53,154 nt of DNA, taken from assembly GCF_031085175.1 (NCBI RefSeq), contig NZ_JAVHUY010000063.1, forward strand, positions 1 through 53,154, given 5' to 3'. Numbering within the stretch: the stretch's first letter is position 1; each line of letters begins with the position of its first letter. This DNA comes from Phytohabitans maris (GTDB taxonomy: Bacteria; Actinomycetota; Actinomycetes; Mycobacteriales; Micromonosporaceae). Positions 1-53,154 of the stretch are shown piece by piece. The position numbers and the translations under genes were made by a program. The notes below the pieces were generated by a model. The model was not told where the DNA came from and did not search any database. It saw only the letters and a program-made list of their open reading frames with translations.

Positions 1-2067
1 ACCGTGGTTGCGGTGGTGTTGGCTGTGCGTGCGGTGTGGCGGATGGTGGCGGTGATCCGGTTGGGTCAGCCTGATCCGTCCCGGTTTGTTGGTAAGTCGG
101 TGCGGTTGAGGCGGATGTTGGCGGAGACGTTCGGGCATACCCGGATGTTGAAGTGGTCGGTGGTGGGGGCGGCGCACTGGTTTGTGATGGTCGCGTTCAT
201 CGTGTTGTCGCTGCTGGTGCTCGAGGCGTATTTCGAGGTGGTCGACCCGCACGCGGGTCTGCCGATCGTGGGTGGGTGGGCGGTTTACGGGCTGGCGACC
301 GAGGTGATCGGGGTGTTCGGCCTGGCCGGTATCGCGGTGTTGATCACGATCCGGTTGGTGAACCGGCCGACCCGGCCGGCTGGGCGGTCGCGGTTTACCG
401 GGTCGACGATGTGGCAGGGCTACTTCGTGGAGTGGGTGATCGTCGCTGTTCTGGTCTGCGGGTTCGTGATCCGCGGGTTCAAGACCGCGACCGGGCACAT
501 GCCCTGGCCGGCCTGGGCCGCCCCGGTCTCACACGCCCTCGGCGATCTGCTGCCCGCCTCCGAGGCTGGGCTGTCGATCGTGGCGGCGGTGAAGATCGTG
601 GTGTCGATGACCTGGCTGATCACGATCGCCACGAACCTGACCATGGGGGTGGCGTGGCACCGGTTCGCCGCGTTCGTCAACATCTTCTTCAAACGGGACC
701 CGGCCCGCCCGGCCGGCTCCGGGCTGGGCGCTGTCAAACCGATGACCTCGGGCGGCAAACTCCTGGACTTCGAGGAAGCCGACCCGGACAAGGACCAGTT
801 CGGGGTCGCCGCCGTCGAGCAGTTCAGCTGGAAAGGGCTGCTGGACTTCACCACCTGCACCGAGTGCGGCCGCTGCCAGTCCCAATGCCCGGCCTGGAAC
901 ACCGGCAAGCCGCTATCCCCGAAACTGTTGATCCTGTCGCTACGCGACCACGCCTACGCCAAAGCCCCCTACCTGCTCGCCGACACCAACAGCGACCACT
1001 CGACGGTGGACGCCCTGGCGTTGGCCGAGGCGCAGCGGCCGCTGATCGGCGGCGCCGACGAACAAGGGGTGATCGACCCGGACGTGTTGTGGTCCTGCAC
1101 CACCTGCGGCGCCTGCGTCGAACAATGCCCGGTCGACATCGAACACGTCGACCACATCGTGGACATGCGCCGCTACCAGGTCCTGATCGAATCCGCGTTC
1201 CCGTCCGAAGCCGGCGTCATGCTCCGCAACCTGGAAAACAAAGGCAACCCCTGGGGCGCCCCACCCAACACCCGCGAAGACTGGACCAAAACCCTCGACT
1301 TCGACATCAAACGCGCCGACGCGGAGACGAAGTTCGAATACCTGTACTGGGTCGGCTGCGCCGCCGCGTTCGAAGACCGAGCCAAGAAAACCGCCCGCGC
1401 GGTGGCCACCCTGCTCCACCAAGCCGGCGTCGACTTCGCCATCCTCGGCGAAGGCGAAACCTGCACCGGCGACCCCGCCCGCCGCCTCGGCAACGAGTTC
1501 GTCTTCCAAATGCTCGCCGCCCAAAACGTCGAAACCCTCACCGAAGCCAACGTCACCAAGATCGTCGCCTCCTGCCCACACTGCTTCAACACCCTCGCCA
1601 ACGAATACCCCCAACTCGGCCTCACCAACGTCCACGTCGTCCACCACACCCAACTCCTGGCCGACCTGGTCACCACCGGCAAACTCACCCCCGTCCAACC
1701 CCTACCCGGCACCATCACCTACCACGACCCCTGCTACCTCGGCCGCCACAACCGCGTCTTCACCCCACCCCGCCAACTCCTCACCACCACCACCGCCACC
1801 GGCATCACCGAAATGCCCCGCAACCAAGAACGCTCCTTCTGCTGCGGCGCCGGCGGCGCCCGCATGTGGATGGAAGAACGCATCGGCAAACGCATCAACA
1901 CCGAACGCGTCGACGAAGCCCTCCACACCGGCGCCACCACCATCGCCGTCAGCTGCCCCTTCTGCCACACCATGATCAACGACGGCGTCACCGGCAAAGG
2001 CGCCGGCGTCGAGGTCGTCGACGTCGCCTCGGTACTCCTGCGCACCATCCAGAAAGGACAGCCGTGA
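1..2067 (+). CDS. etfD: EtfD-like membrane Fe-S oxidoreductase, 5' end cut off
   Basis: Likely passes electrons from reduced ETF to the membrane quinone pool, as proposed for mycobacterial EtfD in beta-oxidation. The frame is open from the first base, so the true start lies upstream. About four hydrophobic segments occupy the first 230 visible residues. Two 4Fe-4S motifs follow, beginning at about Cys285 (CTECGRCQSQCP) and Cys365 (CTTCGACVEQCP). Two cysteine-rich CCG-type modules end the protein, one with HDPCYLGRHN and CCGAGGARMW. This order (membrane part, 2x4Fe-4S, two CCG modules) is that of heterodisulfide-reductase-related EtfD proteins. The two ACAD genes follow with a 1-bp overlap, and etfB lies at the far end of the window, both supporting the role. 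Oddity: the first ~500 bp favour G/T-ending codons, whereas the last ~700 bp favour C- and A-ending ones (AAA, GAA, CAA), unlike the neighbours. Confidence 0.85.
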   Translation, partial: TVVAVVLAVRAVWRMVAVIRLGQPDPSRFVGKSVRLRRMLAETFGHTRMLKWSVVGAAHWFVMVAFIVLSLLVLEAYFEVVDPHAGLPIVGGWAVYGLATEVIGVFGLAGIAVLITIRLVNRPTRPAGRSRFTGSTMWQGYFVEWVIVAVLVCGFVIRGFKTATGHMPWPAWAAPVSHALGDLLPASEAGLSIVAAVKIVVSMTWLITIATNLTMGVAWHRFAAFVNIFFKRDPARPAGSGLGAVKPMTSGGKLLDFEEADPDKDQFGVAAVEQFSWKGLLDFTTCTECGRCQSQCPAWNTGKPLSPKLLILSLRDHAYAKAPYLLADTNSDHSTVDALALAEAQRPLIGGADEQGVIDPDVLWSCTTCGACVEQCPVDIEHVDHIVDMRRYQVLIESAFPSEAGVMLRNLENKGNPWGAPPNTREDWTKTLDFDIKRADAETKFEYLYWVGCAAAFEDRAKKTARAVATLLHQAGVDFAILGEGETCTGDPARRLGNEFVFQMLAAQNVETLTEANVTKIVASCPHCFNTLANEYPQLGLTNVHVVHHTQLLADLVTTGKLTPVQPLPGTITYHDPCYLGRHNRVFTPPRQLLTTTTATGITEMPRNQERSFCCGAGGARMWMEERIGKRINTERVDEALHTGATTIAVSCPFCHTMINDGVTGKGAGVEVVDVASVLLRTIQKGQP

Positions 2068-3161
2068 TGCAACTGGAGCTCACGAAGGACCAGGAGATGT
2101 TCCGGCGGACCGTCCGGCAGTTCCTGGAACGGGAAAGCCCGCTCACCAAGGTCCGCGAGCTGGCCGACGAGCCGGCCGGGTTCGACCGCGCCTGGTGGCG
2201 GCAGGGCGCCGAGATGGGCTGGACCGCGATGCTCGTACCCGAGGAGCTCGGCGGCGGCACCCTCTCCGGCCAGGGGCTGCTCGACCTCGCGCTCGTCGCC
2301 GAGGAGATGGGGCGCCTGGTCTCCCCCGGCGCGCTCGTACCGGTCAACGTGGTCATCGCGTCCATCGTGGACGCCGGCGTCGGCGGGCACGGCAAGGCGC
2401 TCGAAGCGCTGATGGCCGGCGAGGCGATCGCCGCCTGGTACGACGGCAGCGGCGTGACCGCGTCGCCCGCTGGCGGTGGCTACACCCTCGACGGCACCGC
2501 CGAGCTGGTCGAGGCCGGCGCCGACGCCGACCACCTGCTGGTCACCGCACGGACCGGCGACGGCCTGCGCCAGTTCCTGCTGCCGGCCACCGCGCCCGGG
2601 CTCACCCCCACCCGCCGCGACAGCCTCGACCTCGTCCGCCGCCACGCGGACATCGGCCTCGACGAGGTACGGGCCGATGTGGACACTCTCGTCGGCGGCG
2701 ATCGCGACGCCGCGGCGGCGGTGGACCGGCAGCGCCAGATCGCCACGGTGCTGCAGACCGCGGAGACGGCCGGCGCGATCGACCGGGTCTTCGAGTTCAC
2801 CACCCAGTGGGCCTTCGACCGGTACTCGTTCGGCCGGCCACTCGCCTCGTACCAGGCGCTCAAGCACCGCTTCGCGGACATGAAGATGTGGCTGGAGGCC
2901 AGCCACGCGACGGTCACCGCCGCGGCCCGCGCGGTGCAGGAGCGCTCGCCGCACGCCGCCGAGCTGGCCAGCGTGGCCAAGGCGTACGTCGGCGACCGGG
3001 CCGCCGCGCTCGTCCAGGACTGCGTGCAGATGCACGGCGGCATCGGTGTGACCTGGGAGCACGACATCCACCTGTACCTGCGCCGGGTCACCGTCAACCA
3101 GCTGACCTACGGCACCCCGAGCGACCACCGCCGCCGCGTCGCCGACCTGCTAGCCGCGTGA
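2067..3161 (+). CDS. Acyl-CoA dehydrogenase, small-subunit type
   Basis: A 364-residue acyl-CoA dehydrogenase family protein that would help oxidise an acyl-CoA to its 2-enoyl-CoA with FAD and ETF. The N-terminal helical part (MQLELTKDQEMFRRTVRQFL) and the C-terminal region with RYSFGRPLASYQALKHRFADM and QMHGGIGVTWEHD are family signatures. The middle beta-domain is short and lacks the usual substrate-loop SEP motif. This fits the smaller partner of actinobacterial alpha2beta2 ACADs (FadE28/FadE29, ChsE type), where two neighbouring genes form one enzyme. The start ATG overlaps the etfD stop by one base (TGATG), with AAAGGA about 8 bases upstream; a GTG sits just before it at 2064. The larger ACAD gene follows after 11 bp. 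Substrate unknown. Confidence 0.88.
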   Translation: MQLELTKDQEMFRRTVRQFLERESPLTKVRELADEPAGFDRAWWRQGAEMGWTAMLVPEELGGGTLSGQGLLDLALVAEEMGRLVSPGALVPVNVVIASIVDAGVGGHGKALEALMAGEAIAAWYDGSGVTASPAGGGYTLDGTAELVEAGADADHLLVTARTGDGLRQFLLPATAPGLTPTRRDSLDLVRRHADIGLDEVRADVDTLVGGDRDAAAAVDRQRQIATVLQTAETAGAIDRVFEFTTQWAFDRYSFGRPLASYQALKHRFADMKMWLEASHATVTAAARAVQERSPHAAELASVAKAYVGDRAAALVQDCVQMHGGIGVTWEHDIHLYLRRVTVNQLTYGTPSDHRRRVADLLAA

Positions 3162-3172
3162 GGAGACCCGAG

Positions 3173-4396
3173 ATGAGCGAAGACCTGGAGTCCTACCGCC
3201 TGGCGGCCCGCGAGTGGCTGGCCGCCAACCTGCCCACAGTGGACGGCGGCGGTGCGCGGCTCGGCAGCGACGACGAGGCCTGGCAGCGCGCCCGCGAGTT
3301 GCAGCGCATCCTCCACGATGGAGGGTACGCGGGCATCGCCTACCCCAAGGAGTACGGCGGGCGGGGGCTGACCCCGGCACACCAGCGGGTCTTCAACGAG
3401 GAGTCGGCCGGCTACGAGATGCCGCTGCTGCTCAACGTGCCGACGTTCTCCATCTGCGCCCCAGCCATCCTCGACTTCGGCACCGAGGAGCAGAAGCGCG
3501 AGCACCTGCCCGCCGTGCTCCGCGGTGACGAGGTGCTCGTCCAGTTCCTCTCCGAACCGCGCGGCGGCTCCGACCTGGCCGGCGCGATCACCCGGGCCAC
3601 TCGCGACGGCGACATGTGGGTGCTCAACGGGTCCAAGATCTGGAGCTCCGGCGCGTACGCCGCGGACTACGGCATCTGCCTGGCCCGCACGGACTGGGAG
3701 GCGCCGAAGCACAGCGGGCTGACCATGTTCATCGTCAAGGTGCACCAGCCCGGCGTGGAGGTACGGCGGATCAAGCAGGTCAACGGCGACAGCGAGTTCT
3801 GCCAGGAGTTCTTCGACGACGTGCAGATCCCCGCCTCGGACGTGCTCGGCGAGGTCAACGGCGGCTGGGCGGTCGCCTCCCGGCTGCTGTTCCACGAGCG
3901 CACGGCGGTGGGTGGCGGCTCGCCGTACGTGAGTGGCGGCCACGCGGTCGCCCGGGTGCCGGAGCCGGACCTGGTCGAGCTCGCCCGCCGCGGCGGCCGC
4001 CTGGACGATCCGGGGGTACGCGAGCTGATCGCCGAGTCGCACATCCTGCGTACCGTGGCGGGTCAGCTCGTCGACCGGGTGTCGGCCGGCATCCGCGGCG
4101 GCGCGATGCCGGATCCGGCCGCGTCGCTGCCCCGCCTGTTCAGCGCGACCAGCAACGAGCGGCGGATCGACATCGCGCTCGCGGTCGCCGGCCCGGCCGC
4201 GGTCATCCCGCCGGCGGGAGCGCCCGGCGACCTCGGCGCGCGGTACCTGATGCGCCAGGGCGGCAGCCTCGGCGGCGGCAGCAGCGAGATGGCCCGAAAC
4301 ATCATCAGCGAACGGGTGCTCGGCATGCCGCGGGAGTTCGCGGCGGACAAGGGGGTGCCGTTCAGCCAGGTGCGGCAGAGCCAGACGCCAGGGTGA
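3173..4396 (+). CDS. Acyl-CoA dehydrogenase, large-subunit type
   Basis: A 407-residue acyl-CoA dehydrogenase. The flavin/substrate loop is clear (VQFLSEPRGGSDLAGA), as is WVLNGSKIWSSGA. The C-terminus ends GGSLGGGSSEMARNIISERV, so the glutamate of the classical YEGT motif is absent, as in many actinobacterial FadE proteins. Their base is thought to lie earlier, in the segment matching LLFHERTAVGGG here. It probably pairs with the preceding ACAD as an alpha2beta2 enzyme. AGGAGA lies 6 bases before the ATG. Its position directly after etfD suggests electron delivery through ETF to that membrane protein. Chain-length or steroid specificity cannot be judged. Confidence 0.88.
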   Translation: MSEDLESYRLAAREWLAANLPTVDGGGARLGSDDEAWQRARELQRILHDGGYAGIAYPKEYGGRGLTPAHQRVFNEESAGYEMPLLLNVPTFSICAPAILDFGTEEQKREHLPAVLRGDEVLVQFLSEPRGGSDLAGAITRATRDGDMWVLNGSKIWSSGAYAADYGICLARTDWEAPKHSGLTMFIVKVHQPGVEVRRIKQVNGDSEFCQEFFDDVQIPASDVLGEVNGGWAVASRLLFHERTAVGGGSPYVSGGHAVARVPEPDLVELARRGGRLDDPGVRELIAESHILRTVAGQLVDRVSAGIRGGAMPDPAASLPRLFSATSNERRIDIALAVAGPAAVIPPAGAPGDLGARYLMRQGGSLGGGSSEMARNIISERVLGMPREFAADKGVPFSQVRQSQTPG

Positions 4397-4444
4397 AACG
4401 ACGGGGAAACCTCCGCGGCCGGCAGGGCGTGCTAGTGTGTGACG

Positions 4445-4466
4445 GTTATCGAACTATCTGATAATC
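4445..4466. promoter_or_regulatory. Inverted repeat, candidate operator of the winged-helix regulator
   Basis: GTTATC at 4445-4450 and GATAATC at 4460-4466 form an inverted repeat around a 9-base spacer; TTATC/GATAA pair perfectly and the outer base pairs carry one mismatch. It ends 14 bases before the preferred TTG start at 4481 and would lie inside the gene if the GTG at 4439 were used. Its position suits autoregulation by an ArsR-like repressor. Seen in sequence; function inferred. Confidence 0.4.
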
Positions 4467-4480
4467 GCCAGGAGCCCGCC

Positions 4481-4801
4481 TTGCCGCCGAAGGTCGCCCA
4501 CCCGCCCACCGACCTCTCCGAGGTCTTCAAGGCCTTCGCCGACCCGATCCGGTGGGCCATGGTCGTGGAGATGTCGCAGTACGACGAGTACCCGGCGGCC
4601 AACCTCGAAGAGCTGGTGGGCCTGAGCCGCCCCACGATCTCGTACCACGTGAAGGTGCTCTACCACGCGGGCCTCATCGAGGTCCGCAAGGAAGGGCGCA
4701 ACTTCTACTACCGGCTGCGCCGTGACGTCGTCCGTGACGTGATCGCGGAGACCAACCGGCAGCTCGGCATCGTCGCGAAGCGGCGCGCCAAGAGCGCGTG
4801 A
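4481..4801 (+). CDS. ArsR-like winged-helix transcriptional regulator
   Basis: A small DNA-binding protein (106 residues from TTG 4481, 120 from GTG 4439). FKAFADPIRWAMVVEM resembles the opening of the ArsR/HTH_20 fold, LEELVGLSRPTISYHVKVLYHAGLI is the recognition helix region, and VRKEGRNFYYRL is the wing. There is no cysteine cluster for metal binding, so it is probably not a metal sensor. I prefer TTG 4481 because CAGGAG lies 6 bases before it and the inverted repeat then falls in the leader; GTG 4439 remains possible. It lies between an ACAD operon and a large ATPase, and its target is unknown. Confidence 0.8.
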   Translation: MPPKVAHPPTDLSEVFKAFADPIRWAMVVEMSQYDEYPAANLEELVGLSRPTISYHVKVLYHAGLIEVRKEGRNFYYRLRRDVVRDVIAETNRQLGIVAKRRAKSA

Positions 4802-4840
4802 CCCACCGGCGGGAAAGCGCCTAACCAGCCATTTCGCGGA

Positions 4841-4869
4841 GTGACCTCGCGGTCGCGGCGCACTAACGT
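4841..4869 (+). promoter_or_regulatory. Candidate promoter for a leaderless ATPase mRNA
   Basis: GTGACC (4841-4846) and TAACGT (4864-4869) are separated by 17 bases. A start 7-9 bases after the -10 falls at or next to the ATG at 4878, and no Shine-Dalgarno sequence is visible, which suggests a leaderless transcript. Inference from spacing only. Confidence 0.35.
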
Positions 4870-4877
4870 GATCAACG

Positions 4878-7800
4878 ATGACGGATGAGGCCGCGTTCGT
4901 AGGCCGGGAGCGGGAGCTCACCGACCTGCTGGCGCTCGCCGGCCGCACCGAGGCGGGGCACGGCGAGTTCGTGCTCGTCCGCGGCGAGCCGGGCGTCGGC
5001 AAGAGCGCCCTCGCCGAGCGGGTCGCCACCGCCTGCCGGGCCGGCGGCTTCGCCGTCCACTGGGGCACCAGCCTCGACGGCGACGAGCAGCCGCCGTTCT
5101 GGGTGTGGATCCAGGTGCTGCGCGGCGTGCTCGCCACGCTGCCCGCGGCCGAGGTGCGGCAGGAGCTCGGCCCGGCGTACGGGGAGCTGGGCCTGCTGGT
5201 GCCCGAGCACGTGCCGCCGTCGCGGCGGGCCGAGGGTGGCACCGCCGACGCGCACGCGCAGTTCGTGCTCTACGACGCGATCACCCGGGTACTGCTGCTG
5301 GCCAGCCGGGCGCGGCCGCGGCTGCTGGTCCTGGACGACCTGCACGTGGCCGACCGCTCCTCGCTGCGCTGCCTCGCGTTCCTGGCCCGCCAGATCCGCG
5401 GCGCCCGGCTGATGGTCGTCGGTACGCACCGTGACGTCGACCTCAGCCCGGACGGCGCGTGGGCCGGCGCGTACGGCGACCTGGCCCGGCTCGCCGGCTC
5501 GGTCGAGCTGCACGGCCTCTCCCGCGACGAGATCGCCGCGCTGATCCAGGCGATGCTGCCGGGGCCGGACGCGGCGGGGGTCGCGCGGGAGGTCTTCCAG
5601 GACAGCGGCGGCAACCCGCTCTTCGCCCGCCAGGTCGCCCGGCTGATCGCGACCGAAGGGCAGGCCAGCCGCGTACCGGGAAACCTGCGCGAGGTCGTGC
5701 TTCGGCGGCTCGCCCGGTTCGCGCCACCGACCCGCGCCGTGCTCGGCGCCGCGGCGGTGATGGGTGCCGCGTTCGACGTCCAGGAACTGGCCGCGATGTG
5801 CGACCTGACCCCGCCGGAGCTGGTCGACACGCTCGACGGGCCGATCGCGGCGCGGATCCTGGAGCCCGACCCGGGGGTACGCGGGCGGCTCGCGTTCACC
5901 CACGGCCTGATGCGGCAGGTGATCCTGCAGGAGATGCCGGCCGGCAGCCGGACCACCCTGCACCTGCACGCCGCCCAGGCGCTCGAACGGCTGCGGCTGG
6001 CCGACCCCGGCCCCTACCTGTCCCGCCTCGCCGGCCACTACGTGGAGGCGGCCGCCGCCGGTGACGTGGGGCCGGCGATCCGGTACAGCCGGGCGGCGGC
6101 GGCCCAGGCCCTGTCGTCGTACGCGTACGAGGACGCGCTGCGCCACCTGCTGCACGTGCGCCGCTTCCTGGAACGCGACCCGGGTACCCCGCCCGAGCGC
6201 CTCGCCGAGGCGTTGCTGGAGGTCGCCGACGTCCAGGTGCGGGTGGAGGGGACCGGCCCGGCCGCCCGCACGTACCGGTCGGCGCTGGAGGTGGCCGACC
6301 GGATCGGCTCCGCGCGGCTGTACGCCCGCGCGGTCCTCGGCTGCTGCGTCGACGGCACCAACGGCTGGCACGAACGCCCGGACCTCGTCGCCCTGCTCAC
6401 CGGCGCCCTGGACCGGCTGCCGGCGGCCGAGCGGGGGCTGCGCTCCGCGGTCCTCGCCGAGCTGGCCGAGGTGGTCGCGGTCTTCGACGACGGGTTCGAG
6501 CGGGCGGTCGAGGCGTCCCGGCAGGCGGTCGCCAGCGCCCGCGCCTCCGGCGACGACCTGGCGCTCAGCCGCGCGCTGCTGGCCCAGCTGCACGTGATCT
6601 GGGCACCGGCCGCCCTCGACGAGCGCAACGAGATCGTCGCCGAGCTGGCCGCCATCGCCCGCCGCCGCGGCGACGACGAGATGCTGATGCACGCGCGGCT
6701 CAACGCCTTCGGCCTCGCCCTGGAGGTCGGCGACCGGACGACCGCGGACGCGCTGCTGACCCGCATCGTCGCGGCGGCCAACCGGCTGCGCACCCCGCGC
6801 TGGACGCTGCGCCGGCTGACCAGCGAGGCCACGATGGCGACCATCACCGGCGACCACGAGCGGGTGCGGGCACTCGCCGACGAGGCCATCGAGCTGGGCG
6901 AACGCGCGCCCACCATCGAGTCGCCGGCCGCCCCGGCGCACATCCTGTCGGCGCTCGCCCTCGACGACCCGGGGCTCGACCTCGCCGACCTCGCCGACCG
7001 GTCCCGCCAGCTGGCCCTGGAGTTCGGGCACTCGGCCTGGTCGGTGGCGGCGTTGATGCTCACGCTCGCCGGCCGGTACGACGAGGCCCGGCCGGCGCTG
7101 CGGCGCGGGCTGGAGGTGCTCTCCACGTACCGCAACCGGCGGGCCCAGCTCAGCTCGGCCGTGCGGCTGGCCGAGGCCGCGCTCCGCCTCGGCGACCTGG
7201 CCGCGGCCCGCACGGTCTTCGGAGTGCTGCGGCCGTACGCGGACCGGGTCTCGGTCGCCGGCGACGGCTGGGCGGCGCTCGGCCCGGTCGCGCTCACCCT
7301 CGGCCAGCTCGCCGCCGGCCTCGACGACCGGGAGGCGGCGGTCGCCTACCTCGCGCAGGCCGAGGAGGTGTGCCGCCGGATGGGCGCGCCGGCCTGGCTC
7401 GACCGGGTGCGCGCGGCCCGCGCGCGGCTCACCGACCCGCCCGCGCCGCCGGCGGTGTTGCGGGCGTCCCTGGAACGCGAGGACGACTACTGGACGATCG
7501 GCTGCGGCGCGGCGACCGCGCGGCTCAAGGACAGCAAGGGACTGCGGTACCTCGAGGAGCTGGTCCGGCGGCCGGGCGTCGAACGGCACGTACTCGATCT
7601 CGTCACGGTCCTGGAGGGCGGCGCCGGCGCCGAGCGGCGGCGGCTGGGTGACGCGGGCCCGGTCCTCGACAGCCAGGCCAAGGCGGCGTACAAGCGGCGC
7701 CTGACCGACCTGCGGGAGCGGTTGGAGGACGCGGAGGCGATCGGCGACGAGGGCACCGCGGCGGCGGTGACCGCCGAGATCGACGCGATCGCGGCGGAGC

Positions 7801-8039
7801 TGGCCCGGGCGGTGGGGCTGGGTGGCCGCGACCGGCGGACGGCCTCCGCGGCGGAGAAGGCCCGCCTCAACGTCACCCGCGCGATCCGGGCCACCATCGC
7901 CCGGATCGGCGAGGCGCTGCCGCCGCTGGGCGCGCACCTCGACACGGCGGTACACACCGGAACGTACTGCGTCTACCAGCCGCCCGGCGGCCAGCGGGTG
8001 GTGTGGCAGGACCGCGCGGCGGTGTTCAGCCGCCGGTGA
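4878..8039 (+). CDS. Large STAND-type AAA ATPase without a recognisable output domain
   Basis: A 1053-residue predicted signal-transduction ATPase. FVGRERELTDLL opens an AAA/STAND module, with Walker A GEPGVGKS at residues 36-43 and Walker B LLVLDDLH near 149-155. ATP-dependent oligomerisation is usual for such proteins. Residues ~350-840 are Ala/Leu-rich helical repeats resembling TPR sensor arms. The last ~190 residues form a module I recognise from other actinobacterial ATPases (DDYWTIGCG, LKDSKGLRYL, GPVLDSQAKAAYKRRL, RLNVTRAIRATIARIG). There is no C-terminal LuxR helix-turn-helix, so it is not a standard LAL regulator. Effector and signal are unknown. It follows a winged-helix regulator, and a two-gene unknown unit follows it. 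Confidence 0.8.
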   Translation: MTDEAAFVGRERELTDLLALAGRTEAGHGEFVLVRGEPGVGKSALAERVATACRAGGFAVHWGTSLDGDEQPPFWVWIQVLRGVLATLPAAEVRQELGPAYGELGLLVPEHVPPSRRAEGGTADAHAQFVLYDAITRVLLLASRARPRLLVLDDLHVADRSSLRCLAFLARQIRGARLMVVGTHRDVDLSPDGAWAGAYGDLARLAGSVELHGLSRDEIAALIQAMLPGPDAAGVAREVFQDSGGNPLFARQVARLIATEGQASRVPGNLREVVLRRLARFAPPTRAVLGAAAVMGAAFDVQELAAMCDLTPPELVDTLDGPIAARILEPDPGVRGRLAFTHGLMRQVILQEMPAGSRTTLHLHAAQALERLRLADPGPYLSRLAGHYVEAAAAGDVGPAIRYSRAAAAQALSSYAYEDALRHLLHVRRFLERDPGTPPERLAEALLEVADVQVRVEGTGPAARTYRSALEVADRIGSARLYARAVLGCCVDGTNGWHERPDLVALLTGALDRLPAAERGLRSAVLAELAEVVAVFDDGFERAVEASRQAVASARASGDDLALSRALLAQLHVIWAPAALDERNEIVAELAAIARRRGDDEMLMHARLNAFGLALEVGDRTTADALLTRIVAAANRLRTPRWTLRRLTSEATMATITGDHERVRALADEAIELGERAPTIESPAAPAHILSALALDDPGLDLADLADRSRQLALEFGHSAWSVAALMLTLAGRYDEARPALRRGLEVLSTYRNRRAQLSSAVRLAEAALRLGDLAAARTVFGVLRPYADRVSVAGDGWAALGPVALTLGQLAAGLDDREAAVAYLAQAEEVCRRMGAPAWLDRVRAARARLTDPPAPPAVLRASLEREDDYWTIGCGAATARLKDSKGLRYLEELVRRPGVERHVLDLVTVLEGGAGAERRRLGDAGPVLDSQAKAAYKRRLTDLRERLEDAEAIGDEGTAAAVTAEIDAIAAELARAVGLGGRDRRTASAAEKARLNVTRAIRATIARIGEALPPLGAHLDTAVHTGTYCVYQPPGGQRVVWQDRAAVFSRR

Positions 8040-8066
8040 ACGGCGGCGCCATCGATTGAACGCCTC

Positions 8067-8084
8067 AGTGTTACGCAAGTGTTA
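8067..8084. repeat. Two AGTGTTA direct repeats 11 bp apart
   Basis: AGTGTTA occurs at 8067-8073 and again at 8078-8084, one helical turn apart, just before the GGAGG of the next gene. Direct repeats at this pitch can be regulator sites, but no regulator is indicated. Confidence 0.3.
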
Positions 8085-8097
8085 ACCGGAGGCGACC

Positions 8098-9054
8098 ATG
8101 GCACAGCCGCTCCCCCGCTCCGTCCCTGTCCCGGCCTTCTCGTGGCGCTTCGCCGTCACCGGTGTCGGCGCGATGCAGATGCTCGTGGCCGACGCCCTGC
8201 TCAACCAGAAAGACATCCCGGTACGGGTCACCGTGCGCGAGCCCGGCCGGCCCGCACTGCGCCCCGCCGGCTCCGCGCCCGCCCCCGAGGACGCGGTCGT
8301 GCGGCGGGTGCTGGCCGACCCGCGGGTCGAGATCGCGTACCCGCGCGGGATCTTCGCCGACGCCGTGCCCGATCCGGATGCCACGCTGCTGGTCGGGGAT
8401 GCCCGCCGGCTCCCCGCGGCGCCGGACGCGACCGCGGCGGTGGTGGTGGGTTCGGCGGCCGCGGCGGTGGCGCTGGTCCGGCGTGCGCGCGGTACGCCCC
8501 TGCGGGACGTCCACCTGCTGCTGGACGAGGCGGCGCCGCGCCGCCGGCCGACCGCCGCCGCGCTGGAGTCGCTGCTCGACGAGGACGTGAACGCGGTGGT
8601 CGAGCCGTCCCGGTCCGGTGGCCTCGGCCCGGCCGTCCTCGACGAGCTGGGCGAACGGTTCGGCTCGCCGGACGCGGTGTGGCTGCACGTCGACTTCGGC
8701 TGGACGCCGGTGCAGGTGCTCGGCCGCGACCGGGTGCGCGGCGTCGTGCTCAGCCGTGGCCGCGACCTCCGCACGGTCACCGCGCAGGCGCTGCTCACCG
8801 GCCGCCGGTACCGGGCGGTCACGCTGCCCGGGCACGAGGGGGCCTACCTGGTCCCGCCCGGCGGCGTCCGGGTCAGCGCCGGCACGCCGTTCGAGTACGT
8901 GGCCGCGCGCACCGGACGGTACGACCGCGACTCGCGCGCCGCCGGCCGGGTCGCCGAAGCGCTGGTCCGCGACGCCCTCGCCGGCCGCCTCGCCCGCCCC
9001 TCCACAGTGGACTCCGACAACGTCGTCCCGCTGCGCCGCCGGCGCCCGGAATGA
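8098..9054 (+). CDS. Conserved-looking protein of unknown function
   Basis: A 318-residue protein I do not recognise. It is Ala/Val/Arg-rich and appears soluble: no signal peptide or membrane segment is evident. Alternating hydrophobic stretches (DATLLVGDARRLP, ATAAVVVGSAAAAVALV, VWLHVDFGWTPVQVLG) suggest an alpha/beta fold. The C-terminus is a basic tail (VVPLRRRRPE). The start is well supported by GGAGG 5 bases before the ATG. The next gene overlaps by 4 bp (ATGA), so the two are translationally coupled. It lies 58 bp after the STAND ATPase and could belong with it, but nothing shows a shared role. Confidence 0.7.
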   Translation: MAQPLPRSVPVPAFSWRFAVTGVGAMQMLVADALLNQKDIPVRVTVREPGRPALRPAGSAPAPEDAVVRRVLADPRVEIAYPRGIFADAVPDPDATLLVGDARRLPAAPDATAAVVVGSAAAAVALVRRARGTPLRDVHLLLDEAAPRRRPTAAALESLLDEDVNAVVEPSRSGGLGPAVLDELGERFGSPDAVWLHVDFGWTPVQVLGRDRVRGVVLSRGRDLRTVTAQALLTGRRYRAVTLPGHEGAYLVPPGGVRVSAGTPFEYVAARTGRYDRDSRAAGRVAEALVRDALAGRLARPSTVDSDNVVPLRRRRPE

Positions 9055-9401
9055 CCTCCTCCCCGGGGGCCGCCCGCCTGCGCTCGCTGACGACCGCCGC
9101 CGAACGGGGCGACGCGGCCGCGCTGGCCGCGCTTGCCGAGGCGCTGTTCTGCGCGGCGCTGCAACCGTCGGACCAGCCGACCGCCGAACAGGTGCGGGCG
9201 GCCATCGGCGAGGTGGTGCACCGCTGCGACGGCGACCAGCGGACCTGCGCGTGCGACCTGGCCGAACGGTACGGCGCGGACCCGGAGCGGGCCCGCGACC
9301 GGATGAGCTGGTGCCGCAACGTGGTAACCGTGACCTACTGCGTGACCGGCGACCCGGGCGACAGCGCGTACCTGCGCGCCCTCTTCTGGCGCCGCGCCTG
9401 A
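9051..9401 (+). CDS. Small unknown protein with a cysteine-containing motif
   Basis: A 116-residue protein, start ATG overlapping the previous stop. The N-terminal half is an Ala-rich helix; the C-terminal half contains VHRCDGDQRTCACDLAERYG and later MSWCRNVVTVTYCVTG. Short actinobacterial proteins with a similar CDGD...CA.D.AE.YG segment are familiar to me but have no assigned function. Five cysteines in 116 residues is unusual here and could mean metal binding or disulfides. A strong hairpin follows the stop. Confidence 0.65.
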   Translation: MTSSPGAARLRSLTTAAERGDAAALAALAEALFCAALQPSDQPTAEQVRAAIGEVVHRCDGDQRTCACDLAERYGADPERARDRMSWCRNVVTVTYCVTGDPGDSAYLRALFWRRA

Positions 9402-9407
9402 GCAACG

Positions 9408-9439
9408 GATCCAGGGGAAGCCACGGCTCCCCCTGGATC
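9408..9439. terminator. Bidirectional terminator hairpin between convergent genes
   Basis: GATCCAGGGG (9408-9417) pairs perfectly with CCCCTGGATC (9430-9439), and GCC/GGC inside the loop extend the stem. It lies between the stop of the plus-strand unit (9401) and the stop of the minus-strand Liv operon (9454). There is no U-tract, as is common in actinobacteria. Confidence 0.65.
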
Positions 9440-9453
9440 GCGACGCCCCGCCG

Positions 9454-10632
9454 CTACTCGAACTTCTTGACCACCTTGATCTGTTCGCCGTCGACCTGGC
9501 CGACGTACTGCTGGTGCAGGCACTGGTGCTGTGCGTCGCACTCGTACGAGCCGACCAGCGTCTTGATGCCGTTGAAGCCGGTGAAGCCCTTCAGCGCCTT
9601 CAGGTAGTCCGACACGTCGTCCGGGTCCGTCGACTTCGTGCTGTCGATCGCGGACGCGACCGCGAGCACCGCGTCGTGCATCTCGGCTGTGTTGTCGGCC
9701 GGCTTGACCGCCCCGGTCACCGCCTCGTACCAGGCCTTCTGCTCGGGCGTACGCACGGTCGGGTCCCACACGCTCTCGGTCATGATGGTCACGTACGTGC
9801 CCTGCGCCATGTCCCACGGGATCGTGGAGCCGAACGCCCCGGTGAGCGCCGCCGCGCCGATGACCTTCGGCGGGGTGCTGGTCTGCTTGGCGATCTCCGA
9901 GTACATCAGCTTTCCGGTCTGCGCGTTGAGCAGTGCCACCATAAGCACGTCCGGCTTGCCCGCCAGGATCTTCGTGACCTGCGCGGAGACGTCGTTGTCG
10001 GTGGCGTTGATGTACTGGGTCTCCACGATCTGTGCGCCGCCCTGCTGGAGCAGCGGGGTTACCAGGTCGCCGTACCCCTTGCCGAACGCGGTCGAGTCGA
10101 GCAGCAGCGCCACCTTCTCGGCCCGCAGGTCCTGCAGCGCGTACTGCACCTGGTGCTCGGCCGTCTCGTCGTCGGGGATGTTGAAGCTGAACGTGTACGG
10201 GTTCTTCGTCTTGTCGAGGTTGTTCGCCGTGCTGGCCGTGCCGATCATGCTGATCGTCTTGGCCTTCAGGAAGACCGGCGAGGCGGCCAGGTTCTGCTGG
10301 GTGATCGAGTAGCCCACGACGAACGGCACGTCGGCCTGGGTGAACTTGCGGGCCGCCGCCTGCGCCGTGGCCGCCGTGGCGCCGATGTCGACGACCTCGG
10401 CCTTGAGCTTGCGGCCGCCGAGCACGCCACCCTTGTCGTTGACCTGTTTGATGGCGTACTCGATGCTTTTCTGGATGCTGTCGTTGGCGAGCGGGCCGGT
10501 CAGCGCGGCGGCGATGCCGATCGTGATGTCGCCGCCGTCGCCGGAGGCGGCGTCGCTCTCCCCACCGCAGGCGGCCAGCGGTCCGGCGGCGAGCAGCAGA
10601 CCCGCCACCCCGGCGTGGAACCATCGTCTCAT
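9454..10632 (-). CDS. Branched-chain-amino-acid-type ABC substrate-binding lipoprotein (LivK family)
   Basis: A 392-residue periplasmic-binding-protein-like lipoprotein that captures the substrate outside the membrane. The signal peptide ends in a lipobox LAAC with Cys22. DITIGIAAALTGPLANDS and INQxG-like VNDKGGVLGGRKL are LivJ/LivK hallmarks. It is the last gene of a minus-strand operon and starts 22 bp after the LivF-type ATPase, with AAGGA 7 bases before the ATG. LivK-family proteins bind amino acids, amides, urea, aromatic acids or other small carboxylates, so specificity is open. The catabolic setting makes a carboxylate plausible. Confidence 0.9.
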   Translation of the reverse strand: MRRWFHAGVAGLLLAAGPLAACGGESDAASGDGGDITIGIAAALTGPLANDSIQKSIEYAIKQVNDKGGVLGGRKLKAEVVDIGATAATAQAAARKFTQADVPFVVGYSITQQNLAASPVFLKAKTISMIGTASTANNLDKTKNPYTFSFNIPDDETAEHQVQYALQDLRAEKVALLLDSTAFGKGYGDLVTPLLQQGGAQIVETQYINATDNDVSAQVTKILAGKPDVLMVALLNAQTGKLMYSEIAKQTSTPPKVIGAAALTGAFGSTIPWDMAQGTYVTIMTESVWDPTVRTPEQKAWYEAVTGAVKPADNTAEMHDAVLAVASAIDSTKSTDPDDVSDYLKALKGFTGFNGIKTLVGSYECDAQHQCLHQQYVGQVDGEQIKVVKKFE

Positions 10633-10654
10633 AGCACTGTCCTTAATGGAGTAG

Positions 10655-11410
<756 letters not shown>

Positions 11411-11416
<6 letters not shown>

Positions 11417-11577
11417 GGCCGTCCTCGCTTCGCTCCGGGCGGCCACGAGACTCCCAACGCACAGCGCCCTATGATTCGCTCGCTACGCTCACTCATGGCC
11501 GTCCTCGCCTCGCTCCGGGCGGCCACGAGACTCCCAACGCACCGCACCCAATGATTCGCTCGCTACGCTCACTCATG
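11411..11577. repeat. 80-bp tandem direct repeat, two copies plus a short third start
   Basis: Unit 1 is 11411-11490 and unit 2 is 11491-11570, 76 of 80 bases identical, followed by ACTCATG again at 11571-11577. On the minus strand each unit carries ATGAGTGAGCGTAGCGAGCG and GGAGCGAAGCGAGG, small dyad-rich motifs that I associate with Micromonosporaceae intergenic repeats. The repeat splits the Liv operon between the LivM-LivG and LivF genes. Confidence 0.9.
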
Positions 11578-13356
11578 TCAGACCCCCAGGTACGCGTCGA
11601 TGACGGCCTTGTCCTCGCGTACGTCGGCCGGGGCGCCGTGCCCGATGACCGCGCCGAAGTCGAGGACGGTGACCCGGTCGGCGACGCCCATGACCACGTT
11701 CATGGAGTGCTCGACCAGGAGGATGCCCATGCCGAGGCCGGCGAGCCGGCGCAGCAGGTCGACGAGCGCGTCCTGCTCGATCGCGGTCAGCCCGGCGGCC
11801 GGCTCGTCCAGCAGCAGGAAGCGCGGGTCGAGCGCGAGCGCGCGGGCCAGCTCGGCGCGGCGCTGGTTGCCGAAGCCGAGCGACTTGGCCGGCACCGCCT
11901 CGAACGGGCCGATGCCGACCACGTCGACGACCAGCTCCACCCACGCCTTGCCGCGTACGTCCGGGAACGCGCGTCCCAGCGCGCCCGGCGTGCGGCTGCG
12001 GTGGTCGGCGGTCACCTGGACGTTCTCGTAGACCGGGAGGTCGGCGAAGAGCCGCCCGTTCTGGTAGGTGCGGGCGGTGCCGGAGGTGGCCCGCTGCGCC
12101 GGCCCGAGGCGGTCGATCCGCCGGCCGTCGAGCGTGATGGCGCCACTGTCCGCTGTGTACACACCGGAGAGCACGTTGATGAACGTGGACTTGCCGGAGC
12201 CGTTCGGGCCGATGAGCGCGTGGATCTGGCCGGCCTCGATCGTGAGGTCGACGCCGCGCAGCGCGCGCACGCCGCCGAACGACTTGACGACGCCCGTGGC
12301 GGCGAGGCTTCCGGCCGGCGCGTGCCCGTTGGCCGACGGGTCCACCGGGCGTGGCTCGCGCGGCGCCGGCGTGCGCGGTGGGATCGGCTCGACGAGGTGC
12401 TTGAGCGCGGGCACCCGGCCCGCGAGGGGGCGCAGGCCGCCGACGATGCCGACCGGGCTCACCAGCGCACCGAAGACGATCACCAGGCCGAACATCAGCT
12501 GGCTGTACGCGTGGTACTCGGTCAGGTACTCGTTGGCGGTCTGCAGCAGCGCGGCGCCGACGATCGCCCCGATCACGCTGCCCGACCCGCCGATCACCAG
12601 CATCGCGATGGTGACCACCGCGAGGTCGAGCGCGAACGCGGTCGGGTCGATGAACGCGAGCGTGTGCGCGAACAGGCTGCCGGCCACCGAGGCGAAGACC
12701 GCCTGGAGGACGAAGGCGAGGTTGAGCGCGCCGTTCACCTTGACGCCGCTGCCCAGCGCGGCCAGGTGGTCCTCGCGGATCGCCCGGAACTCGCGGCCGC
12801 GCTTGCCGCGCAGGATCGCTGAGGCCACGACCGCGAGCGCGACGAGGACGAGGATGTTGACGATCGTGTTCTTGGCGACCGTGTCGGCCTCGAAGCCGCC
12901 CACGCCGAACGACGGGATCGCCGCGATGCCGTCCACCCCGTTGGTGATGCCGGGGTACGCGAGCAGCAGCCCGCCGAAGATCTGCACCAGCGCGAGCGTG
13001 GCGATCGCCAGGTATATCTCGCTGACCCGGAGGGTCAGCAGCGCGAAAAGCGCCCCGACCGCCGCCGAGATGGCCGCGCCGACCGCCATCGCGGTCAGCG
13101 GCGCCATCTCGCGCGCGGTCGTGAGATAGGCGGTCGCGTAGGCGCCGACGCCCATGAAGGCGGCGTGGCCCATCGTGAACATGCCCGACGCGCCCTGGGC
13201 GAAGTTGAGTCCCACGGTGCAGAGCGCGTACGTGGCCATCAGGCCGACGGCCGCGAGCCAGCGCTGGTCGCCGGTGAGCGCGGCGACCGCGACCAGCGCG
13301 ACCACGCCGACCGCGAGGGGTGCGGCGAACGGGTTGTGCAGCAGCCGGTACGTCAT
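11578..13356 (-). CDS. LivM-LivG fusion: ABC permease joined to ATP-binding domain
   Basis: A 592-residue single polypeptide carrying both a permease and an ATPase. Residues ~1-330 are a LivM-type membrane domain with about 8-9 hydrophobic helices and GLNFAQGASGMFTMGHAAFMG. After a Pro-rich linker (PIPPRTPAPREPRPVDPSANG) comes a LivG-type ATPase: Walker A GPNGSGKS with Lys389, signature GFGNQRRAELARAL, Walker B FLLLDEPAAGL, and the LivG-like ending VIDAYLGV. The start ATG overlaps the LivH stop (ATGA). Fused LivM-LivG proteins are known in actinobacteria and fix a 1:1 stoichiometry. Longer upstream reading of this frame runs through the LivH gene and is not credible. Confidence 0.92.
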   Translation of the reverse strand: MTYRLLHNPFAAPLAVGVVALVAVAALTGDQRWLAAVGLMATYALCTVGLNFAQGASGMFTMGHAAFMGVGAYATAYLTTAREMAPLTAMAVGAAISAAVGALFALLTLRVSEIYLAIATLALVQIFGGLLLAYPGITNGVDGIAAIPSFGVGGFEADTVAKNTIVNILVLVALAVVASAILRGKRGREFRAIREDHLAALGSGVKVNGALNLAFVLQAVFASVAGSLFAHTLAFIDPTAFALDLAVVTIAMLVIGGSGSVIGAIVGAALLQTANEYLTEYHAYSQLMFGLVIVFGALVSPVGIVGGLRPLAGRVPALKHLVEPIPPRTPAPREPRPVDPSANGHAPAGSLAATGVVKSFGGVRALRGVDLTIEAGQIHALIGPNGSGKSTFINVLSGVYTADSGAITLDGRRIDRLGPAQRATSGTARTYQNGRLFADLPVYENVQVTADHRSRTPGALGRAFPDVRGKAWVELVVDVVGIGPFEAVPAKSLGFGNQRRAELARALALDPRFLLLDEPAAGLTAIEQDALVDLLRRLAGLGMGILLVEHSMNVVMGVADRVTVLDFGAVIGHGAPADVREDKAVIDAYLGV

Positions 13357-14222
13357 CAGACCTTCTCCACCAGTCGGGTCCCGAACAGCCCCGCGGGCCG
13401 CACGATGAACAGGAGGATCACCAGGCCGTACACCGCGATGTTGCGGTAGTCCGGGTCGATCAGGTACGCCGCGTTGACCTCCAGCACGCCCACGACGAGG
13501 CTGCCCACCACGGCGCCGACGAGGCTGCCGAAGCCGCCGACCATCGTGCCGACCATGGCCTTGAAGACGATGACGTACCCGAGTAGCAGCGAGACGAAGA
13601 ACGACGGCGCGAGCAGAGCGCCGGCGACGCCGGCCAGCACGGCCGACCCGGCGAAGGACGCCTTCACCACGCGGGCGGTGTTGACCCCCATGATCTGGGC
13701 CGCCGTCGGGTCGTCGGCCGTCGCGCGCAGGACCAGACCCACGAAGGTGTACCGGTAAAGCAGCCACAGCCCGAGGACCACGACGACGGTGACCACCAGG
13801 ATGATGAGCTGCTGGTAGTCGAGCGCGGCGCCGAAGACGTGGATGGCCGGGCGCTTGACGAGCACGTCCATGTTCTTGTCCTGCGGTCCCCAGACGAGCT
13901 GGATGACCGCCCGGACCACGAGGCCGAGCCCGAGCGTGGCGATCGCGCCGACCAGCAGGGCCCGGCGGCGGACTGCGGGTCTGGTCAGCAGTTCGGTGCC
14001 GAGGCCGATGACGGCCATCGCGACGGCGACCAGGAGCAGGCCGAGGTACCAGGGCAGGTGCCACAGCATCGTGAACGTGTAGCCGAGGTAGGCCCCGATC
14101 GTCAGGAAGTCGCCGTGCGCGAAGTTGAAGAACCGGGTGTTGTTGAACAGGACGATGAAGCCGATGGAAACCAGCGCGTACGCGCCGCCGAGCACAATGC
14201 CGTTGATGGTGGCCTGCAGCAT
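13356..14222 (-). CDS. LivH-type ABC transporter permease
   Basis: A 288-residue membrane permease and the first gene of the minus-strand importer operon. It shows LivH signatures GIVLGGAYALVSIGFIVLF and FFNFAHGDFLTIGAYLG, and about eight hydrophobic helices to the end. I start it at ATG 14222 (MLQATINGIVLGG), where AGGAGGAAAGG lies just upstream; a start 27 bases earlier would place that ribosome binding site inside the gene. It forms the channel with the LivM half of the fusion protein. Confidence 0.92.
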   Translation of the reverse strand: MLQATINGIVLGGAYALVSIGFIVLFNNTRFFNFAHGDFLTIGAYLGYTFTMLWHLPWYLGLLLVAVAMAVIGLGTELLTRPAVRRRALLVGAIATLGLGLVVRAVIQLVWGPQDKNMDVLVKRPAIHVFGAALDYQQLIILVVTVVVVLGLWLLYRYTFVGLVLRATADDPTAAQIMGVNTARVVKASFAGSAVLAGVAGALLAPSFFVSLLLGYVIVFKAMVGTMVGGFGSLVGAVVGSLVVGVLEVNAAYLIDPDYRNIAVYGLVILLFIVRPAGLFGTRLVEKV

Positions 14223-14341
14223 GCCTTTCCTCCTGACGCCAAGGGCCACTTGCTGGTCGGTTCGGCCGCTTCGGGGCCGGTGTCCGGGTGATCACCGCCG
14301 ACATCGTTGACGTCACACTGTAGTGGCGAGATCGTTAAATG

Positions 14342-14370
14342 TGTAGAGAATTTTGGAACTATGTTGTCAG
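14342..14370 (-). promoter_or_regulatory. Candidate promoter of the first Liv operon
   Basis: On the minus strand, CTGACA (14370-14365) and TCTACA (14347-14342) are separated by 17 bases, in an AT-rich island about 120 bp upstream of the LivH start. The rest of the gap 14223-14537 holds the LivH ribosome binding site, a TGACGTCA palindrome (14308-14315) and the palindrome listed next; I see no gene in it. Confidence 0.35.
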
Positions 14371-14421
14371 CTGCGCCGGCCTCGTCCCAGTCGCATCACG
14401 TCCCCGCCGATCCGTGGATGT

Positions 14422-14437
14422 TTCGAGAATTCTCAAA
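14422..14437. promoter_or_regulatory. AT-rich palindrome, possible operator
   Basis: GAGAATTCTC (14425-14434) is a perfect palindrome extended by TT/AA outside one mismatched pair. GAGAATT occurs again at 14346-14352 in the candidate Liv promoter. The pair may be sites for a regulator of the Liv operon; which one is unknown. Confidence 0.3.
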
Positions 14438-14537
14438 CCGTAACCTCGGCGTACGGCGTAGTCAACGGGACCGGGGCAGCCCGACGCCCCCGATCCCCGG
14501 TCGTGGGACCTACCCGGCGGTGAAGCGCCGGGCGTCG

Positions 14538-14885
14538 TCAGGCGCGGCGGGCCTCGGCGGCGGCGATGAGCTCGTCGAGCCGGGCGAGGGCGGCGTTCAG
14601 CTCGTCGACCCGCTGCTGGATGCGGGCCCGCTCGGCCGTGAGCATGGCCCGCTGCTCGCCGGTGGTGGTGCCGGTGTCGACGCACGGGAGGAGCTCGGCG
14701 ATGCGGCGGCTGGGCAGGCCGGCGGCGTAGAGCTGCTGGAAGAAGCGGACCCGGTCGACGGCCGCCTCGTCGTACTCGCGCTGACCGCCGCGGCTGCGCT
14801 CGGAGGTGAGCAGGCCCTGCTCCTCGTAGTAGCGCAGCGCGCGCACGCTCACCCCGGCGCGCTTGGCGGCCTCGCCGATCCGCAC
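14538..14885 (-). CDS. MerR family transcriptional regulator
   Basis: A 115-residue MerR-type regulator. MRIGEAAKRAGVSVRALRYYEEQGLL is the helix-turn-helix and first wing, GQREYDEAAVDRVRFFQQL the second helix pair. A dimerising coiled coil occupies about residues 75-110 (RARIQQRVDELNAALARLDEL). The short C-terminus after the coil contains no ligand domain. It is transcribed away from an SDR oxidoreductase gene 71 bp off, and the shared gap contains dyads of the kind MerR proteins bind, so it probably controls that SDR and itself. Confidence 0.92.
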   Translation of the reverse strand: MRIGEAAKRAGVSVRALRYYEEQGLLTSERSRGGQREYDEAAVDRVRFFQQLYAAGLPSRRIAELLPCVDTGTTTGEQRAMLTAERARIQQRVDELNAALARLDELIAAAEARRA

Positions 14886-14918
14886 GGCAACCCTCCGGTG
14901 TAATCGCGGTCACGGTAC

Positions 14919-14951
14919 TTGACTCTGACGTCAACGGTAGGTTCTACCGTT
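14919..14951. promoter_or_regulatory. Divergent MerR/SDR operator with two dyads
   Basis: TTGAC (14919-14923) and GTCAA (14930-14934) form one dyad that includes a -35-like TTGACT. AACGGTAG (14933-14940) and CTACCGTT (14944-14951) form a second, perfect 8-bp inverted repeat with a 3-base loop, ending 5 bases before the SDR ATG. MerR regulators bind dyads between the -35 and -10 elements, so this is a good candidate. Confidence 0.55.
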
Positions 14952-14956
14952 CGGGC

Positions 14957-15727
14957 ATGAGCATAACGAACCCGGAAGCGAACGCCGAACAGTACGCCGA
15001 GGCCGCCCGCGGCCTGCCGATCGAGGGTGCGGTCGCGCTCGTGACCGGCGCCAACCGCGGCCTGGGCCGGCACTTCGCCCAGCAGCTCGTCGAACGCGGC
15101 GCGGCCCGGGTGTACGCGACCGCCCGCCGCCCGGAAAGCGTCGACCTGGCCGGCGTCGTGCCGCTGCGCCTGGATGTCACCGACGAGGCAACCATCCGAG
15201 CCGCAGCCGCCGCGGCCGGCGACGTGACGCTGCTGGTCAACAACGCCGGGATCAGCCATTGGACCAACCTGGTGACCGGCACCCTGGACGCCATCCGGGC
15301 CGAGATGGAGACCAACTTCTGGGGGAACCTGGCCATGGTGCGCGCGTTCGCCCCGGTGCTCGCGGCCAACGGAGGCGGGGCGATCCTGAACGTCCTGTCC
15401 GCGCAGTCCTGGTTCGCCTACCCGAGCACGAACGGCTACCACGCCGCCAAGGCGGCCCAGTGGGCGCTGACCAACGCGGTCCGGATGGAACTCGCCGAGC
15501 AGGGCACGCTCGTGACCGGACTGCATCTGGGCGCGGTGGACACCGATTTCAGCGCCGCCTACGACGGACCCAAGGGCGATCCCGCCGACGCCGTCCGCGC
15601 CGGCCTCGACGGAATCGCGGCCGGCGCCATCGAGGTGCTCGCCGACGACTGGAGCGCGCACGTCAAGCGGTCCCTGGCCGACGACCCCGCCCGCCTCTAC
15701 GCCGAGATCCGCGCCGGCGCCGTCTGA
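14957..15727 (+). CDS. Short-chain dehydrogenase/reductase (SDR)
   Basis: A 256-residue classical SDR that would oxidise an alcohol or reduce a carbonyl with NAD(P). The cofactor motif is TGANRGLG (about 34-41), followed by LLVNNAGIS, a catalytic serine in NVLSAQS and YHAAK (Tyr and Lys). An arginine after the first strand (ATARRPES) hints at NADP preference. It is divergent from and probably regulated by the adjacent MerR protein, a common arrangement for stress- or xenobiotic-induced reductases. Substrate unknown. Confidence 0.9.
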   Translation: MSITNPEANAEQYAEAARGLPIEGAVALVTGANRGLGRHFAQQLVERGAARVYATARRPESVDLAGVVPLRLDVTDEATIRAAAAAAGDVTLLVNNAGISHWTNLVTGTLDAIRAEMETNFWGNLAMVRAFAPVLAANGGGAILNVLSAQSWFAYPSTNGYHAAKAAQWALTNAVRMELAEQGTLVTGLHLGAVDTDFSAAYDGPKGDPADAVRAGLDGIAAGAIEVLADDWSAHVKRSLADDPARLYAEIRAGAV

Positions 15728-15759
15728 CGGCGACCGCCGCGCCGGCGTCCAGTTCGGAA

Positions 15760-15947
15760 CGGACGCGCAAACCAGCTCCCCGGGTAGGTCCGCGTCCGGT
15801 ATCGGATCGAAGTAGTCGCGGGACTCGACGATGAGGCCGTCGCGGACGCGCATGACGAAGACGGACCTTCGCAGACGCCGTTCACCAGGCGGAGGAAGAC
15901 CTCACGTGGACTGCTCGTGCTGGGCTTGCTTCGCGCGGGTCAGTCAT
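15760..15947 (-). pseudogene. Decayed SnoaL-like (NTF2-fold) gene
   Basis: On the minus strand an ATG at 15947 opens MTDPREAS, then the frame shifts to EVFLRLVNGVCEG, and after an internal loss another frame gives VFVMRVRDGLIVESRDYFDP. These are the beginning and end of a SnoaL-like/NTF2-fold protein (normally ~130 residues), with most of the middle missing and at least two frame changes. I read it as a remnant; the exact right and left limits are approximate. Confidence 0.6.
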
Positions 15948-16227
15948 TGCCAGGGCACGCCGACCATGCCCGCGCCTCTGCCAGAATCTCGCCCGTCTCG
16001 GCGTCGAGAATGACCGATCGCCCAGTGCCGAGCGGCGGCGGAAAGGCGTCTGCTCGCGGTGGCGATGACGGACACGCCGGCACCGGGTCCGGAGGTAGCG
16101 CAGCGACCGGCTCTCCGATGAGGACAGCCATGCTCACCGTGACGATCACCGCTACCGCACGCGGTGCACGTCCCGCTCGGCGATTGGCTGACTCCGTGGA
16201 AGGAGGATCCAGGTCGATCACAACCAC
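15940..16227 (-). CDS. Doubtful small gene with one hydrophobic segment
   Basis: A possible 95-residue product from GTG 16227. It has a hydrophobic stretch (AVAVIVTVSMAVLIG), a Pro-rich middle and a protein-like end (RSVILDAETGEILAEARAW). Its TGA overlaps the ATG of the SnoaL-like remnant, as in an old operon, which is the main argument for it. No ribosome binding site is seen and the start is arbitrary. It may be a remnant like its neighbour or chance. Confidence 0.22.
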   Translation of the reverse strand: MVVIDLDPPSTESANRRAGRAPRAVAVIVTVSMAVLIGEPVAALPPDPVPACPSSPPRADAFPPPLGTGRSVILDAETGEILAEARAWSACPGND

Positions 16228-16331
16228 AGCCGAACGGTACCCGTGGCTGGCCTCCGGCCGTTGCGCCGACTCTCCACCGAGTGCGGACGGCGGGTTTGAA
16301 CTCGGGCGCGGTTCGGGCCGTACACGTATCA

Positions 16332-18185
16332 ATGGATGTGAAAATGGTGGGTCGGGGCCGGCGCCTGGCGGCGGCGGCCGTGGTCGTGATGAGCGGGTCG
16401 TTGGCTGGCGTCGGGCCGGCTGCCGCGCCGGCGACCGCGGACGCCGCGCGGTCGCGGGCCTGCGAGCATCGCTCCAATGAGGACCGGACCGCGCCCGCGC
16501 GCGGCCGGCGGTTGATGGTCGCCGCCGCACATCCGCTGGCCGCGGCGGCGGGTTGCCGGGTGCTCGCCGGCGGTGGGATGGCGGCCGACGCGGCGATCGC
16601 GGTGCAGATGGTGCTGGCCGTCGTCGAGCCGCAGTCGTCCGGGCTGGGCGGTGGAACGCTGATCACCTATTACGACCGGCGCTCGGGACGGGTCGAGTTC
16701 TACGACGGCCTGGCCGCGGCACCCGCGGCGGTGACCGAAGGGTTGCGGACGCCCACCGCCGCGGAGATGGAGTCGCTGGGGGTCGACAGCTTCGGCGCCG
16801 CGGCCACCTACTCCGGCCGGGCGGTGGGGGTGCCGGGCACCGTCGCGGTGCTGGACCAGATCCACCAACGGCGCGGCCACGCACCCTGGAGCGGCCTGTT
16901 CGACGCCGCGGTCGACCTGGCCGAGAACGGCTTCGCGATGCCGCGGTACCTGCACGACACCATGAGCGCACCGGCCGGCGGCGTGCCGCGCTGCGACTAT
17001 CCCGATCTGGCCGCCCGGTACTGCCGGGACGGAGCACCGATACCGGTCGGCGAAACGGTTCGCAACACCGACCTCGCCGCGGTGCTGCGCGAGGTCCGCG
17101 ACGGTGGCGCCGCCGCGTTCTACGATCCGGCGGGGAGGGTCGCGCCGGCCATCGTCGAGCGGGCCGCGCGGGGGCCGTTCAAGCTCGCCGCCGACGAGAG
17201 CGGCCCAGCGGTCATTCCGAGCCTGATGACGGTCGCGGATCTCGGCGGATACCGGGCGGTCGGCCGGGAACCGCTGTGCCGGTGGGTGCTCGACCGCCAG
17301 GTGTGCACCGCGGCACCGCCTTCGTTCGGCGGGCTGAGCGTGCTGCAGCAGCTCGGGTTGCTGGAGCGGGCGGACGTGGCGGCGATGGCGCCGGACTCCC
17401 TGCTTCGCACCCACTATTCCATCGAGGCCAGCCGGCTGGCCCAGTTCGATCGGCGCCAGTACGTCGGCGACCCGGACTTCGACCCCGTCCCGGTCGCCGG
17501 TCTGCTGGCCGGCGAGTACCTGGACAGCCGGTTCGCGTTGCTGTCACCGACCACCGCGGTGCGGGAGGTCGCCCCGGGCCGGCCGGGCGGCGACGAGGGC
17601 ACCACGAGCAATGTCAGCATCGTCGACCGGGCCGGCAACGCGCTGTCCATGACCACGACGATCAACTCGTCGTTCGGCGCGCAGATCGAGGCGCGCGGCA
17701 TCGCGCTCAACAACGTGCAGGAGAACTTCACCCGGCCCGACTCGATCTCGCCCGGGCAGCGGGTGAACGGGATGGAGCCAGGCAAACGCCCGCGGACCTC
17801 GATAGCGCCCACGGTCGTCCTCGACCATGCCGGCCGTCTCGACCTGGTCGTCGGTGCGGCCGGCGGCAGCGCCATCCCCGACTACATCACCCAGGCCACG
17901 CTCGGCGTACTGGTCGACGGCCTCGACCCGCAGACCGCGATCAACCAGGGGCACTGGAGCGGTCAGGAGATCGCGAGCGACTGCGGCGGTGTCATCGGCC
18001 CGCGGTCGGAACTCGAGGAAGGCACCGCGGCCGCCGGGTTGCTCGACAGGCTCCGTGAACTGCGGCATCCGTGCGCGCGCGTGGTCGAGCTGCGCAGCGG
18101 GCTGACCGCCGTCGACGTCGACGGTCGCGGCCTGCTGTACGGCGCCGCCGATCCACGCCGCGACGGCGCCGCCGTCGGCTACTGA
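16332..18185 (+). CDS. Secreted gamma-glutamyltransferase family protein
   Basis: A 617-residue GGT that would hydrolyse or transfer the gamma-glutamyl group of glutathione-like compounds outside the cell. A twin-basic N-terminus and hydrophobic core (RRLAAAAVVVMSGSLAG) look like a signal peptide. The family N-terminal motif AAAHPLAAAAGCRVL and SGLGGGTLITYYD are present. Autoprocessing should occur before Thr424 in EGTTSNVSIVD; KRPRTSIAPTVVL and VVGAAGGSAIPDYI are the downstream substrate-binding motifs. I chose ATG 16332; 12 bases on is another ATG. No ribosome binding site is visible. TTGAAC (16296) and TACACG (16321) upstream could give a nearly leaderless mRNA. Confidence 0.9.
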   Translation: MDVKMVGRGRRLAAAAVVVMSGSLAGVGPAAAPATADAARSRACEHRSNEDRTAPARGRRLMVAAAHPLAAAAGCRVLAGGGMAADAAIAVQMVLAVVEPQSSGLGGGTLITYYDRRSGRVEFYDGLAAAPAAVTEGLRTPTAAEMESLGVDSFGAAATYSGRAVGVPGTVAVLDQIHQRRGHAPWSGLFDAAVDLAENGFAMPRYLHDTMSAPAGGVPRCDYPDLAARYCRDGAPIPVGETVRNTDLAAVLREVRDGGAAAFYDPAGRVAPAIVERAARGPFKLAADESGPAVIPSLMTVADLGGYRAVGREPLCRWVLDRQVCTAAPPSFGGLSVLQQLGLLERADVAAMAPDSLLRTHYSIEASRLAQFDRRQYVGDPDFDPVPVAGLLAGEYLDSRFALLSPTTAVREVAPGRPGGDEGTTSNVSIVDRAGNALSMTTTINSSFGAQIEARGIALNNVQENFTRPDSISPGQRVNGMEPGKRPRTSIAPTVVLDHAGRLDLVVGAAGGSAIPDYITQATLGVLVDGLDPQTAINQGHWSGQEIASDCGGVIGPRSELEEGTAAAGLLDRLRELRHPCARVVELRSGLTAVDVDGRGLLYGAADPRRDGAAVGY

Positions 18186-18209
18186 GGGCTTTCGGAGTCG
18201 GGGCGGCGC

Positions 18210-18872
18210 TCACTGTGGGCGCGTGGCGCTGGTGTGCGCCGCCAGCGCGTCGAGGATCAGATCGAGGCCGAACTCGAACTGGCCGCCGAAATGGTATCCA
18301 GGCTGCTGGACGTGTTGGGTGGCGAACTCGACCAGATGCGGGTAGTCACCCGGCACGAAGCCTTCCATGATCGAGCCTGCGACCGCGTCGGCGGAGTCCG
18401 CACCGTCGAACGGCAGCGACGCCTCCTGAAGCACGAAGCCGTAGACGTACGCATCGACGATCGCGTACGCGTGGGCCGTCATCCGCAGCGAGAATCCCCC
18501 GGCCCGCAGCACGCCGAGCATGGCGTCGTTGTGGCGCAGGGTCGCCGGCCCGGGATTGGTTCGGGTTTCGACCAGGGCCAGCGCCCACGGGTGCCGCGCG
18601 AGGACCGCGCGGGCGGAGAGGGAACGACGGCGCACCTCGGCACGCCAGTCGCCGCCCACCTCGGGCAGTTCGATCTCCGCGAAGACCCGGTCGACGAGGG
18701 CGTCGAGCAGCTCGTCCTTGTTGCGGACGTAGTAGTACAGCGACATCGCCTTGGCGTTCAGCTCGGCGGCCAGCGACCGCATGGTCAACGCCCCCAGACC
18801 GCGTCCATCGGCGATCTCGACCGCGGCCCGCAGCACCCGCTCGCGACTTAGCTGCCGTGCCTGTTCGCCCAC
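18210..18872 (-). CDS. TetR family repressor
   Basis: A 220-residue TetR-type regulator. The DNA-binding domain is RERVLRAAVEIADGRGLGALTMRSLAAEL followed by AMSLYYYVRNKDELL (about residues 10-60); the remainder resembles the TetR C-terminal ligand domain (ARHPWALALVETR, DAYVYGFVLQEASLPF). It diverges from a DUF4386-like membrane protein gene, with a promoter and nested operator in the 100-bp gap, so it very likely represses that gene. The stop lies 25 bp from the convergent GGT gene. Confidence 0.92.
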   Translation of the reverse strand: MGEQARQLSRERVLRAAVEIADGRGLGALTMRSLAAELNAKAMSLYYYVRNKDELLDALVDRVFAEIELPEVGGDWRAEVRRRSLSARAVLARHPWALALVETRTNPGPATLRHNDAMLGVLRAGGFSLRMTAHAYAIVDAYVYGFVLQEASLPFDGADSADAVAGSIMEGFVPGDYPHLVEFATQHVQQPGYHFGGQFEFGLDLILDALAAHTSATRPQ

Positions 18873-18901
18873 AGGTTGGTTCCCGTCTTCCCGACATTCC
18901 G

Positions 18902-18953
18902 TTGACCGGCCTCGCCGCCAAACGTATCGTACTTAGTACCACTTACTTAGTAC
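18902..18953 (+). promoter_or_regulatory. Promoter with nested TetR operator
   Basis: TTGACC (18902-18907), 17 bases, then TATCGT (18925-18930). Overlapping the -10 and running downstream are two copies of TACTTAGTAC (18930-18939 and 18944-18953), 14 bp apart; each is GTAC-like dyad DNA and together they make a larger imperfect palindrome flanked by CGTAC and GTACG. Repressor bound here would block the DUF4386-like gene. Confidence 0.65.
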
Positions 18954-18972
18954 GAGACCTTGAGAGGCGAAG

Positions 18973-19569
18973 ATGTCCGTCCGCACGGCCGGCAGATACG
19001 CCGGTGCGTTCTTCTTGTTGGCATTCGTCTCGTACGGCATCGGCAGCGCTCTGGCCGGCCAGTTCGTCGGGACGGCGCTCGTGGTGCTCAACTCCGTCAT
19101 GGTGGCGGCCATCGGCGTCCTGGTCTTCCGGGCTCTGGGCCGGCAACACCCGAGGACCGCCCGGATATACCTTGTCGCGCGCACCGTGGAAGCGTTCCTG
19201 CTCACCGCCGGGATCGTCCTGCTGGACGCGGCAGGGTCCGGTGCCGCCGACATCGCCTACCAGGCGGCGATGCTGTCGCTGGGGCTGGGCAGCCTGCCGT
19301 TCTGCCTGGCCCTCGATCGGCGGCGATGGCTGCCGACCTGGCTGGCGATCTGGGGATTCGCCGGATACGCACTGCTGGCGACGGGCGCGGCCGCCGAGCT
19401 GACGGGCGCCCCGATCGGCCTCGTCCTGGCGATCCCCGGCGGCCTATTCGAGATCGTCTTCGGCCTGCTGCTACTCCGCCGAGGCTTCGCACCGTCCACC
19501 ACCCAGCCCGGCACCGCCCCCGCCGGAGCGTCGAGCACCGCGGCGGCCCGCACAGCGACTCGCAGCTGA
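18973..19569 (+). CDS. DUF4386-like integral membrane protein
   Basis: A 198-residue membrane protein with about six hydrophobic helices and a polar Ala/Thr tail from about residue 170. GRYAGAFFLLAFVSYGIGSAL is the opening I associate with DUF4386 proteins. Function is not known. Its pairing with a divergent TetR gene and clear operator suggests induction by a small molecule. GAGAGG lies 6 bases before the ATG. Confidence 0.75.
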   Translation: MSVRTAGRYAGAFFLLAFVSYGIGSALAGQFVGTALVVLNSVMVAAIGVLVFRALGRQHPRTARIYLVARTVEAFLLTAGIVLLDAAGSGAADIAYQAAMLSLGLGSLPFCLALDRRRWLPTWLAIWGFAGYALLATGAAAELTGAPIGLVLAIPGGLFEIVFGLLLLRRGFAPSTTQPGTAPAGASSTAAARTATRS

Positions 19570-19609
19570 GCCCGAGTCCGGTCGTAGATCAGGGCGGCAC
19601 CGGGTGACC

Positions 19610-20131
19610 TCAGAAGTCGCCCGCGTCCCGGCGCATCTCGGTGAGTACGTCGATGAGGGTGCCGGCCTCGCGCCGCGATATTCCCGGTTCGGCGAAGACG
19701 GTGGCGTTGAGGTCGTGAGTCGCCGCGTCGGCGAGTTCCCGGCCGCGGTCGAGCAGTTCGACGACGGTGGCGCGCCGGTCGTCCGGGTGCGGCACGCGGC
19801 GGACCAGGCCGGCGGCTTCGAGCCGGTCGACGGCGTTGGTGACGCTGGTGGGGTGGACCTGGAGGCGTTCGCCGATGATGCTCATGGGTAGCGAGCCCTT
19901 GCGGCTGAAGTAGAGGAGCATCAGCACCTCGTAGCGGGCGAATGTGACGCCGTGGGGTTTGAGCGCCGCTTCGACCCTGGCGAGCACGATCTGGTGGGCT
20001 CGCATGAGCGAGGTGACGGCCGCCATGCCGTCGGCGGCGTCGCGCCAGCCGTGGGCGGCCCAGAGACGGCGGGCCTCCGCGATGGGGTCGAGTGGCAGTC
20101 CGGGCACGAAGGTCAGCGTAACGGGCGACAC
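19610..20131 (-). CDS. MarR family regulator, probable controller of icmF
   Basis: A ~173-residue MarR-type winged-helix repressor. ALKPHGVTFARYEVLMLLYF, LPMSIIGERLQVHPTSVTNAVDRLEAAGLV (recognition helix) and the wing RRVPHPDDRRATVVEL are clear. I chose GTG 20131 rather than TTG 20149, because the TTG lies inside the palindrome proposed as its operator. It diverges from icmF, 59 bp away. MarR proteins beside acyl-CoA enzymes often respond to acyl-CoA or aromatic ligands. Confidence 0.9.
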   Translation of the reverse strand: MSPVTLTFVPGLPLDPIAEARRLWAAHGWRDAADGMAAVTSLMRAHQIVLARVEAALKPHGVTFARYEVLMLLYFSRKGSLPMSIIGERLQVHPTSVTNAVDRLEAAGLVRRVPHPDDRRATVVELLDRGRELADAATHDLNATVFAEPGISRREAGTLIDVLTEMRRDAGDF

Positions 20132-20142
20132 AGATATGCGGG

Positions 20143-20159
20143 CGTCCAAAATATGGACG
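20143..20159. promoter_or_regulatory. MarR-type palindrome between marR and icmF
   Basis: CGTCCA (20143-20148) and TGGACG (20154-20159) are perfect inverted arms around AAATA. The right arm coincides with the -35 of the proposed icmF promoter, so binding would shut off icmF and probably the regulator itself. Confidence 0.6.
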
Positions 20160-20183
20160 TCAGATAGTTGGTCGTCCTAGCAT
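20154..20183 (+). promoter_or_regulatory. Candidate icmF promoter giving a leaderless mRNA
   Basis: TGGACG (20154-20159), 18 bases, TAGCAT (20178-20183). A start 7-8 bases later coincides with the icmF ATG at 20191, and the short leader has no Shine-Dalgarno sequence. Leaderless mRNAs are common in actinobacteria. Confidence 0.45.
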
Positions 20184-20190
20184 CTCGGTC

Positions 20191-23100
20191 ATGAGTCTCC
20201 ACGCGCCGACCCACCCCGTACGGTTCGTGACGGCGGCCAGCCTCTTCGACGGGCACGATGCCGCTATCAACGTGATGCGCCGGCTGCTGCAGGGCCAGGG
20301 CGCGGAGGTCGTACACCTGGGCCACGACCGCGGCGTGGAGGAGGTCGTCACCGCGGCGCTCCAGGAGGACGTCCAGGGCATCGCCGTTTCGTCGTACCAG
20401 GGCGGTCACGTGGAGTACTTCGAGTACCTGGCGGACCGTCTCGCCGAGCGCGGCGCCGGCCACGTCCGGATCTACGGCGGTGGCGGCGGCACGATCGTGC
20501 CGGAGGAGGTCGCCCGGCTCGCCGCGCGGGGCGTGCGGATCTTCACGCCGCAGGACGGGCAGCGCCTGGGCCTGCCCGGCATGATCAACGAACTGATCCG
20601 CGAGTGCGACGTGGACACGTCCGGCCAGCGGGTCGACCTCGCCGCGCTGCTGGCCGGTGAGGAGACCGCGCTGGCCCGCGCGATCACGGTCCTGCAGGCC
20701 GGCGCCGACCCGGCCCTGGCGGCGGCGGTCGGCGAGGCGGCGGACCAGCGCGCGGTCCCGGTGCTGGGCATCACCGGCACGGGCGGGTCGGGCAAGTCGT
20801 CGCTGACCGACGAGCTGGTGCGGCGGCTGCGCCGGGACGCCGAAGACAAGCTGCGGGTGGCGGTCATCGCGATCGACCCGACCCGCCGGCGCGGGCGCGG
20901 GGCGCTGCTCGGCGACCGGATCCGGATGAACAGCATCGCGCCCGGCGTCGTGTACTTCCGGTCGCTGGCCACCCGCCGCCAGGACGGCACGGTGCCCGAT
21001 CACCTCGCCGACGTGATCGCGGCGTGCAAGGCCGCCGGCAACGACCTCGTCATCGTGGAGACGCCGGGCGTCGGGCAGGGCGACGCCGCCATCACCTCGT
21101 ACTCGACCGTCTCGCTGTATGTCATGACGCCGGACTTCGGCGCCGCCAGCCAGCTCGAAAAGATCGACATGCTCGACCTGGCCGACGTCGTGGCCATCAA
21201 CAAGTTCGAGCGCCGGGGTGGCGAGGACGCCCGCCGCGACGTGGCCCGGCAGCTGGTGCGCAACCGGGAGAGCTTCGGCACCCCGTGGCAGGAGATGCCG
21301 GTCTTCGGGACGAGCGCCGCGCGGTACGGCGACGACGGGGTGACCGCCCTCTACCACCACCTCAAGGACCTGCTGTTGGCGCACGGGCTGCCCGCTTTCC
21401 CCGGTGTGCTGGACTCCGTCGCGGGCCGGGTCTCCACCGGGCTCACGTCCGCCCTGCCGGCGGGGCGGGAGCGTTACCTGAGCGAGGTGGCCGAGGCCGT
21501 GCGCGGATACCACGCGACGACGGGGGCGCAGGCCGCCGTGGCCCGGCGCCGGCAGCATCTCGCCACGACCCGCGAGCTGCTGCCGGAAGACGGGGCGGTC
21601 GCCGGCTTGCTGGAGGCCACCGAACGCGAGCTCGCCGGCGACGTACGCGAGCTGCTCGACCAATGGCCGGCGACCCGCGCGGCGTACCAGGCGGACGAGC
21701 TCGTCTACCGCGTGCGGGACGCCGAGATCCGGGCCCCGCTGACCCGGCAGACCCTGTCCGGCAGCCGGATCCCGCGGGTCGCGGTGCCGCGGGTGGAGGA
21801 CCACGGCGAGCTGGTGCGGTTCCTGCGGGCGGAGAACCTGCCCGGTGCCTTCCCGTTCACCGCCGGGGTGTTCCCGCTCAAGCGGACGGGCGAGGCGCCG
21901 GCCCGCATGTTCGCGGGGGAAGGCGACGCGTTCCGCACCAACCGGCGCTTCCACCTGCTCAGCGCCGACCAGCCCGCCACGCGCCTGTCGACCGCGTTCG
22001 ACTCGGTGACGCTGTACGGCCGCGATCCCGAGCTCCGGCCCGACGTCTACGGCAAGGTCGGCACGTCCGGGGTGTCGATCGCGACGCTCGACGACATGCG
22101 CGAGCTGTACGCGGGCTTCGACCTCTGCGACCCCAAGACCTCGGTCTCCATGACGATCAACGGGCCGGCGCCGACGATCCTCGCGATGTTCCTCAACGCC
22201 GCGATCGACCAGCAGACGGCCGCGTTCACCGCCGCACACGGGCGCGACCCGGACGAGGACGAGCTGGCCGCCATCCGCGCCCGCACGCTCTCGACCGTGC
22301 GGGGCACCGTGCAGGCCGACATCCTCAAGGAGGACCAGGGGCAGAACACCTGCATCTTCTCCACCGAGTTCGCGCTGCGGTGCATGGCCGACGTGCAGCA
22401 GTGGTTCATCGCGAACCGGGTGCGCAACTTCTACTCGATCAGCATCAGCGGCTACCACATCGCCGAGGCCGGGGCCAACCCGATCAGCCAGCTCGCGTTC
22501 ACGCTCGCGAACGGGTTCACGTACGTCGAGGCGTACCGCGCCCGCGGCATGGCCGTCGACGATTTCGCGCCCAACCTGTCGTTCTTCTTCTCCAACGGGA
22601 TGGACGCCGAGTACACGGTGATCGGCCGCGTGGCGCGGCGGATATGGGCGATCGCGATGCGCGAGCTGTACGGGGCCGGCGAGCGGTCGCAGAAGCTCAA
22701 ATACCACATCCAGACGTCGGGCCGGTCGCTGCACGCGCAGGAGATGGACTTCAACGACATCCGCACCACCCTGCAGGCGCTGTGCGCGATCTACGACAAT
22801 GCCAACAGCTTGCACACCAACGCCTACGACGAGGCGGTGACCACGCCGACCGCGCAGTCGGTACGCCGCGCGCTCGCCATCCAGATGATCATCGACGCCG
22901 AGTGGGGGCTGGCCGCCACCGAGAACGCGCTCCAGGGTTCGTACATCGTGGACACCCTGACCGACCTCGTCGAGGAGGCGGTGCTCGCCGAGTTCGACCA
23001 GATGTCACAGCGCGGCGGCGTCCTCGGCGCCATGGAGACCGGCTACCAGCGCGGCCGCATCCAGGACGAGTCGATGCTCTACGAGCAGCGCAAGCACGAC

Positions 23101-23403
23101 GGCTCGCTGCCCATCATCGGCGTCAACACCTTCCTGGGTACGGCCGAGAGCGAGACGGCCACCACGACGCTGGAGCTGGCCCGGGCCACCGAGGCGGAGA
23201 AACGGTCGCAGATCGAGCGCCTCGCCGACTTCAAGGCACGGCACGCGGCCGACGCTCCCGCCGCCCTCGACCGGCTCAAGGCGGCAGCCAGCACGGGCGG
23301 CAACACGTTCGAAGCGCTGATGGACGCCGTCCGGCACTGCACGCTCGGCCAGATCACCGAGGCGTTCTTCGAGGTCGGCGGCCAGTACCGGCGGAATGTC
23401 TGA
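20191..23403 (+). CDS. icmF: Fused isobutyryl-CoA mutase IcmF
   Basis: A 1070-residue adenosylcobalamin enzyme interconverting isobutyryl-CoA and n-butyryl-CoA. Order: B12-binding domain with DGHD (20-23, His22 the cobalt ligand), a MeaI-like G-protein chaperone with P-loop GTGGSGKS at 196-203, then the mutase barrel. Two residues decide specificity. Phe574 (RMFAGEG) and Gln718 (GQNTCIF) match the Phe/Gln pair of true IcmF, against Tyr/Arg of methylmalonyl-CoA mutase. A single fused chain without separate subunits is also IcmF-like. Downstream are an ACAD and a thiolase, so butyryl-CoA could go on to acetyl-CoA. It would serve valine or branched-chain catabolism. Regulation is probably by the divergent MarR protein. 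Confidence 0.96.
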   Translation: MSLHAPTHPVRFVTAASLFDGHDAAINVMRRLLQGQGAEVVHLGHDRGVEEVVTAALQEDVQGIAVSSYQGGHVEYFEYLADRLAERGAGHVRIYGGGGGTIVPEEVARLAARGVRIFTPQDGQRLGLPGMINELIRECDVDTSGQRVDLAALLAGEETALARAITVLQAGADPALAAAVGEAADQRAVPVLGITGTGGSGKSSLTDELVRRLRRDAEDKLRVAVIAIDPTRRRGRGALLGDRIRMNSIAPGVVYFRSLATRRQDGTVPDHLADVIAACKAAGNDLVIVETPGVGQGDAAITSYSTVSLYVMTPDFGAASQLEKIDMLDLADVVAINKFERRGGEDARRDVARQLVRNRESFGTPWQEMPVFGTSAARYGDDGVTALYHHLKDLLLAHGLPAFPGVLDSVAGRVSTGLTSALPAGRERYLSEVAEAVRGYHATTGAQAAVARRRQHLATTRELLPEDGAVAGLLEATERELAGDVRELLDQWPATRAAYQADELVYRVRDAEIRAPLTRQTLSGSRIPRVAVPRVEDHGELVRFLRAENLPGAFPFTAGVFPLKRTGEAPARMFAGEGDAFRTNRRFHLLSADQPATRLSTAFDSVTLYGRDPELRPDVYGKVGTSGVSIATLDDMRELYAGFDLCDPKTSVSMTINGPAPTILAMFLNAAIDQQTAAFTAAHGRDPDEDELAAIRARTLSTVRGTVQADILKEDQGQNTCIFSTEFALRCMADVQQWFIANRVRNFYSISISGYHIAEAGANPISQLAFTLANGFTYVEAYRARGMAVDDFAPNLSFFFSNGMDAEYTVIGRVARRIWAIAMRELYGAGERSQKLKYHIQTSGRSLHAQEMDFNDIRTTLQALCAIYDNANSLHTNAYDEAVTTPTAQSVRRALAIQMIIDAEWGLAATENALQGSYIVDTLTDLVEEAVLAEFDQMSQRGGVLGAMETGYQRGRIQDESMLYEQRKHDGSLPIIGVNTFLGTAESETATTTLELARATEAEKRSQIERLADFKARHAADAPAALDRLKAAASTGGNTFEALMDAVRHCTLGQITEAFFEVGGQYRRNV

Positions 23404-23431
23404 AGGCCGGCCAGATGAGGGAGAAGCGGTC

Positions 23432-24595
23432 GTGAGTGGATCCACATTCGACCTCTACCAGCTGCCGGAGAGGTACCAGGAGTTGCGGGACGTGGTCCGC
23501 ACGCTGGCCGACAACAAGATCGCCCCGCACGCGGCCGACGTGGACGAGCGGTCCCGGTTTCCGATCGAGGCGTACGACGCGTTGCGAGCCGCCGACCTCC
23601 ACGCTCCACACATCGCGGAGGAGTACGACGGAGCCGGTGCCGACGCGCTGGCGACCTGCGTCGTGATCGAGGAGATCGCGCGTGCGTGCGCTTCCTCCGC
23701 ACTGATCCCCGCGGTCAACAAGCTGGGCACCCTGCCCCTGATCCTGGCCGGCTCCGCCGAGATCAAGCGTCGCTACCTGCCGGTCGTGGCACGGGGCGAG
23801 GCGATGTTCTCGTACGGACTCTCCGAACGGGAGGCCGGCTCGGACACCGCGAGCATGCGCACCCGCGCGGTCGCCGACGGCGACGGCTGGGTGCTGAGCG
23901 GTCAGAAGTCCTGGATCACCAACGCGGGTGTCTCCCACTACTACACCGTGCTGGCGGTCACCGACCCGGACGGGCAGCGCGGCCGCAACGTCACCGCGTT
24001 CGTGGTGGAGGATGGCGACCGCGGCTTCTCCGTCGGCGAGCCGGAACGCAAGTTGGGCATCAAGGGCTCCCCCACCCGGGAACTGTTCTTCGACGAGGTC
24101 CGCATCGGCGACGACCGCAGGATCGGCCAGGTCGGCGACGGCCTGAAGATCGCCCTCCGGACCCTCGACCACACCCGGATAACGATCGGCGCGCAGGCCG
24201 TCGGCATCGCTCAAGGCGCTCTCGACCACACCGTGGCGTACGTCAAGCAGCGGCGCCAGTTCGGCAAGGCGGTCGCGGAGTTCCAAGGCGTACAGTTCAT
24301 GCTCGCCGACATGGCGATGACGTTGCAGGCGGCCCGCCAGACGGTATACGCCGCCGCGGCCAAGTCGGAACGCGAGGACGCCGACCTGTCGTTCTTCGGC
24401 GCCGCCGCCAAGTGCTACGCCTCCGACGTTGCGATGCGGATCACCGTCGACGCGGTGCAGCTGCTCGGGGGCGCCGGCTACGTCAAGGACTTCCCGCTGG
24501 AACGCATGATGCGCGACGCCAAAATCACCCAGATCTATGAAGGCACCAACCAGATACAACGCCTCGTCATGGCCCGCCACCTCCTGCGTACGTGA
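23432..24595 (+). CDS. Acyl-CoA dehydrogenase, short-chain type
   Basis: A 387-residue classical ACAD. FSYGLSEREAGSDTASMRTRA and WVLSGQKSWITNAG form the flavin region, RQFGKAVAEFQGVQFMLADM the helix, and QIYEGTNQIQRLVMARHLL holds the catalytic glutamate in its usual place. I start it at GTG 23432, with GAGGGAGAAG upstream; an ATG at 23396 overlapping the icmF stop would add 12 residues. After IcmF it most simply oxidises butyryl-CoA to crotonyl-CoA, but other short or branched acyl-CoAs are possible. Confidence 0.93.
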   Translation: MSGSTFDLYQLPERYQELRDVVRTLADNKIAPHAADVDERSRFPIEAYDALRAADLHAPHIAEEYDGAGADALATCVVIEEIARACASSALIPAVNKLGTLPLILAGSAEIKRRYLPVVARGEAMFSYGLSEREAGSDTASMRTRAVADGDGWVLSGQKSWITNAGVSHYYTVLAVTDPDGQRGRNVTAFVVEDGDRGFSVGEPERKLGIKGSPTRELFFDEVRIGDDRRIGQVGDGLKIALRTLDHTRITIGAQAVGIAQGALDHTVAYVKQRRQFGKAVAEFQGVQFMLADMAMTLQAARQTVYAAAAKSEREDADLSFFGAAAKCYASDVAMRITVDAVQLLGGAGYVKDFPLERMMRDAKITQIYEGTNQIQRLVMARHLLRT

Positions 24596-24652
24596 CCGCG
24601 GCTCGCCGCACAGTGTGACGATCGCTCTGCCTACCCATCGGAAGGACGCCCC

Positions 24653-25837
24653 ATGACCGCAGCCGAAAAGATCCTCATCCTGGATGGCGCCCGCACGCCG
24701 ATCGGAAGCTTCGGCGGGGTGTTCAAGGACGTGCCCGGCTACGAGCTGGGCGCGGTGGCCGCGAAGGAAGCGCTGCGTCGATCCGCCGTCGACGCCGCCG
24801 ACATCGACGAGGTCGTCATGGGCTGCATCGGTCAGGTCGGCCCCGACGCGTACAACGCGCGGCGCGTCGCGCTGGCCGCCGGCCTCCCCACGAGCACACC
24901 CGCGTACACCGTGAACCGGCTCTGCGGATCCGGCCTGCAGGCGATCTGGTCCGCCGCGATGCAGATGCGCTGGGGCGGCGTCGACCTCGCCCTGGCTGGC
25001 GGCGACGAATCCATGACGCGGATGCCGTTCTACGACTTCGACGCGCGCACCGGCTACAAGCTCGGCAACCACACCCTCGTCGACGGCACCGTCATGATGC
25101 TCACCGATCCCTTCCACCACATCCACATGGGAGTCACCGCCGAGAACGTGGCCAAGAGATACGACGTGTCGCGGCAGGCTCAGGACGACTTCGCGTGCCT
25201 CTCCCAACAGCGCGCCGCCTCCCCCGCGGCCAAGGCCGCGTTCGCCGAGGAGATCGTGCCCGTCGAGGTCGGTGGCCGGAAGCCGCACACCGTATCGGTC
25301 GACGAGCACCCCAAGCCGGAAACCACCATCGAGGTACTCGCCTCGCTACGCCCGGCGTTCACAAAGGACGGTACCGTCACCGCCGGCAACGCCTCCGGCA
25401 TCAACGACGGGGCCGCGGCCGTCGTCCTCGCCCGGGAGTCGGTAGCGGCCGAACGCGGTCTGCCCGGCCTCGTCACGCTCGAAGCCGTCACCACCGCGGC
25501 GCTGGAGCCCGAGCTGATGGGCTACGCGCCCACACCCGCCCTCCAGAAGCTCTTCAAACAGACCGGCACCCAACCCGGCGACATCGACATCGTCGAGCTC
25601 AACGAGGCCTTCGCCGCCCAGGCCGTCGCCGTCATCCGCGACGCCAAGCTCGACCCGGAACGGACCAACCCGTACGGCGGCGCCATCGCGCTGGGCCACC
25701 CGGTCGGCGCCACCGGCGCCATCCTCACCATCCGCGTCGCCAAACACCTCCAGCGCACGGACGGCGAGCTCGGCATCGTCACCATGTGCATCGGCGGCGG
25801 GCAGGCCCTGGCCGCGTTGTTCCGCCGAGCCTCCTGA
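24653..25837 (+). CDS. Acetyl-CoA C-acyltransferase (thiolase)
   Basis: A 394-residue thiolase that splits 3-ketoacyl-CoA with CoA, or condenses two acetyl-CoA. NRLCGSGLQAIWSAAMQM has the nucleophilic cysteine (about 91), GGAIALGHPVGATGA the histidine, and MCIGGGQALAALFRR the second cysteine. It ends the icmF operon, where it could cleave acetoacetyl-CoA from butyryl-CoA. The enoyl-CoA hydratase and 3-hydroxyacyl-CoA dehydrogenase needed in between are not in this operon. GGAAGGA lies before the ATG. Confidence 0.95.
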   Translation: MTAAEKILILDGARTPIGSFGGVFKDVPGYELGAVAAKEALRRSAVDAADIDEVVMGCIGQVGPDAYNARRVALAAGLPTSTPAYTVNRLCGSGLQAIWSAAMQMRWGGVDLALAGGDESMTRMPFYDFDARTGYKLGNHTLVDGTVMMLTDPFHHIHMGVTAENVAKRYDVSRQAQDDFACLSQQRAASPAAKAAFAEEIVPVEVGGRKPHTVSVDEHPKPETTIEVLASLRPAFTKDGTVTAGNASGINDGAAAVVLARESVAAERGLPGLVTLEAVTTAALEPELMGYAPTPALQKLFKQTGTQPGDIDIVELNEAFAAQAVAVIRDAKLDPERTNPYGGAIALGHPVGATGAILTIRVAKHLQRTDGELGIVTMCIGGGQALAALFRRAS

Positions 25838-25853
25838 CGGCTCCGCCGGCTCC

Positions 25854-26963
25854 CTACGCCGGGACGAGCACCGTACGGCCGGGCACCCCGTCCCGTAGGT
25901 CCCGCAGCGCGAGGTTCACCTCGCTCATCGGGCGGGTCCGGGTGACCAGCTCGTCGAGCTTGAACCGTCCGGCCAGGTACAGCTCCACGATGCGCGGGAA
26001 GTCCTGCCAGGGCCGGGCCCAGGCCATCCCCCCGCGGGTGACGGACTTGGTGATGGACGCGGGGTAGCTGACCTCACTGCCGGGCGGGGCGAGGCCGACG
26101 ATGGTCAGCTGGCCGCCGTTCGCCGTCGCGTCGAAGGCTTGCCGGATCGTCACGGGCGTGGAGACCGCCTCGAACCCGAAGTCGACGCCCCGGCCACCGG
26201 TCAGCGACAGCACCTGCGCCACCCAGTCCGGCGCCGAGGCGTCGACGGTGTGCGTCGCGCCGAACAGCTCCGCCGTGGCCAGCTTCGCCGCCCCGATGTC
26301 GACCGCGATGATCGTCGTCGCGGCGGCCAGAAACGCCGACTGGATGACGTTCAGACCCACGCCGCCCGCGCCGACGACGAGGACGGAGGCACCCGGATGC
26401 ACCTTCGCCACGTTGAAGACGGCGCTGTAGCCGGTGGTGACGCCGCAGCCGATCAGGCAGGCCCGGTCGAGCGGCATGTCCGCACGGACCTTCACGCAGC
26501 CGCTCTCCGGTACCACGATGGCGTCGGCGAACGACGAGCAGTACGCCATGTGGTGGACCGCCCGCCCGTCCACGGAGAACCTGGTGGTGCCGTCGGCCAG
26601 GTAGCCCTGGTGCAGCTCGGCACAGCGCGCCGGCCGGCCGGAGCGGCAGGTCGGGCAGCGGCCACAGCCCGGGTAGATGTTGATGATCACGTGGTCGCCG
26701 GGGGCCACCGCCCGGACGTCGGAGCCGACCCGCTCGACGACGCCCGCGGCCTCGTGGCCCGGGATGATCGGCAACGGCGGCCGCCGCGCGCCGTGCGGGC
26801 CGGGAATCTCCAGGCTTCCGTCGACCAGGTGCAGGTCGGACCCGCACAGTCCGCTCGCCGCGACCCGCACCACCACCTCGTCCGCCCGGGGTGCGTCGAG
26901 TGAGACCGTCACCAGCTCCAGCGGACCGGGCGGGGCGTACAGCACCGCGGCCTGGATCTCCAC
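25854..26963 (-). CDS. Zinc-dependent alcohol dehydrogenase (MDR family)
   Basis: A 369-residue medium-chain dehydrogenase. Catalytic zinc residues are in GLCGSDLHLVDG and PGHEAAG; the structural zinc loop is YPGCGRCPTCRSGRPARC; the NAD fold has VLVVGAGGVGLNVIQ. It starts at GTG 26963 with GGGAGG 5 bases upstream. It is the last gene of the long minus-strand operon that begins with the second Liv importer, 39 bp after a CoA ligase, so it probably oxidises a pathway alcohol to a ketone or aldehyde. It is convergent with the thiolase gene, with 16 bp between stops. Confidence 0.92.
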   Translation of the reverse strand: MEIQAAVLYAPPGPLELVTVSLDAPRADEVVVRVAASGLCGSDLHLVDGSLEIPGPHGARRPPLPIIPGHEAAGVVERVGSDVRAVAPGDHVIINIYPGCGRCPTCRSGRPARCAELHQGYLADGTTRFSVDGRAVHHMAYCSSFADAIVVPESGCVKVRADMPLDRACLIGCGVTTGYSAVFNVAKVHPGASVLVVGAGGVGLNVIQSAFLAAATTIIAVDIGAAKLATAELFGATHTVDASAPDWVAQVLSLTGGRGVDFGFEAVSTPVTIRQAFDATANGGQLTIVGLAPPGSEVSYPASITKSVTRGGMAWARPWQDFPRIVELYLAGRFKLDELVTRTRPMSEVNLALRDLRDGVPGRTVLVPA

Positions 26964-27002
26964 CTACGCCTCCCATCGCCAGGATCTACATGAGACTGTG
27001 GC

Positions 27003-28628
27003 TCACCGCGAAGGCGGCCTTCGAGCACCTGGCCGGCTGAGCGTCGGCATCTCCACGTCACGGTCCCAGTCCCGCCGGGTATCCGTATTGGCGCGCAGCG
27101 TGTGTTTCTGGATCTTGCCGGTCGGCGTCTTCGGCATCTCCGCGAGAACCTCCACGAACCGCGGCAGCATGAACCGCGGCATCTGCTCGCCGACCAGGAA
27201 GTCCAACAGGCCCCGCGGGTCGACCGCCTGCCCGGGCTTGGCCACCACGCACACCTTCACCTCGTCCTCGCTCCACTCCGAGGGGGCCGGGATGGCGGCG
27301 CACTCCAGGACGGGTTCGTACCGCAGCACGTACGCCTCCACCTCCGTGGAGGAGATGTTTTCGCCACGGCGGCGGATGCTGTCGCGCACCCGGTCGACGA
27401 AGTAGTACTCGCCGTCCGCGTCCCGCCGGAACCCGTCGCCGGTGTGGAACCACAGGTTGCGCCATGCCCGCACGGTGGCTTCCGGGGCGCCGAAGTACCC
27501 GGTGAACGTGGTCCACGGCACGGTGGGCCGGACCACGAGCTCCCCCACCTGGCCGACCGGCACCTCTCGGTCCAGCGCGTCGACGATGCGCAGCTCGAAC
27601 TCGGGGAACGGCCTGCCGCACGCCGCCGGATCCCGCGGCGACAGCTCGGTGCGGCTCACCACGCCGAGCTCGGTCATGCCGTAGACGCTGTAGGCCCGAA
27701 GGCCGAAGCGCCGCTCGAAGTCCTCGAGATTCTTGAGCAAAGGCACCATCGACGCTATCCGCAACGGGTTGTCCGCGTCGTCCGGCGCCGGCTCCTGGCG
27801 GTAGACGAAGTTGGCCGTCGCCCCGAGGAAATGCGTCACCGTGCAGCCGTACTCGCGGATCTCGCGCCAGAACGAGCTGGTCGAGAACGTCTCCCGCAGC
27901 ACCACCCGGGCCCCGGCGCGGGCTATGCCGTGCGTCCAGAACGTCCCCGCGATGTGAAACAGCGGGTACGGCAGGTAGAGCGCGTCGTCCTTCGTCAGCA
28001 GATCGTCCGGCGGCGAGACGTGGTCCGCGCCGTTCGCGTACATCTGCCAGGTGAGCATCGCGGCCTTGGCCACACCGACGGTACCCGACGTGTAGACCAC
28101 CATGGCGAGGTCGTGCGGCCGCGGGCCGTCCAGCGGCTCGATCTCGTCGACGCCGTCGACCAGCGCCTGACCGTCCACAAAGGTCAGTGTGGCCGCTGGC
28201 GGGGGTTCGAACGGACCGCCGACCGTGATGATCGTCTTCAGCCGGCTGAGCCGGTCGGCGACGTCGAGCACGGCCGGGATCCAACGGACGTGACAGACCA
28301 GCAGCTCCGCCTGAGCGTTCTCCAGGGTCGCCGCCAGGATCGAGCCGCGGAACTCGGTGTTCACCGGGACATCGGTCGCTCTCAGCCAGCCGAGGCCGAT
28401 CCAGATGTTGACGCTTTCCACGCAGGTGGGCGTAAACCGTGACACCCGGTCGCCCGCCTTCACCCCGAGCGAGCGGAACGCCATCGCCCACCGCGTCGCG
28501 CGGTCGTGGGTTTCCGCGTAGGTCTGTGCCCCGCCGCCGACCTCCTGGACGAAGACGCGCTCGCCGTGCTCGCCTGCGTGGCCCGCGACGACCTGCGGGA
28601 GGAGCGCTGCCGGTCCCTGGTGGTTCAC
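27003..28628 (-). CDS. AMP-forming acyl-CoA synthetase
   Basis: A 541-residue ANL-superfamily ligase that would activate a carboxylic acid with ATP and CoA. The AMP-binding P-loop is YTSGTVGVAKAAMLTW, the A5-type motif YGMTELGVVSRTEL, the hinge region RVRDSIRRRGENIS and the A10 lysine PKTPTGKIQKHTL. The start GTG overlaps the AKR stop by 4 bp (GTGA) and has GAGGAGG just upstream. The hinge motif RRRGENIS resembles crotonobetaine/carnitine-CoA ligases. The substrate is presumably an acid made by the neighbouring oxidoreductases. Confidence 0.9.
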   Translation of the reverse strand: MNHQGPAALLPQVVAGHAGEHGERVFVQEVGGGAQTYAETHDRATRWAMAFRSLGVKAGDRVSRFTPTCVESVNIWIGLGWLRATDVPVNTEFRGSILAATLENAQAELLVCHVRWIPAVLDVADRLSRLKTIITVGGPFEPPPAATLTFVDGQALVDGVDEIEPLDGPRPHDLAMVVYTSGTVGVAKAAMLTWQMYANGADHVSPPDDLLTKDDALYLPYPLFHIAGTFWTHGIARAGARVVLRETFSTSSFWREIREYGCTVTHFLGATANFVYRQEPAPDDADNPLRIASMVPLLKNLEDFERRFGLRAYSVYGMTELGVVSRTELSPRDPAACGRPFPEFELRIVDALDREVPVGQVGELVVRPTVPWTTFTGYFGAPEATVRAWRNLWFHTGDGFRRDADGEYYFVDRVRDSIRRRGENISSTEVEAYVLRYEPVLECAAIPAPSEWSEDEVKVCVVAKPGQAVDPRGLLDFLVGEQMPRFMLPRFVEVLAEMPKTPTGKIQKHTLRANTDTRRDWDRDVEMPTLSRPGARRPPSR

Positions 28629-29665
28629 GTTTCCTCCTCGTCCCGCCGCCACCGGGAAGTCCGATCCGGCCGGGGAATGGCGTCCAGCAGGTCCATCGGC
28701 GGCACGTCGTCGGCCAGCGCTCCGATCGCGGCCAGGCCGGCATCGTCCAGCACGACGTCCAAGCAGCCCAGGTTCTCCAGGAGCTGTTTCTGGCTCTGGA
28801 CCCCGAACACCGGAACGACACACGGCGCCACCTGCCGGATCCAGGCAAGCGCCACCTGGCTGGCGCGGAGACCGTACCCGGACGCGAGATCCCGGAATCG
28901 GCCGGCGAAAGCGAACCGCGCGCCCCAGTGCCCATCGTTGAACCAGGGCGTGTACCGCCGGTAGTCACCCTCGGGAAGGTCGGCCGGCGCCGGCGGATGG
29001 TCGGTGAGGAAGCCCTGGGCGAGCGGCGCCCACGCCATGCCGGCGATCCCGAGCCGGTCGCAGGTGGCCGCGATGGATCCGCCGGGTTCCCGGGCCAGGA
29101 CGCTGAACGGGAACTGAGCCACGCTCAGCTTGGCCCGGCCGGCGAACGCGGTGAGCTCGGCCGGCGTGACGTTGGAGACGCCGATGGCCCGCGCTCGTCC
29201 ACTGTCGACCAGCCCGGTGAGCGCGGCCGCCGTCTCGTCCAATCCGGTCGACGGATCGGGAAAGTGCAGCATCACCACGTCGACGTGGTCCGTGCCGAGC
29301 GTACGCAGGGTCCCGTCCAGGCTCTCCCGGAGGAAGCCCGCACTGGCATCGCGGACCCGACGGCTGGCGGCGGAGTCGTCGTGGCGGAGGCCGACCTTCG
29401 CACAGAGGACGATCTCGTCCCGCCGCCCCCGCAGGATGTCCCGCATGGCCTCGGCGAAGGCGGCATCCGCCCGGCCGTTGCCGTACGACGCGGCACCGTC
29501 GAAAAAGGTTATCCCCCGGTCGAACGCCGCACGGACAGCGTCCTTCGCCGCGTCCGTGTCCGGACCCCAGTCGCCCCCCAACTGGTGCGTTCCCACGCAC
29601 AGCGCAGACACGCTGAGACCGGATTCGCCGAGCGGGACCCTCTGCGACACATACTCCCGCGCCAT
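28625..29665 (-). CDS. Aldo/keto reductase
   Basis: A 346-residue NADP-dependent aldo/keto reductase. The catalytic tetrad appears in order: Asp and Tyr in TFFDGAASYGNG, Lys in VLCAKVGL, His in VVMLHFPDP. Cofactor residues lie in AIGVSN and near VPVFGVQSQKQL. The family resembles L-fucose/D-threo-aldose and short-chain carbonyl reductases. It starts at ATG 29665, one base after the SDR stop. In this operon it could reduce or oxidise a cyclic alcohol/ketone pair. Confidence 0.9.
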   Translation of the reverse strand: MAREYVSQRVPLGESGLSVSALCVGTHQLGGDWGPDTDAAKDAVRAAFDRGITFFDGAASYGNGRADAAFAEAMRDILRGRRDEIVLCAKVGLRHDDSAASRRVRDASAGFLRESLDGTLRTLGTDHVDVVMLHFPDPSTGLDETAAALTGLVDSGRARAIGVSNVTPAELTAFAGRAKLSVAQFPFSVLAREPGGSIAATCDRLGIAGMAWAPLAQGFLTDHPPAPADLPEGDYRRYTPWFNDGHWGARFAFAGRFRDLASGYGLRASQVALAWIRQVAPCVVPVFGVQSQKQLLENLGCLDVVLDDAGLAAIGALADDVPPMDLLDAIPRPDRTSRWRRDEEET

Positions 29666-29666
29666 G

Positions 29667-30431
29667 TCAGAACGCCGAGATTCCGCCGTTGACGCTGATC
29701 GACTGCCCGGTGATCCGGGCGGCGTCAGCACTGGCCAGAAACACGATCAGGCCGGCCAGGTCATCGGGCTCCGCGACGCCCAGGTGGGCGGCGGCCATCG
29801 CCTTCTGGAAGAGCTTGGCGCTGAACGGCTGCGCCATCGTGCGGTCGTAGCCGCCGGTATCGCGGATGAGCGACGGCGTGACGGCGTTGACCCGGATGTT
29901 GTCCCGCTTCGCCTCCATGGCCAGAGTCCGGGAGAACATGGTGATGGCGGCCATGGCAGCGCCGATGACGGCTTCGCCGGGTGTCGGGACCTTGGCGGCG
30001 TCCGAAGCGACATTGATGATCACCCCGCCACCGCCGCTCCGCATCGACGGCAGGACCGCGCGGCACAGATGCAGCACCCCGACAAGTTGCGCGCTGACCC
30101 CGTCGCGGAGGTTTTCGATCGGGTACTCGTGAAAAAGCGCCGGCACCGACGGTCCACTGATCGTGTTGACGAGCACGTCGACCGTACCGAACTCCTCGAC
30201 CGCCCGGCGGGCCACGGCCAGCGCCCCGGCGGGCTCGTTGAGGTCGGCGCGGACGAAGCGGGGCCGCGCGTCGGGGTAGGCCGCGGCGATGCGGTCCACG
30301 GCCCGCCGTCCTCTCTGCTCGTCACGGCCGGCGAGCACGAACCGCCGCGTACCGGCGGCCGCGAACCGCAGCGCGGCGCGGATGGCGACCTCGGACGTTC
30401 CGCCGCCGAGCACGACGCAGGCGTCACTCAC
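29667..30431 (-). CDS. Degenerate SDR-family protein lacking catalytic Tyr and Lys
   Basis: An SDR-fold protein of 254 residues (GTG 30431) or 267 (ATG 30470). The fold is recognisable: a glycine-rich turn (VVLGGGTSEVAIRAAL), DVLVNTISG in place of NNAG, INVASDAAK, RVNAVTPSLIRDTGG and ITGQSISVNGG. The active-site YxxxK is replaced by IGAAM (Tyr to Ile, Lys to Met), and the cofactor turn departs from TGxxxGIG. It is unlikely to be an ordinary reductase; it may bind a ligand or act in another chemistry. I prefer the GTG since it overlaps the upstream ATPase gene by only 8 bp; the ATG would overlap by 47 but has GAGGAGG 12 bases off. Confidence 0.8.
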   Translation of the reverse strand: MSDACVVLGGGTSEVAIRAALRFAAAGTRRFVLAGRDEQRGRRAVDRIAAAYPDARPRFVRADLNEPAGALAVARRAVEEFGTVDVLVNTISGPSVPALFHEYPIENLRDGVSAQLVGVLHLCRAVLPSMRSGGGGVIINVASDAAKVPTPGEAVIGAAMAAITMFSRTLAMEAKRDNIRVNAVTPSLIRDTGGYDRTMAQPFSAKLFQKAMAAAHLGVAEPDDLAGLIVFLASADAARITGQSISVNGGISAF

Positions 30432-31272
30432 CGGCTTGGCGGGTCTGCTGGGTGGATTGGGCAAGCTCATGCTCGGGTGCGTCCTCCTCGGTGGACTGGA
30501 ACTCAGCGCCCAGGTACGCCTCGATGACCAAGGGGTCGTTGCGCACCTCGCCCGGCGTGCCGTGGGCTATCTTGCGGCCGAAGTCCAGTACGACGATCTC
30601 CTCGGCAAGGCCCATGATGACGTTCATGTCGTGCTCGACCATCAGCACGTTCACGTCGTGGTCGTCGACGTAGCGCAGCACCAGGTCGGACAGCTCGGCC
30701 TTCTCCCGGCTGTCCATGCCGGCCATCGGCTCGTCCAGCAGCAACAGCTTGGGGTCCTGCACCAGAGCGCGGGCGAGCTCGACCTTCTTGCGGACGCCGT
30801 ACGGCAGCGAGCGCACCTCCTCGTACCGCAGCGGGGCGAGCCCGCAGTCCTCCAGGATCCCGCCGACGTACTCGCGCTGCTCCCGCTCCTCCCGGCGGGC
30901 CCGGGGTCCGCGCAGCATCCCCGCGAGCATCCCGGTCCGGGTGTGCTGGTACCGCCCGAGGAGCACATTCTCCTCCACTGTGGACTCGGGCAGCAGCGCG
31001 AGGTTCTGGAAGGTGCGGGCGATCCCCTGCCGGGCGATCTGGTGCGGTCGCTGGCCGAGCAGGCTGCGGCCGCCGCACGTGACGGTGCCCCGGGTCGGTC
31101 GCTGCACCCCCGTGATGCAGTTGAACAGCGTCGACTTGCCCGCGCCGTTGGGACCGATGACCGCCGCTATCCGCCGGGCCGACAGCGTGAAGGAGACATC
31201 GTTGAGGGCGTGGACGCCGCCGAACGTCACGGTCAGGTTCTCCACGGCGAGGATCCGGCTGTCGGCGGCCAT
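30424..31272 (-). CDS. LivG-type ABC transporter ATP-binding protein
   Basis: A 282-residue ATPase of the second Liv-family importer. Walker A GPNGAGKST, LPYGVRKKVELARAL in the signature position and KLLLLDEPMAGMD for Walker B. The signature is degenerate (PYGVRKK rather than SGGQ), as is common in LivG. The LivG-type ending VIEAYLGAEF is followed by a ~25-residue acidic/Gln tail. Start ATG overlaps the LivF stop (ATGA). Confidence 0.92.
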   Translation of the reverse strand: MAADSRILAVENLTVTFGGVHALNDVSFTLSARRIAAVIGPNGAGKSTLFNCITGVQRPTRGTVTCGGRSLLGQRPHQIARQGIARTFQNLALLPESTVEENVLLGRYQHTRTGMLAGMLRGPRARREEREQREYVGGILEDCGLAPLRYEEVRSLPYGVRKKVELARALVQDPKLLLLDEPMAGMDSREKAELSDLVLRYVDDHDVNVLMVEHDMNVIMGLAEEIVVLDFGRKIAHGTPGEVRNDPLVIEAYLGAEFQSTEEDAPEHELAQSTQQTRQAGE

Positions 31273-32060
31273 CAGCCGACCTCCGTCCGGCGGGCATCGG
31301 CCGGGACAGCCTGGCCGCCGCCGAGGTACCGGCTCTCGACCTCGGGATCGTGCAGCAGCGCGTCGCTGTCGCCGGAGTACGCGATGCGGCCGTTCTCGAG
31401 CACGTAGGCGTAGTCGGAGAACTTGAGCGCGAGCCGGGCATTCTGCTCCACCAGCAGGACACCGACGTGGGTGTCGCGGCGCAGCACCTCCAACTGCTCC
31501 ACGATCCAGTAGACCACCTTCGGCGCCAGTCCCAGGGACAGTTCGTCGATCATCAGTACCCGCGGCCCGGTCATCAGCGCCCGGCAGATCGCCAGCATCT
31601 GCTGCTCACCGCCGGACAGCCAGCCACCCTGCATGTCCAGCCGCCCGCGCAGCGCCGGAAACAGGCTCAGCGCCTGTTCGATCCGGTCGCCGGCGCTCCC
31701 CCGCGCGGCACGCGGCACGGCCACCTTGAGGTTTTCCCGGACGGTCAGCTCCGAGAAGATCTTGCGGCCCTCCGGGACGTGGGCGATGCCGGCACGCACC
31801 ACCTCCTGGGGGCTCATCGCGCCGACGTTCCGGCCGTCGAACCGGATGGTGCCCGAGACCGCGCGCCCCCGGTAGAGGTCGAGCACCCGCGAGAGCGCGC
31901 GGATCGTCGTGCTCTTCCCCGCGCCGTTCGGGCCCATGAGCGCGACCCGCTGACCCGGCGCCACCCGCAGCGAGATGCCGTCCAGGGCACGCGCGCCGGA
32001 ATACTCGACCACCAGGTCGGTCACCGTGAGGCCGTCGTCGTCCGTGCTCCGCCCGGCCAT
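31272..32060 (-). CDS. LivF-type ABC transporter ATP-binding protein
   Basis: A 262-residue ATPase partnering the LivG-type protein. Walker A GPNGAGKSTT, signature WLSGGEQQMLAICRAL, Walker B VLMIDELSLGLAPK. In the last of these the usual DEPS is DELS, an uncommon but conservative variant next to the catalytic glutamate. Start ATG overlaps the LivM stop by ATGA, so expression is tightly coupled. Confidence 0.92.
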   Translation of the reverse strand: MAGRSTDDDGLTVTDLVVEYSGARALDGISLRVAPGQRVALMGPNGAGKSTTIRALSRVLDLYRGRAVSGTIRFDGRNVGAMSPQEVVRAGIAHVPEGRKIFSELTVRENLKVAVPRAARGSAGDRIEQALSLFPALRGRLDMQGGWLSGGEQQMLAICRALMTGPRVLMIDELSLGLAPKVVYWIVEQLEVLRRDTHVGVLLVEQNARLALKFSDYAYVLENGRIAYSGDSDALLHDPEVESRYLGGGQAVPADARRTEVG

Positions 32061-33109
32061 CACGCGTCCCGCCCGGCGGGTGCGCGCCGCGGTATCACCA
32101 ACGCCGCCCGGGCCGCGATCATGGACATTTCCGCGAGACCCCCCGGTCGCAGCACGATGATGAGGATGATGGCGAGGCCGAACACGACATTGTTGAAGCC
32201 GTCCTTGTTGTCGTAGAACCAGCCTGACCCGGCCTGGTTCGACAGCGTCTCGATGAGCTTGGGCAACGCCGTCCAGATGGCCACGCCGACCACGGATCCC
32301 GCCACCGTCGAGGAGCCGCCGATCACGATGATCGCGATGAGCTGGATGGCGAGGTCCAGGGTGAACAGGTCGACCGTCGTCGTGGTCAGGTAGTACGCGT
32401 AGAGGATGCCGGCGAGGGTGGTCAGCGCGGAGCTCAGCGCGTACACCTTGACCTTGGTGACGCCGACGTTGATCCCCGCTGCCGCGGCGGCGAACTCCTG
32501 GTCCCGTATGGCCACCAGGACCCGGCCCTGCCGGCCTCGTGAGAGACTGCCGACCGCGTAGACGACCAGGATCGTGATGGCCATCAGCAGGCCGTACCAC
32601 GCGATGTCGGTGTCTATCGGGTACCCGAAGACGCTCACCGGCGGGTAGCCGATCCCGGCGTACCCGAAGGTGTCGGAGTACTCCAGGTACGCGAAGACCG
32701 CGATGAAGTGGAAGGCGAGCGTGGCCAGCAGGGCGTAGAGGCCCTTCAGCGACAGCGACGGCAGCCCGACCACCGCGCCGACGAGCGCGCCGACGGCCAG
32801 GCCCAGGGCGAGGACGGCCAGGAAGGGCAGTTCCAGCCTGGTGCCGAACAGGCCGCCCAACGCCGCGCCGAGAGCGTAGAACCCGGCCGATCCGATGGAG
32901 ATGAGCCCGGCCCGCCCGGTCAGCAGGTGCAGCGCGAGCGCGGCCAGCAGGGTGATGAGCGCGAAGTTGACGTCGAGCAGGGAGATGTGGAGAAACCAGC
33001 CGCCCTGGATGCCCCAGACGCCACCGGCGGCGAGCAGCGGCAGCACCACACCGGCGGCCACCTTCGCGGCCGGCGCGCGCACCCTCGCCACCCAGCGGGA
33101 CGCGGTCAT
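32060..33109 (-). CDS. LivM-type ABC transporter permease
   Basis: A 349-residue permease with about ten hydrophobic helices. HLLTGRAGLISIGSAGFYALGAALGG is the LivM signature region, and IAIIVIGGSSTVAGSVVGVAI the second conserved loop. Unlike the first importer of the window, this one is not fused to an ATPase. Both of its ends overlap neighbours by ATGA. Confidence 0.92.
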   Translation of the reverse strand: MTASRWVARVRAPAAKVAAGVVLPLLAAGGVWGIQGGWFLHISLLDVNFALITLLAALALHLLTGRAGLISIGSAGFYALGAALGGLFGTRLELPFLAVLALGLAVGALVGAVVGLPSLSLKGLYALLATLAFHFIAVFAYLEYSDTFGYAGIGYPPVSVFGYPIDTDIAWYGLLMAITILVVYAVGSLSRGRQGRVLVAIRDQEFAAAAAGINVGVTKVKVYALSSALTTLAGILYAYYLTTTTVDLFTLDLAIQLIAIIVIGGSSTVAGSVVGVAIWTALPKLIETLSNQAGSGWFYDNKDGFNNVVFGLAIILIIVLRPGGLAEMSMIAARAALVIPRRAPAGRDA

Positions 33110-33975
33110 GCCCGCATCGCCTCTCTCGTTCCGAGGATGCCCTGCGGGCGAAGCAGCAGGACGGCCAGGAGCACCGCGTACACGACGGCGATCGCGGCCT
33201 GCTGGCTGGCGTACGCCTCGGCCAACTTCTCCAGGACGCCGACCAGGATGCCACCCACGATCGCCCCCTGCACGCTGCTGATACCGCCGATGATGACGGC
33301 GGGGAACGCGATCAGGGCCAGGTTGGACAGCTGCACCGACACCACCGAGGTGCTGGCCAGCAGGACGCCGGCGACGGCCGCCAGCAGGGCGCCCACGCCG
33401 AACGCGACGGCGTAGATCCGGCTGGCGTTGACGCCGGACAGGATGGACGCCTCCATCTGGTTGGCCACCGCCCGCATCTGCAGCCCGAGCGACGACCGGG
33501 TGAAGAACAGGCCGAACAGCAGCAGGCAGACGACCGCGATGCCGATCGTCAGCAGGTCCGACACGGCGATCCGGACCGAGCCGATGTCGACCGCGTTGCT
33601 CGGGATCGGGCCGTCGAACTGCCGGGGGTCGGGACCGTAGAGGATCAGTATCAGCGCGCGCAGCGCCAGGCCGAGCCCGATGGTGGTCATGACCGTGGCG
33701 AGCAGCGGCTTGCCCATCATCGGCCGGATGATCAGGTAGTGCACGAGCACGCCCAGGATCGGGACGATGACCAGGACCGCCACGATCGCGAGCCAGCCCG
33801 CGCCGAGGGCCGCGGTCAACGACGTCAGGAGAAAGGCGCTGAGTGCCACGAACTCGCCGTGCGCGAAGTTGAACACACCTGTGGACTTGTAGACGAGCAC
33901 CAGCCCGATGGCGACAAGCCCGTAGATACTGCCGGTGGCGATGCCACTCACGATGTCCTGGATGAAGCTAGCCAC
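33106..33975 (-). CDS. LivH-type ABC transporter permease
   Basis: A ~289-residue permease with TGSIYGLVAIGLVLVYKST and FNFAHGEFVALSAFL, both LivH hallmarks. I prefer GTG 33975 because GGCAGG lies 8 bases before it; GTG 33984 would add three residues. It follows the substrate-binding protein gene after a strong hairpin, and starts the coupled permease-ATPase block. Confidence 0.92.
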   Translation of the reverse strand: MASFIQDIVSGIATGSIYGLVAIGLVLVYKSTGVFNFAHGEFVALSAFLLTSLTAALGAGWLAIVAVLVIVPILGVLVHYLIIRPMMGKPLLATVMTTIGLGLALRALILILYGPDPRQFDGPIPSNAVDIGSVRIAVSDLLTIGIAVVCLLLFGLFFTRSSLGLQMRAVANQMEASILSGVNASRIYAVAFGVGALLAAVAGVLLASTSVVSVQLSNLALIAFPAVIIGGISSVQGAIVGGILVGVLEKLAEAYASQQAAIAVVYAVLLAVLLLRPQGILGTREAMRA

Positions 33976-34022
33976 CGTGCGCACCTGCCGCTATGTCTGG
34001 CATGAGCTGTCCTTCGTCGATG

Positions 34023-34056
34023 CGCCGGTGCCACGAACGTCGCCGTGGCACCGGCG
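34023..34056 (-). terminator. Strong intra-operon hairpin after the binding-protein gene
   Basis: CGCCGGTGCCACG (34023-34035) pairs perfectly over 13 bp with CGTGGCACCGGCG (34044-34056), loop of 8. It lies in the 93-bp gap between the binding-protein stop and the LivH start, on the same strand as both. There is no U-tract, so partial termination or 3' protection of the binding-protein mRNA is likely, giving more binding protein than permease. Confidence 0.7.
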
Positions 34057-34068
34057 GCCTGCGGTCGG

Positions 34069-35361
34069 CTACTTGATGCAGTCCTTGTTCCAGCTGTCCA
34101 GCGACCTCGTCACGTAGTAGTTCGTGAGGCAGCCGGCGTAGTCGTCGAACTCGCCCACCGGCTCGAACGCGCCGGACGACGGGTTGTACTTGTACGGACG
34201 GACGCCGGCGATGCCGACGTGGTCGTCCGGCGAGAAGGTGACAGCCGGCGAGAGGGCGCCGTTGTCCAGCTCGTTGAGCTTGTCGAGCTGCTGCTGAACG
34301 GCATCGCGGGTGGGACGGTCGCCGGCCCCTTCGATGGCCTTCGCCATCACCATCGCGATGGTGTATCCCTGCGTGAACTCGGGCCTGTCGTACACCTTCG
34401 CCTCGAGGCCCGCCGCCTTGGCCGCCGCGATCAGCGGCTCGCCGTCGGCGCCGGCGGCCCCGGGAGCGGTGTAGCAGTTGAAAGCGTAGTAGGAGTTGAC
34501 GACGCCCGGCGCGGTCGCCGGGACGGAGCCGTCCTGGAGCACCGCGGCGGTGCCGATCGGCAGGTTCTTCACGCCGAACTTCGCCAGCGACTTCATCGTC
34601 ACCTGTGCGGTGCTGGTGGCGCCGTGGGCGATGAGCATGTCGGGCTTCTTGTCCGCGACGTCGCGCCCGAACACGTCCTCGTTCAGGGCGCCGTACTCGG
34701 TGACGTGGTTCGCCACGAGCGTCCCGCCCGCCTTCTGGACCAGTTCCTTGACCACGCTCGCCCACTCGTTGCCGGACGCGACGGGGGTCTGGGAGGTCAT
34801 GATCCGGGGTGCCGCCAGGCCGAGCTGCTCGACCATGAAGGCGACCGCGACCTCGGCCTGGTCCGGGTAGGTGCACGCGAGCGAGTAGAAGTTCTTGTTG
34901 AACGGCTTCATCATGTCGGCTCCGGTGACGATGGAGCCGACGAACGGCAGGTTGTTCGCCCGGGACTGGGCGGCCACCGCGCTCTGCTGAGTCGAGTTGA
35001 GACCGGTGAAGGCGAGCGCCGGGGTCTGCGTGACGAACCGGCGGTAGTTCGAGACGCCCTTGGGCGCCTGGCTCTGGTCGTCCAGCACGACCACGTTGAC
35101 CTTGCGACCGTTGATGCCGCCCTTGCCGTTCACCGCGTCGAAGTACGCCTTCACGCCGCTGGTGTAGGGCAGGTAGTTGGAGGCGGCCGGACCGGTGACG
35201 TCGGAGCTCATGCCGATGGTGATTTCCGTTGCGGACACGCCGTCCTTGGGCGAGGAGAACGAGGACGACGAGGAGCTCGATCCGCAGGCCGACGCCAACA
35301 GGAGCCCACCCACCAGGGCGGGAACGGCGGCCGTCCGGCCAAAGGTCGAATTTATCTTCAT
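34069..35361 (-). CDS. ABC substrate-binding lipoprotein of the second Liv-type importer
   Basis: A 430-residue LivK-family binding lipoprotein. The lipobox ends at Cys26 (LLASAC) and is followed by a Ser-rich linker of nine serines. ITIGMSSDVTGPAASNYLPYTSG and VNGKGGINGRKVNVVVLDD are LivK-like. It is longer than amino-acid LivK (about 350-370) and resembles binding proteins for larger or aromatic compounds. It heads the catabolic operon (importer, SDR, AKR, CoA ligase, ADH), so it probably binds the pathway substrate. Confidence 0.92.
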   Translation of the reverse strand: MKINSTFGRTAAVPALVGGLLLASACGSSSSSSSFSSPKDGVSATEITIGMSSDVTGPAASNYLPYTSGVKAYFDAVNGKGGINGRKVNVVVLDDQSQAPKGVSNYRRFVTQTPALAFTGLNSTQQSAVAAQSRANNLPFVGSIVTGADMMKPFNKNFYSLACTYPDQAEVAVAFMVEQLGLAAPRIMTSQTPVASGNEWASVVKELVQKAGGTLVANHVTEYGALNEDVFGRDVADKKPDMLIAHGATSTAQVTMKSLAKFGVKNLPIGTAAVLQDGSVPATAPGVVNSYYAFNCYTAPGAAGADGEPLIAAAKAAGLEAKVYDRPEFTQGYTIAMVMAKAIEGAGDRPTRDAVQQQLDKLNELDNGALSPAVTFSPDDHVGIAGVRPYKYNPSSGAFEPVGEFDDYAGCLTNYYVTRSLDSWNKDCIK

Positions 35362-35411
35362 GCAGATCTTCGCCTCTCATGTTGCTGTGGCGTGAACCAC
35401 ATGTATCAAGC

Positions 35412-35438
35412 GTATTATTCGTAGGGTTACGGAGTCAA
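35412..35438 (-). promoter_or_regulatory. Candidate promoter of the second importer operon
   Basis: On the minus strand TTGACT (35438-35433) and TAATAC (35417-35412), spacer 15, lie in an AT-rich patch 50-75 bases before the binding-protein ATG. The spacing is short, so the match is tentative. Confidence 0.35.
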
Positions 35439-35474
35439 GGAGCTGTCACGCCGGTACGCGTGCGCCCGGAGGCC

Positions 35475-37073
35475 CTAGAGCTCCCGAAACTCCCCGGCGC
35501 GCAGGCGTTCGACCACGACAAACTTCTGGATCTTGCCCGAAGGGGTACAGGGCAGGACATCCGTAACGAACCATCGCTTCGGTGTCTTGTGCGGAGCGAG
35601 GTGGGCGCGGACGTAGTCGTGCAGGGCCTGGGCGTCCACCGCCGCCGGATCGGCCGTGAGGACCGCGGCGACCTGTTCGCCCCAGCGCTCGTCCGGGAGC
35701 CCCACCACCGCGGCACCGGTCACCGCGGGGTGCGCCACCAGCACCTCTTCGATCTCCCGCGGGTAGATGTTCTCGCCGCCCCGGATGATCATGTCTTTGA
35801 GGCGGGACCGGACGGTGAGGTAGCCGCGCTCGTCCATGCTGCCGACATCGCCGGTGGCCAGCCAGCCGTCGTCGGACAGGGTCCGGCCGGTGGCCTCCGC
35901 CATGTCCCAGTAGCCGCTCATCACCTGCCGGCCCCGCGCCTGGATCTCGCCGGTCGCGCCGACCGGCACGACCTCTCCCGCGGGGTCGACCACCCGGACC
36001 GAGACGTACCGCTGCGGACGCCCTACCGTCTCCGTACGGTACCGGAGGGAGTCGGTCGGGCGCGTCTGCGCGATCGGTCCGCTGGTCTCGGTCTGGCCGA
36101 AGAGGTTGAACAGCGGTACTCCGAGCTCGCGCTCCACCCGCTGGGCCAGGGCCACCGTCACCGGGGCCCCACCCACCATGACCGAACGCAGCGTCGACAG
36201 GTCGTACCGGTGCCGCTGCGGATGATCGAGGATGTCGATGATCATCGTGGGAACCAGCAGCAGGCTCGTGCCGCCATGGGTCTCGATGGCCGCCATCACC
36301 TTGCCGGTCTCGAACCGCTGCATGATGACCTGGGTGCCGCCGTACGAGATGGCGGCGATCGTGCCGTGCCCCAGGCCGCCGATGTGAAACATCGGCATCG
36401 TGTTGATCCACACGTCGCCCGCCTTCAGGCCGGCGTTGCCCGCGACGGTGATCATGGAGTGGGTGATCGCCTGGTTGCTGAGCACCGCGCCCTTGGGAAC
36501 GCCCGTCGTGCCGGAGGTGTAGAGGATCTGCACCGGATCGGCCGGGGCGACCACCGGATCGCCGTCCTCCGCCGCCTCGCCACCGAGGTACGCGTCCCAC
36601 TCGTCCACGGCGATCCGGTGGCGCACGGTCGGGGCATCCGCGCCGGCCCTGCCGAGGATGGCGTGCATGTCCGTGCCGCGGTACGACCGTGAGTAGAAGA
36701 CGCCGGCGGCCGCCGACTGGTCCAGGACGTAGGCGAGCTCCTTCTCCCGATACGCCGGGTTGACCGGGACGAGGATCAGACCGGCGCGGGCGAGCGCGCA
36801 CTGGAGCAGCACGAACTCGGGACAGTTGGGCATCCAGACCGCGACCCGCTCGCCGCGGGCGAACGTGTGACGCAGCCGCCGCGCCAGCCTGGTGACATCC
36901 GCGTCCAGCCGGGCGTACGTCCACTGTCGCCGGTCTTCGAAGTCGACCTGCGCGAGGACGTCGGGGTGTGCCTGAGCCGCGCTCCGGAGCAGCCCGCTCA
37001 GGGTGTGTGGTTCGATGCCGTCGAGGCTCTCCGCCTCCCACAGAGACCGTGCCAGCGGCGTGTGCGGCGTCAT
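35475..37073 (-). CDS. AMP-forming fatty-acid-type acyl-CoA synthetase
   Basis: A 532-residue ANL-superfamily CoA ligase. P-loop YTSGTTGVPKGAVLSN, FGQTETSGPIAQ, the GDV motif WLATGDVGSMDERGYL, hinge SRLKDMIIRGGENIYPREIEEVL and the catalytic lysine PCTPSGKIQKFVV. All key residues are present. ATG 37073 overlaps the preceding crotonase stop by ATGA. It would activate an acid for beta-oxidation; the adjacent crotonase fits. A 110-bp AT-rich gap separates it from the importer operon, so it may be co-transcribed or end its own unit. Confidence 0.93.
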   Translation of the reverse strand: MTPHTPLARSLWEAESLDGIEPHTLSGLLRSAAQAHPDVLAQVDFEDRRQWTYARLDADVTRLARRLRHTFARGERVAVWMPNCPEFVLLQCALARAGLILVPVNPAYREKELAYVLDQSAAAGVFYSRSYRGTDMHAILGRAGADAPTVRHRIAVDEWDAYLGGEAAEDGDPVVAPADPVQILYTSGTTGVPKGAVLSNQAITHSMITVAGNAGLKAGDVWINTMPMFHIGGLGHGTIAAISYGGTQVIMQRFETGKVMAAIETHGGTSLLLVPTMIIDILDHPQRHRYDLSTLRSVMVGGAPVTVALAQRVERELGVPLFNLFGQTETSGPIAQTRPTDSLRYRTETVGRPQRYVSVRVVDPAGEVVPVGATGEIQARGRQVMSGYWDMAEATGRTLSDDGWLATGDVGSMDERGYLTVRSRLKDMIIRGGENIYPREIEEVLVAHPAVTGAAVVGLPDERWGEQVAAVLTADPAAVDAQALHDYVRAHLAPHKTPKRWFVTDVLPCTPSGKIQKFVVVERLRAGEFREL

Positions 37074-37864
37074 GGCTTCCGAAACCTCGCGATCCGCGCC
37101 TCGTGCTCGGCGGAGTCGTGCAGCGTGGTGTTGGCCAGGCGTTCGACGAACCGCTGCGCGCGCGGGTCGGCGTACGTGTTGACGTCGATCACGGCCTTGG
37201 CGAGGCCGAGGGTGTCCGGGGGTATGGCCATCAGGCCGCGGACGAACTCGTACACCGCGTCCATGAAGCCCTCTTCCGGAAAGATCTCCTGTACCAGCCC
37301 GATCGTCAACGCCCGCTCGGCGTCCACCCATTTGCCGGCCATCGCGAGGTACTTCGCCCAGGCGGGGCCGACCATCCGCACCAGCCGGCTGGACCCGCCG
37401 GCCCCGGGCAGGATGCCGATGTTCACCTCGGGGAGCCCGAACTGCGCCCGCGGCGTGCAGAACCGGAAGTCGCAGGAGAGCGCCATCTCCAGGCCCGCGC
37501 CGAGACAGGTCCCCTGGACCGCGGCGACGACCGGCTTCTCGATGGACTCGAAGTAGTCGTAGAGGTTGTGGATGGCGCGGTAGTGGCGGCGGTAGTTGAG
37601 GCCGGGCTGTCGCTCGTCCGAATCCAGCGGGGGGAAGCGGCCGGGCATCGAGTTGAGGTCGATGCCCGCGGCGAAGTACCTGCCCGTGGCGGTGATGACC
37701 ATGCAGCGAAGGTCGTCGCGCCGCTCCAACGCTGTCGCCGCGGTCCAGAAGGCCTCCGTCATCTCCAGCGTGATGGCGTTGAGGGCGGCCGGGCGGTTCA
37801 GCTCGACCGTGACCACGCCGTCGGCCTCGATGATCCGTACCTGCTCGCTGTCCGCCGTGGACAC
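37070..37864 (-). CDS. Enoyl-CoA hydratase (crotonase) with both catalytic glutamates
   Basis: A 264-residue crotonase. The oxyanion-hole residues lie in RYFAAGIDL and QGTCLGAGLEM. The glutamates matching Glu144 and Glu164 of rat crotonase are present in GLEMALSCDF and GLPEVNIG, so ordinary hydration of 2-enoyl-CoA is expected. I start at GTG 37864, 6 bases after GAGGAGG; the GTG at 37870 directly abuts that site. It is divergent from the flavin monooxygenase gene and shares an inverted-repeat promoter region with it. Confidence 0.9.
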   Translation of the reverse strand: MSTADSEQVRIIEADGVVTVELNRPAALNAITLEMTEAFWTAATALERRDDLRCMVITATGRYFAAGIDLNSMPGRFPPLDSDERQPGLNYRRHYRAIHNLYDYFESIEKPVVAAVQGTCLGAGLEMALSCDFRFCTPRAQFGLPEVNIGILPGAGGSSRLVRMVGPAWAKYLAMAGKWVDAERALTIGLVQEIFPEEGFMDAVYEFVRGLMAIPPDTLGLAKAVIDVNTYADPRAQRFVERLANTTLHDSAEHEARIARFRKP

Positions 37865-37923
37865 ACGCACCCTCCTCGGTCAAGTCCTCACGTGCCCGCG
37901 TCAGCGGTCCTTACCATGACATC

Positions 37924-38012
37924 TATCCGCACAGTATGGCCATATCGTCCCGCTGGTCAACGTCGGTCTTCCTGGTTGCGGGCCGAATCCCTCCGGCAAT
38001 ACTATGCGGATA
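37924..38012. promoter_or_regulatory. Paired inverted 14-bp elements in the divergent crotonase/monooxygenase promoter
   Basis: TATCCGCACAGTAT (37924-37937) and ATACTATGCGGATA (37999-38012) are reverse complements at 13 of 14 positions, 61 bp apart. Read in the direction of each gene, both give ATACTRTGCGGATA and contain a GATAAT/GATAGA -10-like hexamer. They are probably matched promoters or operators for the two divergent genes. Confidence 0.65.
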
Positions 38013-38035
38013 ATCCGTGGAGTTAGGGGTATTGC

Positions 38036-39649
38036 ATGACCGAGAACGCTGTGGACCACGACGTTGTCATCGTCGGCGCCGGGGTATGCGGCCTCTACGC
38101 CCTCCACCTGATGCTGAAGCAGGGCCTGCGGGTCGCCGTGCTGGAGCGGGCCGACGGCCTGGGCGGCACCTGGTACGCGAACCGGTACCCGGGCTGCCGC
38201 TTCGACTCGGAGAGCTACACCTACGGATACTCCTTCTCCGAGGAGCTGCTGCGGGAATGGAGCTGGAGCGAGCTCTTCGCGGCACGGCCGGAGACGCTGG
38301 ACTACCTCAACCACGTCGCGGACCGGTTCGAGCTGACCAAGCACATCCAGTTCGGCAGCACGGTCGTCGCGGCCGCCTACGACGAGAGCCGCAGCGCCTG
38401 GACGGTACGCCTGGACGACGGCCGGAGCCTCTCCACGCGGTTTCTGATGACCGCGATCGGCCACCTCTCGGCCCCGGTCATGCCGCGGATCCCCGGGTTG
38501 GACAGCTTCCAGGGCAGGTCGTTCCACACGTACCACTGGCCGAGCGAGGGGGTCGAGCTGACCGGCCAGCGCGTCGCCGTCGTAGGCACCGGATCCACCG
38601 GCGTCCAGATCATCGCCGAGATCGCCGACAAGGTCGACCAACTCGTCGTCTTCCAGCGCAACCCCAACTGGTGCGCCCCGTTGCACAACCGTCCCATCGG
38701 CAGCGAGGAGATGGAGCGGATCAAGGCGTCCTACGACGAGATCTTCGAGCGGTGCGCGCAGACGCCGGGCGGCTTCCTGCACGGGCCGGACCGCCGGAAG
38801 GTCTTCGAGCTCTCCGAAGAGGAACGGCTCGCCTTCTGGGAGGAGCTGTACGCCGCGCCGGGCTTCGGCATCTGGCTCGGCAACTTCCGCGACACCTTCA
38901 TGGACGAAGCGGCCAACGCGGAGCTCAGCGCGTTCATCGCCGGCAAGATCAGGCAGCGGGTCAGCGACCCCGCCGTCGCCGACAAGCTGATCCCCCGCGA
39001 TCACGGGTTCGGCGCGAAACGGGTACCCCTCGAGACCCGCTACTACGAGGCGTACAACCGGCCCAACGTGCGGCTCGTGGACATCAAACAGACGCCGATC
39101 GAGCGGGTGACGCCGGCCGGGATCCGCACCGGCGAAGCCGAGTACGCCTTCGACCTGATCGTCTACGCCACCGGGTTCGACGGGGTCACCGGACCGTTCG
39201 ACCGCATCGACATCACCGGCGTCGGCGGCGTGAAGCTCGCCGACAAGTGGGCGGACGGCCCCCGGACCCTGCTGGGCACCCAGATCAACGGATTCCCCAA
39301 CCTGTTCACCCTCGTCGGCCCCCAGAGCGGCTCGGTCGCGACGAACTTCCCCCGGGGTATCGAGGAGGCCTGCGAGTGGGTCTCCGGCCTCGTCGCCTTC
39401 GTCCGGGAGCGCGGGTACCAGCGCGTCGAAGCCACCGCGTCGGCCGAACAGCAGTGGGTCGACCACGTCAAGGAGATGGCGGCGAAGGTCCTGCTGAGCC
39501 GAACCAGGTCCTGGTTCACCGGCTACAACCCCAACCTCGACCGGAGCACCGAGAACCGGTACGTGATGTACACCGGCGGCGCCGTGCGCTACCGCCAGCG
39601 GCTCCAGGAGCAGGCCGCGAACGGGTATCCCGGCTTCACCATGGCGTGA
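38036..39649 (+). CDS. Flavin monooxygenase, Baeyer-Villiger type
   Basis: A 537-residue FAD/NADPH monooxygenase. FAD motif GAGVCG (14-19), the Baeyer-Villiger fingerprint FxGxxxHxxxWP as FQGRSFHTYHWP (158-169), then the NADPH motif GTGSTG (184-189) and the conserved YATGFD. These are the features of cyclohexanone-, steroid- and terpenone-type BVMOs, which turn ketones into esters or lactones. Start ATG 38036 has AGGGG upstream. Its neighbours (SDR, phosphotriesterase-like lactonase) fit ketone oxidation followed by lactone opening. The substrate is unknown. Confidence 0.93.
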   Translation: MTENAVDHDVVIVGAGVCGLYALHLMLKQGLRVAVLERADGLGGTWYANRYPGCRFDSESYTYGYSFSEELLREWSWSELFAARPETLDYLNHVADRFELTKHIQFGSTVVAAAYDESRSAWTVRLDDGRSLSTRFLMTAIGHLSAPVMPRIPGLDSFQGRSFHTYHWPSEGVELTGQRVAVVGTGSTGVQIIAEIADKVDQLVVFQRNPNWCAPLHNRPIGSEEMERIKASYDEIFERCAQTPGGFLHGPDRRKVFELSEEERLAFWEELYAAPGFGIWLGNFRDTFMDEAANAELSAFIAGKIRQRVSDPAVADKLIPRDHGFGAKRVPLETRYYEAYNRPNVRLVDIKQTPIERVTPAGIRTGEAEYAFDLIVYATGFDGVTGPFDRIDITGVGGVKLADKWADGPRTLLGTQINGFPNLFTLVGPQSGSVATNFPRGIEEACEWVSGLVAFVRERGYQRVEATASAEQQWVDHVKEMAAKVLLSRTRSWFTGYNPNLDRSTENRYVMYTGGAVRYRQRLQEQAANGYPGFTMA

Positions 39650-39652
39650 GCC

Positions 39653-40597
39653 CTACGCGGTCTCCGCCTTCCGGACCTGCTCGGCCACCGCGGCGAACTC
39701 GCCCTCGTGCGAGGTCGGAACCACGTACCCCGTCGGATCTTCGACCTGGTCCATGCGGTCGGCGACGTCCTTGCCGGAGACGGGGACCGCGGGGTCGCTG
39801 AGCCAGCCCTGGGTCACCCCCACGAACGCCCTGGCGTACCGGCCCGCCACCGCGGAGTACATCCGCCCGGTGACCCGGCAGGCCGGGCTGGCCAGATAGC
39901 TGACCAGGGGCGTGACCAGGTCGGCTCGCATGCGCGGGACCAGCGCCCGGCGGTCCTCGCGGGGCCACGAGATCCTGGTACGGCCGGGGTTGGTCGCGGC
40001 TGCGGGCAGCACGATGTTGGCCAGCACGCCGTGCTCCGCGCCCTCGATCGCGAGCACGTTGGTCATCCCGAGCAGGCCGGCCTTGGCCGCACCGTACGCC
40101 AGCTGGCCCCGCATCCCGAACAGGCCCGCGCCCGAGCTCAGCGAGACGATGCGCCCGAAGCCGCGGCGCGTCATGCCGCGGTAGGCCTCCTGGGACAGCA
40201 ACACCGCGCCACGGAGGTTGACCCTCAGCATCGTGTCCAGGTGGTCGAGGTCGACCTCCTCCACGGCGGCCTGCCGGACCACGGCGGCGTTGTTCACCAG
40301 CGCGTCGAGCCGGCCGAAGGTGTCTTCGGCGAGCGCGACCAGCTCGACCGCGGTCTCCGGCTCGCCGACCGCGCCGACATGCGCCACGGCGCGTCCGCCG
40401 GCCTCGACGATCTCTTCCGCCACCACCTGTGCCGTCGGCCGCCCGCTGTCCTCGTCGCGGCCGATGTCGTTTACCACCACGGACGCGCCCTGCCCGGCGA
40501 AGGCGACGGCGAACTGGCGGCCCAGGCCGTGCCCCGCCCCGGTGATGATCACTGACCGGCCGGCGAGCCCCGCGCCGTCCCGCGCCGCGGCCGTCAT
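39653..40597 (-). CDS. Short-chain dehydrogenase of the multifunctional-enzyme type
   Basis: A 314-residue SDR. TGAGHGLG (19-26), NNAAVV, SLSSGAG and YGAAK give a complete active site. Its length and the ~60-residue C-terminal extension resemble the 3-hydroxyacyl-CoA dehydrogenase domain of peroxisomal MFE-2 and mycobacterial homologues. So it may act on a 3-hydroxyacyl-CoA or on a cyclic alcohol. It overlaps the lactonase stop by ATGA and converges on the BVMO gene with only 3 bp between stops. Confidence 0.9.
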   Translation of the reverse strand: MTAAARDGAGLAGRSVIITGAGHGLGRQFAVAFAGQGASVVVNDIGRDEDSGRPTAQVVAEEIVEAGGRAVAHVGAVGEPETAVELVALAEDTFGRLDALVNNAAVVRQAAVEEVDLDHLDTMLRVNLRGAVLLSQEAYRGMTRRGFGRIVSLSSGAGLFGMRGQLAYGAAKAGLLGMTNVLAIEGAEHGVLANIVLPAAATNPGRTRISWPREDRRALVPRMRADLVTPLVSYLASPACRVTGRMYSAVAGRYARAFVGVTQGWLSDPAVPVSGKDVADRMDQVEDPTGYVVPTSHEGEFAAVAEQVRKAETA

Positions 40598-41574
40598 TCG
40601 CCCGCACCCGCGGCGAAGATCCGGCGCGGATTGTCGATCGTCATGAGCTGGATCTCCTCCGTGCTAATCCGTTCCCGCAGCATCGGGATCACCTCGTCCG
40701 GAATGGTGGTGAGACGGGAACGCGGCATGTAGGTTTCCTTCTCCTCGGCGGACAGAAAGTCGCACCAGCACATCGAGTCGTGCGACATGACCATCTGGCT
40801 GGCGTAGCCGCGGCGGCACATCTCCACCACGACGTCCACCCGCTGCTCCACGGTCAGCCGGAACCACGGCGGCGCGTCGAGCCCGAACCGGTCCATCCCG
40901 ATGTAGCTGCCCCGTTCACAGAGCGCCGAGAGGTAGGCGAAATCGGTGGAGTCCCCGCAGTGCCCGATCACCACCCGGCTCAGGTCGACCCCTTCGCGCG
41001 CGAAGACGTCCTGCTGCATGAGGCCGACCTTGGTCTTCGGGCGGGTGTGCGTGGTGATCGGCGCGCCGGTCGCCACCTGCGCCCGGGCGGCCGCCCGGAG
41101 CATCATCTCGTTCTCCCGGTCCAGGACCGGATCGGTGCCGGCCTTGATGATTCCGGCCTTGACGCCGGTATCGGCGTAGCCGACGGTCAGGTCCCGAACG
41201 AACAGCTCGGCCATCCGGTCCGGATCCGTCGTCTCCTCGGGCGCCTTGTACCTGAACGGGTACGGGACGGGAAAGTGCGGGTGGACGCCGGTCGAGAAGA
41301 TGACGTTGACATTGGTCGCCGCCGCCGCGATCCGCCGGATCAGCGGGACGTCGCGGGACATGTTCGGCGGCGTGCAGTCGACGATCGTGCGGACGCCGCG
41401 GTCGCCGGCCGCGCGCACCTGCGTCGCGACCTCGTCGGCCCGGGCGGTCAGGTCATCGAGGTGCGGCCACTGGTCGTGCAGGTTCGCCGACTTCACCATC
41501 AGATGCTCGTGCATCAGCGTGAAGCCCAGGTCGGCAACGTCGACCGGTCCCAGCGCCGTCTCCACCGTCGCCAT
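40594..41574 (-). CDS. Phosphotriesterase-like metal-dependent hydrolase, probable lactonase
   Basis: A 326-residue TIM-barrel hydrolase of the phosphotriesterase family. The binuclear metal set is complete: HEH (His22, His24), the bridging lysine in GIIKAGTD, THT, GHCGDS and the aspartate in MSHDSMCW. Most bacterial members are lactonases. Beside a BVMO this suggests opening of the lactone product. It is the promoter-proximal gene of a two-gene minus-strand unit and diverges from the CitE-like gene at a double palindrome. Confidence 0.87.
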   Translation of the reverse strand: MATVETALGPVDVADLGFTLMHEHLMVKSANLHDQWPHLDDLTARADEVATQVRAAGDRGVRTIVDCTPPNMSRDVPLIRRIAAAATNVNVIFSTGVHPHFPVPYPFRYKAPEETTDPDRMAELFVRDLTVGYADTGVKAGIIKAGTDPVLDRENEMMLRAAARAQVATGAPITTHTRPKTKVGLMQQDVFAREGVDLSRVVIGHCGDSTDFAYLSALCERGSYIGMDRFGLDAPPWFRLTVEQRVDVVVEMCRRGYASQMVMSHDSMCWCDFLSAEEKETYMPRSRLTTIPDEVIPMLRERISTEEIQLMTIDNPRRIFAAGAGE

Positions 41575-41590
41575 CGCCTCTCCCCTGTCG

Positions 41591-41624
41591 CTATACCCTT
41601 ACTATGCATATAGTACGGGTACTA
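41591..41624. promoter_or_regulatory. Two symmetric 14-bp boxes between lactonase and CitE-like genes
   Basis: Box A CTATAC-CC-TTACTA (41591-41604) and box B TAGTAC-GG-GTACTA (41611-41624, a 6-bp palindrome around GG) are inverted relative to each other, centres 20 bp apart. Between them TACTAT and ATAGTA form another dyad around GCAT. A TATAGT -10-like hexamer (41609-41614) points towards the CitE-like gene. A dimeric regulator binding two helical turns apart is a natural reading. Confidence 0.65.
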
Positions 41625-41657
41625 AGGAACGGCCTCCAAGCAGACCGCGAGGTATGA

Positions 41658-42560
41658 GTGAGTACGAGTGGCACGTCGTCGTTGGGGAAGTATGTCGGGG
41701 TTCGCAGCATTATGGAGTCCCCGATCATGGACGACCGGAAGTGGGCGAAGGTTCCGGACATCCCCGCCGACTCCTTCATGCTCGATCTGGAGGACAGCGT
41801 CTCCCCGGCACTCAAGGAGGCCGCTCGCGACAAGGCCGTCCAATACCTGGCCCAGCCCGACTACTTCCAGCACAAGCCGGTCCTGGCCCGCCCCAACCAC
41901 CTGTCCACGCCCTGGGGCAAGGACGACCTGGTGGCACTGGCCGAGGCCGGCGTCGGCTGCCTCGCCTATCCGAAGGTCGGTACCGTCGAGGAGCTGGACG
42001 AGGTCCGGGCGATCCTGAACGCGCACGGCGCGGACCCGGACGTCTTCGCCATCGTCGAAACCGCCGACGGGGTGCTCAACGCCGCCGCGATAGCCCGCCA
42101 CCCCAGCGTGTGCGGGCTGATGTTCGGCCCCGGAGACCTCAGTGTCGACAGTGGAATCACGTTGCTCACCGCCGGCGGCGAGCTGAATCCGGCCCTGGTG
42201 GCGCCGAAGGTGCACACGGTCCTGGCCGGCGCCGCGGCCGGCGTACCGACCGCCGACATCGCCTACCTGACCAACATCCGCGACCTCGACGAGGCGCGCC
42301 GCAAGTACCAGGACTCCCAGTTGCTCGGCTTCACCACCGGGATCACGTTCTACCCGCCGCACGTGCCGGTCGTGAACGCGGTGTTCGGTCCCTCCGAGCA
42401 GGAGGTGGCGCGCGCCCTGGAGATCGTCGACGCCTACGAGCAGGTGCGTAGCCGGGGCGAGACGGCGGTCACGCTGGCCGACGGCCGGGTCCTGCTCGTC
42501 CACGACTACGAGAAGGCGCTCGTCGTCCGTGCCCGCGCCCGCGCCATCGGCCTCGCCTAG
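41658..42560 (+). CDS. CitE-like / HpcH-HpaI family CoA-ester lyase
   Basis: A 300-residue TIM-barrel lyase/aldolase. DSFMLDLEDSVSPALKEAAR, VFAIVETADGVLNAAAIA and FGPGDLSVD hold the Mg-binding acidic residues. CitE-like proteins cleave citramalyl-, malyl- or 3-hydroxy-3-methyl-type CoA esters, or release malate/acetyl groups by thioesterase action. The N-terminus (RSIMESPIMDDRKWAKV) departs from the usual FVPGDRP motif, so the subfamily is uncertain. It starts at GTG 41658 and is followed after 35 bp by acetoacetyl-CoA synthetase. It may release acetyl-CoA, pyruvate or acetoacetate. Confidence 0.85.
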   Translation: MSTSGTSSLGKYVGVRSIMESPIMDDRKWAKVPDIPADSFMLDLEDSVSPALKEAARDKAVQYLAQPDYFQHKPVLARPNHLSTPWGKDDLVALAEAGVGCLAYPKVGTVEELDEVRAILNAHGADPDVFAIVETADGVLNAAAIARHPSVCGLMFGPGDLSVDSGITLLTAGGELNPALVAPKVHTVLAGAAAGVPTADIAYLTNIRDLDEARRKYQDSQLLGFTTGITFYPPHVPVVNAVFGPSEQEVARALEIVDAYEQVRSRGETAVTLADGRVLLVHDYEKALVVRARARAIGLA

Positions 42561-42595
42561 ATGCGCTCGCCCGGTCTCGACGACGCCAGGACAGG

Positions 42596-44572
42596 ATGAC
42601 AATGGAGCAGCTGGAGCCAATCTGGGTCCCGCCGGACGAGCTCGTCGCGAGCGCCAACGTGACCCGCTTCGCCGAGCGCGTGTCGAAGTCGACGGGCCTG
42701 GTCATGGACGACTACCACGCGCTCTGGCAGTGGTCGGTGGCCGACCTGGACGGTTTCTGGCAAGCCGTCTGGGAGCACTTCGGCCTGACCGCCTTCGGCA
42801 CCGCCGAGCGCGCGCTCGCCGACGACCGGATGCCGGGCGCGTCGTGGTTTCCGGGCGTGCGGCTCAACTTCGCCGAGTACCTGCTCGGCCGCGAGGTTCC
42901 CGGCGGCGACGACGCGGTGGCCATTGTGGACGCCGCGGAGAATCGCCCGCCGGTCGAGATCACCCGCGGCGAACTCCGCCGTGGCGTGGCGGCCCTGGCG
43001 CAGGCGCTGCGCGGGATGGGGATCCAGCCCGGCGACGTCGTGGCCGGCTACCTGCCCAACATCCCGCAGGCGGTGACCGCGATGTTGGCGGCGGCGGCGA
43101 TCGGGGCGATCTGGTCGTCGGTGGGCCAGGACTACGCGCCGGCCGCGGCGGTCAACCGCTTCGGCCAGCTACGGCCGCGGGTGCTGATCGCGGCCGACGG
43201 GTACGTGTTCGCCGGGCGGGTACACCGCAGGACCGGGGCGGTCAGGGAGATCCGCGCGGGGCTGCCGACCGTCGAGCGCGTCGTCATGATCTCGCGCCTG
43301 GACGGTGCCGACCTGGACGGCGACTGGCTTCGCTGGGACGGCATCCCCCAGCCGGACGGCCCGCTCGCCTACGCCCGGGTGCCCTTCGACCACCCGCTCT
43401 GGGTGCTCTTCTCCTCGGGCACGACCGGTCGGCCGAAGGGGATCGTCCACGGCCACGGCGGCATTCTGGTGGAGACCGTCAAGCAGATGTCCCTGCACTG
43501 GAACCTCTCCGGCGGCGACCGGGTGTTCTGGTTCACCTCGCCGAGCTGGGTGATGTGGAACCTGCAGCTGTCCACATTGGCCGTCGGCGCCGGCGTCGTC
43601 TGCTACGACGGCTCGCCCACCAGCCCCGACCCGGGCCGGCTCTGGGACCTCGTCGCCGCCACCGGGGCCACCTTCTTCGGCGCGAGCCCCGGCTACCTCC
43701 AGGCCACCGCCAACCACGGGCTGGCACCGGCGGCCGCGTTCGACCTGGCCGCGCTGCGGGCCATGGGCAGCACCGGCTCGCCGCTGCCGCCGGCCCTGCA
43801 CCGCTGGGCGTACGAGCGGGTCGGGCCGCTGCCGCTGTGGTCGATGAGCGGCGGCACCGACATCGCGGGCGCCTTCCTCGGCGGCGTGCCGACGGTCCCG
43901 ATCTGGCCCGGCCAGCTCTCGGTCCGCTGCCTCGGCGTGGCGGCACAGGCCTGGACCGAGGAGGGCGCCCCGGTCGTCGACCGGGTGGGCGAGCTCGTCG
44001 TCACCCGGCCGATGCCCAGCATGCCGGTGGCGTTCTGGGACGACCGCACCGGGGAGCGCTATCGGGAGGCGTACTTCTCGACGTTTCCGGGGACGTGGCG
44101 GCACGGCGACTGGATCTCGATCACCCCGTGGGGCAGCTGCGTCGTGCACGGCCGCTCCGACTCGACCCTCAACCGCAACGGCGTGCGCATCGGCAGCGCC
44201 GAGATCTACGCGGTGGTCGAGGCGATCGACGGCGTCGACGAGGCCTTGGTCGCCGGCGTGGAGCTGGCCGACGGCGGGTACTGGATGCCGCTGTTCGTGG
44301 CCCTGTCCCCCGGCCGGGAGCTGACCGACGAGCTGCGTGCCACGGTGAACGACGCGGTCCGCACGCAGGCCTCGCCGAGGCACGTGCCGGACGAGATCAT
44401 CCAGGTGAGCGGCATCCCACACACCCGGACCGGCAAGAAGCTGGAGATACCCGTCAAACGGCTGCTCCAGGGTGCCGCGGTCGCGGACGTGGCGACCCCC
44501 GACGCGGTTGACGACCCGGAACTCCTCGCGCAGTACGCCGCCCTGGCCCGGCGAGGCGGCGCGCGGCGATGA
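42596..44572 (+). CDS. Acetoacetyl-CoA synthetase
   Basis: A 658-residue acetoacetate:CoA ligase (AMP-forming). The length and family-specific segments VRLNFAEYLL, FSSGTTGRPKGIVHGHGG, WVMWNLQLSTL, FFGASPGYL and GGTDIAGAFLGG set it apart from acetyl-CoA synthetase. The P-loop and SGIPHTRTGKKLEIPVK with its catalytic lysine are intact. It would rescue acetoacetate set free by a lyase or hydrolase in this cluster for thiolase cleavage. ATG 42596 is used; ATG 42602 is 6 bases after ACAGG and may be the true start. Confidence 0.92.
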   Translation: MTMEQLEPIWVPPDELVASANVTRFAERVSKSTGLVMDDYHALWQWSVADLDGFWQAVWEHFGLTAFGTAERALADDRMPGASWFPGVRLNFAEYLLGREVPGGDDAVAIVDAAENRPPVEITRGELRRGVAALAQALRGMGIQPGDVVAGYLPNIPQAVTAMLAAAAIGAIWSSVGQDYAPAAAVNRFGQLRPRVLIAADGYVFAGRVHRRTGAVREIRAGLPTVERVVMISRLDGADLDGDWLRWDGIPQPDGPLAYARVPFDHPLWVLFSSGTTGRPKGIVHGHGGILVETVKQMSLHWNLSGGDRVFWFTSPSWVMWNLQLSTLAVGAGVVCYDGSPTSPDPGRLWDLVAATGATFFGASPGYLQATANHGLAPAAAFDLAALRAMGSTGSPLPPALHRWAYERVGPLPLWSMSGGTDIAGAFLGGVPTVPIWPGQLSVRCLGVAAQAWTEEGAPVVDRVGELVVTRPMPSMPVAFWDDRTGERYREAYFSTFPGTWRHGDWISITPWGSCVVHGRSDSTLNRNGVRIGSAEIYAVVEAIDGVDEALVAGVELADGGYWMPLFVALSPGRELTDELRATVNDAVRTQASPRHVPDEIIQVSGIPHTRTGKKLEIPVKRLLQGAAVADVATPDAVDDPELLAQYAALARRGGARR

Positions 44573-44593
44573 GGAGGCGGGTGGCTGCGTTTG

Positions 44594-44614
44594 TTACGTA
44601 TAGTTAGGGTACTA
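44594..44614 (+). promoter_or_regulatory. Promoter/operator of the GntR gene
   Basis: TTACGTATAGT (44594-44604) contains a TATAGT -10-like hexamer. It overlaps TAGTTA-GG-GTACTA (44601-44614), which matches box B of the lactonase/CitE region at 12 of 14 positions. A small CCTGG-CACA-CCAGG hairpin follows at 44615-44628. This suggests that the GntR protein binds its own promoter. Confidence 0.55.
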
Positions 44615-44664
44615 CCTGGCACACCAGGACGACTTCTTCCCCCTACTGACAGGAAAGGTGTTCC

Positions 44665-45426
44665 GTGAGGCAGACGGAATCGACCGGAGCACCCGAGCAG
44701 TCGGCGCAGCAGCGAAACGTACGCCCGGAGAAGCTTTCGGAATCGATCGCGCGGGATATCGTCCGGGAGATGCGCGGCCTGCCGCCCGGCTCGATGCTCC
44801 CGCCGGAAAGCAGCATGGCCAATACCTACAACGTCGGCCGCGGCTCCCTGCGGGAGGCGCTGCGGATCCTGGAGGTGCATGGCCTCATCGTCGTGCGGAC
44901 CGGTCCCCGTGGCGGGCCGATGGTGGCGCCGCGCGCCGACAGTGTCAACTTCGCCCGCCTGGCCTCCCTGCACCTGCACCTCACCGAGGCCACCTACCGC
45001 GACATCATCGAGGCCCGCCTGGTGCTGGAGCCGGTCATGGCGCGGCTGGCCGCCGAGCGGCAGGACCGTGCGGTCCTGGAGCAGTTGCAGGCCTACGTCG
45101 AGCTGCCCGAGCCGCAAAATGACAAGGAGTATCTGCACAGCGTCAGCGAGTTCCATTCGCTGGTGGCCGGGATGTCCACCAACCCGGTGCTCGATCTGTA
45201 CAGCCGGTCCCTGAAGGACATCTACACCGACCGGATCGAGTCGATGGTGTTTCCGGTCTCGGCCCGCTCGAAGGTACACGCCGACCACACCCGGATCGCG
45301 CGGGTGATCGTGGAGGGCTACACCACCGAGGCGGAGCGGCTCATGCGGGCGCACATGGAGGAGTTCCTGAAGTTCTCCGCCGACAGCCATCCGGGCATCC
45401 TGGACGAGGTCGTCGACTGGCGTTAG
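44665..45426 (+). CDS. GntR family regulator, FadR/FCD subfamily
   Basis: A 253-residue regulator. The winged helix is SESIARDIVREMRGLPPGSMLPPESSMANTYNVGRGSLREALRILEVHGLI (about 25-75), then an all-helical FCD ligand domain in which DIIEARLVLEPVMARLAA, EFHSLVAGMS and HADHTRIARVIV carry the residues (Asp, two or three His) that bind metal and a carboxylate in this subfamily. GTG 44665 has AGGAAAGG 6 bases upstream. It lies in the middle of the catabolic cluster and probably senses a pathway acid or acyl-CoA. Confidence 0.93.
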   Translation: MRQTESTGAPEQSAQQRNVRPEKLSESIARDIVREMRGLPPGSMLPPESSMANTYNVGRGSLREALRILEVHGLIVVRTGPRGGPMVAPRADSVNFARLASLHLHLTEATYRDIIEARLVLEPVMARLAAERQDRAVLEQLQAYVELPEPQNDKEYLHSVSEFHSLVAGMSTNPVLDLYSRSLKDIYTDRIESMVFPVSARSKVHADHTRIARVIVEGYTTEAERLMRAHMEEFLKFSADSHPGILDEVVDWR

Positions 45427-45433
45427 CCCGCCC

Positions 45434-46633
45434 TCAGACGGTGCCCGCGGCGCGCAGCCGGTCCAGCTCCGCCGCGGTCAGGCCGACCAGCTCCCGGTAC
45501 ACGTAGTCGTTGTCCTGCCCCAGGTCGGGCCCGGTCCGCCAGACCCGGCCGGGCCGGTTGGCAAGGCGGGGCACGACACCGTGCATCCGGACGGTGCCCA
45601 GCGTCGGGTCGGTGACCGAGATGACGTCGTCGCGCTCGAGGTAGGTCGGGTCGTCGACGATGTCCGCGACCGAGTAGATGCGGCTGGCGATGACCTCCTG
45701 CCGGGTCATCTCCGCCAGCGTCTGCGCCGCGGTGTGCCCGGCGATCCAGGCGGCCAGCGCCTTGTCCAGCCGGTCCCGTCCGCGCACCAACTGGTCCATC
45801 GTGGCGTACTCGTCGACCGGGAGCCCGACCAGCGCCGCGATGTTGCGCACCGACTTGGGCGTCCCGGACGTCACGATGATCCAGGCACCGTCGCTCGTCC
45901 GATAGGTGTTTATCAGCGCCGACGGCACCGCCTCGACCTGGTTGCCCGCCCGGGTGGGCACGAACCCCAGCTGGTCGTAGAGGATCACCTGCCAGTCGAT
46001 GAGTCGGTAGAGCGACTCGAAGAGAGCGAGGTCGATCCACTCACCGTGGAAGTCGGGCTCGTGCCGGCGGGTCAACGCCGCGCTGATCGCGAACGCCCCC
46101 ATCAGCCCGGTCACCGCGTCGGCCTGGGAGTAGCCGACGGCCAGCGGCGGGCCGTCGGCGTGGCCGGTCAGGTGCAGGGCGCCGCTGCGGGCCTCGCCGA
46201 CCTTGCCGAAGCCCGGTTCGTTGCGCAGCGTCGACGCGGCGCCGTTCGCCGAGATCTGGAGCATCACCAACCGGTCGTTGACGGCGTGCAGGGAGGCCCA
46301 GTCCAGGCCCCACCGCTCCAGGGTCTCCACCCGCATGTTCGTGATCACGACGTCTGACCAGGCGGCCAGCCGGCGCGCGACCCGCTGGCCCTCGGGCGAG
46401 CGCAGGTCGAGCGTGACCGACCGCTTGTTGCGGCCGATCGCGGACCACCAGACGTGCTTGCCGCCCTTGGCCAGGCTGAGCTGACGGGTCGGGTCACCCG
46501 TCCCGGGCGCCTCGACGTGCACCACCGTGGCGCCGAGGTCGGCGAGGAGCCCTCCGGCGACCGGCCCGGCCACGACGTGTGCGAACTCGACGACCTTGAG
46601 CCCCTCGAACACCGGCCCCTCAACCATGTGCAC
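45434..46633 (-). CDS. CaiB/BaiF family CoA-transferase
   Basis: A 399-residue type III CoA-transferase. KVVEFAHVVAGPVAGGLLADLGATVVHVE is the typical opening, and the catalytic aspartate is about Asp172 in SQADAVTGLM. Family III enzymes move CoA between carboxylic acids through an aspartyl-CoA intermediate. It starts at GTG 46633, AAGGA 6 bases upstream; an ATG two codons later is possible. Divergent from the FAH-family hydrolase, and its stop is 7 bp from that of the GntR gene. Confidence 0.93.
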   Translation of the reverse strand: MHMVEGPVFEGLKVVEFAHVVAGPVAGGLLADLGATVVHVEAPGTGDPTRQLSLAKGGKHVWWSAIGRNKRSVTLDLRSPEGQRVARRLAAWSDVVITNMRVETLERWGLDWASLHAVNDRLVMLQISANGAASTLRNEPGFGKVGEARSGALHLTGHADGPPLAVGYSQADAVTGLMGAFAISAALTRRHEPDFHGEWIDLALFESLYRLIDWQVILYDQLGFVPTRAGNQVEAVPSALINTYRTSDGAWIIVTSGTPKSVRNIAALVGLPVDEYATMDQLVRGRDRLDKALAAWIAGHTAAQTLAEMTRQEVIASRIYSVADIVDDPTYLERDDVISVTDPTLGTVRMHGVVPRLANRPGRVWRTGPDLGQDNDYVYRELVGLTAAELDRLRAAGTV

Positions 46634-46660
46634 CGCCTATCCTTCCCGATCATTCAACCG

Positions 46661-46676
46661 TATAATACATATAGTT
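46661..46676. promoter_or_regulatory. AT-rich promoter element between CoA-transferase and FAH-family genes
   Basis: ATACATATAGTT (46665-46676) is identical to the element before the ACAD gene at 47604-47615. TATAGT (46670-46675) can serve as -10 for the FAH gene, and TATTAT on the other strand as -10 for the transferase gene, so the two promoters overlap. Confidence 0.55.
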
Positions 46677-46693
46677 CTGGCAGAGGGAGGGGT

Positions 46694-47596
46694 ATGAAGC
46701 TCGCACAGCTGCGGACCGAGGGCACGACCGTGGTCGCGGAGGTTCTCGGCGACGTCGCGGAGGTCATCGCCGAGGGCGGCCAAGACCTACTGCTGCGGGT
46801 CGCCGCCCACCCGCACGACATCGACCGGGACGGCACCCGCGTCCCCCTCGACAGCGCCACCGTGCTCACTCCGATCGACCGCCCGCCGTCGATCCGGGAC
46901 TTCTTCGCCTTCGAGCAGCACATGCGCACGTCGCGGGCCAGCGCCGGGCAGGATCCCGATCCCGGCTGGTACGAGCAGCCGTTCTTCTACTTCTCCAACC
47001 CGGCGGCGGTGATCGGGCCGGACGTCCCGATCCGGCCGCCGACCGGGACCCGCGCGCTCGACTACGAGCTGGAGGTCGCCGCCGTGATCGGCCGCGAGTG
47101 CGCCGACCTGGACCCGAGCGACCCGACGAGCATGTCGGCGATCGCCGGGTTCACCATCCTCAACGACTGGTCGGCCCGCGACATCCAGGGCCGAGAGATG
47201 AAACAGCAGCTCGGACCGCAGAAGGCGAAGGACTTCGCGACATCGGTCGGGCCCTGGTTGGTGACCCCGGACGAGATCGCCCTGGCCGACCCCACCCGCC
47301 CGAAGGGGCGCATGCAGGCACGGGTCAACGGCGAGCTGTGGTCCGACGGCGAGCTCGCCGACATCTACTTCTCCTGGTCGCAGCTGCTCGCGCACGCCGC
47401 GGCGGACACCCGACTGCTGCCCGGCGACCTCTTGGGCTCGGGCACGTGTGGCACGGGCTGCATCCTCGAGCTGCGGACCTCCGGCCTGCGCGCCACGCGC
47501 CACTGGCTGCGCCCCGGCGACACCGTCGAGCTGAGCGTCGAAGGGCTGGGCACGCTGAGGAACACCATCGCTCCCCGCGAGTCCGTTGCCATCTAG
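46694..47596 (+). CDS. Fumarylacetoacetate hydrolase family protein
   Basis: A 300-residue FAH-fold enzyme. DYELEVAAVIG supplies the metal-binding glutamates, NDWSARDIQGREM the aspartate, and GSGTCGTGC the C-terminal substrate loop. The family hydrolyses C-C bonds in acylpyruvates and fumarylacetoacetate, or decarboxylates or tautomerises related oxo-acids. Released acetoacetate would fit the nearby acetoacetyl-CoA synthetase. ATG 46694 follows GGGAGGGG. It is the first gene of a plus-strand run that continues to etfB, though with its own promoter. Confidence 0.9.
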   Translation: MKLAQLRTEGTTVVAEVLGDVAEVIAEGGQDLLLRVAAHPHDIDRDGTRVPLDSATVLTPIDRPPSIRDFFAFEQHMRTSRASAGQDPDPGWYEQPFFYFSNPAAVIGPDVPIRPPTGTRALDYELEVAAVIGRECADLDPSDPTSMSAIAGFTILNDWSARDIQGREMKQQLGPQKAKDFATSVGPWLVTPDEIALADPTRPKGRMQARVNGELWSDGELADIYFSWSQLLAHAAADTRLLPGDLLGSGTCGTGCILELRTSGLRATRHWLRPGDTVELSVEGLGTLRNTIAPRESVAI

Positions 47597-47614
47597 TCGG
47601 TTTATACATATAGT
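47586..47614 (+). promoter_or_regulatory. Internal promoter for the ACAD-to-etfB operon
   Basis: TTGCCA (47586-47591), 17 bases, TATAGT (47609-47614) at the very end of the FAH-family gene. The -10 lies within ATACATATAGTT (47604-47615), shared with the FAH promoter. This would drive the six-gene block starting at 47661. Confidence 0.6.
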
Positions 47615-47660
47615 TATCGCAAGACGGCGCCGCCTGGAAAGCAACTCGGCAAAGGAGCAA

Positions 47661-48827
47661 GTGTTGGCCTTCTTCAACTTTCTGACCGCCGAGCAGCAGG
47701 CATGGCGTGAGAGCTGCTACCGCTACATGGAGCGGGAGATCACCCGGGAGTACATCCGCGAGTGCGACATGGCCCGCGAGTACTACTACGAGGGATACCG
47801 GAAGATCGTCGAGCAGGGCTGGCACAGCCTGCTCATCCCGCCCGCGCTCGGCGGCTCCGGCGCCGGCCCGGTCGAGTACGCGCTGATGTGCGAGGCGGGC
47901 GGCCGGTACGGGTACGACTTCGTCGCCGCGGTCGTGGGCACGCCCTCGTTCAACGCCCAAAATCTCATCAAGTTTGGCAACGAAGACCAGCTGGACCGCT
48001 TCATCAAGCCGTACGTGCGCGGGGACATCCGCTTCTCGATCGGCATCTCCGAACCGCAGGCCGGCTCGGACGCCGCGGCCACGGCCACCCGTGCGGTCCG
48101 CGATGGTGATCACTACGTGGTCACCGGTGCCAAACAATGGATCTCCGGTTCCGGCGCGCAGAACGCGGTCATCCTCATGTTGGTGCGGACCGATCCCAGT
48201 GCGCCCAAGCACCAGGGCCTCTCGATGATCCTGATCCCCAACGACCTGCCGGGGATCCAGCTGAACAAGCTCAAGACGCTTGCTCGCCGGGGCATGGGCA
48301 CCTACCAGGTCTTCCTCGACGAGGTCCGGGTGCCCGCGGCCAACCTGCTCGGCGCCGAGGGTCAGGGCTGGGAGATCATCGGCGCCAATCTGGAGTTGGA
48401 ACGGATCGCCTGCGCGGCCGGCTACGTCGGCTGCGCCCAGCAGGCTGTGGACGACGCCCTGCTCTACGCCCACCAGCGCGAGCAGTTCGGCCAGCCCATC
48501 TACCAGTTCCAGGTGATCAAGCATATGCTCGCCGACATGCAGACCGAGGTGGACGCGGCCCGCCTGGTGCTCTACCGGGCGGCGGCGACCGTCGAGGCCG
48601 GCCAGCCGGCCCTCCGCGAGGTCTCCATGGCCAAGCTCCTCGCGTCGGAGACGTTGCAGAAGGTCTCCCGGCAGGGTGTGCAGATCATGGGTGGCCACGG
48701 CATGCTGCCCGAGGCGGACATGGAGCGGTACTTCCGCGAGGGCATGCAGTCCACGATCGGCGGCGGCACCTCGCAGATCCAGCGCTCGATCATCGCCAAG
48801 ACGATGCACAAGGCGCTCATGGCATGA
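47661..48827 (+). CDS. Acyl-CoA dehydrogenase with relocated catalytic base
   Basis: A 388-residue ACAD. FSIGISEPQAGSDAAATATRA, WISGSGAQNAV, REQFGQPIYQFQVIKHMLADM and QIMGGHGMLPEADMERYF are family motifs. The C-terminal motif reads TIGGGTSQIQRSII, so the YEGT glutamate is a glycine. The glutamate in LELERIACAAG matches the alternative base of isovaleryl-CoA and long-chain dehydrogenases, which suggests a branched substrate. GGAG lies 3 bases before GTG 47661 and 6 before TTG 47664; either may be the start. It begins a block of six overlapping genes. Confidence 0.92.
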   Translation: MLAFFNFLTAEQQAWRESCYRYMEREITREYIRECDMAREYYYEGYRKIVEQGWHSLLIPPALGGSGAGPVEYALMCEAGGRYGYDFVAAVVGTPSFNAQNLIKFGNEDQLDRFIKPYVRGDIRFSIGISEPQAGSDAAATATRAVRDGDHYVVTGAKQWISGSGAQNAVILMLVRTDPSAPKHQGLSMILIPNDLPGIQLNKLKTLARRGMGTYQVFLDEVRVPAANLLGAEGQGWEIIGANLELERIACAAGYVGCAQQAVDDALLYAHQREQFGQPIYQFQVIKHMLADMQTEVDAARLVLYRAAATVEAGQPALREVSMAKLLASETLQKVSRQGVQIMGGHGMLPEADMERYFREGMQSTIGGGTSQIQRSIIAKTMHKALMA

Positions 48828-50068
48828 CGGCGCCACCGTTGCAGGGAATCCGGGTGCTCGACTTCACCCGGCACCTCGCCGGGCCGTACGCCACGACGAT
48901 CCTCGGCGACTTCGGTGCCGACGTGATCAAGGTGGAGTCCCGCCCGGATGGCGACCCGACCCGGCACCTACGCATGGGTGTCGAACCGCCCGACGCCGAC
49001 AGCCAGGCGTTCATGAACTACAACCACGGCAAGCGCAGCATCGCCATCGATCTGCGCCGGCCGGACGGCGTGGCGCTGGCGCGGAGGCTGGCCCGCGGGT
49101 GCGACGTGGTCATCGAGAACTACCGCCCGGGCGTGGCCGACGCGATCGGCATCGGCTACGAGGCGCTGAGCGCGGACAACCCCGGCCTGATCTACTGCGC
49201 GCTCTCCGCGTTCGGCCAGAACGGGCCGTGGGCCCGGCAGCCGGCGACGGATCCCGTGGTCCAGGCCATGTCCGGCGTGCTCGAGGTGACCGGTCACGCC
49301 GGTGACCCGGTCCGGGTGGGCGTGCCGATCTCCGACGTGGTCGGGGGCATGGCGAGCGTCCAGGGGATCCTGCTCGCGCTCTACGCGCGCCGCCACACCG
49401 GCGTCGGCCAGCTGGTCGACGTGTCCCTCCTGCACGCGATGATCCTCACCCACACCACCCGACTGGCGGAGTACTTCGCCACCGGTGCGGAGCCGCGCGG
49501 GCAAGGCACGGCACACAGCCTCGTCGCGCCGTACGAGCTGTTCGAGACCGCCGACGGCAAGGTCATCGCCGGCTCCTGGGCCGAGGACACGTGGCCCCGG
49601 TTCTGCCGGGCCATCGGCCGCACCGACCTGACCGAGGACCCCCGGTTCAAGACCAACGTGCTACGTGTCCGCCACCGCGCCGAGCTGGCCGCGATCATCC
49701 AGGCCGAGCTCTCGCAGCGTACGACCGAGCAGTGGCAGGGCAGCTTCCACGAGGCCAACGCGCTGTTCGGTCCGCTGCTGCCGATCTCGCAGGCGATCAC
49801 CCATGCCCAGATGGAGGACCGGCCAGCGGTGGTGCGGATCCCCCATCCGGTGCACGGCACCGTGTCGGTACCCAACCCGGCGTCGGCGGTCCGCCTGCAC
49901 GGGACACCCGGCGGGGTACGCATCGCACCCGCGCTGCTGAGCCAGCACGCGCGGGAGATCCTGCTCGATTTCGGCCTGTCGACGGCGGAGATCGACGCCC
50001 TCGGCCGCGACGGGACGGTCGACCTCGGCCAGGACGAGGTCTCCCACGAGGCGGCCCAGCATGTCTGA
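48824..50068 (+). CDS. CaiB/BaiF family CoA-transferase
   Basis: A 414-residue type III CoA-transferase. IRVLDFTRHLAGPYATTILGDFGADVIKVE opens it, and the catalytic aspartate is about Asp171 in VPISDVVGGM, close to Asp169 of formyl-CoA transferase. GQLVDVSLLHAM is the following conserved helix. Start ATG overlaps the ACAD stop (ATGA). It probably loads CoA on a pathway acid at the expense of another acyl-CoA. Confidence 0.93.
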   Translation: MTAPPLQGIRVLDFTRHLAGPYATTILGDFGADVIKVESRPDGDPTRHLRMGVEPPDADSQAFMNYNHGKRSIAIDLRRPDGVALARRLARGCDVVIENYRPGVADAIGIGYEALSADNPGLIYCALSAFGQNGPWARQPATDPVVQAMSGVLEVTGHAGDPVRVGVPISDVVGGMASVQGILLALYARRHTGVGQLVDVSLLHAMILTHTTRLAEYFATGAEPRGQGTAHSLVAPYELFETADGKVIAGSWAEDTWPRFCRAIGRTDLTEDPRFKTNVLRVRHRAELAAIIQAELSQRTTEQWQGSFHEANALFGPLLPISQAITHAQMEDRPAVVRIPHPVHGTVSVPNPASAVRLHGTPGGVRIAPALLSQHAREILLDFGLSTAEIDALGRDGTVDLGQDEVSHEAAQHV

Positions 50069-50825
50069 CGCCGTGACCTACGAGGTGGCCGACGGCATCG
50101 CGACGATCACCATCAACGAGCCGGAGTCCCGCAACGCGCTCTCGCCCGCGGTCCGGGAGGGGCTACGCGAAGCCTTCCGGCGCCTGAACGACGATCCGCG
50201 GGCCCGCGTCGGCATCCTCACCGGGGCCGGCGACCACGCGTTCTGCGCCGGCGGCGATCTGAACGACATGACCAACTCGACCCTGCGCGCCGTGCCACCC
50301 GACTACATCCCGATCCCGGGGCGCAACATGCGCGTGGACAAGCCGTGGATCGCCGCGGTCAACGGATACGCCGTCGGTGGCGGCGTGCTCTACACCCTCG
50401 TCGCGGACCTGGCGATCGCCGCCGACACGGCCCGGTTCGTCATGCCGGAGGCCAAGGTCGGCCGCGGCGCGCCCTGGTCGGTGGGTCTGATCCACCAGCT
50501 GCCGCGGAAGGTCTGGTTCGAGATGGCGGTCACCGGCGACACGGTCGACGCTCCGCGGGCGAGGGAAATCGGCCTGGTCAACCACGTCGTCCCGGCGGCG
50601 GAGCTGGCTGCCGCCGCGCGGGAGCTGGCGGCCAAGGTGGTGCGCGCCGCTCCCCTCACCGTGTCGGCCACTCTCAAGATGGTGCGGGCCTCGACGGAGA
50701 TGGGCCAGACCGCCGCCTGGGACACCGCCGACGAGATCTTCAGCCATGTGTACGTGAGCGAGGACGCGCTGGAAGGTCCGCGTGCCTGGGTCGAGAAGCG
50801 CCGGCCGGTGTGGAAGGGGCGTTGA
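50061..50825 (+). CDS. Crotonase-family enzyme lacking the first catalytic glutamate
   Basis: A 254-residue enoyl-CoA hydratase/isomerase family member. Oxyanion motifs HAFCAGGDLNDM and NGYAVGGGVLYTL are present. The position of crotonase Glu144 is Leu (GGGVLYTLVAD), while that of Glu164 is kept (VMPEAKVGRG). With one glutamate, isomerase, hydrolase or other enolate chemistry is as likely as hydration. ATG 50061 overlaps the previous gene by 8 bp. The next gene, MaoC-like, could be the hydratase instead. Confidence 0.88.
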   Translation: MSDAVTYEVADGIATITINEPESRNALSPAVREGLREAFRRLNDDPRARVGILTGAGDHAFCAGGDLNDMTNSTLRAVPPDYIPIPGRNMRVDKPWIAAVNGYAVGGGVLYTLVADLAIAADTARFVMPEAKVGRGAPWSVGLIHQLPRKVWFEMAVTGDTVDAPRAREIGLVNHVVPAAELAAAARELAAKVVRAAPLTVSATLKMVRASTEMGQTAAWDTADEIFSHVYVSEDALEGPRAWVEKRRPVWKGR

Positions 50826-51268
50826 TGCAGGTACTGGTGGACGGGTACTTCGACGATCTCGAACCGGGCTACACGACGGGTCCCTCACGCGGGCGCACCA
50901 TCACCGAGACCGACGTCGTGCACTTCATGATGCTCACCGGAAACTGGGCCGAGATCCATTCCAATGTGGAGTTCGTCAAGGGTACGCCGTACCGGCAACG
51001 ACTGGTGCAGGGCAGCCTGGTCCTGGCGATCAGCCAAGGCCTCTTCACCACCGGCCGCGCCGTCGCCGCCTTCTACGGCCTGGACCGGCTGCGCTTTCCC
51101 AAGCCGGTCTTCATCGGCGACACCATCGCGGTGGAGTGCGCGCTCACCGGCAAGAAGGACCGCGACGAGCGCTTCGGCCTGGCGACCTGGCGGATGACGG
51201 TGCGCAACCAGGACGAGGCCACGGTCCAGGTGGCGGACTACACCATGCTCACCTACCGGACGCCATGA
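50825..51268 (+). CDS. MaoC-like hot-dog dehydratase with Asp-to-Asn change
   Basis: A 147-residue hot-dog-fold protein of the MaoC family ((R)-specific enoyl-CoA hydratases and relatives). TETDVVHFMMLTGNWAEIHSN is the active-site region. The catalytic His45 is present, but the aspartate of the usual TGDxNPxH is Asn40. LVQGSLVLAISQGLF is the second family motif. Activity may be altered; Glu43 could take over. It overlaps its neighbours by 1 bp (TGATG) upstream and 4 bp downstream. Confidence 0.85.
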   Translation: MQVLVDGYFDDLEPGYTTGPSRGRTITETDVVHFMMLTGNWAEIHSNVEFVKGTPYRQRLVQGSLVLAISQGLFTTGRAVAAFYGLDRLRFPKPVFIGDTIAVECALTGKKDRDERFGLATWRMTVRNQDEATVQVADYTMLTYRTP

Positions 51269-52389
51269 GCGGCGTCCTCGGCGGTGTCCGGGTGCTCGAG
51301 CTCGGCGGTATCGGCCCCGGCCCGCACGCCGCGATGATGCTCGCCGACCTCGGCGCCGACGTCGTCCGCGTGGAGCCCCCGACACCCGGCGTCCACCTGA
51401 TCCCGCCGGCCGACGACGCCGTGCTGCGCAACCGCCGCTCCATCGCGGTCGACCTCAAGTCGACGCCCGGCCGCGACATGTTTCTGTCCCTTGTGGACCG
51501 GGCCGACGTGTTGCTCGAAGGGTTCCGCCCCGGTGTGGTCGAACGGCTCGGTGTCGGTCCGGCCGAGTGCCTGGCCCGCAACCCCCGGCTCGTCTACGGG
51601 CGGATGACCGGCTGGGGACAGTCCGGACCGTTGGCGCGGCGCGCCGGACACGACATCAACTACCTGGCCCTGACCGGCGCGCTGCACGCGGTCGGGCGAC
51701 CCGGCGCCAAACCCTTTCCGCCGCTCAACCTGGTAGGGGACCTCGGTGGCGGATCGCTGTTTCTCGTCGTCGGCATCCTCGCGGCGCTGTTCGAGCGGGA
51801 ACGCTCCGGCCAGGGCCAGATCGTCGACGCGGCGATGGTCGACGGCGTGAGCACGTTGATGGCGATGTACTGGTCGCTGACCGAGCATCGACTCTGGTCG
51901 GCCGAGCCCGGAACGCACATGACCGATGGTGCGGCGCCCTTCTACAACACCTACGCGTGCGCGGACGGACGCTACGTCGCGGTGGGCGCGGTCGAGCCGC
52001 CGTTCTATCACGCCCTCGTCACCGGGCTCGGCCTGGATCCGGCCGCGCTGCCACCGCAGCTGGACCCCGACTCCTGGCCGGATACGACAAGGCGGTTCGA
52101 GGAGATCTTCGTAACCAGGACCAGAGACGAGTGGGCCGCGCATTTCGCCGATACCGACGCCTGCGTGACTCCCGTGCTGGCGCTGAACGAGGTCGCCGAT
52201 CACCCCCACATCCAAGCGCGCGGGACCGTCGAGACCGTCGACGAGCGGCGTCAACCCGCACCCGCACCACGGTTCTCCCGCCACCGCCCGCCGCCGCTGC
52301 GCGGCCCCCACGTGCCGGGATCCGACCTGGCCGAGGTGCTGCGCGATTGGATCGAACCAGAGACGAACGGTCAGGTGAGGACGGAGTGA
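51265..52389 (+). CDS. Alpha-methylacyl-CoA racemase
   Basis: A 374-residue CaiB-fold protein, but with racemase rather than transferase residues. His129 (GHDINYLA), Asp159 (LVGDLGGGS) and Glu244 (AVEPPFY) match the catalytic His126, Asp156 and Glu241 of the mycobacterial enzyme MCR at a constant offset of three. It inverts the 2-methyl centre of branched acyl-CoAs so that an (S)-specific ACAD can act. Its presence points to a methyl-branched (isoprenoid, terpenoid or sterol-like) substrate. ATG 51265 overlaps the MaoC stop. Confidence 0.92.
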   Translation: MSGVLGGVRVLELGGIGPGPHAAMMLADLGADVVRVEPPTPGVHLIPPADDAVLRNRRSIAVDLKSTPGRDMFLSLVDRADVLLEGFRPGVVERLGVGPAECLARNPRLVYGRMTGWGQSGPLARRAGHDINYLALTGALHAVGRPGAKPFPPLNLVGDLGGGSLFLVVGILAALFERERSGQGQIVDAAMVDGVSTLMAMYWSLTEHRLWSAEPGTHMTDGAAPFYNTYACADGRYVAVGAVEPPFYHALVTGLGLDPAALPPQLDPDSWPDTTRRFEEIFVTRTRDEWAAHFADTDACVTPVLALNEVADHPHIQARGTVETVDERRQPAPAPRFSRHRPPPLRGPHVPGSDLAEVLRDWIEPETNGQVRTE

Positions 52390-53154
52390 ACATCGTCGTA
52401 CTCGTCAAGCAGGTGCCCGACTCTAGCGCGGAGCGTTCACTGCGTAGTGACGATAATACGGTCGACCGTGGGTCGGTGAGCAGTGTCATCAACGAGATGG
52501 ATGAGTATGCCATTGAGGAGGCGTTGCGGGTTCAGCAGGCGCATGGTGGTGAGGTCACGATCTTGACGATGGGGCCGGTGGGTGCGTCGGAGTCGATTCG
52601 TAAGGCGTTGTCGATGGGTCCGGATCGGGCGGTGCATGTGCTCGATGACGGGTTGCATGGTTCGTGCGCGCTGGCCACGTCGAGGGTGCTGGCGGCGGTG
52701 TTGGGCAGGCTTGGCCCGGATTTGGTGTTGTGTGGTGCGGAGTCGACCGATGGTCGGGTGCAGGTGATGGCGCACATGCTGGCCGAGCGGTTGGGGGTGG
52801 CGGCGTTGACCGGTGCGCGGAAGCTGACCGTCGAGGGCGGGTTGTTGACGATCGAGCGGCAGACCGAGGAAGGGGTCGAGGTGGTCGCGGCGCAGGCGCC
52901 GGCGGTGGTGTCGGTGTGGGACACGATCAACGAGCCGCGGTATCCGTCGTTCAAGGGGATCATGGCGGCTAAGAAGAAGCCGGTGCAGACGCTGTCGTTG
53001 GCCGATCTGGGTGTGGCGGCCGGTGAGGTGGGTGCGGCTGGTGCCAGCTCGGCGGTGGTCGGGCAGAGCAGGCGGCCGCCGCGGTCGGGTGGGGTGAAGA
53101 TCACCGATGAGGGTGCAGGCGGCGTGCGGCTGGTCGAGTTCCTGGCTTCTGAGA
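52386..53154 (+). CDS. etfB: Electron transfer flavoprotein beta subunit, 3' end cut off
   Basis: The first 256 residues of EtfB, nearly the full length (about 260). NIVVLVKQVPDS opens it, INEMDEYAIEEALR and VTILTMGPVGASESIRKALSMG follow, and the AMP-binding region is LVLCGAESTDG. RYPSFKGIMAAKKKPV is the typical recognition-loop area. GTG 52386 overlaps the racemase stop by 4 bp, so ETF is made with the pathway's ACAD. From about 52440 codons favour G/T endings (GGT, GTT, TTG, CGT), unlike the racemase just before it and like the beginning of the etfD-like gene. Confidence 0.96.
   Translation, partial: MNIVVLVKQVPDSSAERSLRSDDNTVDRGSVSSVINEMDEYAIEEALRVQQAHGGEVTILTMGPVGASESIRKALSMGPDRAVHVLDDGLHGSCALATSRVLAAVLGRLGPDLVLCGAESTDGRVQVMAHMLAERLGVAALTGARKLTVEGGLLTIERQTEEGVEVVAAQAPAVVSVWDTINEPRYPSFKGIMAAKKKPVQTLSLADLGVAAGEVGAAGASSAVVGQSRRPPRSGGVKITDEGAGGVRLVEFLASE

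Follow-up and report, generated by a model that had tools for sequence, protein, structure and literature searches.

A candidate catabolic regulon for a branched, ketone-bearing compound in Phytohabitans maris

The window, a stretch of 53,154 nt that is one entire contig of Phytohabitans maris, carries 24 genes within about 26 kb (25854-52389), which form a real catabolic cluster, probably under common control, with enzymes of known kinds in a new combination. Our preferred reading, held tentatively and with somewhat less than even confidence, is a co-regulated catabolic regulon that would take a branched ketone-bearing compound from import to central metabolites. If this is right, the cluster offers a testable complete route of that kind for a ketone class, and the DNA word shared by its gaps is a handle for testing the regulon.

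Gene content and layout of the cluster

The first-pass annotation had named the enzyme and transporter families of a catabolic system here. All of them were found in Pfam and NCBIfam searches, which confirmed the gene content at the level of sequence (Table 1). The block also runs into etfB as stated, the racemase gene overlapping it. The Liv binding-protein gene had been placed at the head of its operon; it is instead third in a minus-strand run, behind the crotonase gene 37070-37870 and the ligase gene 35475-37073. After a gap of 113 nt, it may start its own transcript. Rather than a single operon, the BVMO, the PTE/SDR genes, the CitE/AACS/GntR genes, one CoA-transferase gene and the run from FAH to racemase form separate units in divergent or convergent orientation. 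The left half of the window has a Liv importer and an ACAD gene of its own.

Table 1. Genes and motif sites of the cluster, with the basis of each assignment
Feature	Position	Strand	Basis or remark
zinc-type alcohol dehydrogenase (ADH)	25854..26963	-	Pfam ADH_N, ADH_zinc_N
acyl-CoA ligase	27003..28628	-	best NCBIfam match PRK06155, under cut-off
aldo-keto reductase (AKR)	28625..29665	-	domain match
SDR	29667..30470	-	domain match
LivG-type ATPase	30424..31272	-	domain match
LivF-type ATPase	31272..32063	-	domain match; C-terminal part of ORF 31272-33254
LivM-type permease	32060..33109	-	domain match
LivH-type permease	33106..33984	-	domain match
Liv-type substrate-binding protein	34069..35361	-	Peripla_BP_6
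motif site ATACATGTGGTT (2 mismatches)	35395..35406	-	before Liv binding protein
acyl-CoA ligase	35475..37073	-	domain match
crotonase-fold enoyl-CoA hydratase/isomerase	37070..37870	-	domain match
weak motif-like site	38001..38014	+	11/14 to ACTATGCATATAGT; before BVMO
type I Baeyer-Villiger monooxygenase (BVMO)	38036..39649	+	OTEMO is nearest solved relative
second SDR	39653..40597	-	best NCBIfam match PRK07791, under cut-off
phosphotriesterase (PTE)-family hydrolase, putative lactonase	40594..41574	-	domain match, metal-ligand alignment
motif site ATGCATATAGTA	41604..41615	+	PTE/CitE gap; overlaps inverted repeat TAGTACGGGTACTA (41611-41624)
CitE-like acyl-CoA lyase, small separate subfamily	41658..42560	+	domain match, relatives
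acetoacetyl-CoA synthetase (AACS)	42596..44572	+	TIGR01217, 764.7 bits (curated cut-off 520.9)
motif site TTACGTATAGTT	44594..44605	+	before GntR; overlaps TAGTTAGGGTACTA (44601-44614)
GntR/FCD transcription regulator	44665..45426	+	domain match
CaiB-family (class III) CoA-transferase	45434..46633	-	domain match
motif site ATACATATAGTT, exact	46665..46676	+	before FAH gene
FAH-family hydrolase	46694..47596	+	domain match
motif site ATACATATAGTT, exact	47604..47615	+	before ACAD gene
acyl-CoA dehydrogenase (ACAD)	47661..48827	+	domain match
CaiB-family CoA-transferase	48824..50068	+	SUGCT is nearest solved relative
crotonase-fold enoyl-CoA hydratase	50061..50825	+	domain match
MaoC-type hydratase	50825..51268	+	domain match
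alpha-methylacyl-CoA racemase	51265..52389	+	bit scores against racemases and CoA-transferases
etfB, truncated at contig end	52386..53154	+	overlaps racemase gene by 4 nt

A word shared by the gaps of the cluster

With up to two mismatches, the word ATACATATAGTT occurs at 16 places in the 9.87-Mb genome, five of them on this contig. All five lie in gaps of the cluster, each oriented toward the next gene, and the only two exact copies in the genome are those before the FAH and ACAD genes. Five of the nine cluster gaps of at least 35 nt contain the word, as against none of 64 control gaps from the same genome; the 39-nt gap at 26964-27002, within the cluster, has no site. The motif was spotted by eye before its statistics were assessed. 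None of 200 shuffles, and 3 of 500 samples drawn from real gaps, had a 12-mer common to five of eight gaps (with gap 26964-27002 and two icmF-side gaps left out). Other word settings gave weaker results, with P = 0.32 (8-mer, one mismatch, shuffles) and P = 0.084 (10-mer, one mismatch, real gaps). The site of the importer looks least like a promoter, and the gap before the BVMO has a weak site only.

Being shared and rare in the genome, the word argues for one regulon, which agrees with the earlier proposal of one catabolic system. The GntR/FCD protein, as putative regulator of the units, probably binds at or near it. With TATAGT in its sequence, the word might be a promoter −10 element instead of an operator. 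In three sister clusters described below, it was found (up to two mismatches) at two places in G100, one in G1119 and none in G118; BVMO control loci totalling 779 kb had one. The two sites in G100 each overlap a called ORF, in one case at its 5' end, and no site is present in the 32-nt gap ahead of the G100 CoA-transferase; the occurrence in sister clusters is suggestive only. A search of the G100, G118 and G1119 loci for the inverted repeat TAGTACNNGTACTA found no copy. A supply of isobutyryl-CoA to the icmF operon, suggested by the first-pass annotation, was not borne out: icmF and marR are found without the cluster in two of five other genomes of the genus, and a window-wide scan placed no motif site in the icmF gaps.

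Key enzymes and their relatives

Type I BVMOs carry the fingerprint FxGxxxHxxxW(P/D). The translation of the predicted BVMO holds it as FQGRSFHTYHWP, and full-length matches to OTEMO (567 bits), PAMO (511 bits) and the steroid and cyclohexanone monooxygenases uphold its assignment; the likeness to the CoA-ester-specific OTEMO is a matter of sequence rank. The best NCBIfam match is the pentalenolactone BVMO model (285 bits, cut-off 1100). As a guide to the substrate the BVMO was set aside, because the neighbourhoods of its close relatives are mixed. Relatives of at least 53% identity do not lie consistently in acyl-CoA neighbourhoods, some are found beside peptide-type or MFS transporter genes, and plasmid relatives in Skermanella and Haloterrigena have no annotated acyl-CoA genes nearby. 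After correction, 10 close loci (12 less two on short contigs; L178 was also dropped) and 42 other BVMO loci showed no difference in any of 12 gene classes. The best class, ACAD, was detected in 5 of the 10 and 6 of the 42 (p = 0.025, uncorrected), two of the close stretches being longer than the others. PTE was detected in none of the 52 loci by tblastn at 1e-10, an insensitive setting that missed the annotated CoA ester lyase of locus L147.

The metal ligands of phosphotriesterase-like lactonases are HxH, Lys, His, His and Asp. The PTE-family protein, a putative lactonase, matches this pattern with H22, H24, K144, H176, H205 and D266, invariant among 13 aligned sequences; its nearest solved structures are 4if2 (phosphotriesterase homology protein, 282 bits) and then 4rdy (196 bits). 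Among the three CaiB-family proteins, only 51265-52389 looks racemase-like: it scores 447 bits against MCR and similar racemases versus 111 bits against the best CoA-transferase. The racemase proposed earlier stands for this gene, the other two being CoA-transferases. For 48824-50068 the closest relative is SUGCT (succinate-hydroxymethylglutarate CoA-transferase, 259 bits), while 45434-46633 fell to no particular type. The MaoC protein matches PaaZ first and RipB/Ich second.

The CitE-like lyase scored well under the NCBIfam cut-offs for CitE (103 against 443 bits) and RipC (112 against 375 bits). RipC is its best family match, and 3qll its best PDB match. Rv2498c of M. tuberculosis (6aq4), its eighth-ranked PDB match, converts (R)-HMG-CoA to acetyl-CoA and acetoacetate, with Glu112 and Asp138 as Mg ligands (PMC6689899). 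Both belong to the CitE-like family, and Glu134 and Asp160 of our lyase have the same spacing of 26, judged from pattern and spacing rather than by alignment to Rv2498c, although overall similarity is low (56 bits).

This lyase has a recurrent partner. An orthologue of the 45434-46633 CoA-transferase (55-60% identical) adjoins the CitE relative, or lies one gene off, in three of four other genomes. These are G100 (lyase 53%, CoA-transferase 60% identical), G118 (46% and 55%) and G1119 (36% and 59%). The G118 run adds an orthologue of the 50061-50825 crotonase (52%), an ACAD, a ligase and a carboxyltransferase-domain protein whose NCBIfam match is the methylmalonyl-CoA decarboxylase model (387 against 999 bits). 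Within 40 kb, G100 has a racemase (52%), Liv genes and a GntR gene (41%); two P450 genes and two genes for luciferase-like monooxygenases are present there as well. AACS adjoins a lyase of this subfamily only in the present cluster; the G100, G118 and G1119 stretches gave no AACS match. Because the lyase is far under both cut-offs and Rv2498c is only an eighth-ranked match, its assignment as a putative HMG-CoA-type lyase comes from gene context. An end in acetyl-CoA and acetoacetate, as first proposed, would follow, because the G118 run resembles an HMG-CoA route and an AACS above its cut-off stands beside the lyase here. If true, this small CitE subfamily with its recurrent CoA-transferase would be a candidate HMG-CoA-type lyase.

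Conservation of the full gene set beyond this strain had been named as the test of the earlier proposal. No second locus with the whole set came up in the genomes, contigs and plasmids searched; its modules recur. CitE relatives were seen in 0 of 395 other genomes of the phylum at 1e-60 and in 4 of 396 other genomes of the order at 1e-35, and relatives of the Liv binding protein (1e-60) and the 48824-50068 CoA-transferase (1e-100) in 0 of 120 other genomes, in per-genome searches that score some candidates only (five for CitE) and may miss others. A single-sequence PTE scan of genome contigs gave no relative; an alignment scan matched at least 597 stretches, at least 557 of them encoding a relative. 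Among the best 80 of these (at most 48% identical, some loci short), none showed a CitE or AACS match, three had a weak BVMO match (30-33%) and 45 had an AMP-ligase no further than 2.5 kb from the PTE. Across 121 genomes, PTE relatives outside the own genome were at most 47% identical. The best plasmid matches listed were 35% for CitE, 43% for the CoA-transferase, 65% for the BVMO, 46% for the PTE and 48% for ligase 35475-37073, whose neighbourhoods on two plasmids held no similar gene set. A literature search, mostly at title and abstract level and with subscription papers outside its scope, returned no description of such a cluster.

Predicted route and comparison with known systems

In the regulon that we favour, the Liv-type ABC importer would bring in a branched substrate that already carries oxygen. 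A carboxylic acid or a small ketone or alcohol is the likeliest candidate, since the scanned ORFs of the window showed no P450 or ring hydroxylase; the cyclic, terpenoid- or steroid-like nature suggested by the first-pass annotation is a candidate only. Alcohol and ketone would be adjusted by ADH, AKR and SDR, and the ligases would form CoA thioesters. The OTEMO-like BVMO would put an oxygen next to the ketone, the PTE-family enzyme would hydrolyse the lactone or ester, and the second SDR would oxidise the resulting hydroxyl. Racemase, ACAD, crotonase and MaoC protein would process the methyl-branched acyl-CoA, with ACAD electrons passing to the adjoining ETF, and the SUGCT-like and second CoA-transferases would activate a short dicarboxylate released en route. 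The CitE-like lyase is predicted to split a 3-hydroxy-3-methyl-dicarboxyl-CoA (HMG-CoA or a homologue) into acetyl-CoA and acetoacetate, which AACS would activate, all under putative control of the GntR/FCD protein from at or near the shared word. We infer the reactions, their order, the substrate and the binding of the word by this protein. A narrower version, which we regard as doubtful, is a new regulon for a methyl-branched alicyclic ketone or keto acid. Ring opening by the BVMO, linked to CoA, would lead to the HMG-CoA-type lyase of the CitE subfamily with its own class III CoA-transferase, and then to recovery of the acetoacetate by AACS. The pair of lyase and CoA-transferase would be a conserved, as yet unnamed module whose front ends would vary (carboxyltransferase in G118, P450s in G100, BVMO here).

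The cluster might instead be a patchwork of two or three unrelated operons (importer/ligase, BVMO/PTE and branched dicarboxylate) that lie side by side and have no common substrate. The divergent and convergent units, the second Liv importer and ACAD in the left half of the window, the failure to find a whole-set locus in the searched genomes and the separate recurrence of a Liv/BVMO/SDR half and a CitE/CoA-transferase half are in keeping with this. A genome-rare word common to the gaps before the importer, CitE/AACS, GntR, FAH and ACAD units speaks against it, and we consider a patchwork rather unlikely. A natural-product or detoxification role of the BVMO, outside the acyl-CoA pathway, would suit the many settings of its relatives, its pentalenolactone match and the weak site in its gap. 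We judge it highly improbable, as the gene is flanked by the importer/ligase unit on one side and the PTE/CitE units on the other, and OTEMO makes a CoA-ester lactone in camphor breakdown (PMC6027186).

The route could also end in the itaconate, mesaconate or citramalate manner, with SUGCT-like CoA-transferase, hydratase and citramalyl-CoA lyase yielding acetyl-CoA and pyruvate, and AACS using acetoacetate from elsewhere, such as from the FAH-family hydrolase. The RipC and 3qll matches of the lyase and the RipB/Ich match of the MaoC protein fit such an end; moreover, SUGCT has been discussed as a former of itaconyl-CoA (PMC12460153), and Rv2498c performs both the (R)-HMG-CoA and the (S)-citramalyl-CoA lyase reactions (PMC6689899). 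Weighing on the other side, AACS directly follows the lyase gene, the G118 lyase occurs with a carboxyltransferase and a crotonase orthologue as in an HMG-CoA route, and the RipC and CitE scores are far under cut-off. We regard a citramalate-type end as unlikely.

The leucine/acyclic terpene (Liu/Atu) route has a biotin-dependent acyl-CoA carboxylase. No carboxyl transferase domain was found among the window ORFs scanned, and the cluster differs in this from a Liu/Atu route; its G118 relative has one. The loci G100, G118 and G1119, of the same order, share with it the CitE subfamily and the orthologous CoA-transferase, G118 also the crotonase, and G100 the racemase, Liv and GntR genes; unlike the cluster, these stretches have no BVMO, PTE or AACS match. 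Plasmid pJCM13574 of Mycolicibacterium madagascariense (L147) carries a BVMO (47%), CoA-transferases, MaoC, CoA ester lyase, ACADs, ligase, SDR and crotonase. Its lyase differs (30% identical, nearer RipC with 150 bits, under the cut-off of 375), and its 21.6-kb stretch has no annotated Liv importer, PTE or AACS. Plasmids of Roseovarius indicus (BVMO 58%), Roseomonas marmotae (47%) and Methylobacterium currus (46%) resemble the cluster in a complete Liv importer and an SDR close by, in stretches with no annotated CoA ester lyase, AACS or phosphotriesterase.

The camphor pathway of the Pseudomonas putida CAM plasmid (OTEMO, camG) was compared by enzyme families. No P450 or luciferase-like (diketocamphane-type) monooxygenase, by which a CAM pathway would be recognised, was found among the window ORFs scanned, and the present cluster adds an importer, a PTE-family hydrolase, a CitE-like lyase and AACS. 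For camphor, isobutyryl-CoA is reported downstream and the later steps are called poorly characterised (PMC6027186). The likeness lies in the chemistry: the camphor pathway uses a CoA-ester-linked BVMO to open a methylated alicyclic ketone (PMC6027186), as the narrower version of our reading would have it here.

Gene content and the ends of the contig

The source genome comprises 9.87 Mb in 95 contigs, of which the window is one complete contig. Combining an ORF listing with codon-position composition and with Pfam/NCBIfam scans placed 24 genes at 25854-52389 and bore out the gene families named there by the first-pass annotation. The cluster does run straight into etfB, as had been claimed, with a 4-nt overlap between the racemase gene and etfB. 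Near-identical etfB copies lie at the ends of two other contigs (C42, 99.87% over 768 nt; C86, 98.1% over 592 nt), and the contig therefore probably ends within etfB through a repeat-caused break. Another copy, on contig C89, is 85% identical. An etfB copy also closes a different set of catabolic genes in genome G002 (locus L133).

The left half of the window holds a second Liv-type importer, a marR-icmF group and an iron-sulfur CCG-domain protein, which is perhaps an EtfD-like electron acceptor. Since etfB lies at the opposite end, ETF-linked genes may be present at both contig ends. Two genomes of the genus contain icmF and marR, and in both the neighbouring acyl-CoA dehydrogenase (ACAD) and thiolase were undetected. 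The icmF gene of genome G004 is fragmented, with an internal stop.

Features of the window and of related loci (sites allow up to two mismatches)
Feature	Position	Strand	Context
ATACATATAGTT site	35395	minus	before binding protein
ATACATATAGTT site	41604	plus	before CitE
ATACATATAGTT site	44594	plus	before GntR
ATACATATAGTT site	46665	plus	before FAH
ATACATATAGTT site	47604	plus	before ACAD
TAGTACGGGTACTA inverted repeat	41611-41624		within TATAGTWNGGGTACTA at the CitE site
Overlapping neighbours	37070/37073, 33106/33109, 32060/32063, 31272, 30424/30470, 28625/28628, 40594/40597	minus	
Overlapping neighbours	48824/48827, 50061/50068, 50825, 51265/51268, 52386/52389	plus	last pair: racemase gene/etfB
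CCG-domain protein	4-2067		
Second Liv-type importer	9454-14316		binding protein, ATPases, permease
marR, icmF, ACAD, thiolase	19610-25837		
ATACATATAGTT site	L245:14084		G1119; divergent gap upstream of CitE run
ATACATATAGTT sites	L242:6288, 15196		G100
Methylase and HamA-family genes	L244:14692-18281		next to G118 CitE operon

A word shared by five of the cluster gaps

Reading of the intergenic gaps of this contig (about 70% GC) revealed a recurring AT-rich word, ATACATATAGTT. All five sites are oriented toward the downstream start codon, at a distance of 17 to 59 nt. With up to two mismatches the word occurs at 16 places genome-wide, five of them in this contig (0.54% of the sequence), and the only two exact copies in the genome are both here. 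The contrast with the expectation from the remaining 11 places, 0.06 per 53 kb, overstates the case, because the word was picked from these same sites. In tests allowing for that choice, none of 200 dinucleotide shuffles produced a 12-mer common to five of eight gaps; of 500 sets of real gaps, matched for length and drawn from twenty 20-kb stretches of the source genome, 3 did so. Alternative word settings gave P values of 0.005 to 0.32 on shuffles, and a 10-mer with one mismatch gave 0.084 on real gaps. The common word argues for the cluster units being one regulon. The gap before the Baeyer-Villiger monooxygenase (BVMO) has a weak site only, and the gap scan of the window found no site before icmF or thiolase; the second Liv importer also lacks one.

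The CitE and GntR sites have the longer string TATAGTWNGGGTACTA in common; at 41611-41624, by the CitE site, it includes the perfect inverted repeat TAGTACGGGTACTA, as expected of a candidate autoregulated GntR operator. ATACATATAGTT could instead be a promoter −10 element. Of the three sister CitE loci, two also contain the word.

Enzyme assignments and the CitE-like lyase

We infer the substrate and reactions of the cluster throughout. Acetoacetyl-CoA synthetase (AACS) scored 764.7 bits, above the curated NCBIfam cut-off of 520.9. The 51265-52389 product, with 447 bits to racemases versus 111 to the best CoA-transferase, is clearly predicted to be an alpha-methylacyl-CoA racemase. The 48824-50068 protein matched SUGCT most closely (259 bits), and the 45434-46633 product is placed among the CoA-transferases at family level. 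For the BVMO, OTEMO was the best match at 567 bits, followed by PAMO (511) and steroid monooxygenase (484); this is a rank rather than orthology, since the source genome has a 50% identical paralogue. The phosphotriesterase-family (PTE) protein retains the phosphotriesterase metal ligands and is closest to phosphotriesterase homology protein.

The CitE-like protein fell far under the curated cut-offs of both its NCBIfam matches. At 1e-60 none of 395 other genomes of the phylum yielded a relative of it, and at 1e-35 a search of 396 other genomes of the order gave four (G100, 53%; G118, 46%; G1119, 36%; G892, 35%). An orthologue of the 45434-46633 CoA-transferase adjoins the lyase or lies one gene off in G100 (60%), G118 (55%) and G1119 (59%); none was found on the G892 contig, which is only 12 kb long. 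In G118 a tight run encodes an IclR regulator, ligase, carboxyltransferase-domain protein (assigned at the level of the domain), crotonase (orthologue of 50061-50825, 52%), CoA-transferase, ACAD and lyase. The 3-methylglutaconyl-CoA/HMG-CoA route of leucine catabolism proceeds through carboxylase, hydratase and lyase. AACS is the next gene after the lyase, which fits an acetoacetate product. The Glu-Asp spacing of 26, judged by pattern and spacing, is retained as in Rv2498c, a CitE-like (R)-HMG-CoA lyase yielding acetoacetate (PMC6689899). On the basis of the G118 set of carboxyltransferase-domain protein, crotonase and lyase, this precedent and spacing, and the adjacent AACS, we prefer, with moderate confidence, an HMG-type lyase over a citramalate reading. 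Next to the G118 operon, a gene for a DNA methylase (N6_Mtase/Eco57I) and one of the HamA family resemble defence genes.

Front end and comparison with known systems

The Liv importer, ligases and oxidoreductases are consistent with roles in uptake and activation. A CoA ligase lies within 2.5 kb of the PTE-family gene in 45 of 80 loci (the best 80 of at least 557), which are not independent because many are mycobacterial; this proximity fits hydrolysis to a hydroxy acid, then CoA activation. The BVMO/PTE pairing has a small analogue on two contigs of the Actinomycetes MAG ZJ5.bin57 (L043, L055), where a PTE-family gene, AMP-ligase and BVMO-like gene (30-33%) fit into about 6 kb. The closest BVMO among the matches listed (64.6%) is on the Rhodococcus ruber YC-YT1 plasmid (L142). 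Its neighbours there include ligase and thiolase genes, a cyclase-family gene and two genes whose annotation reads acyclic terpene utilization AtuA family. Comparison of 10 close with 42 other BVMO loci showed no difference in any of 12 gene classes after correction, leaving enrichment unsupported.

Conservation of the whole gene set beyond the strain, raised by the first-pass annotation, found no support in the genomes and plasmids searched: no full-set locus turned up there. No description of such a cluster was found in the portions of the literature covered by our search. The component families are already known, and the cluster is a catabolic gene cluster, an established class; as far as the searches reached, the gene combination, the regulon word and the pairing of the CitE subfamily with a CoA-transferase appear to be without earlier description. 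On plasmids of Roseovarius, Roseomonas and Methylobacterium, BVMO relatives have a complete Liv importer and an SDR nearby; on a Mycolicibacterium plasmid, the set close to the BVMO relative comprises CoA-transferase, MaoC, lyase, ACAD and ligase genes.
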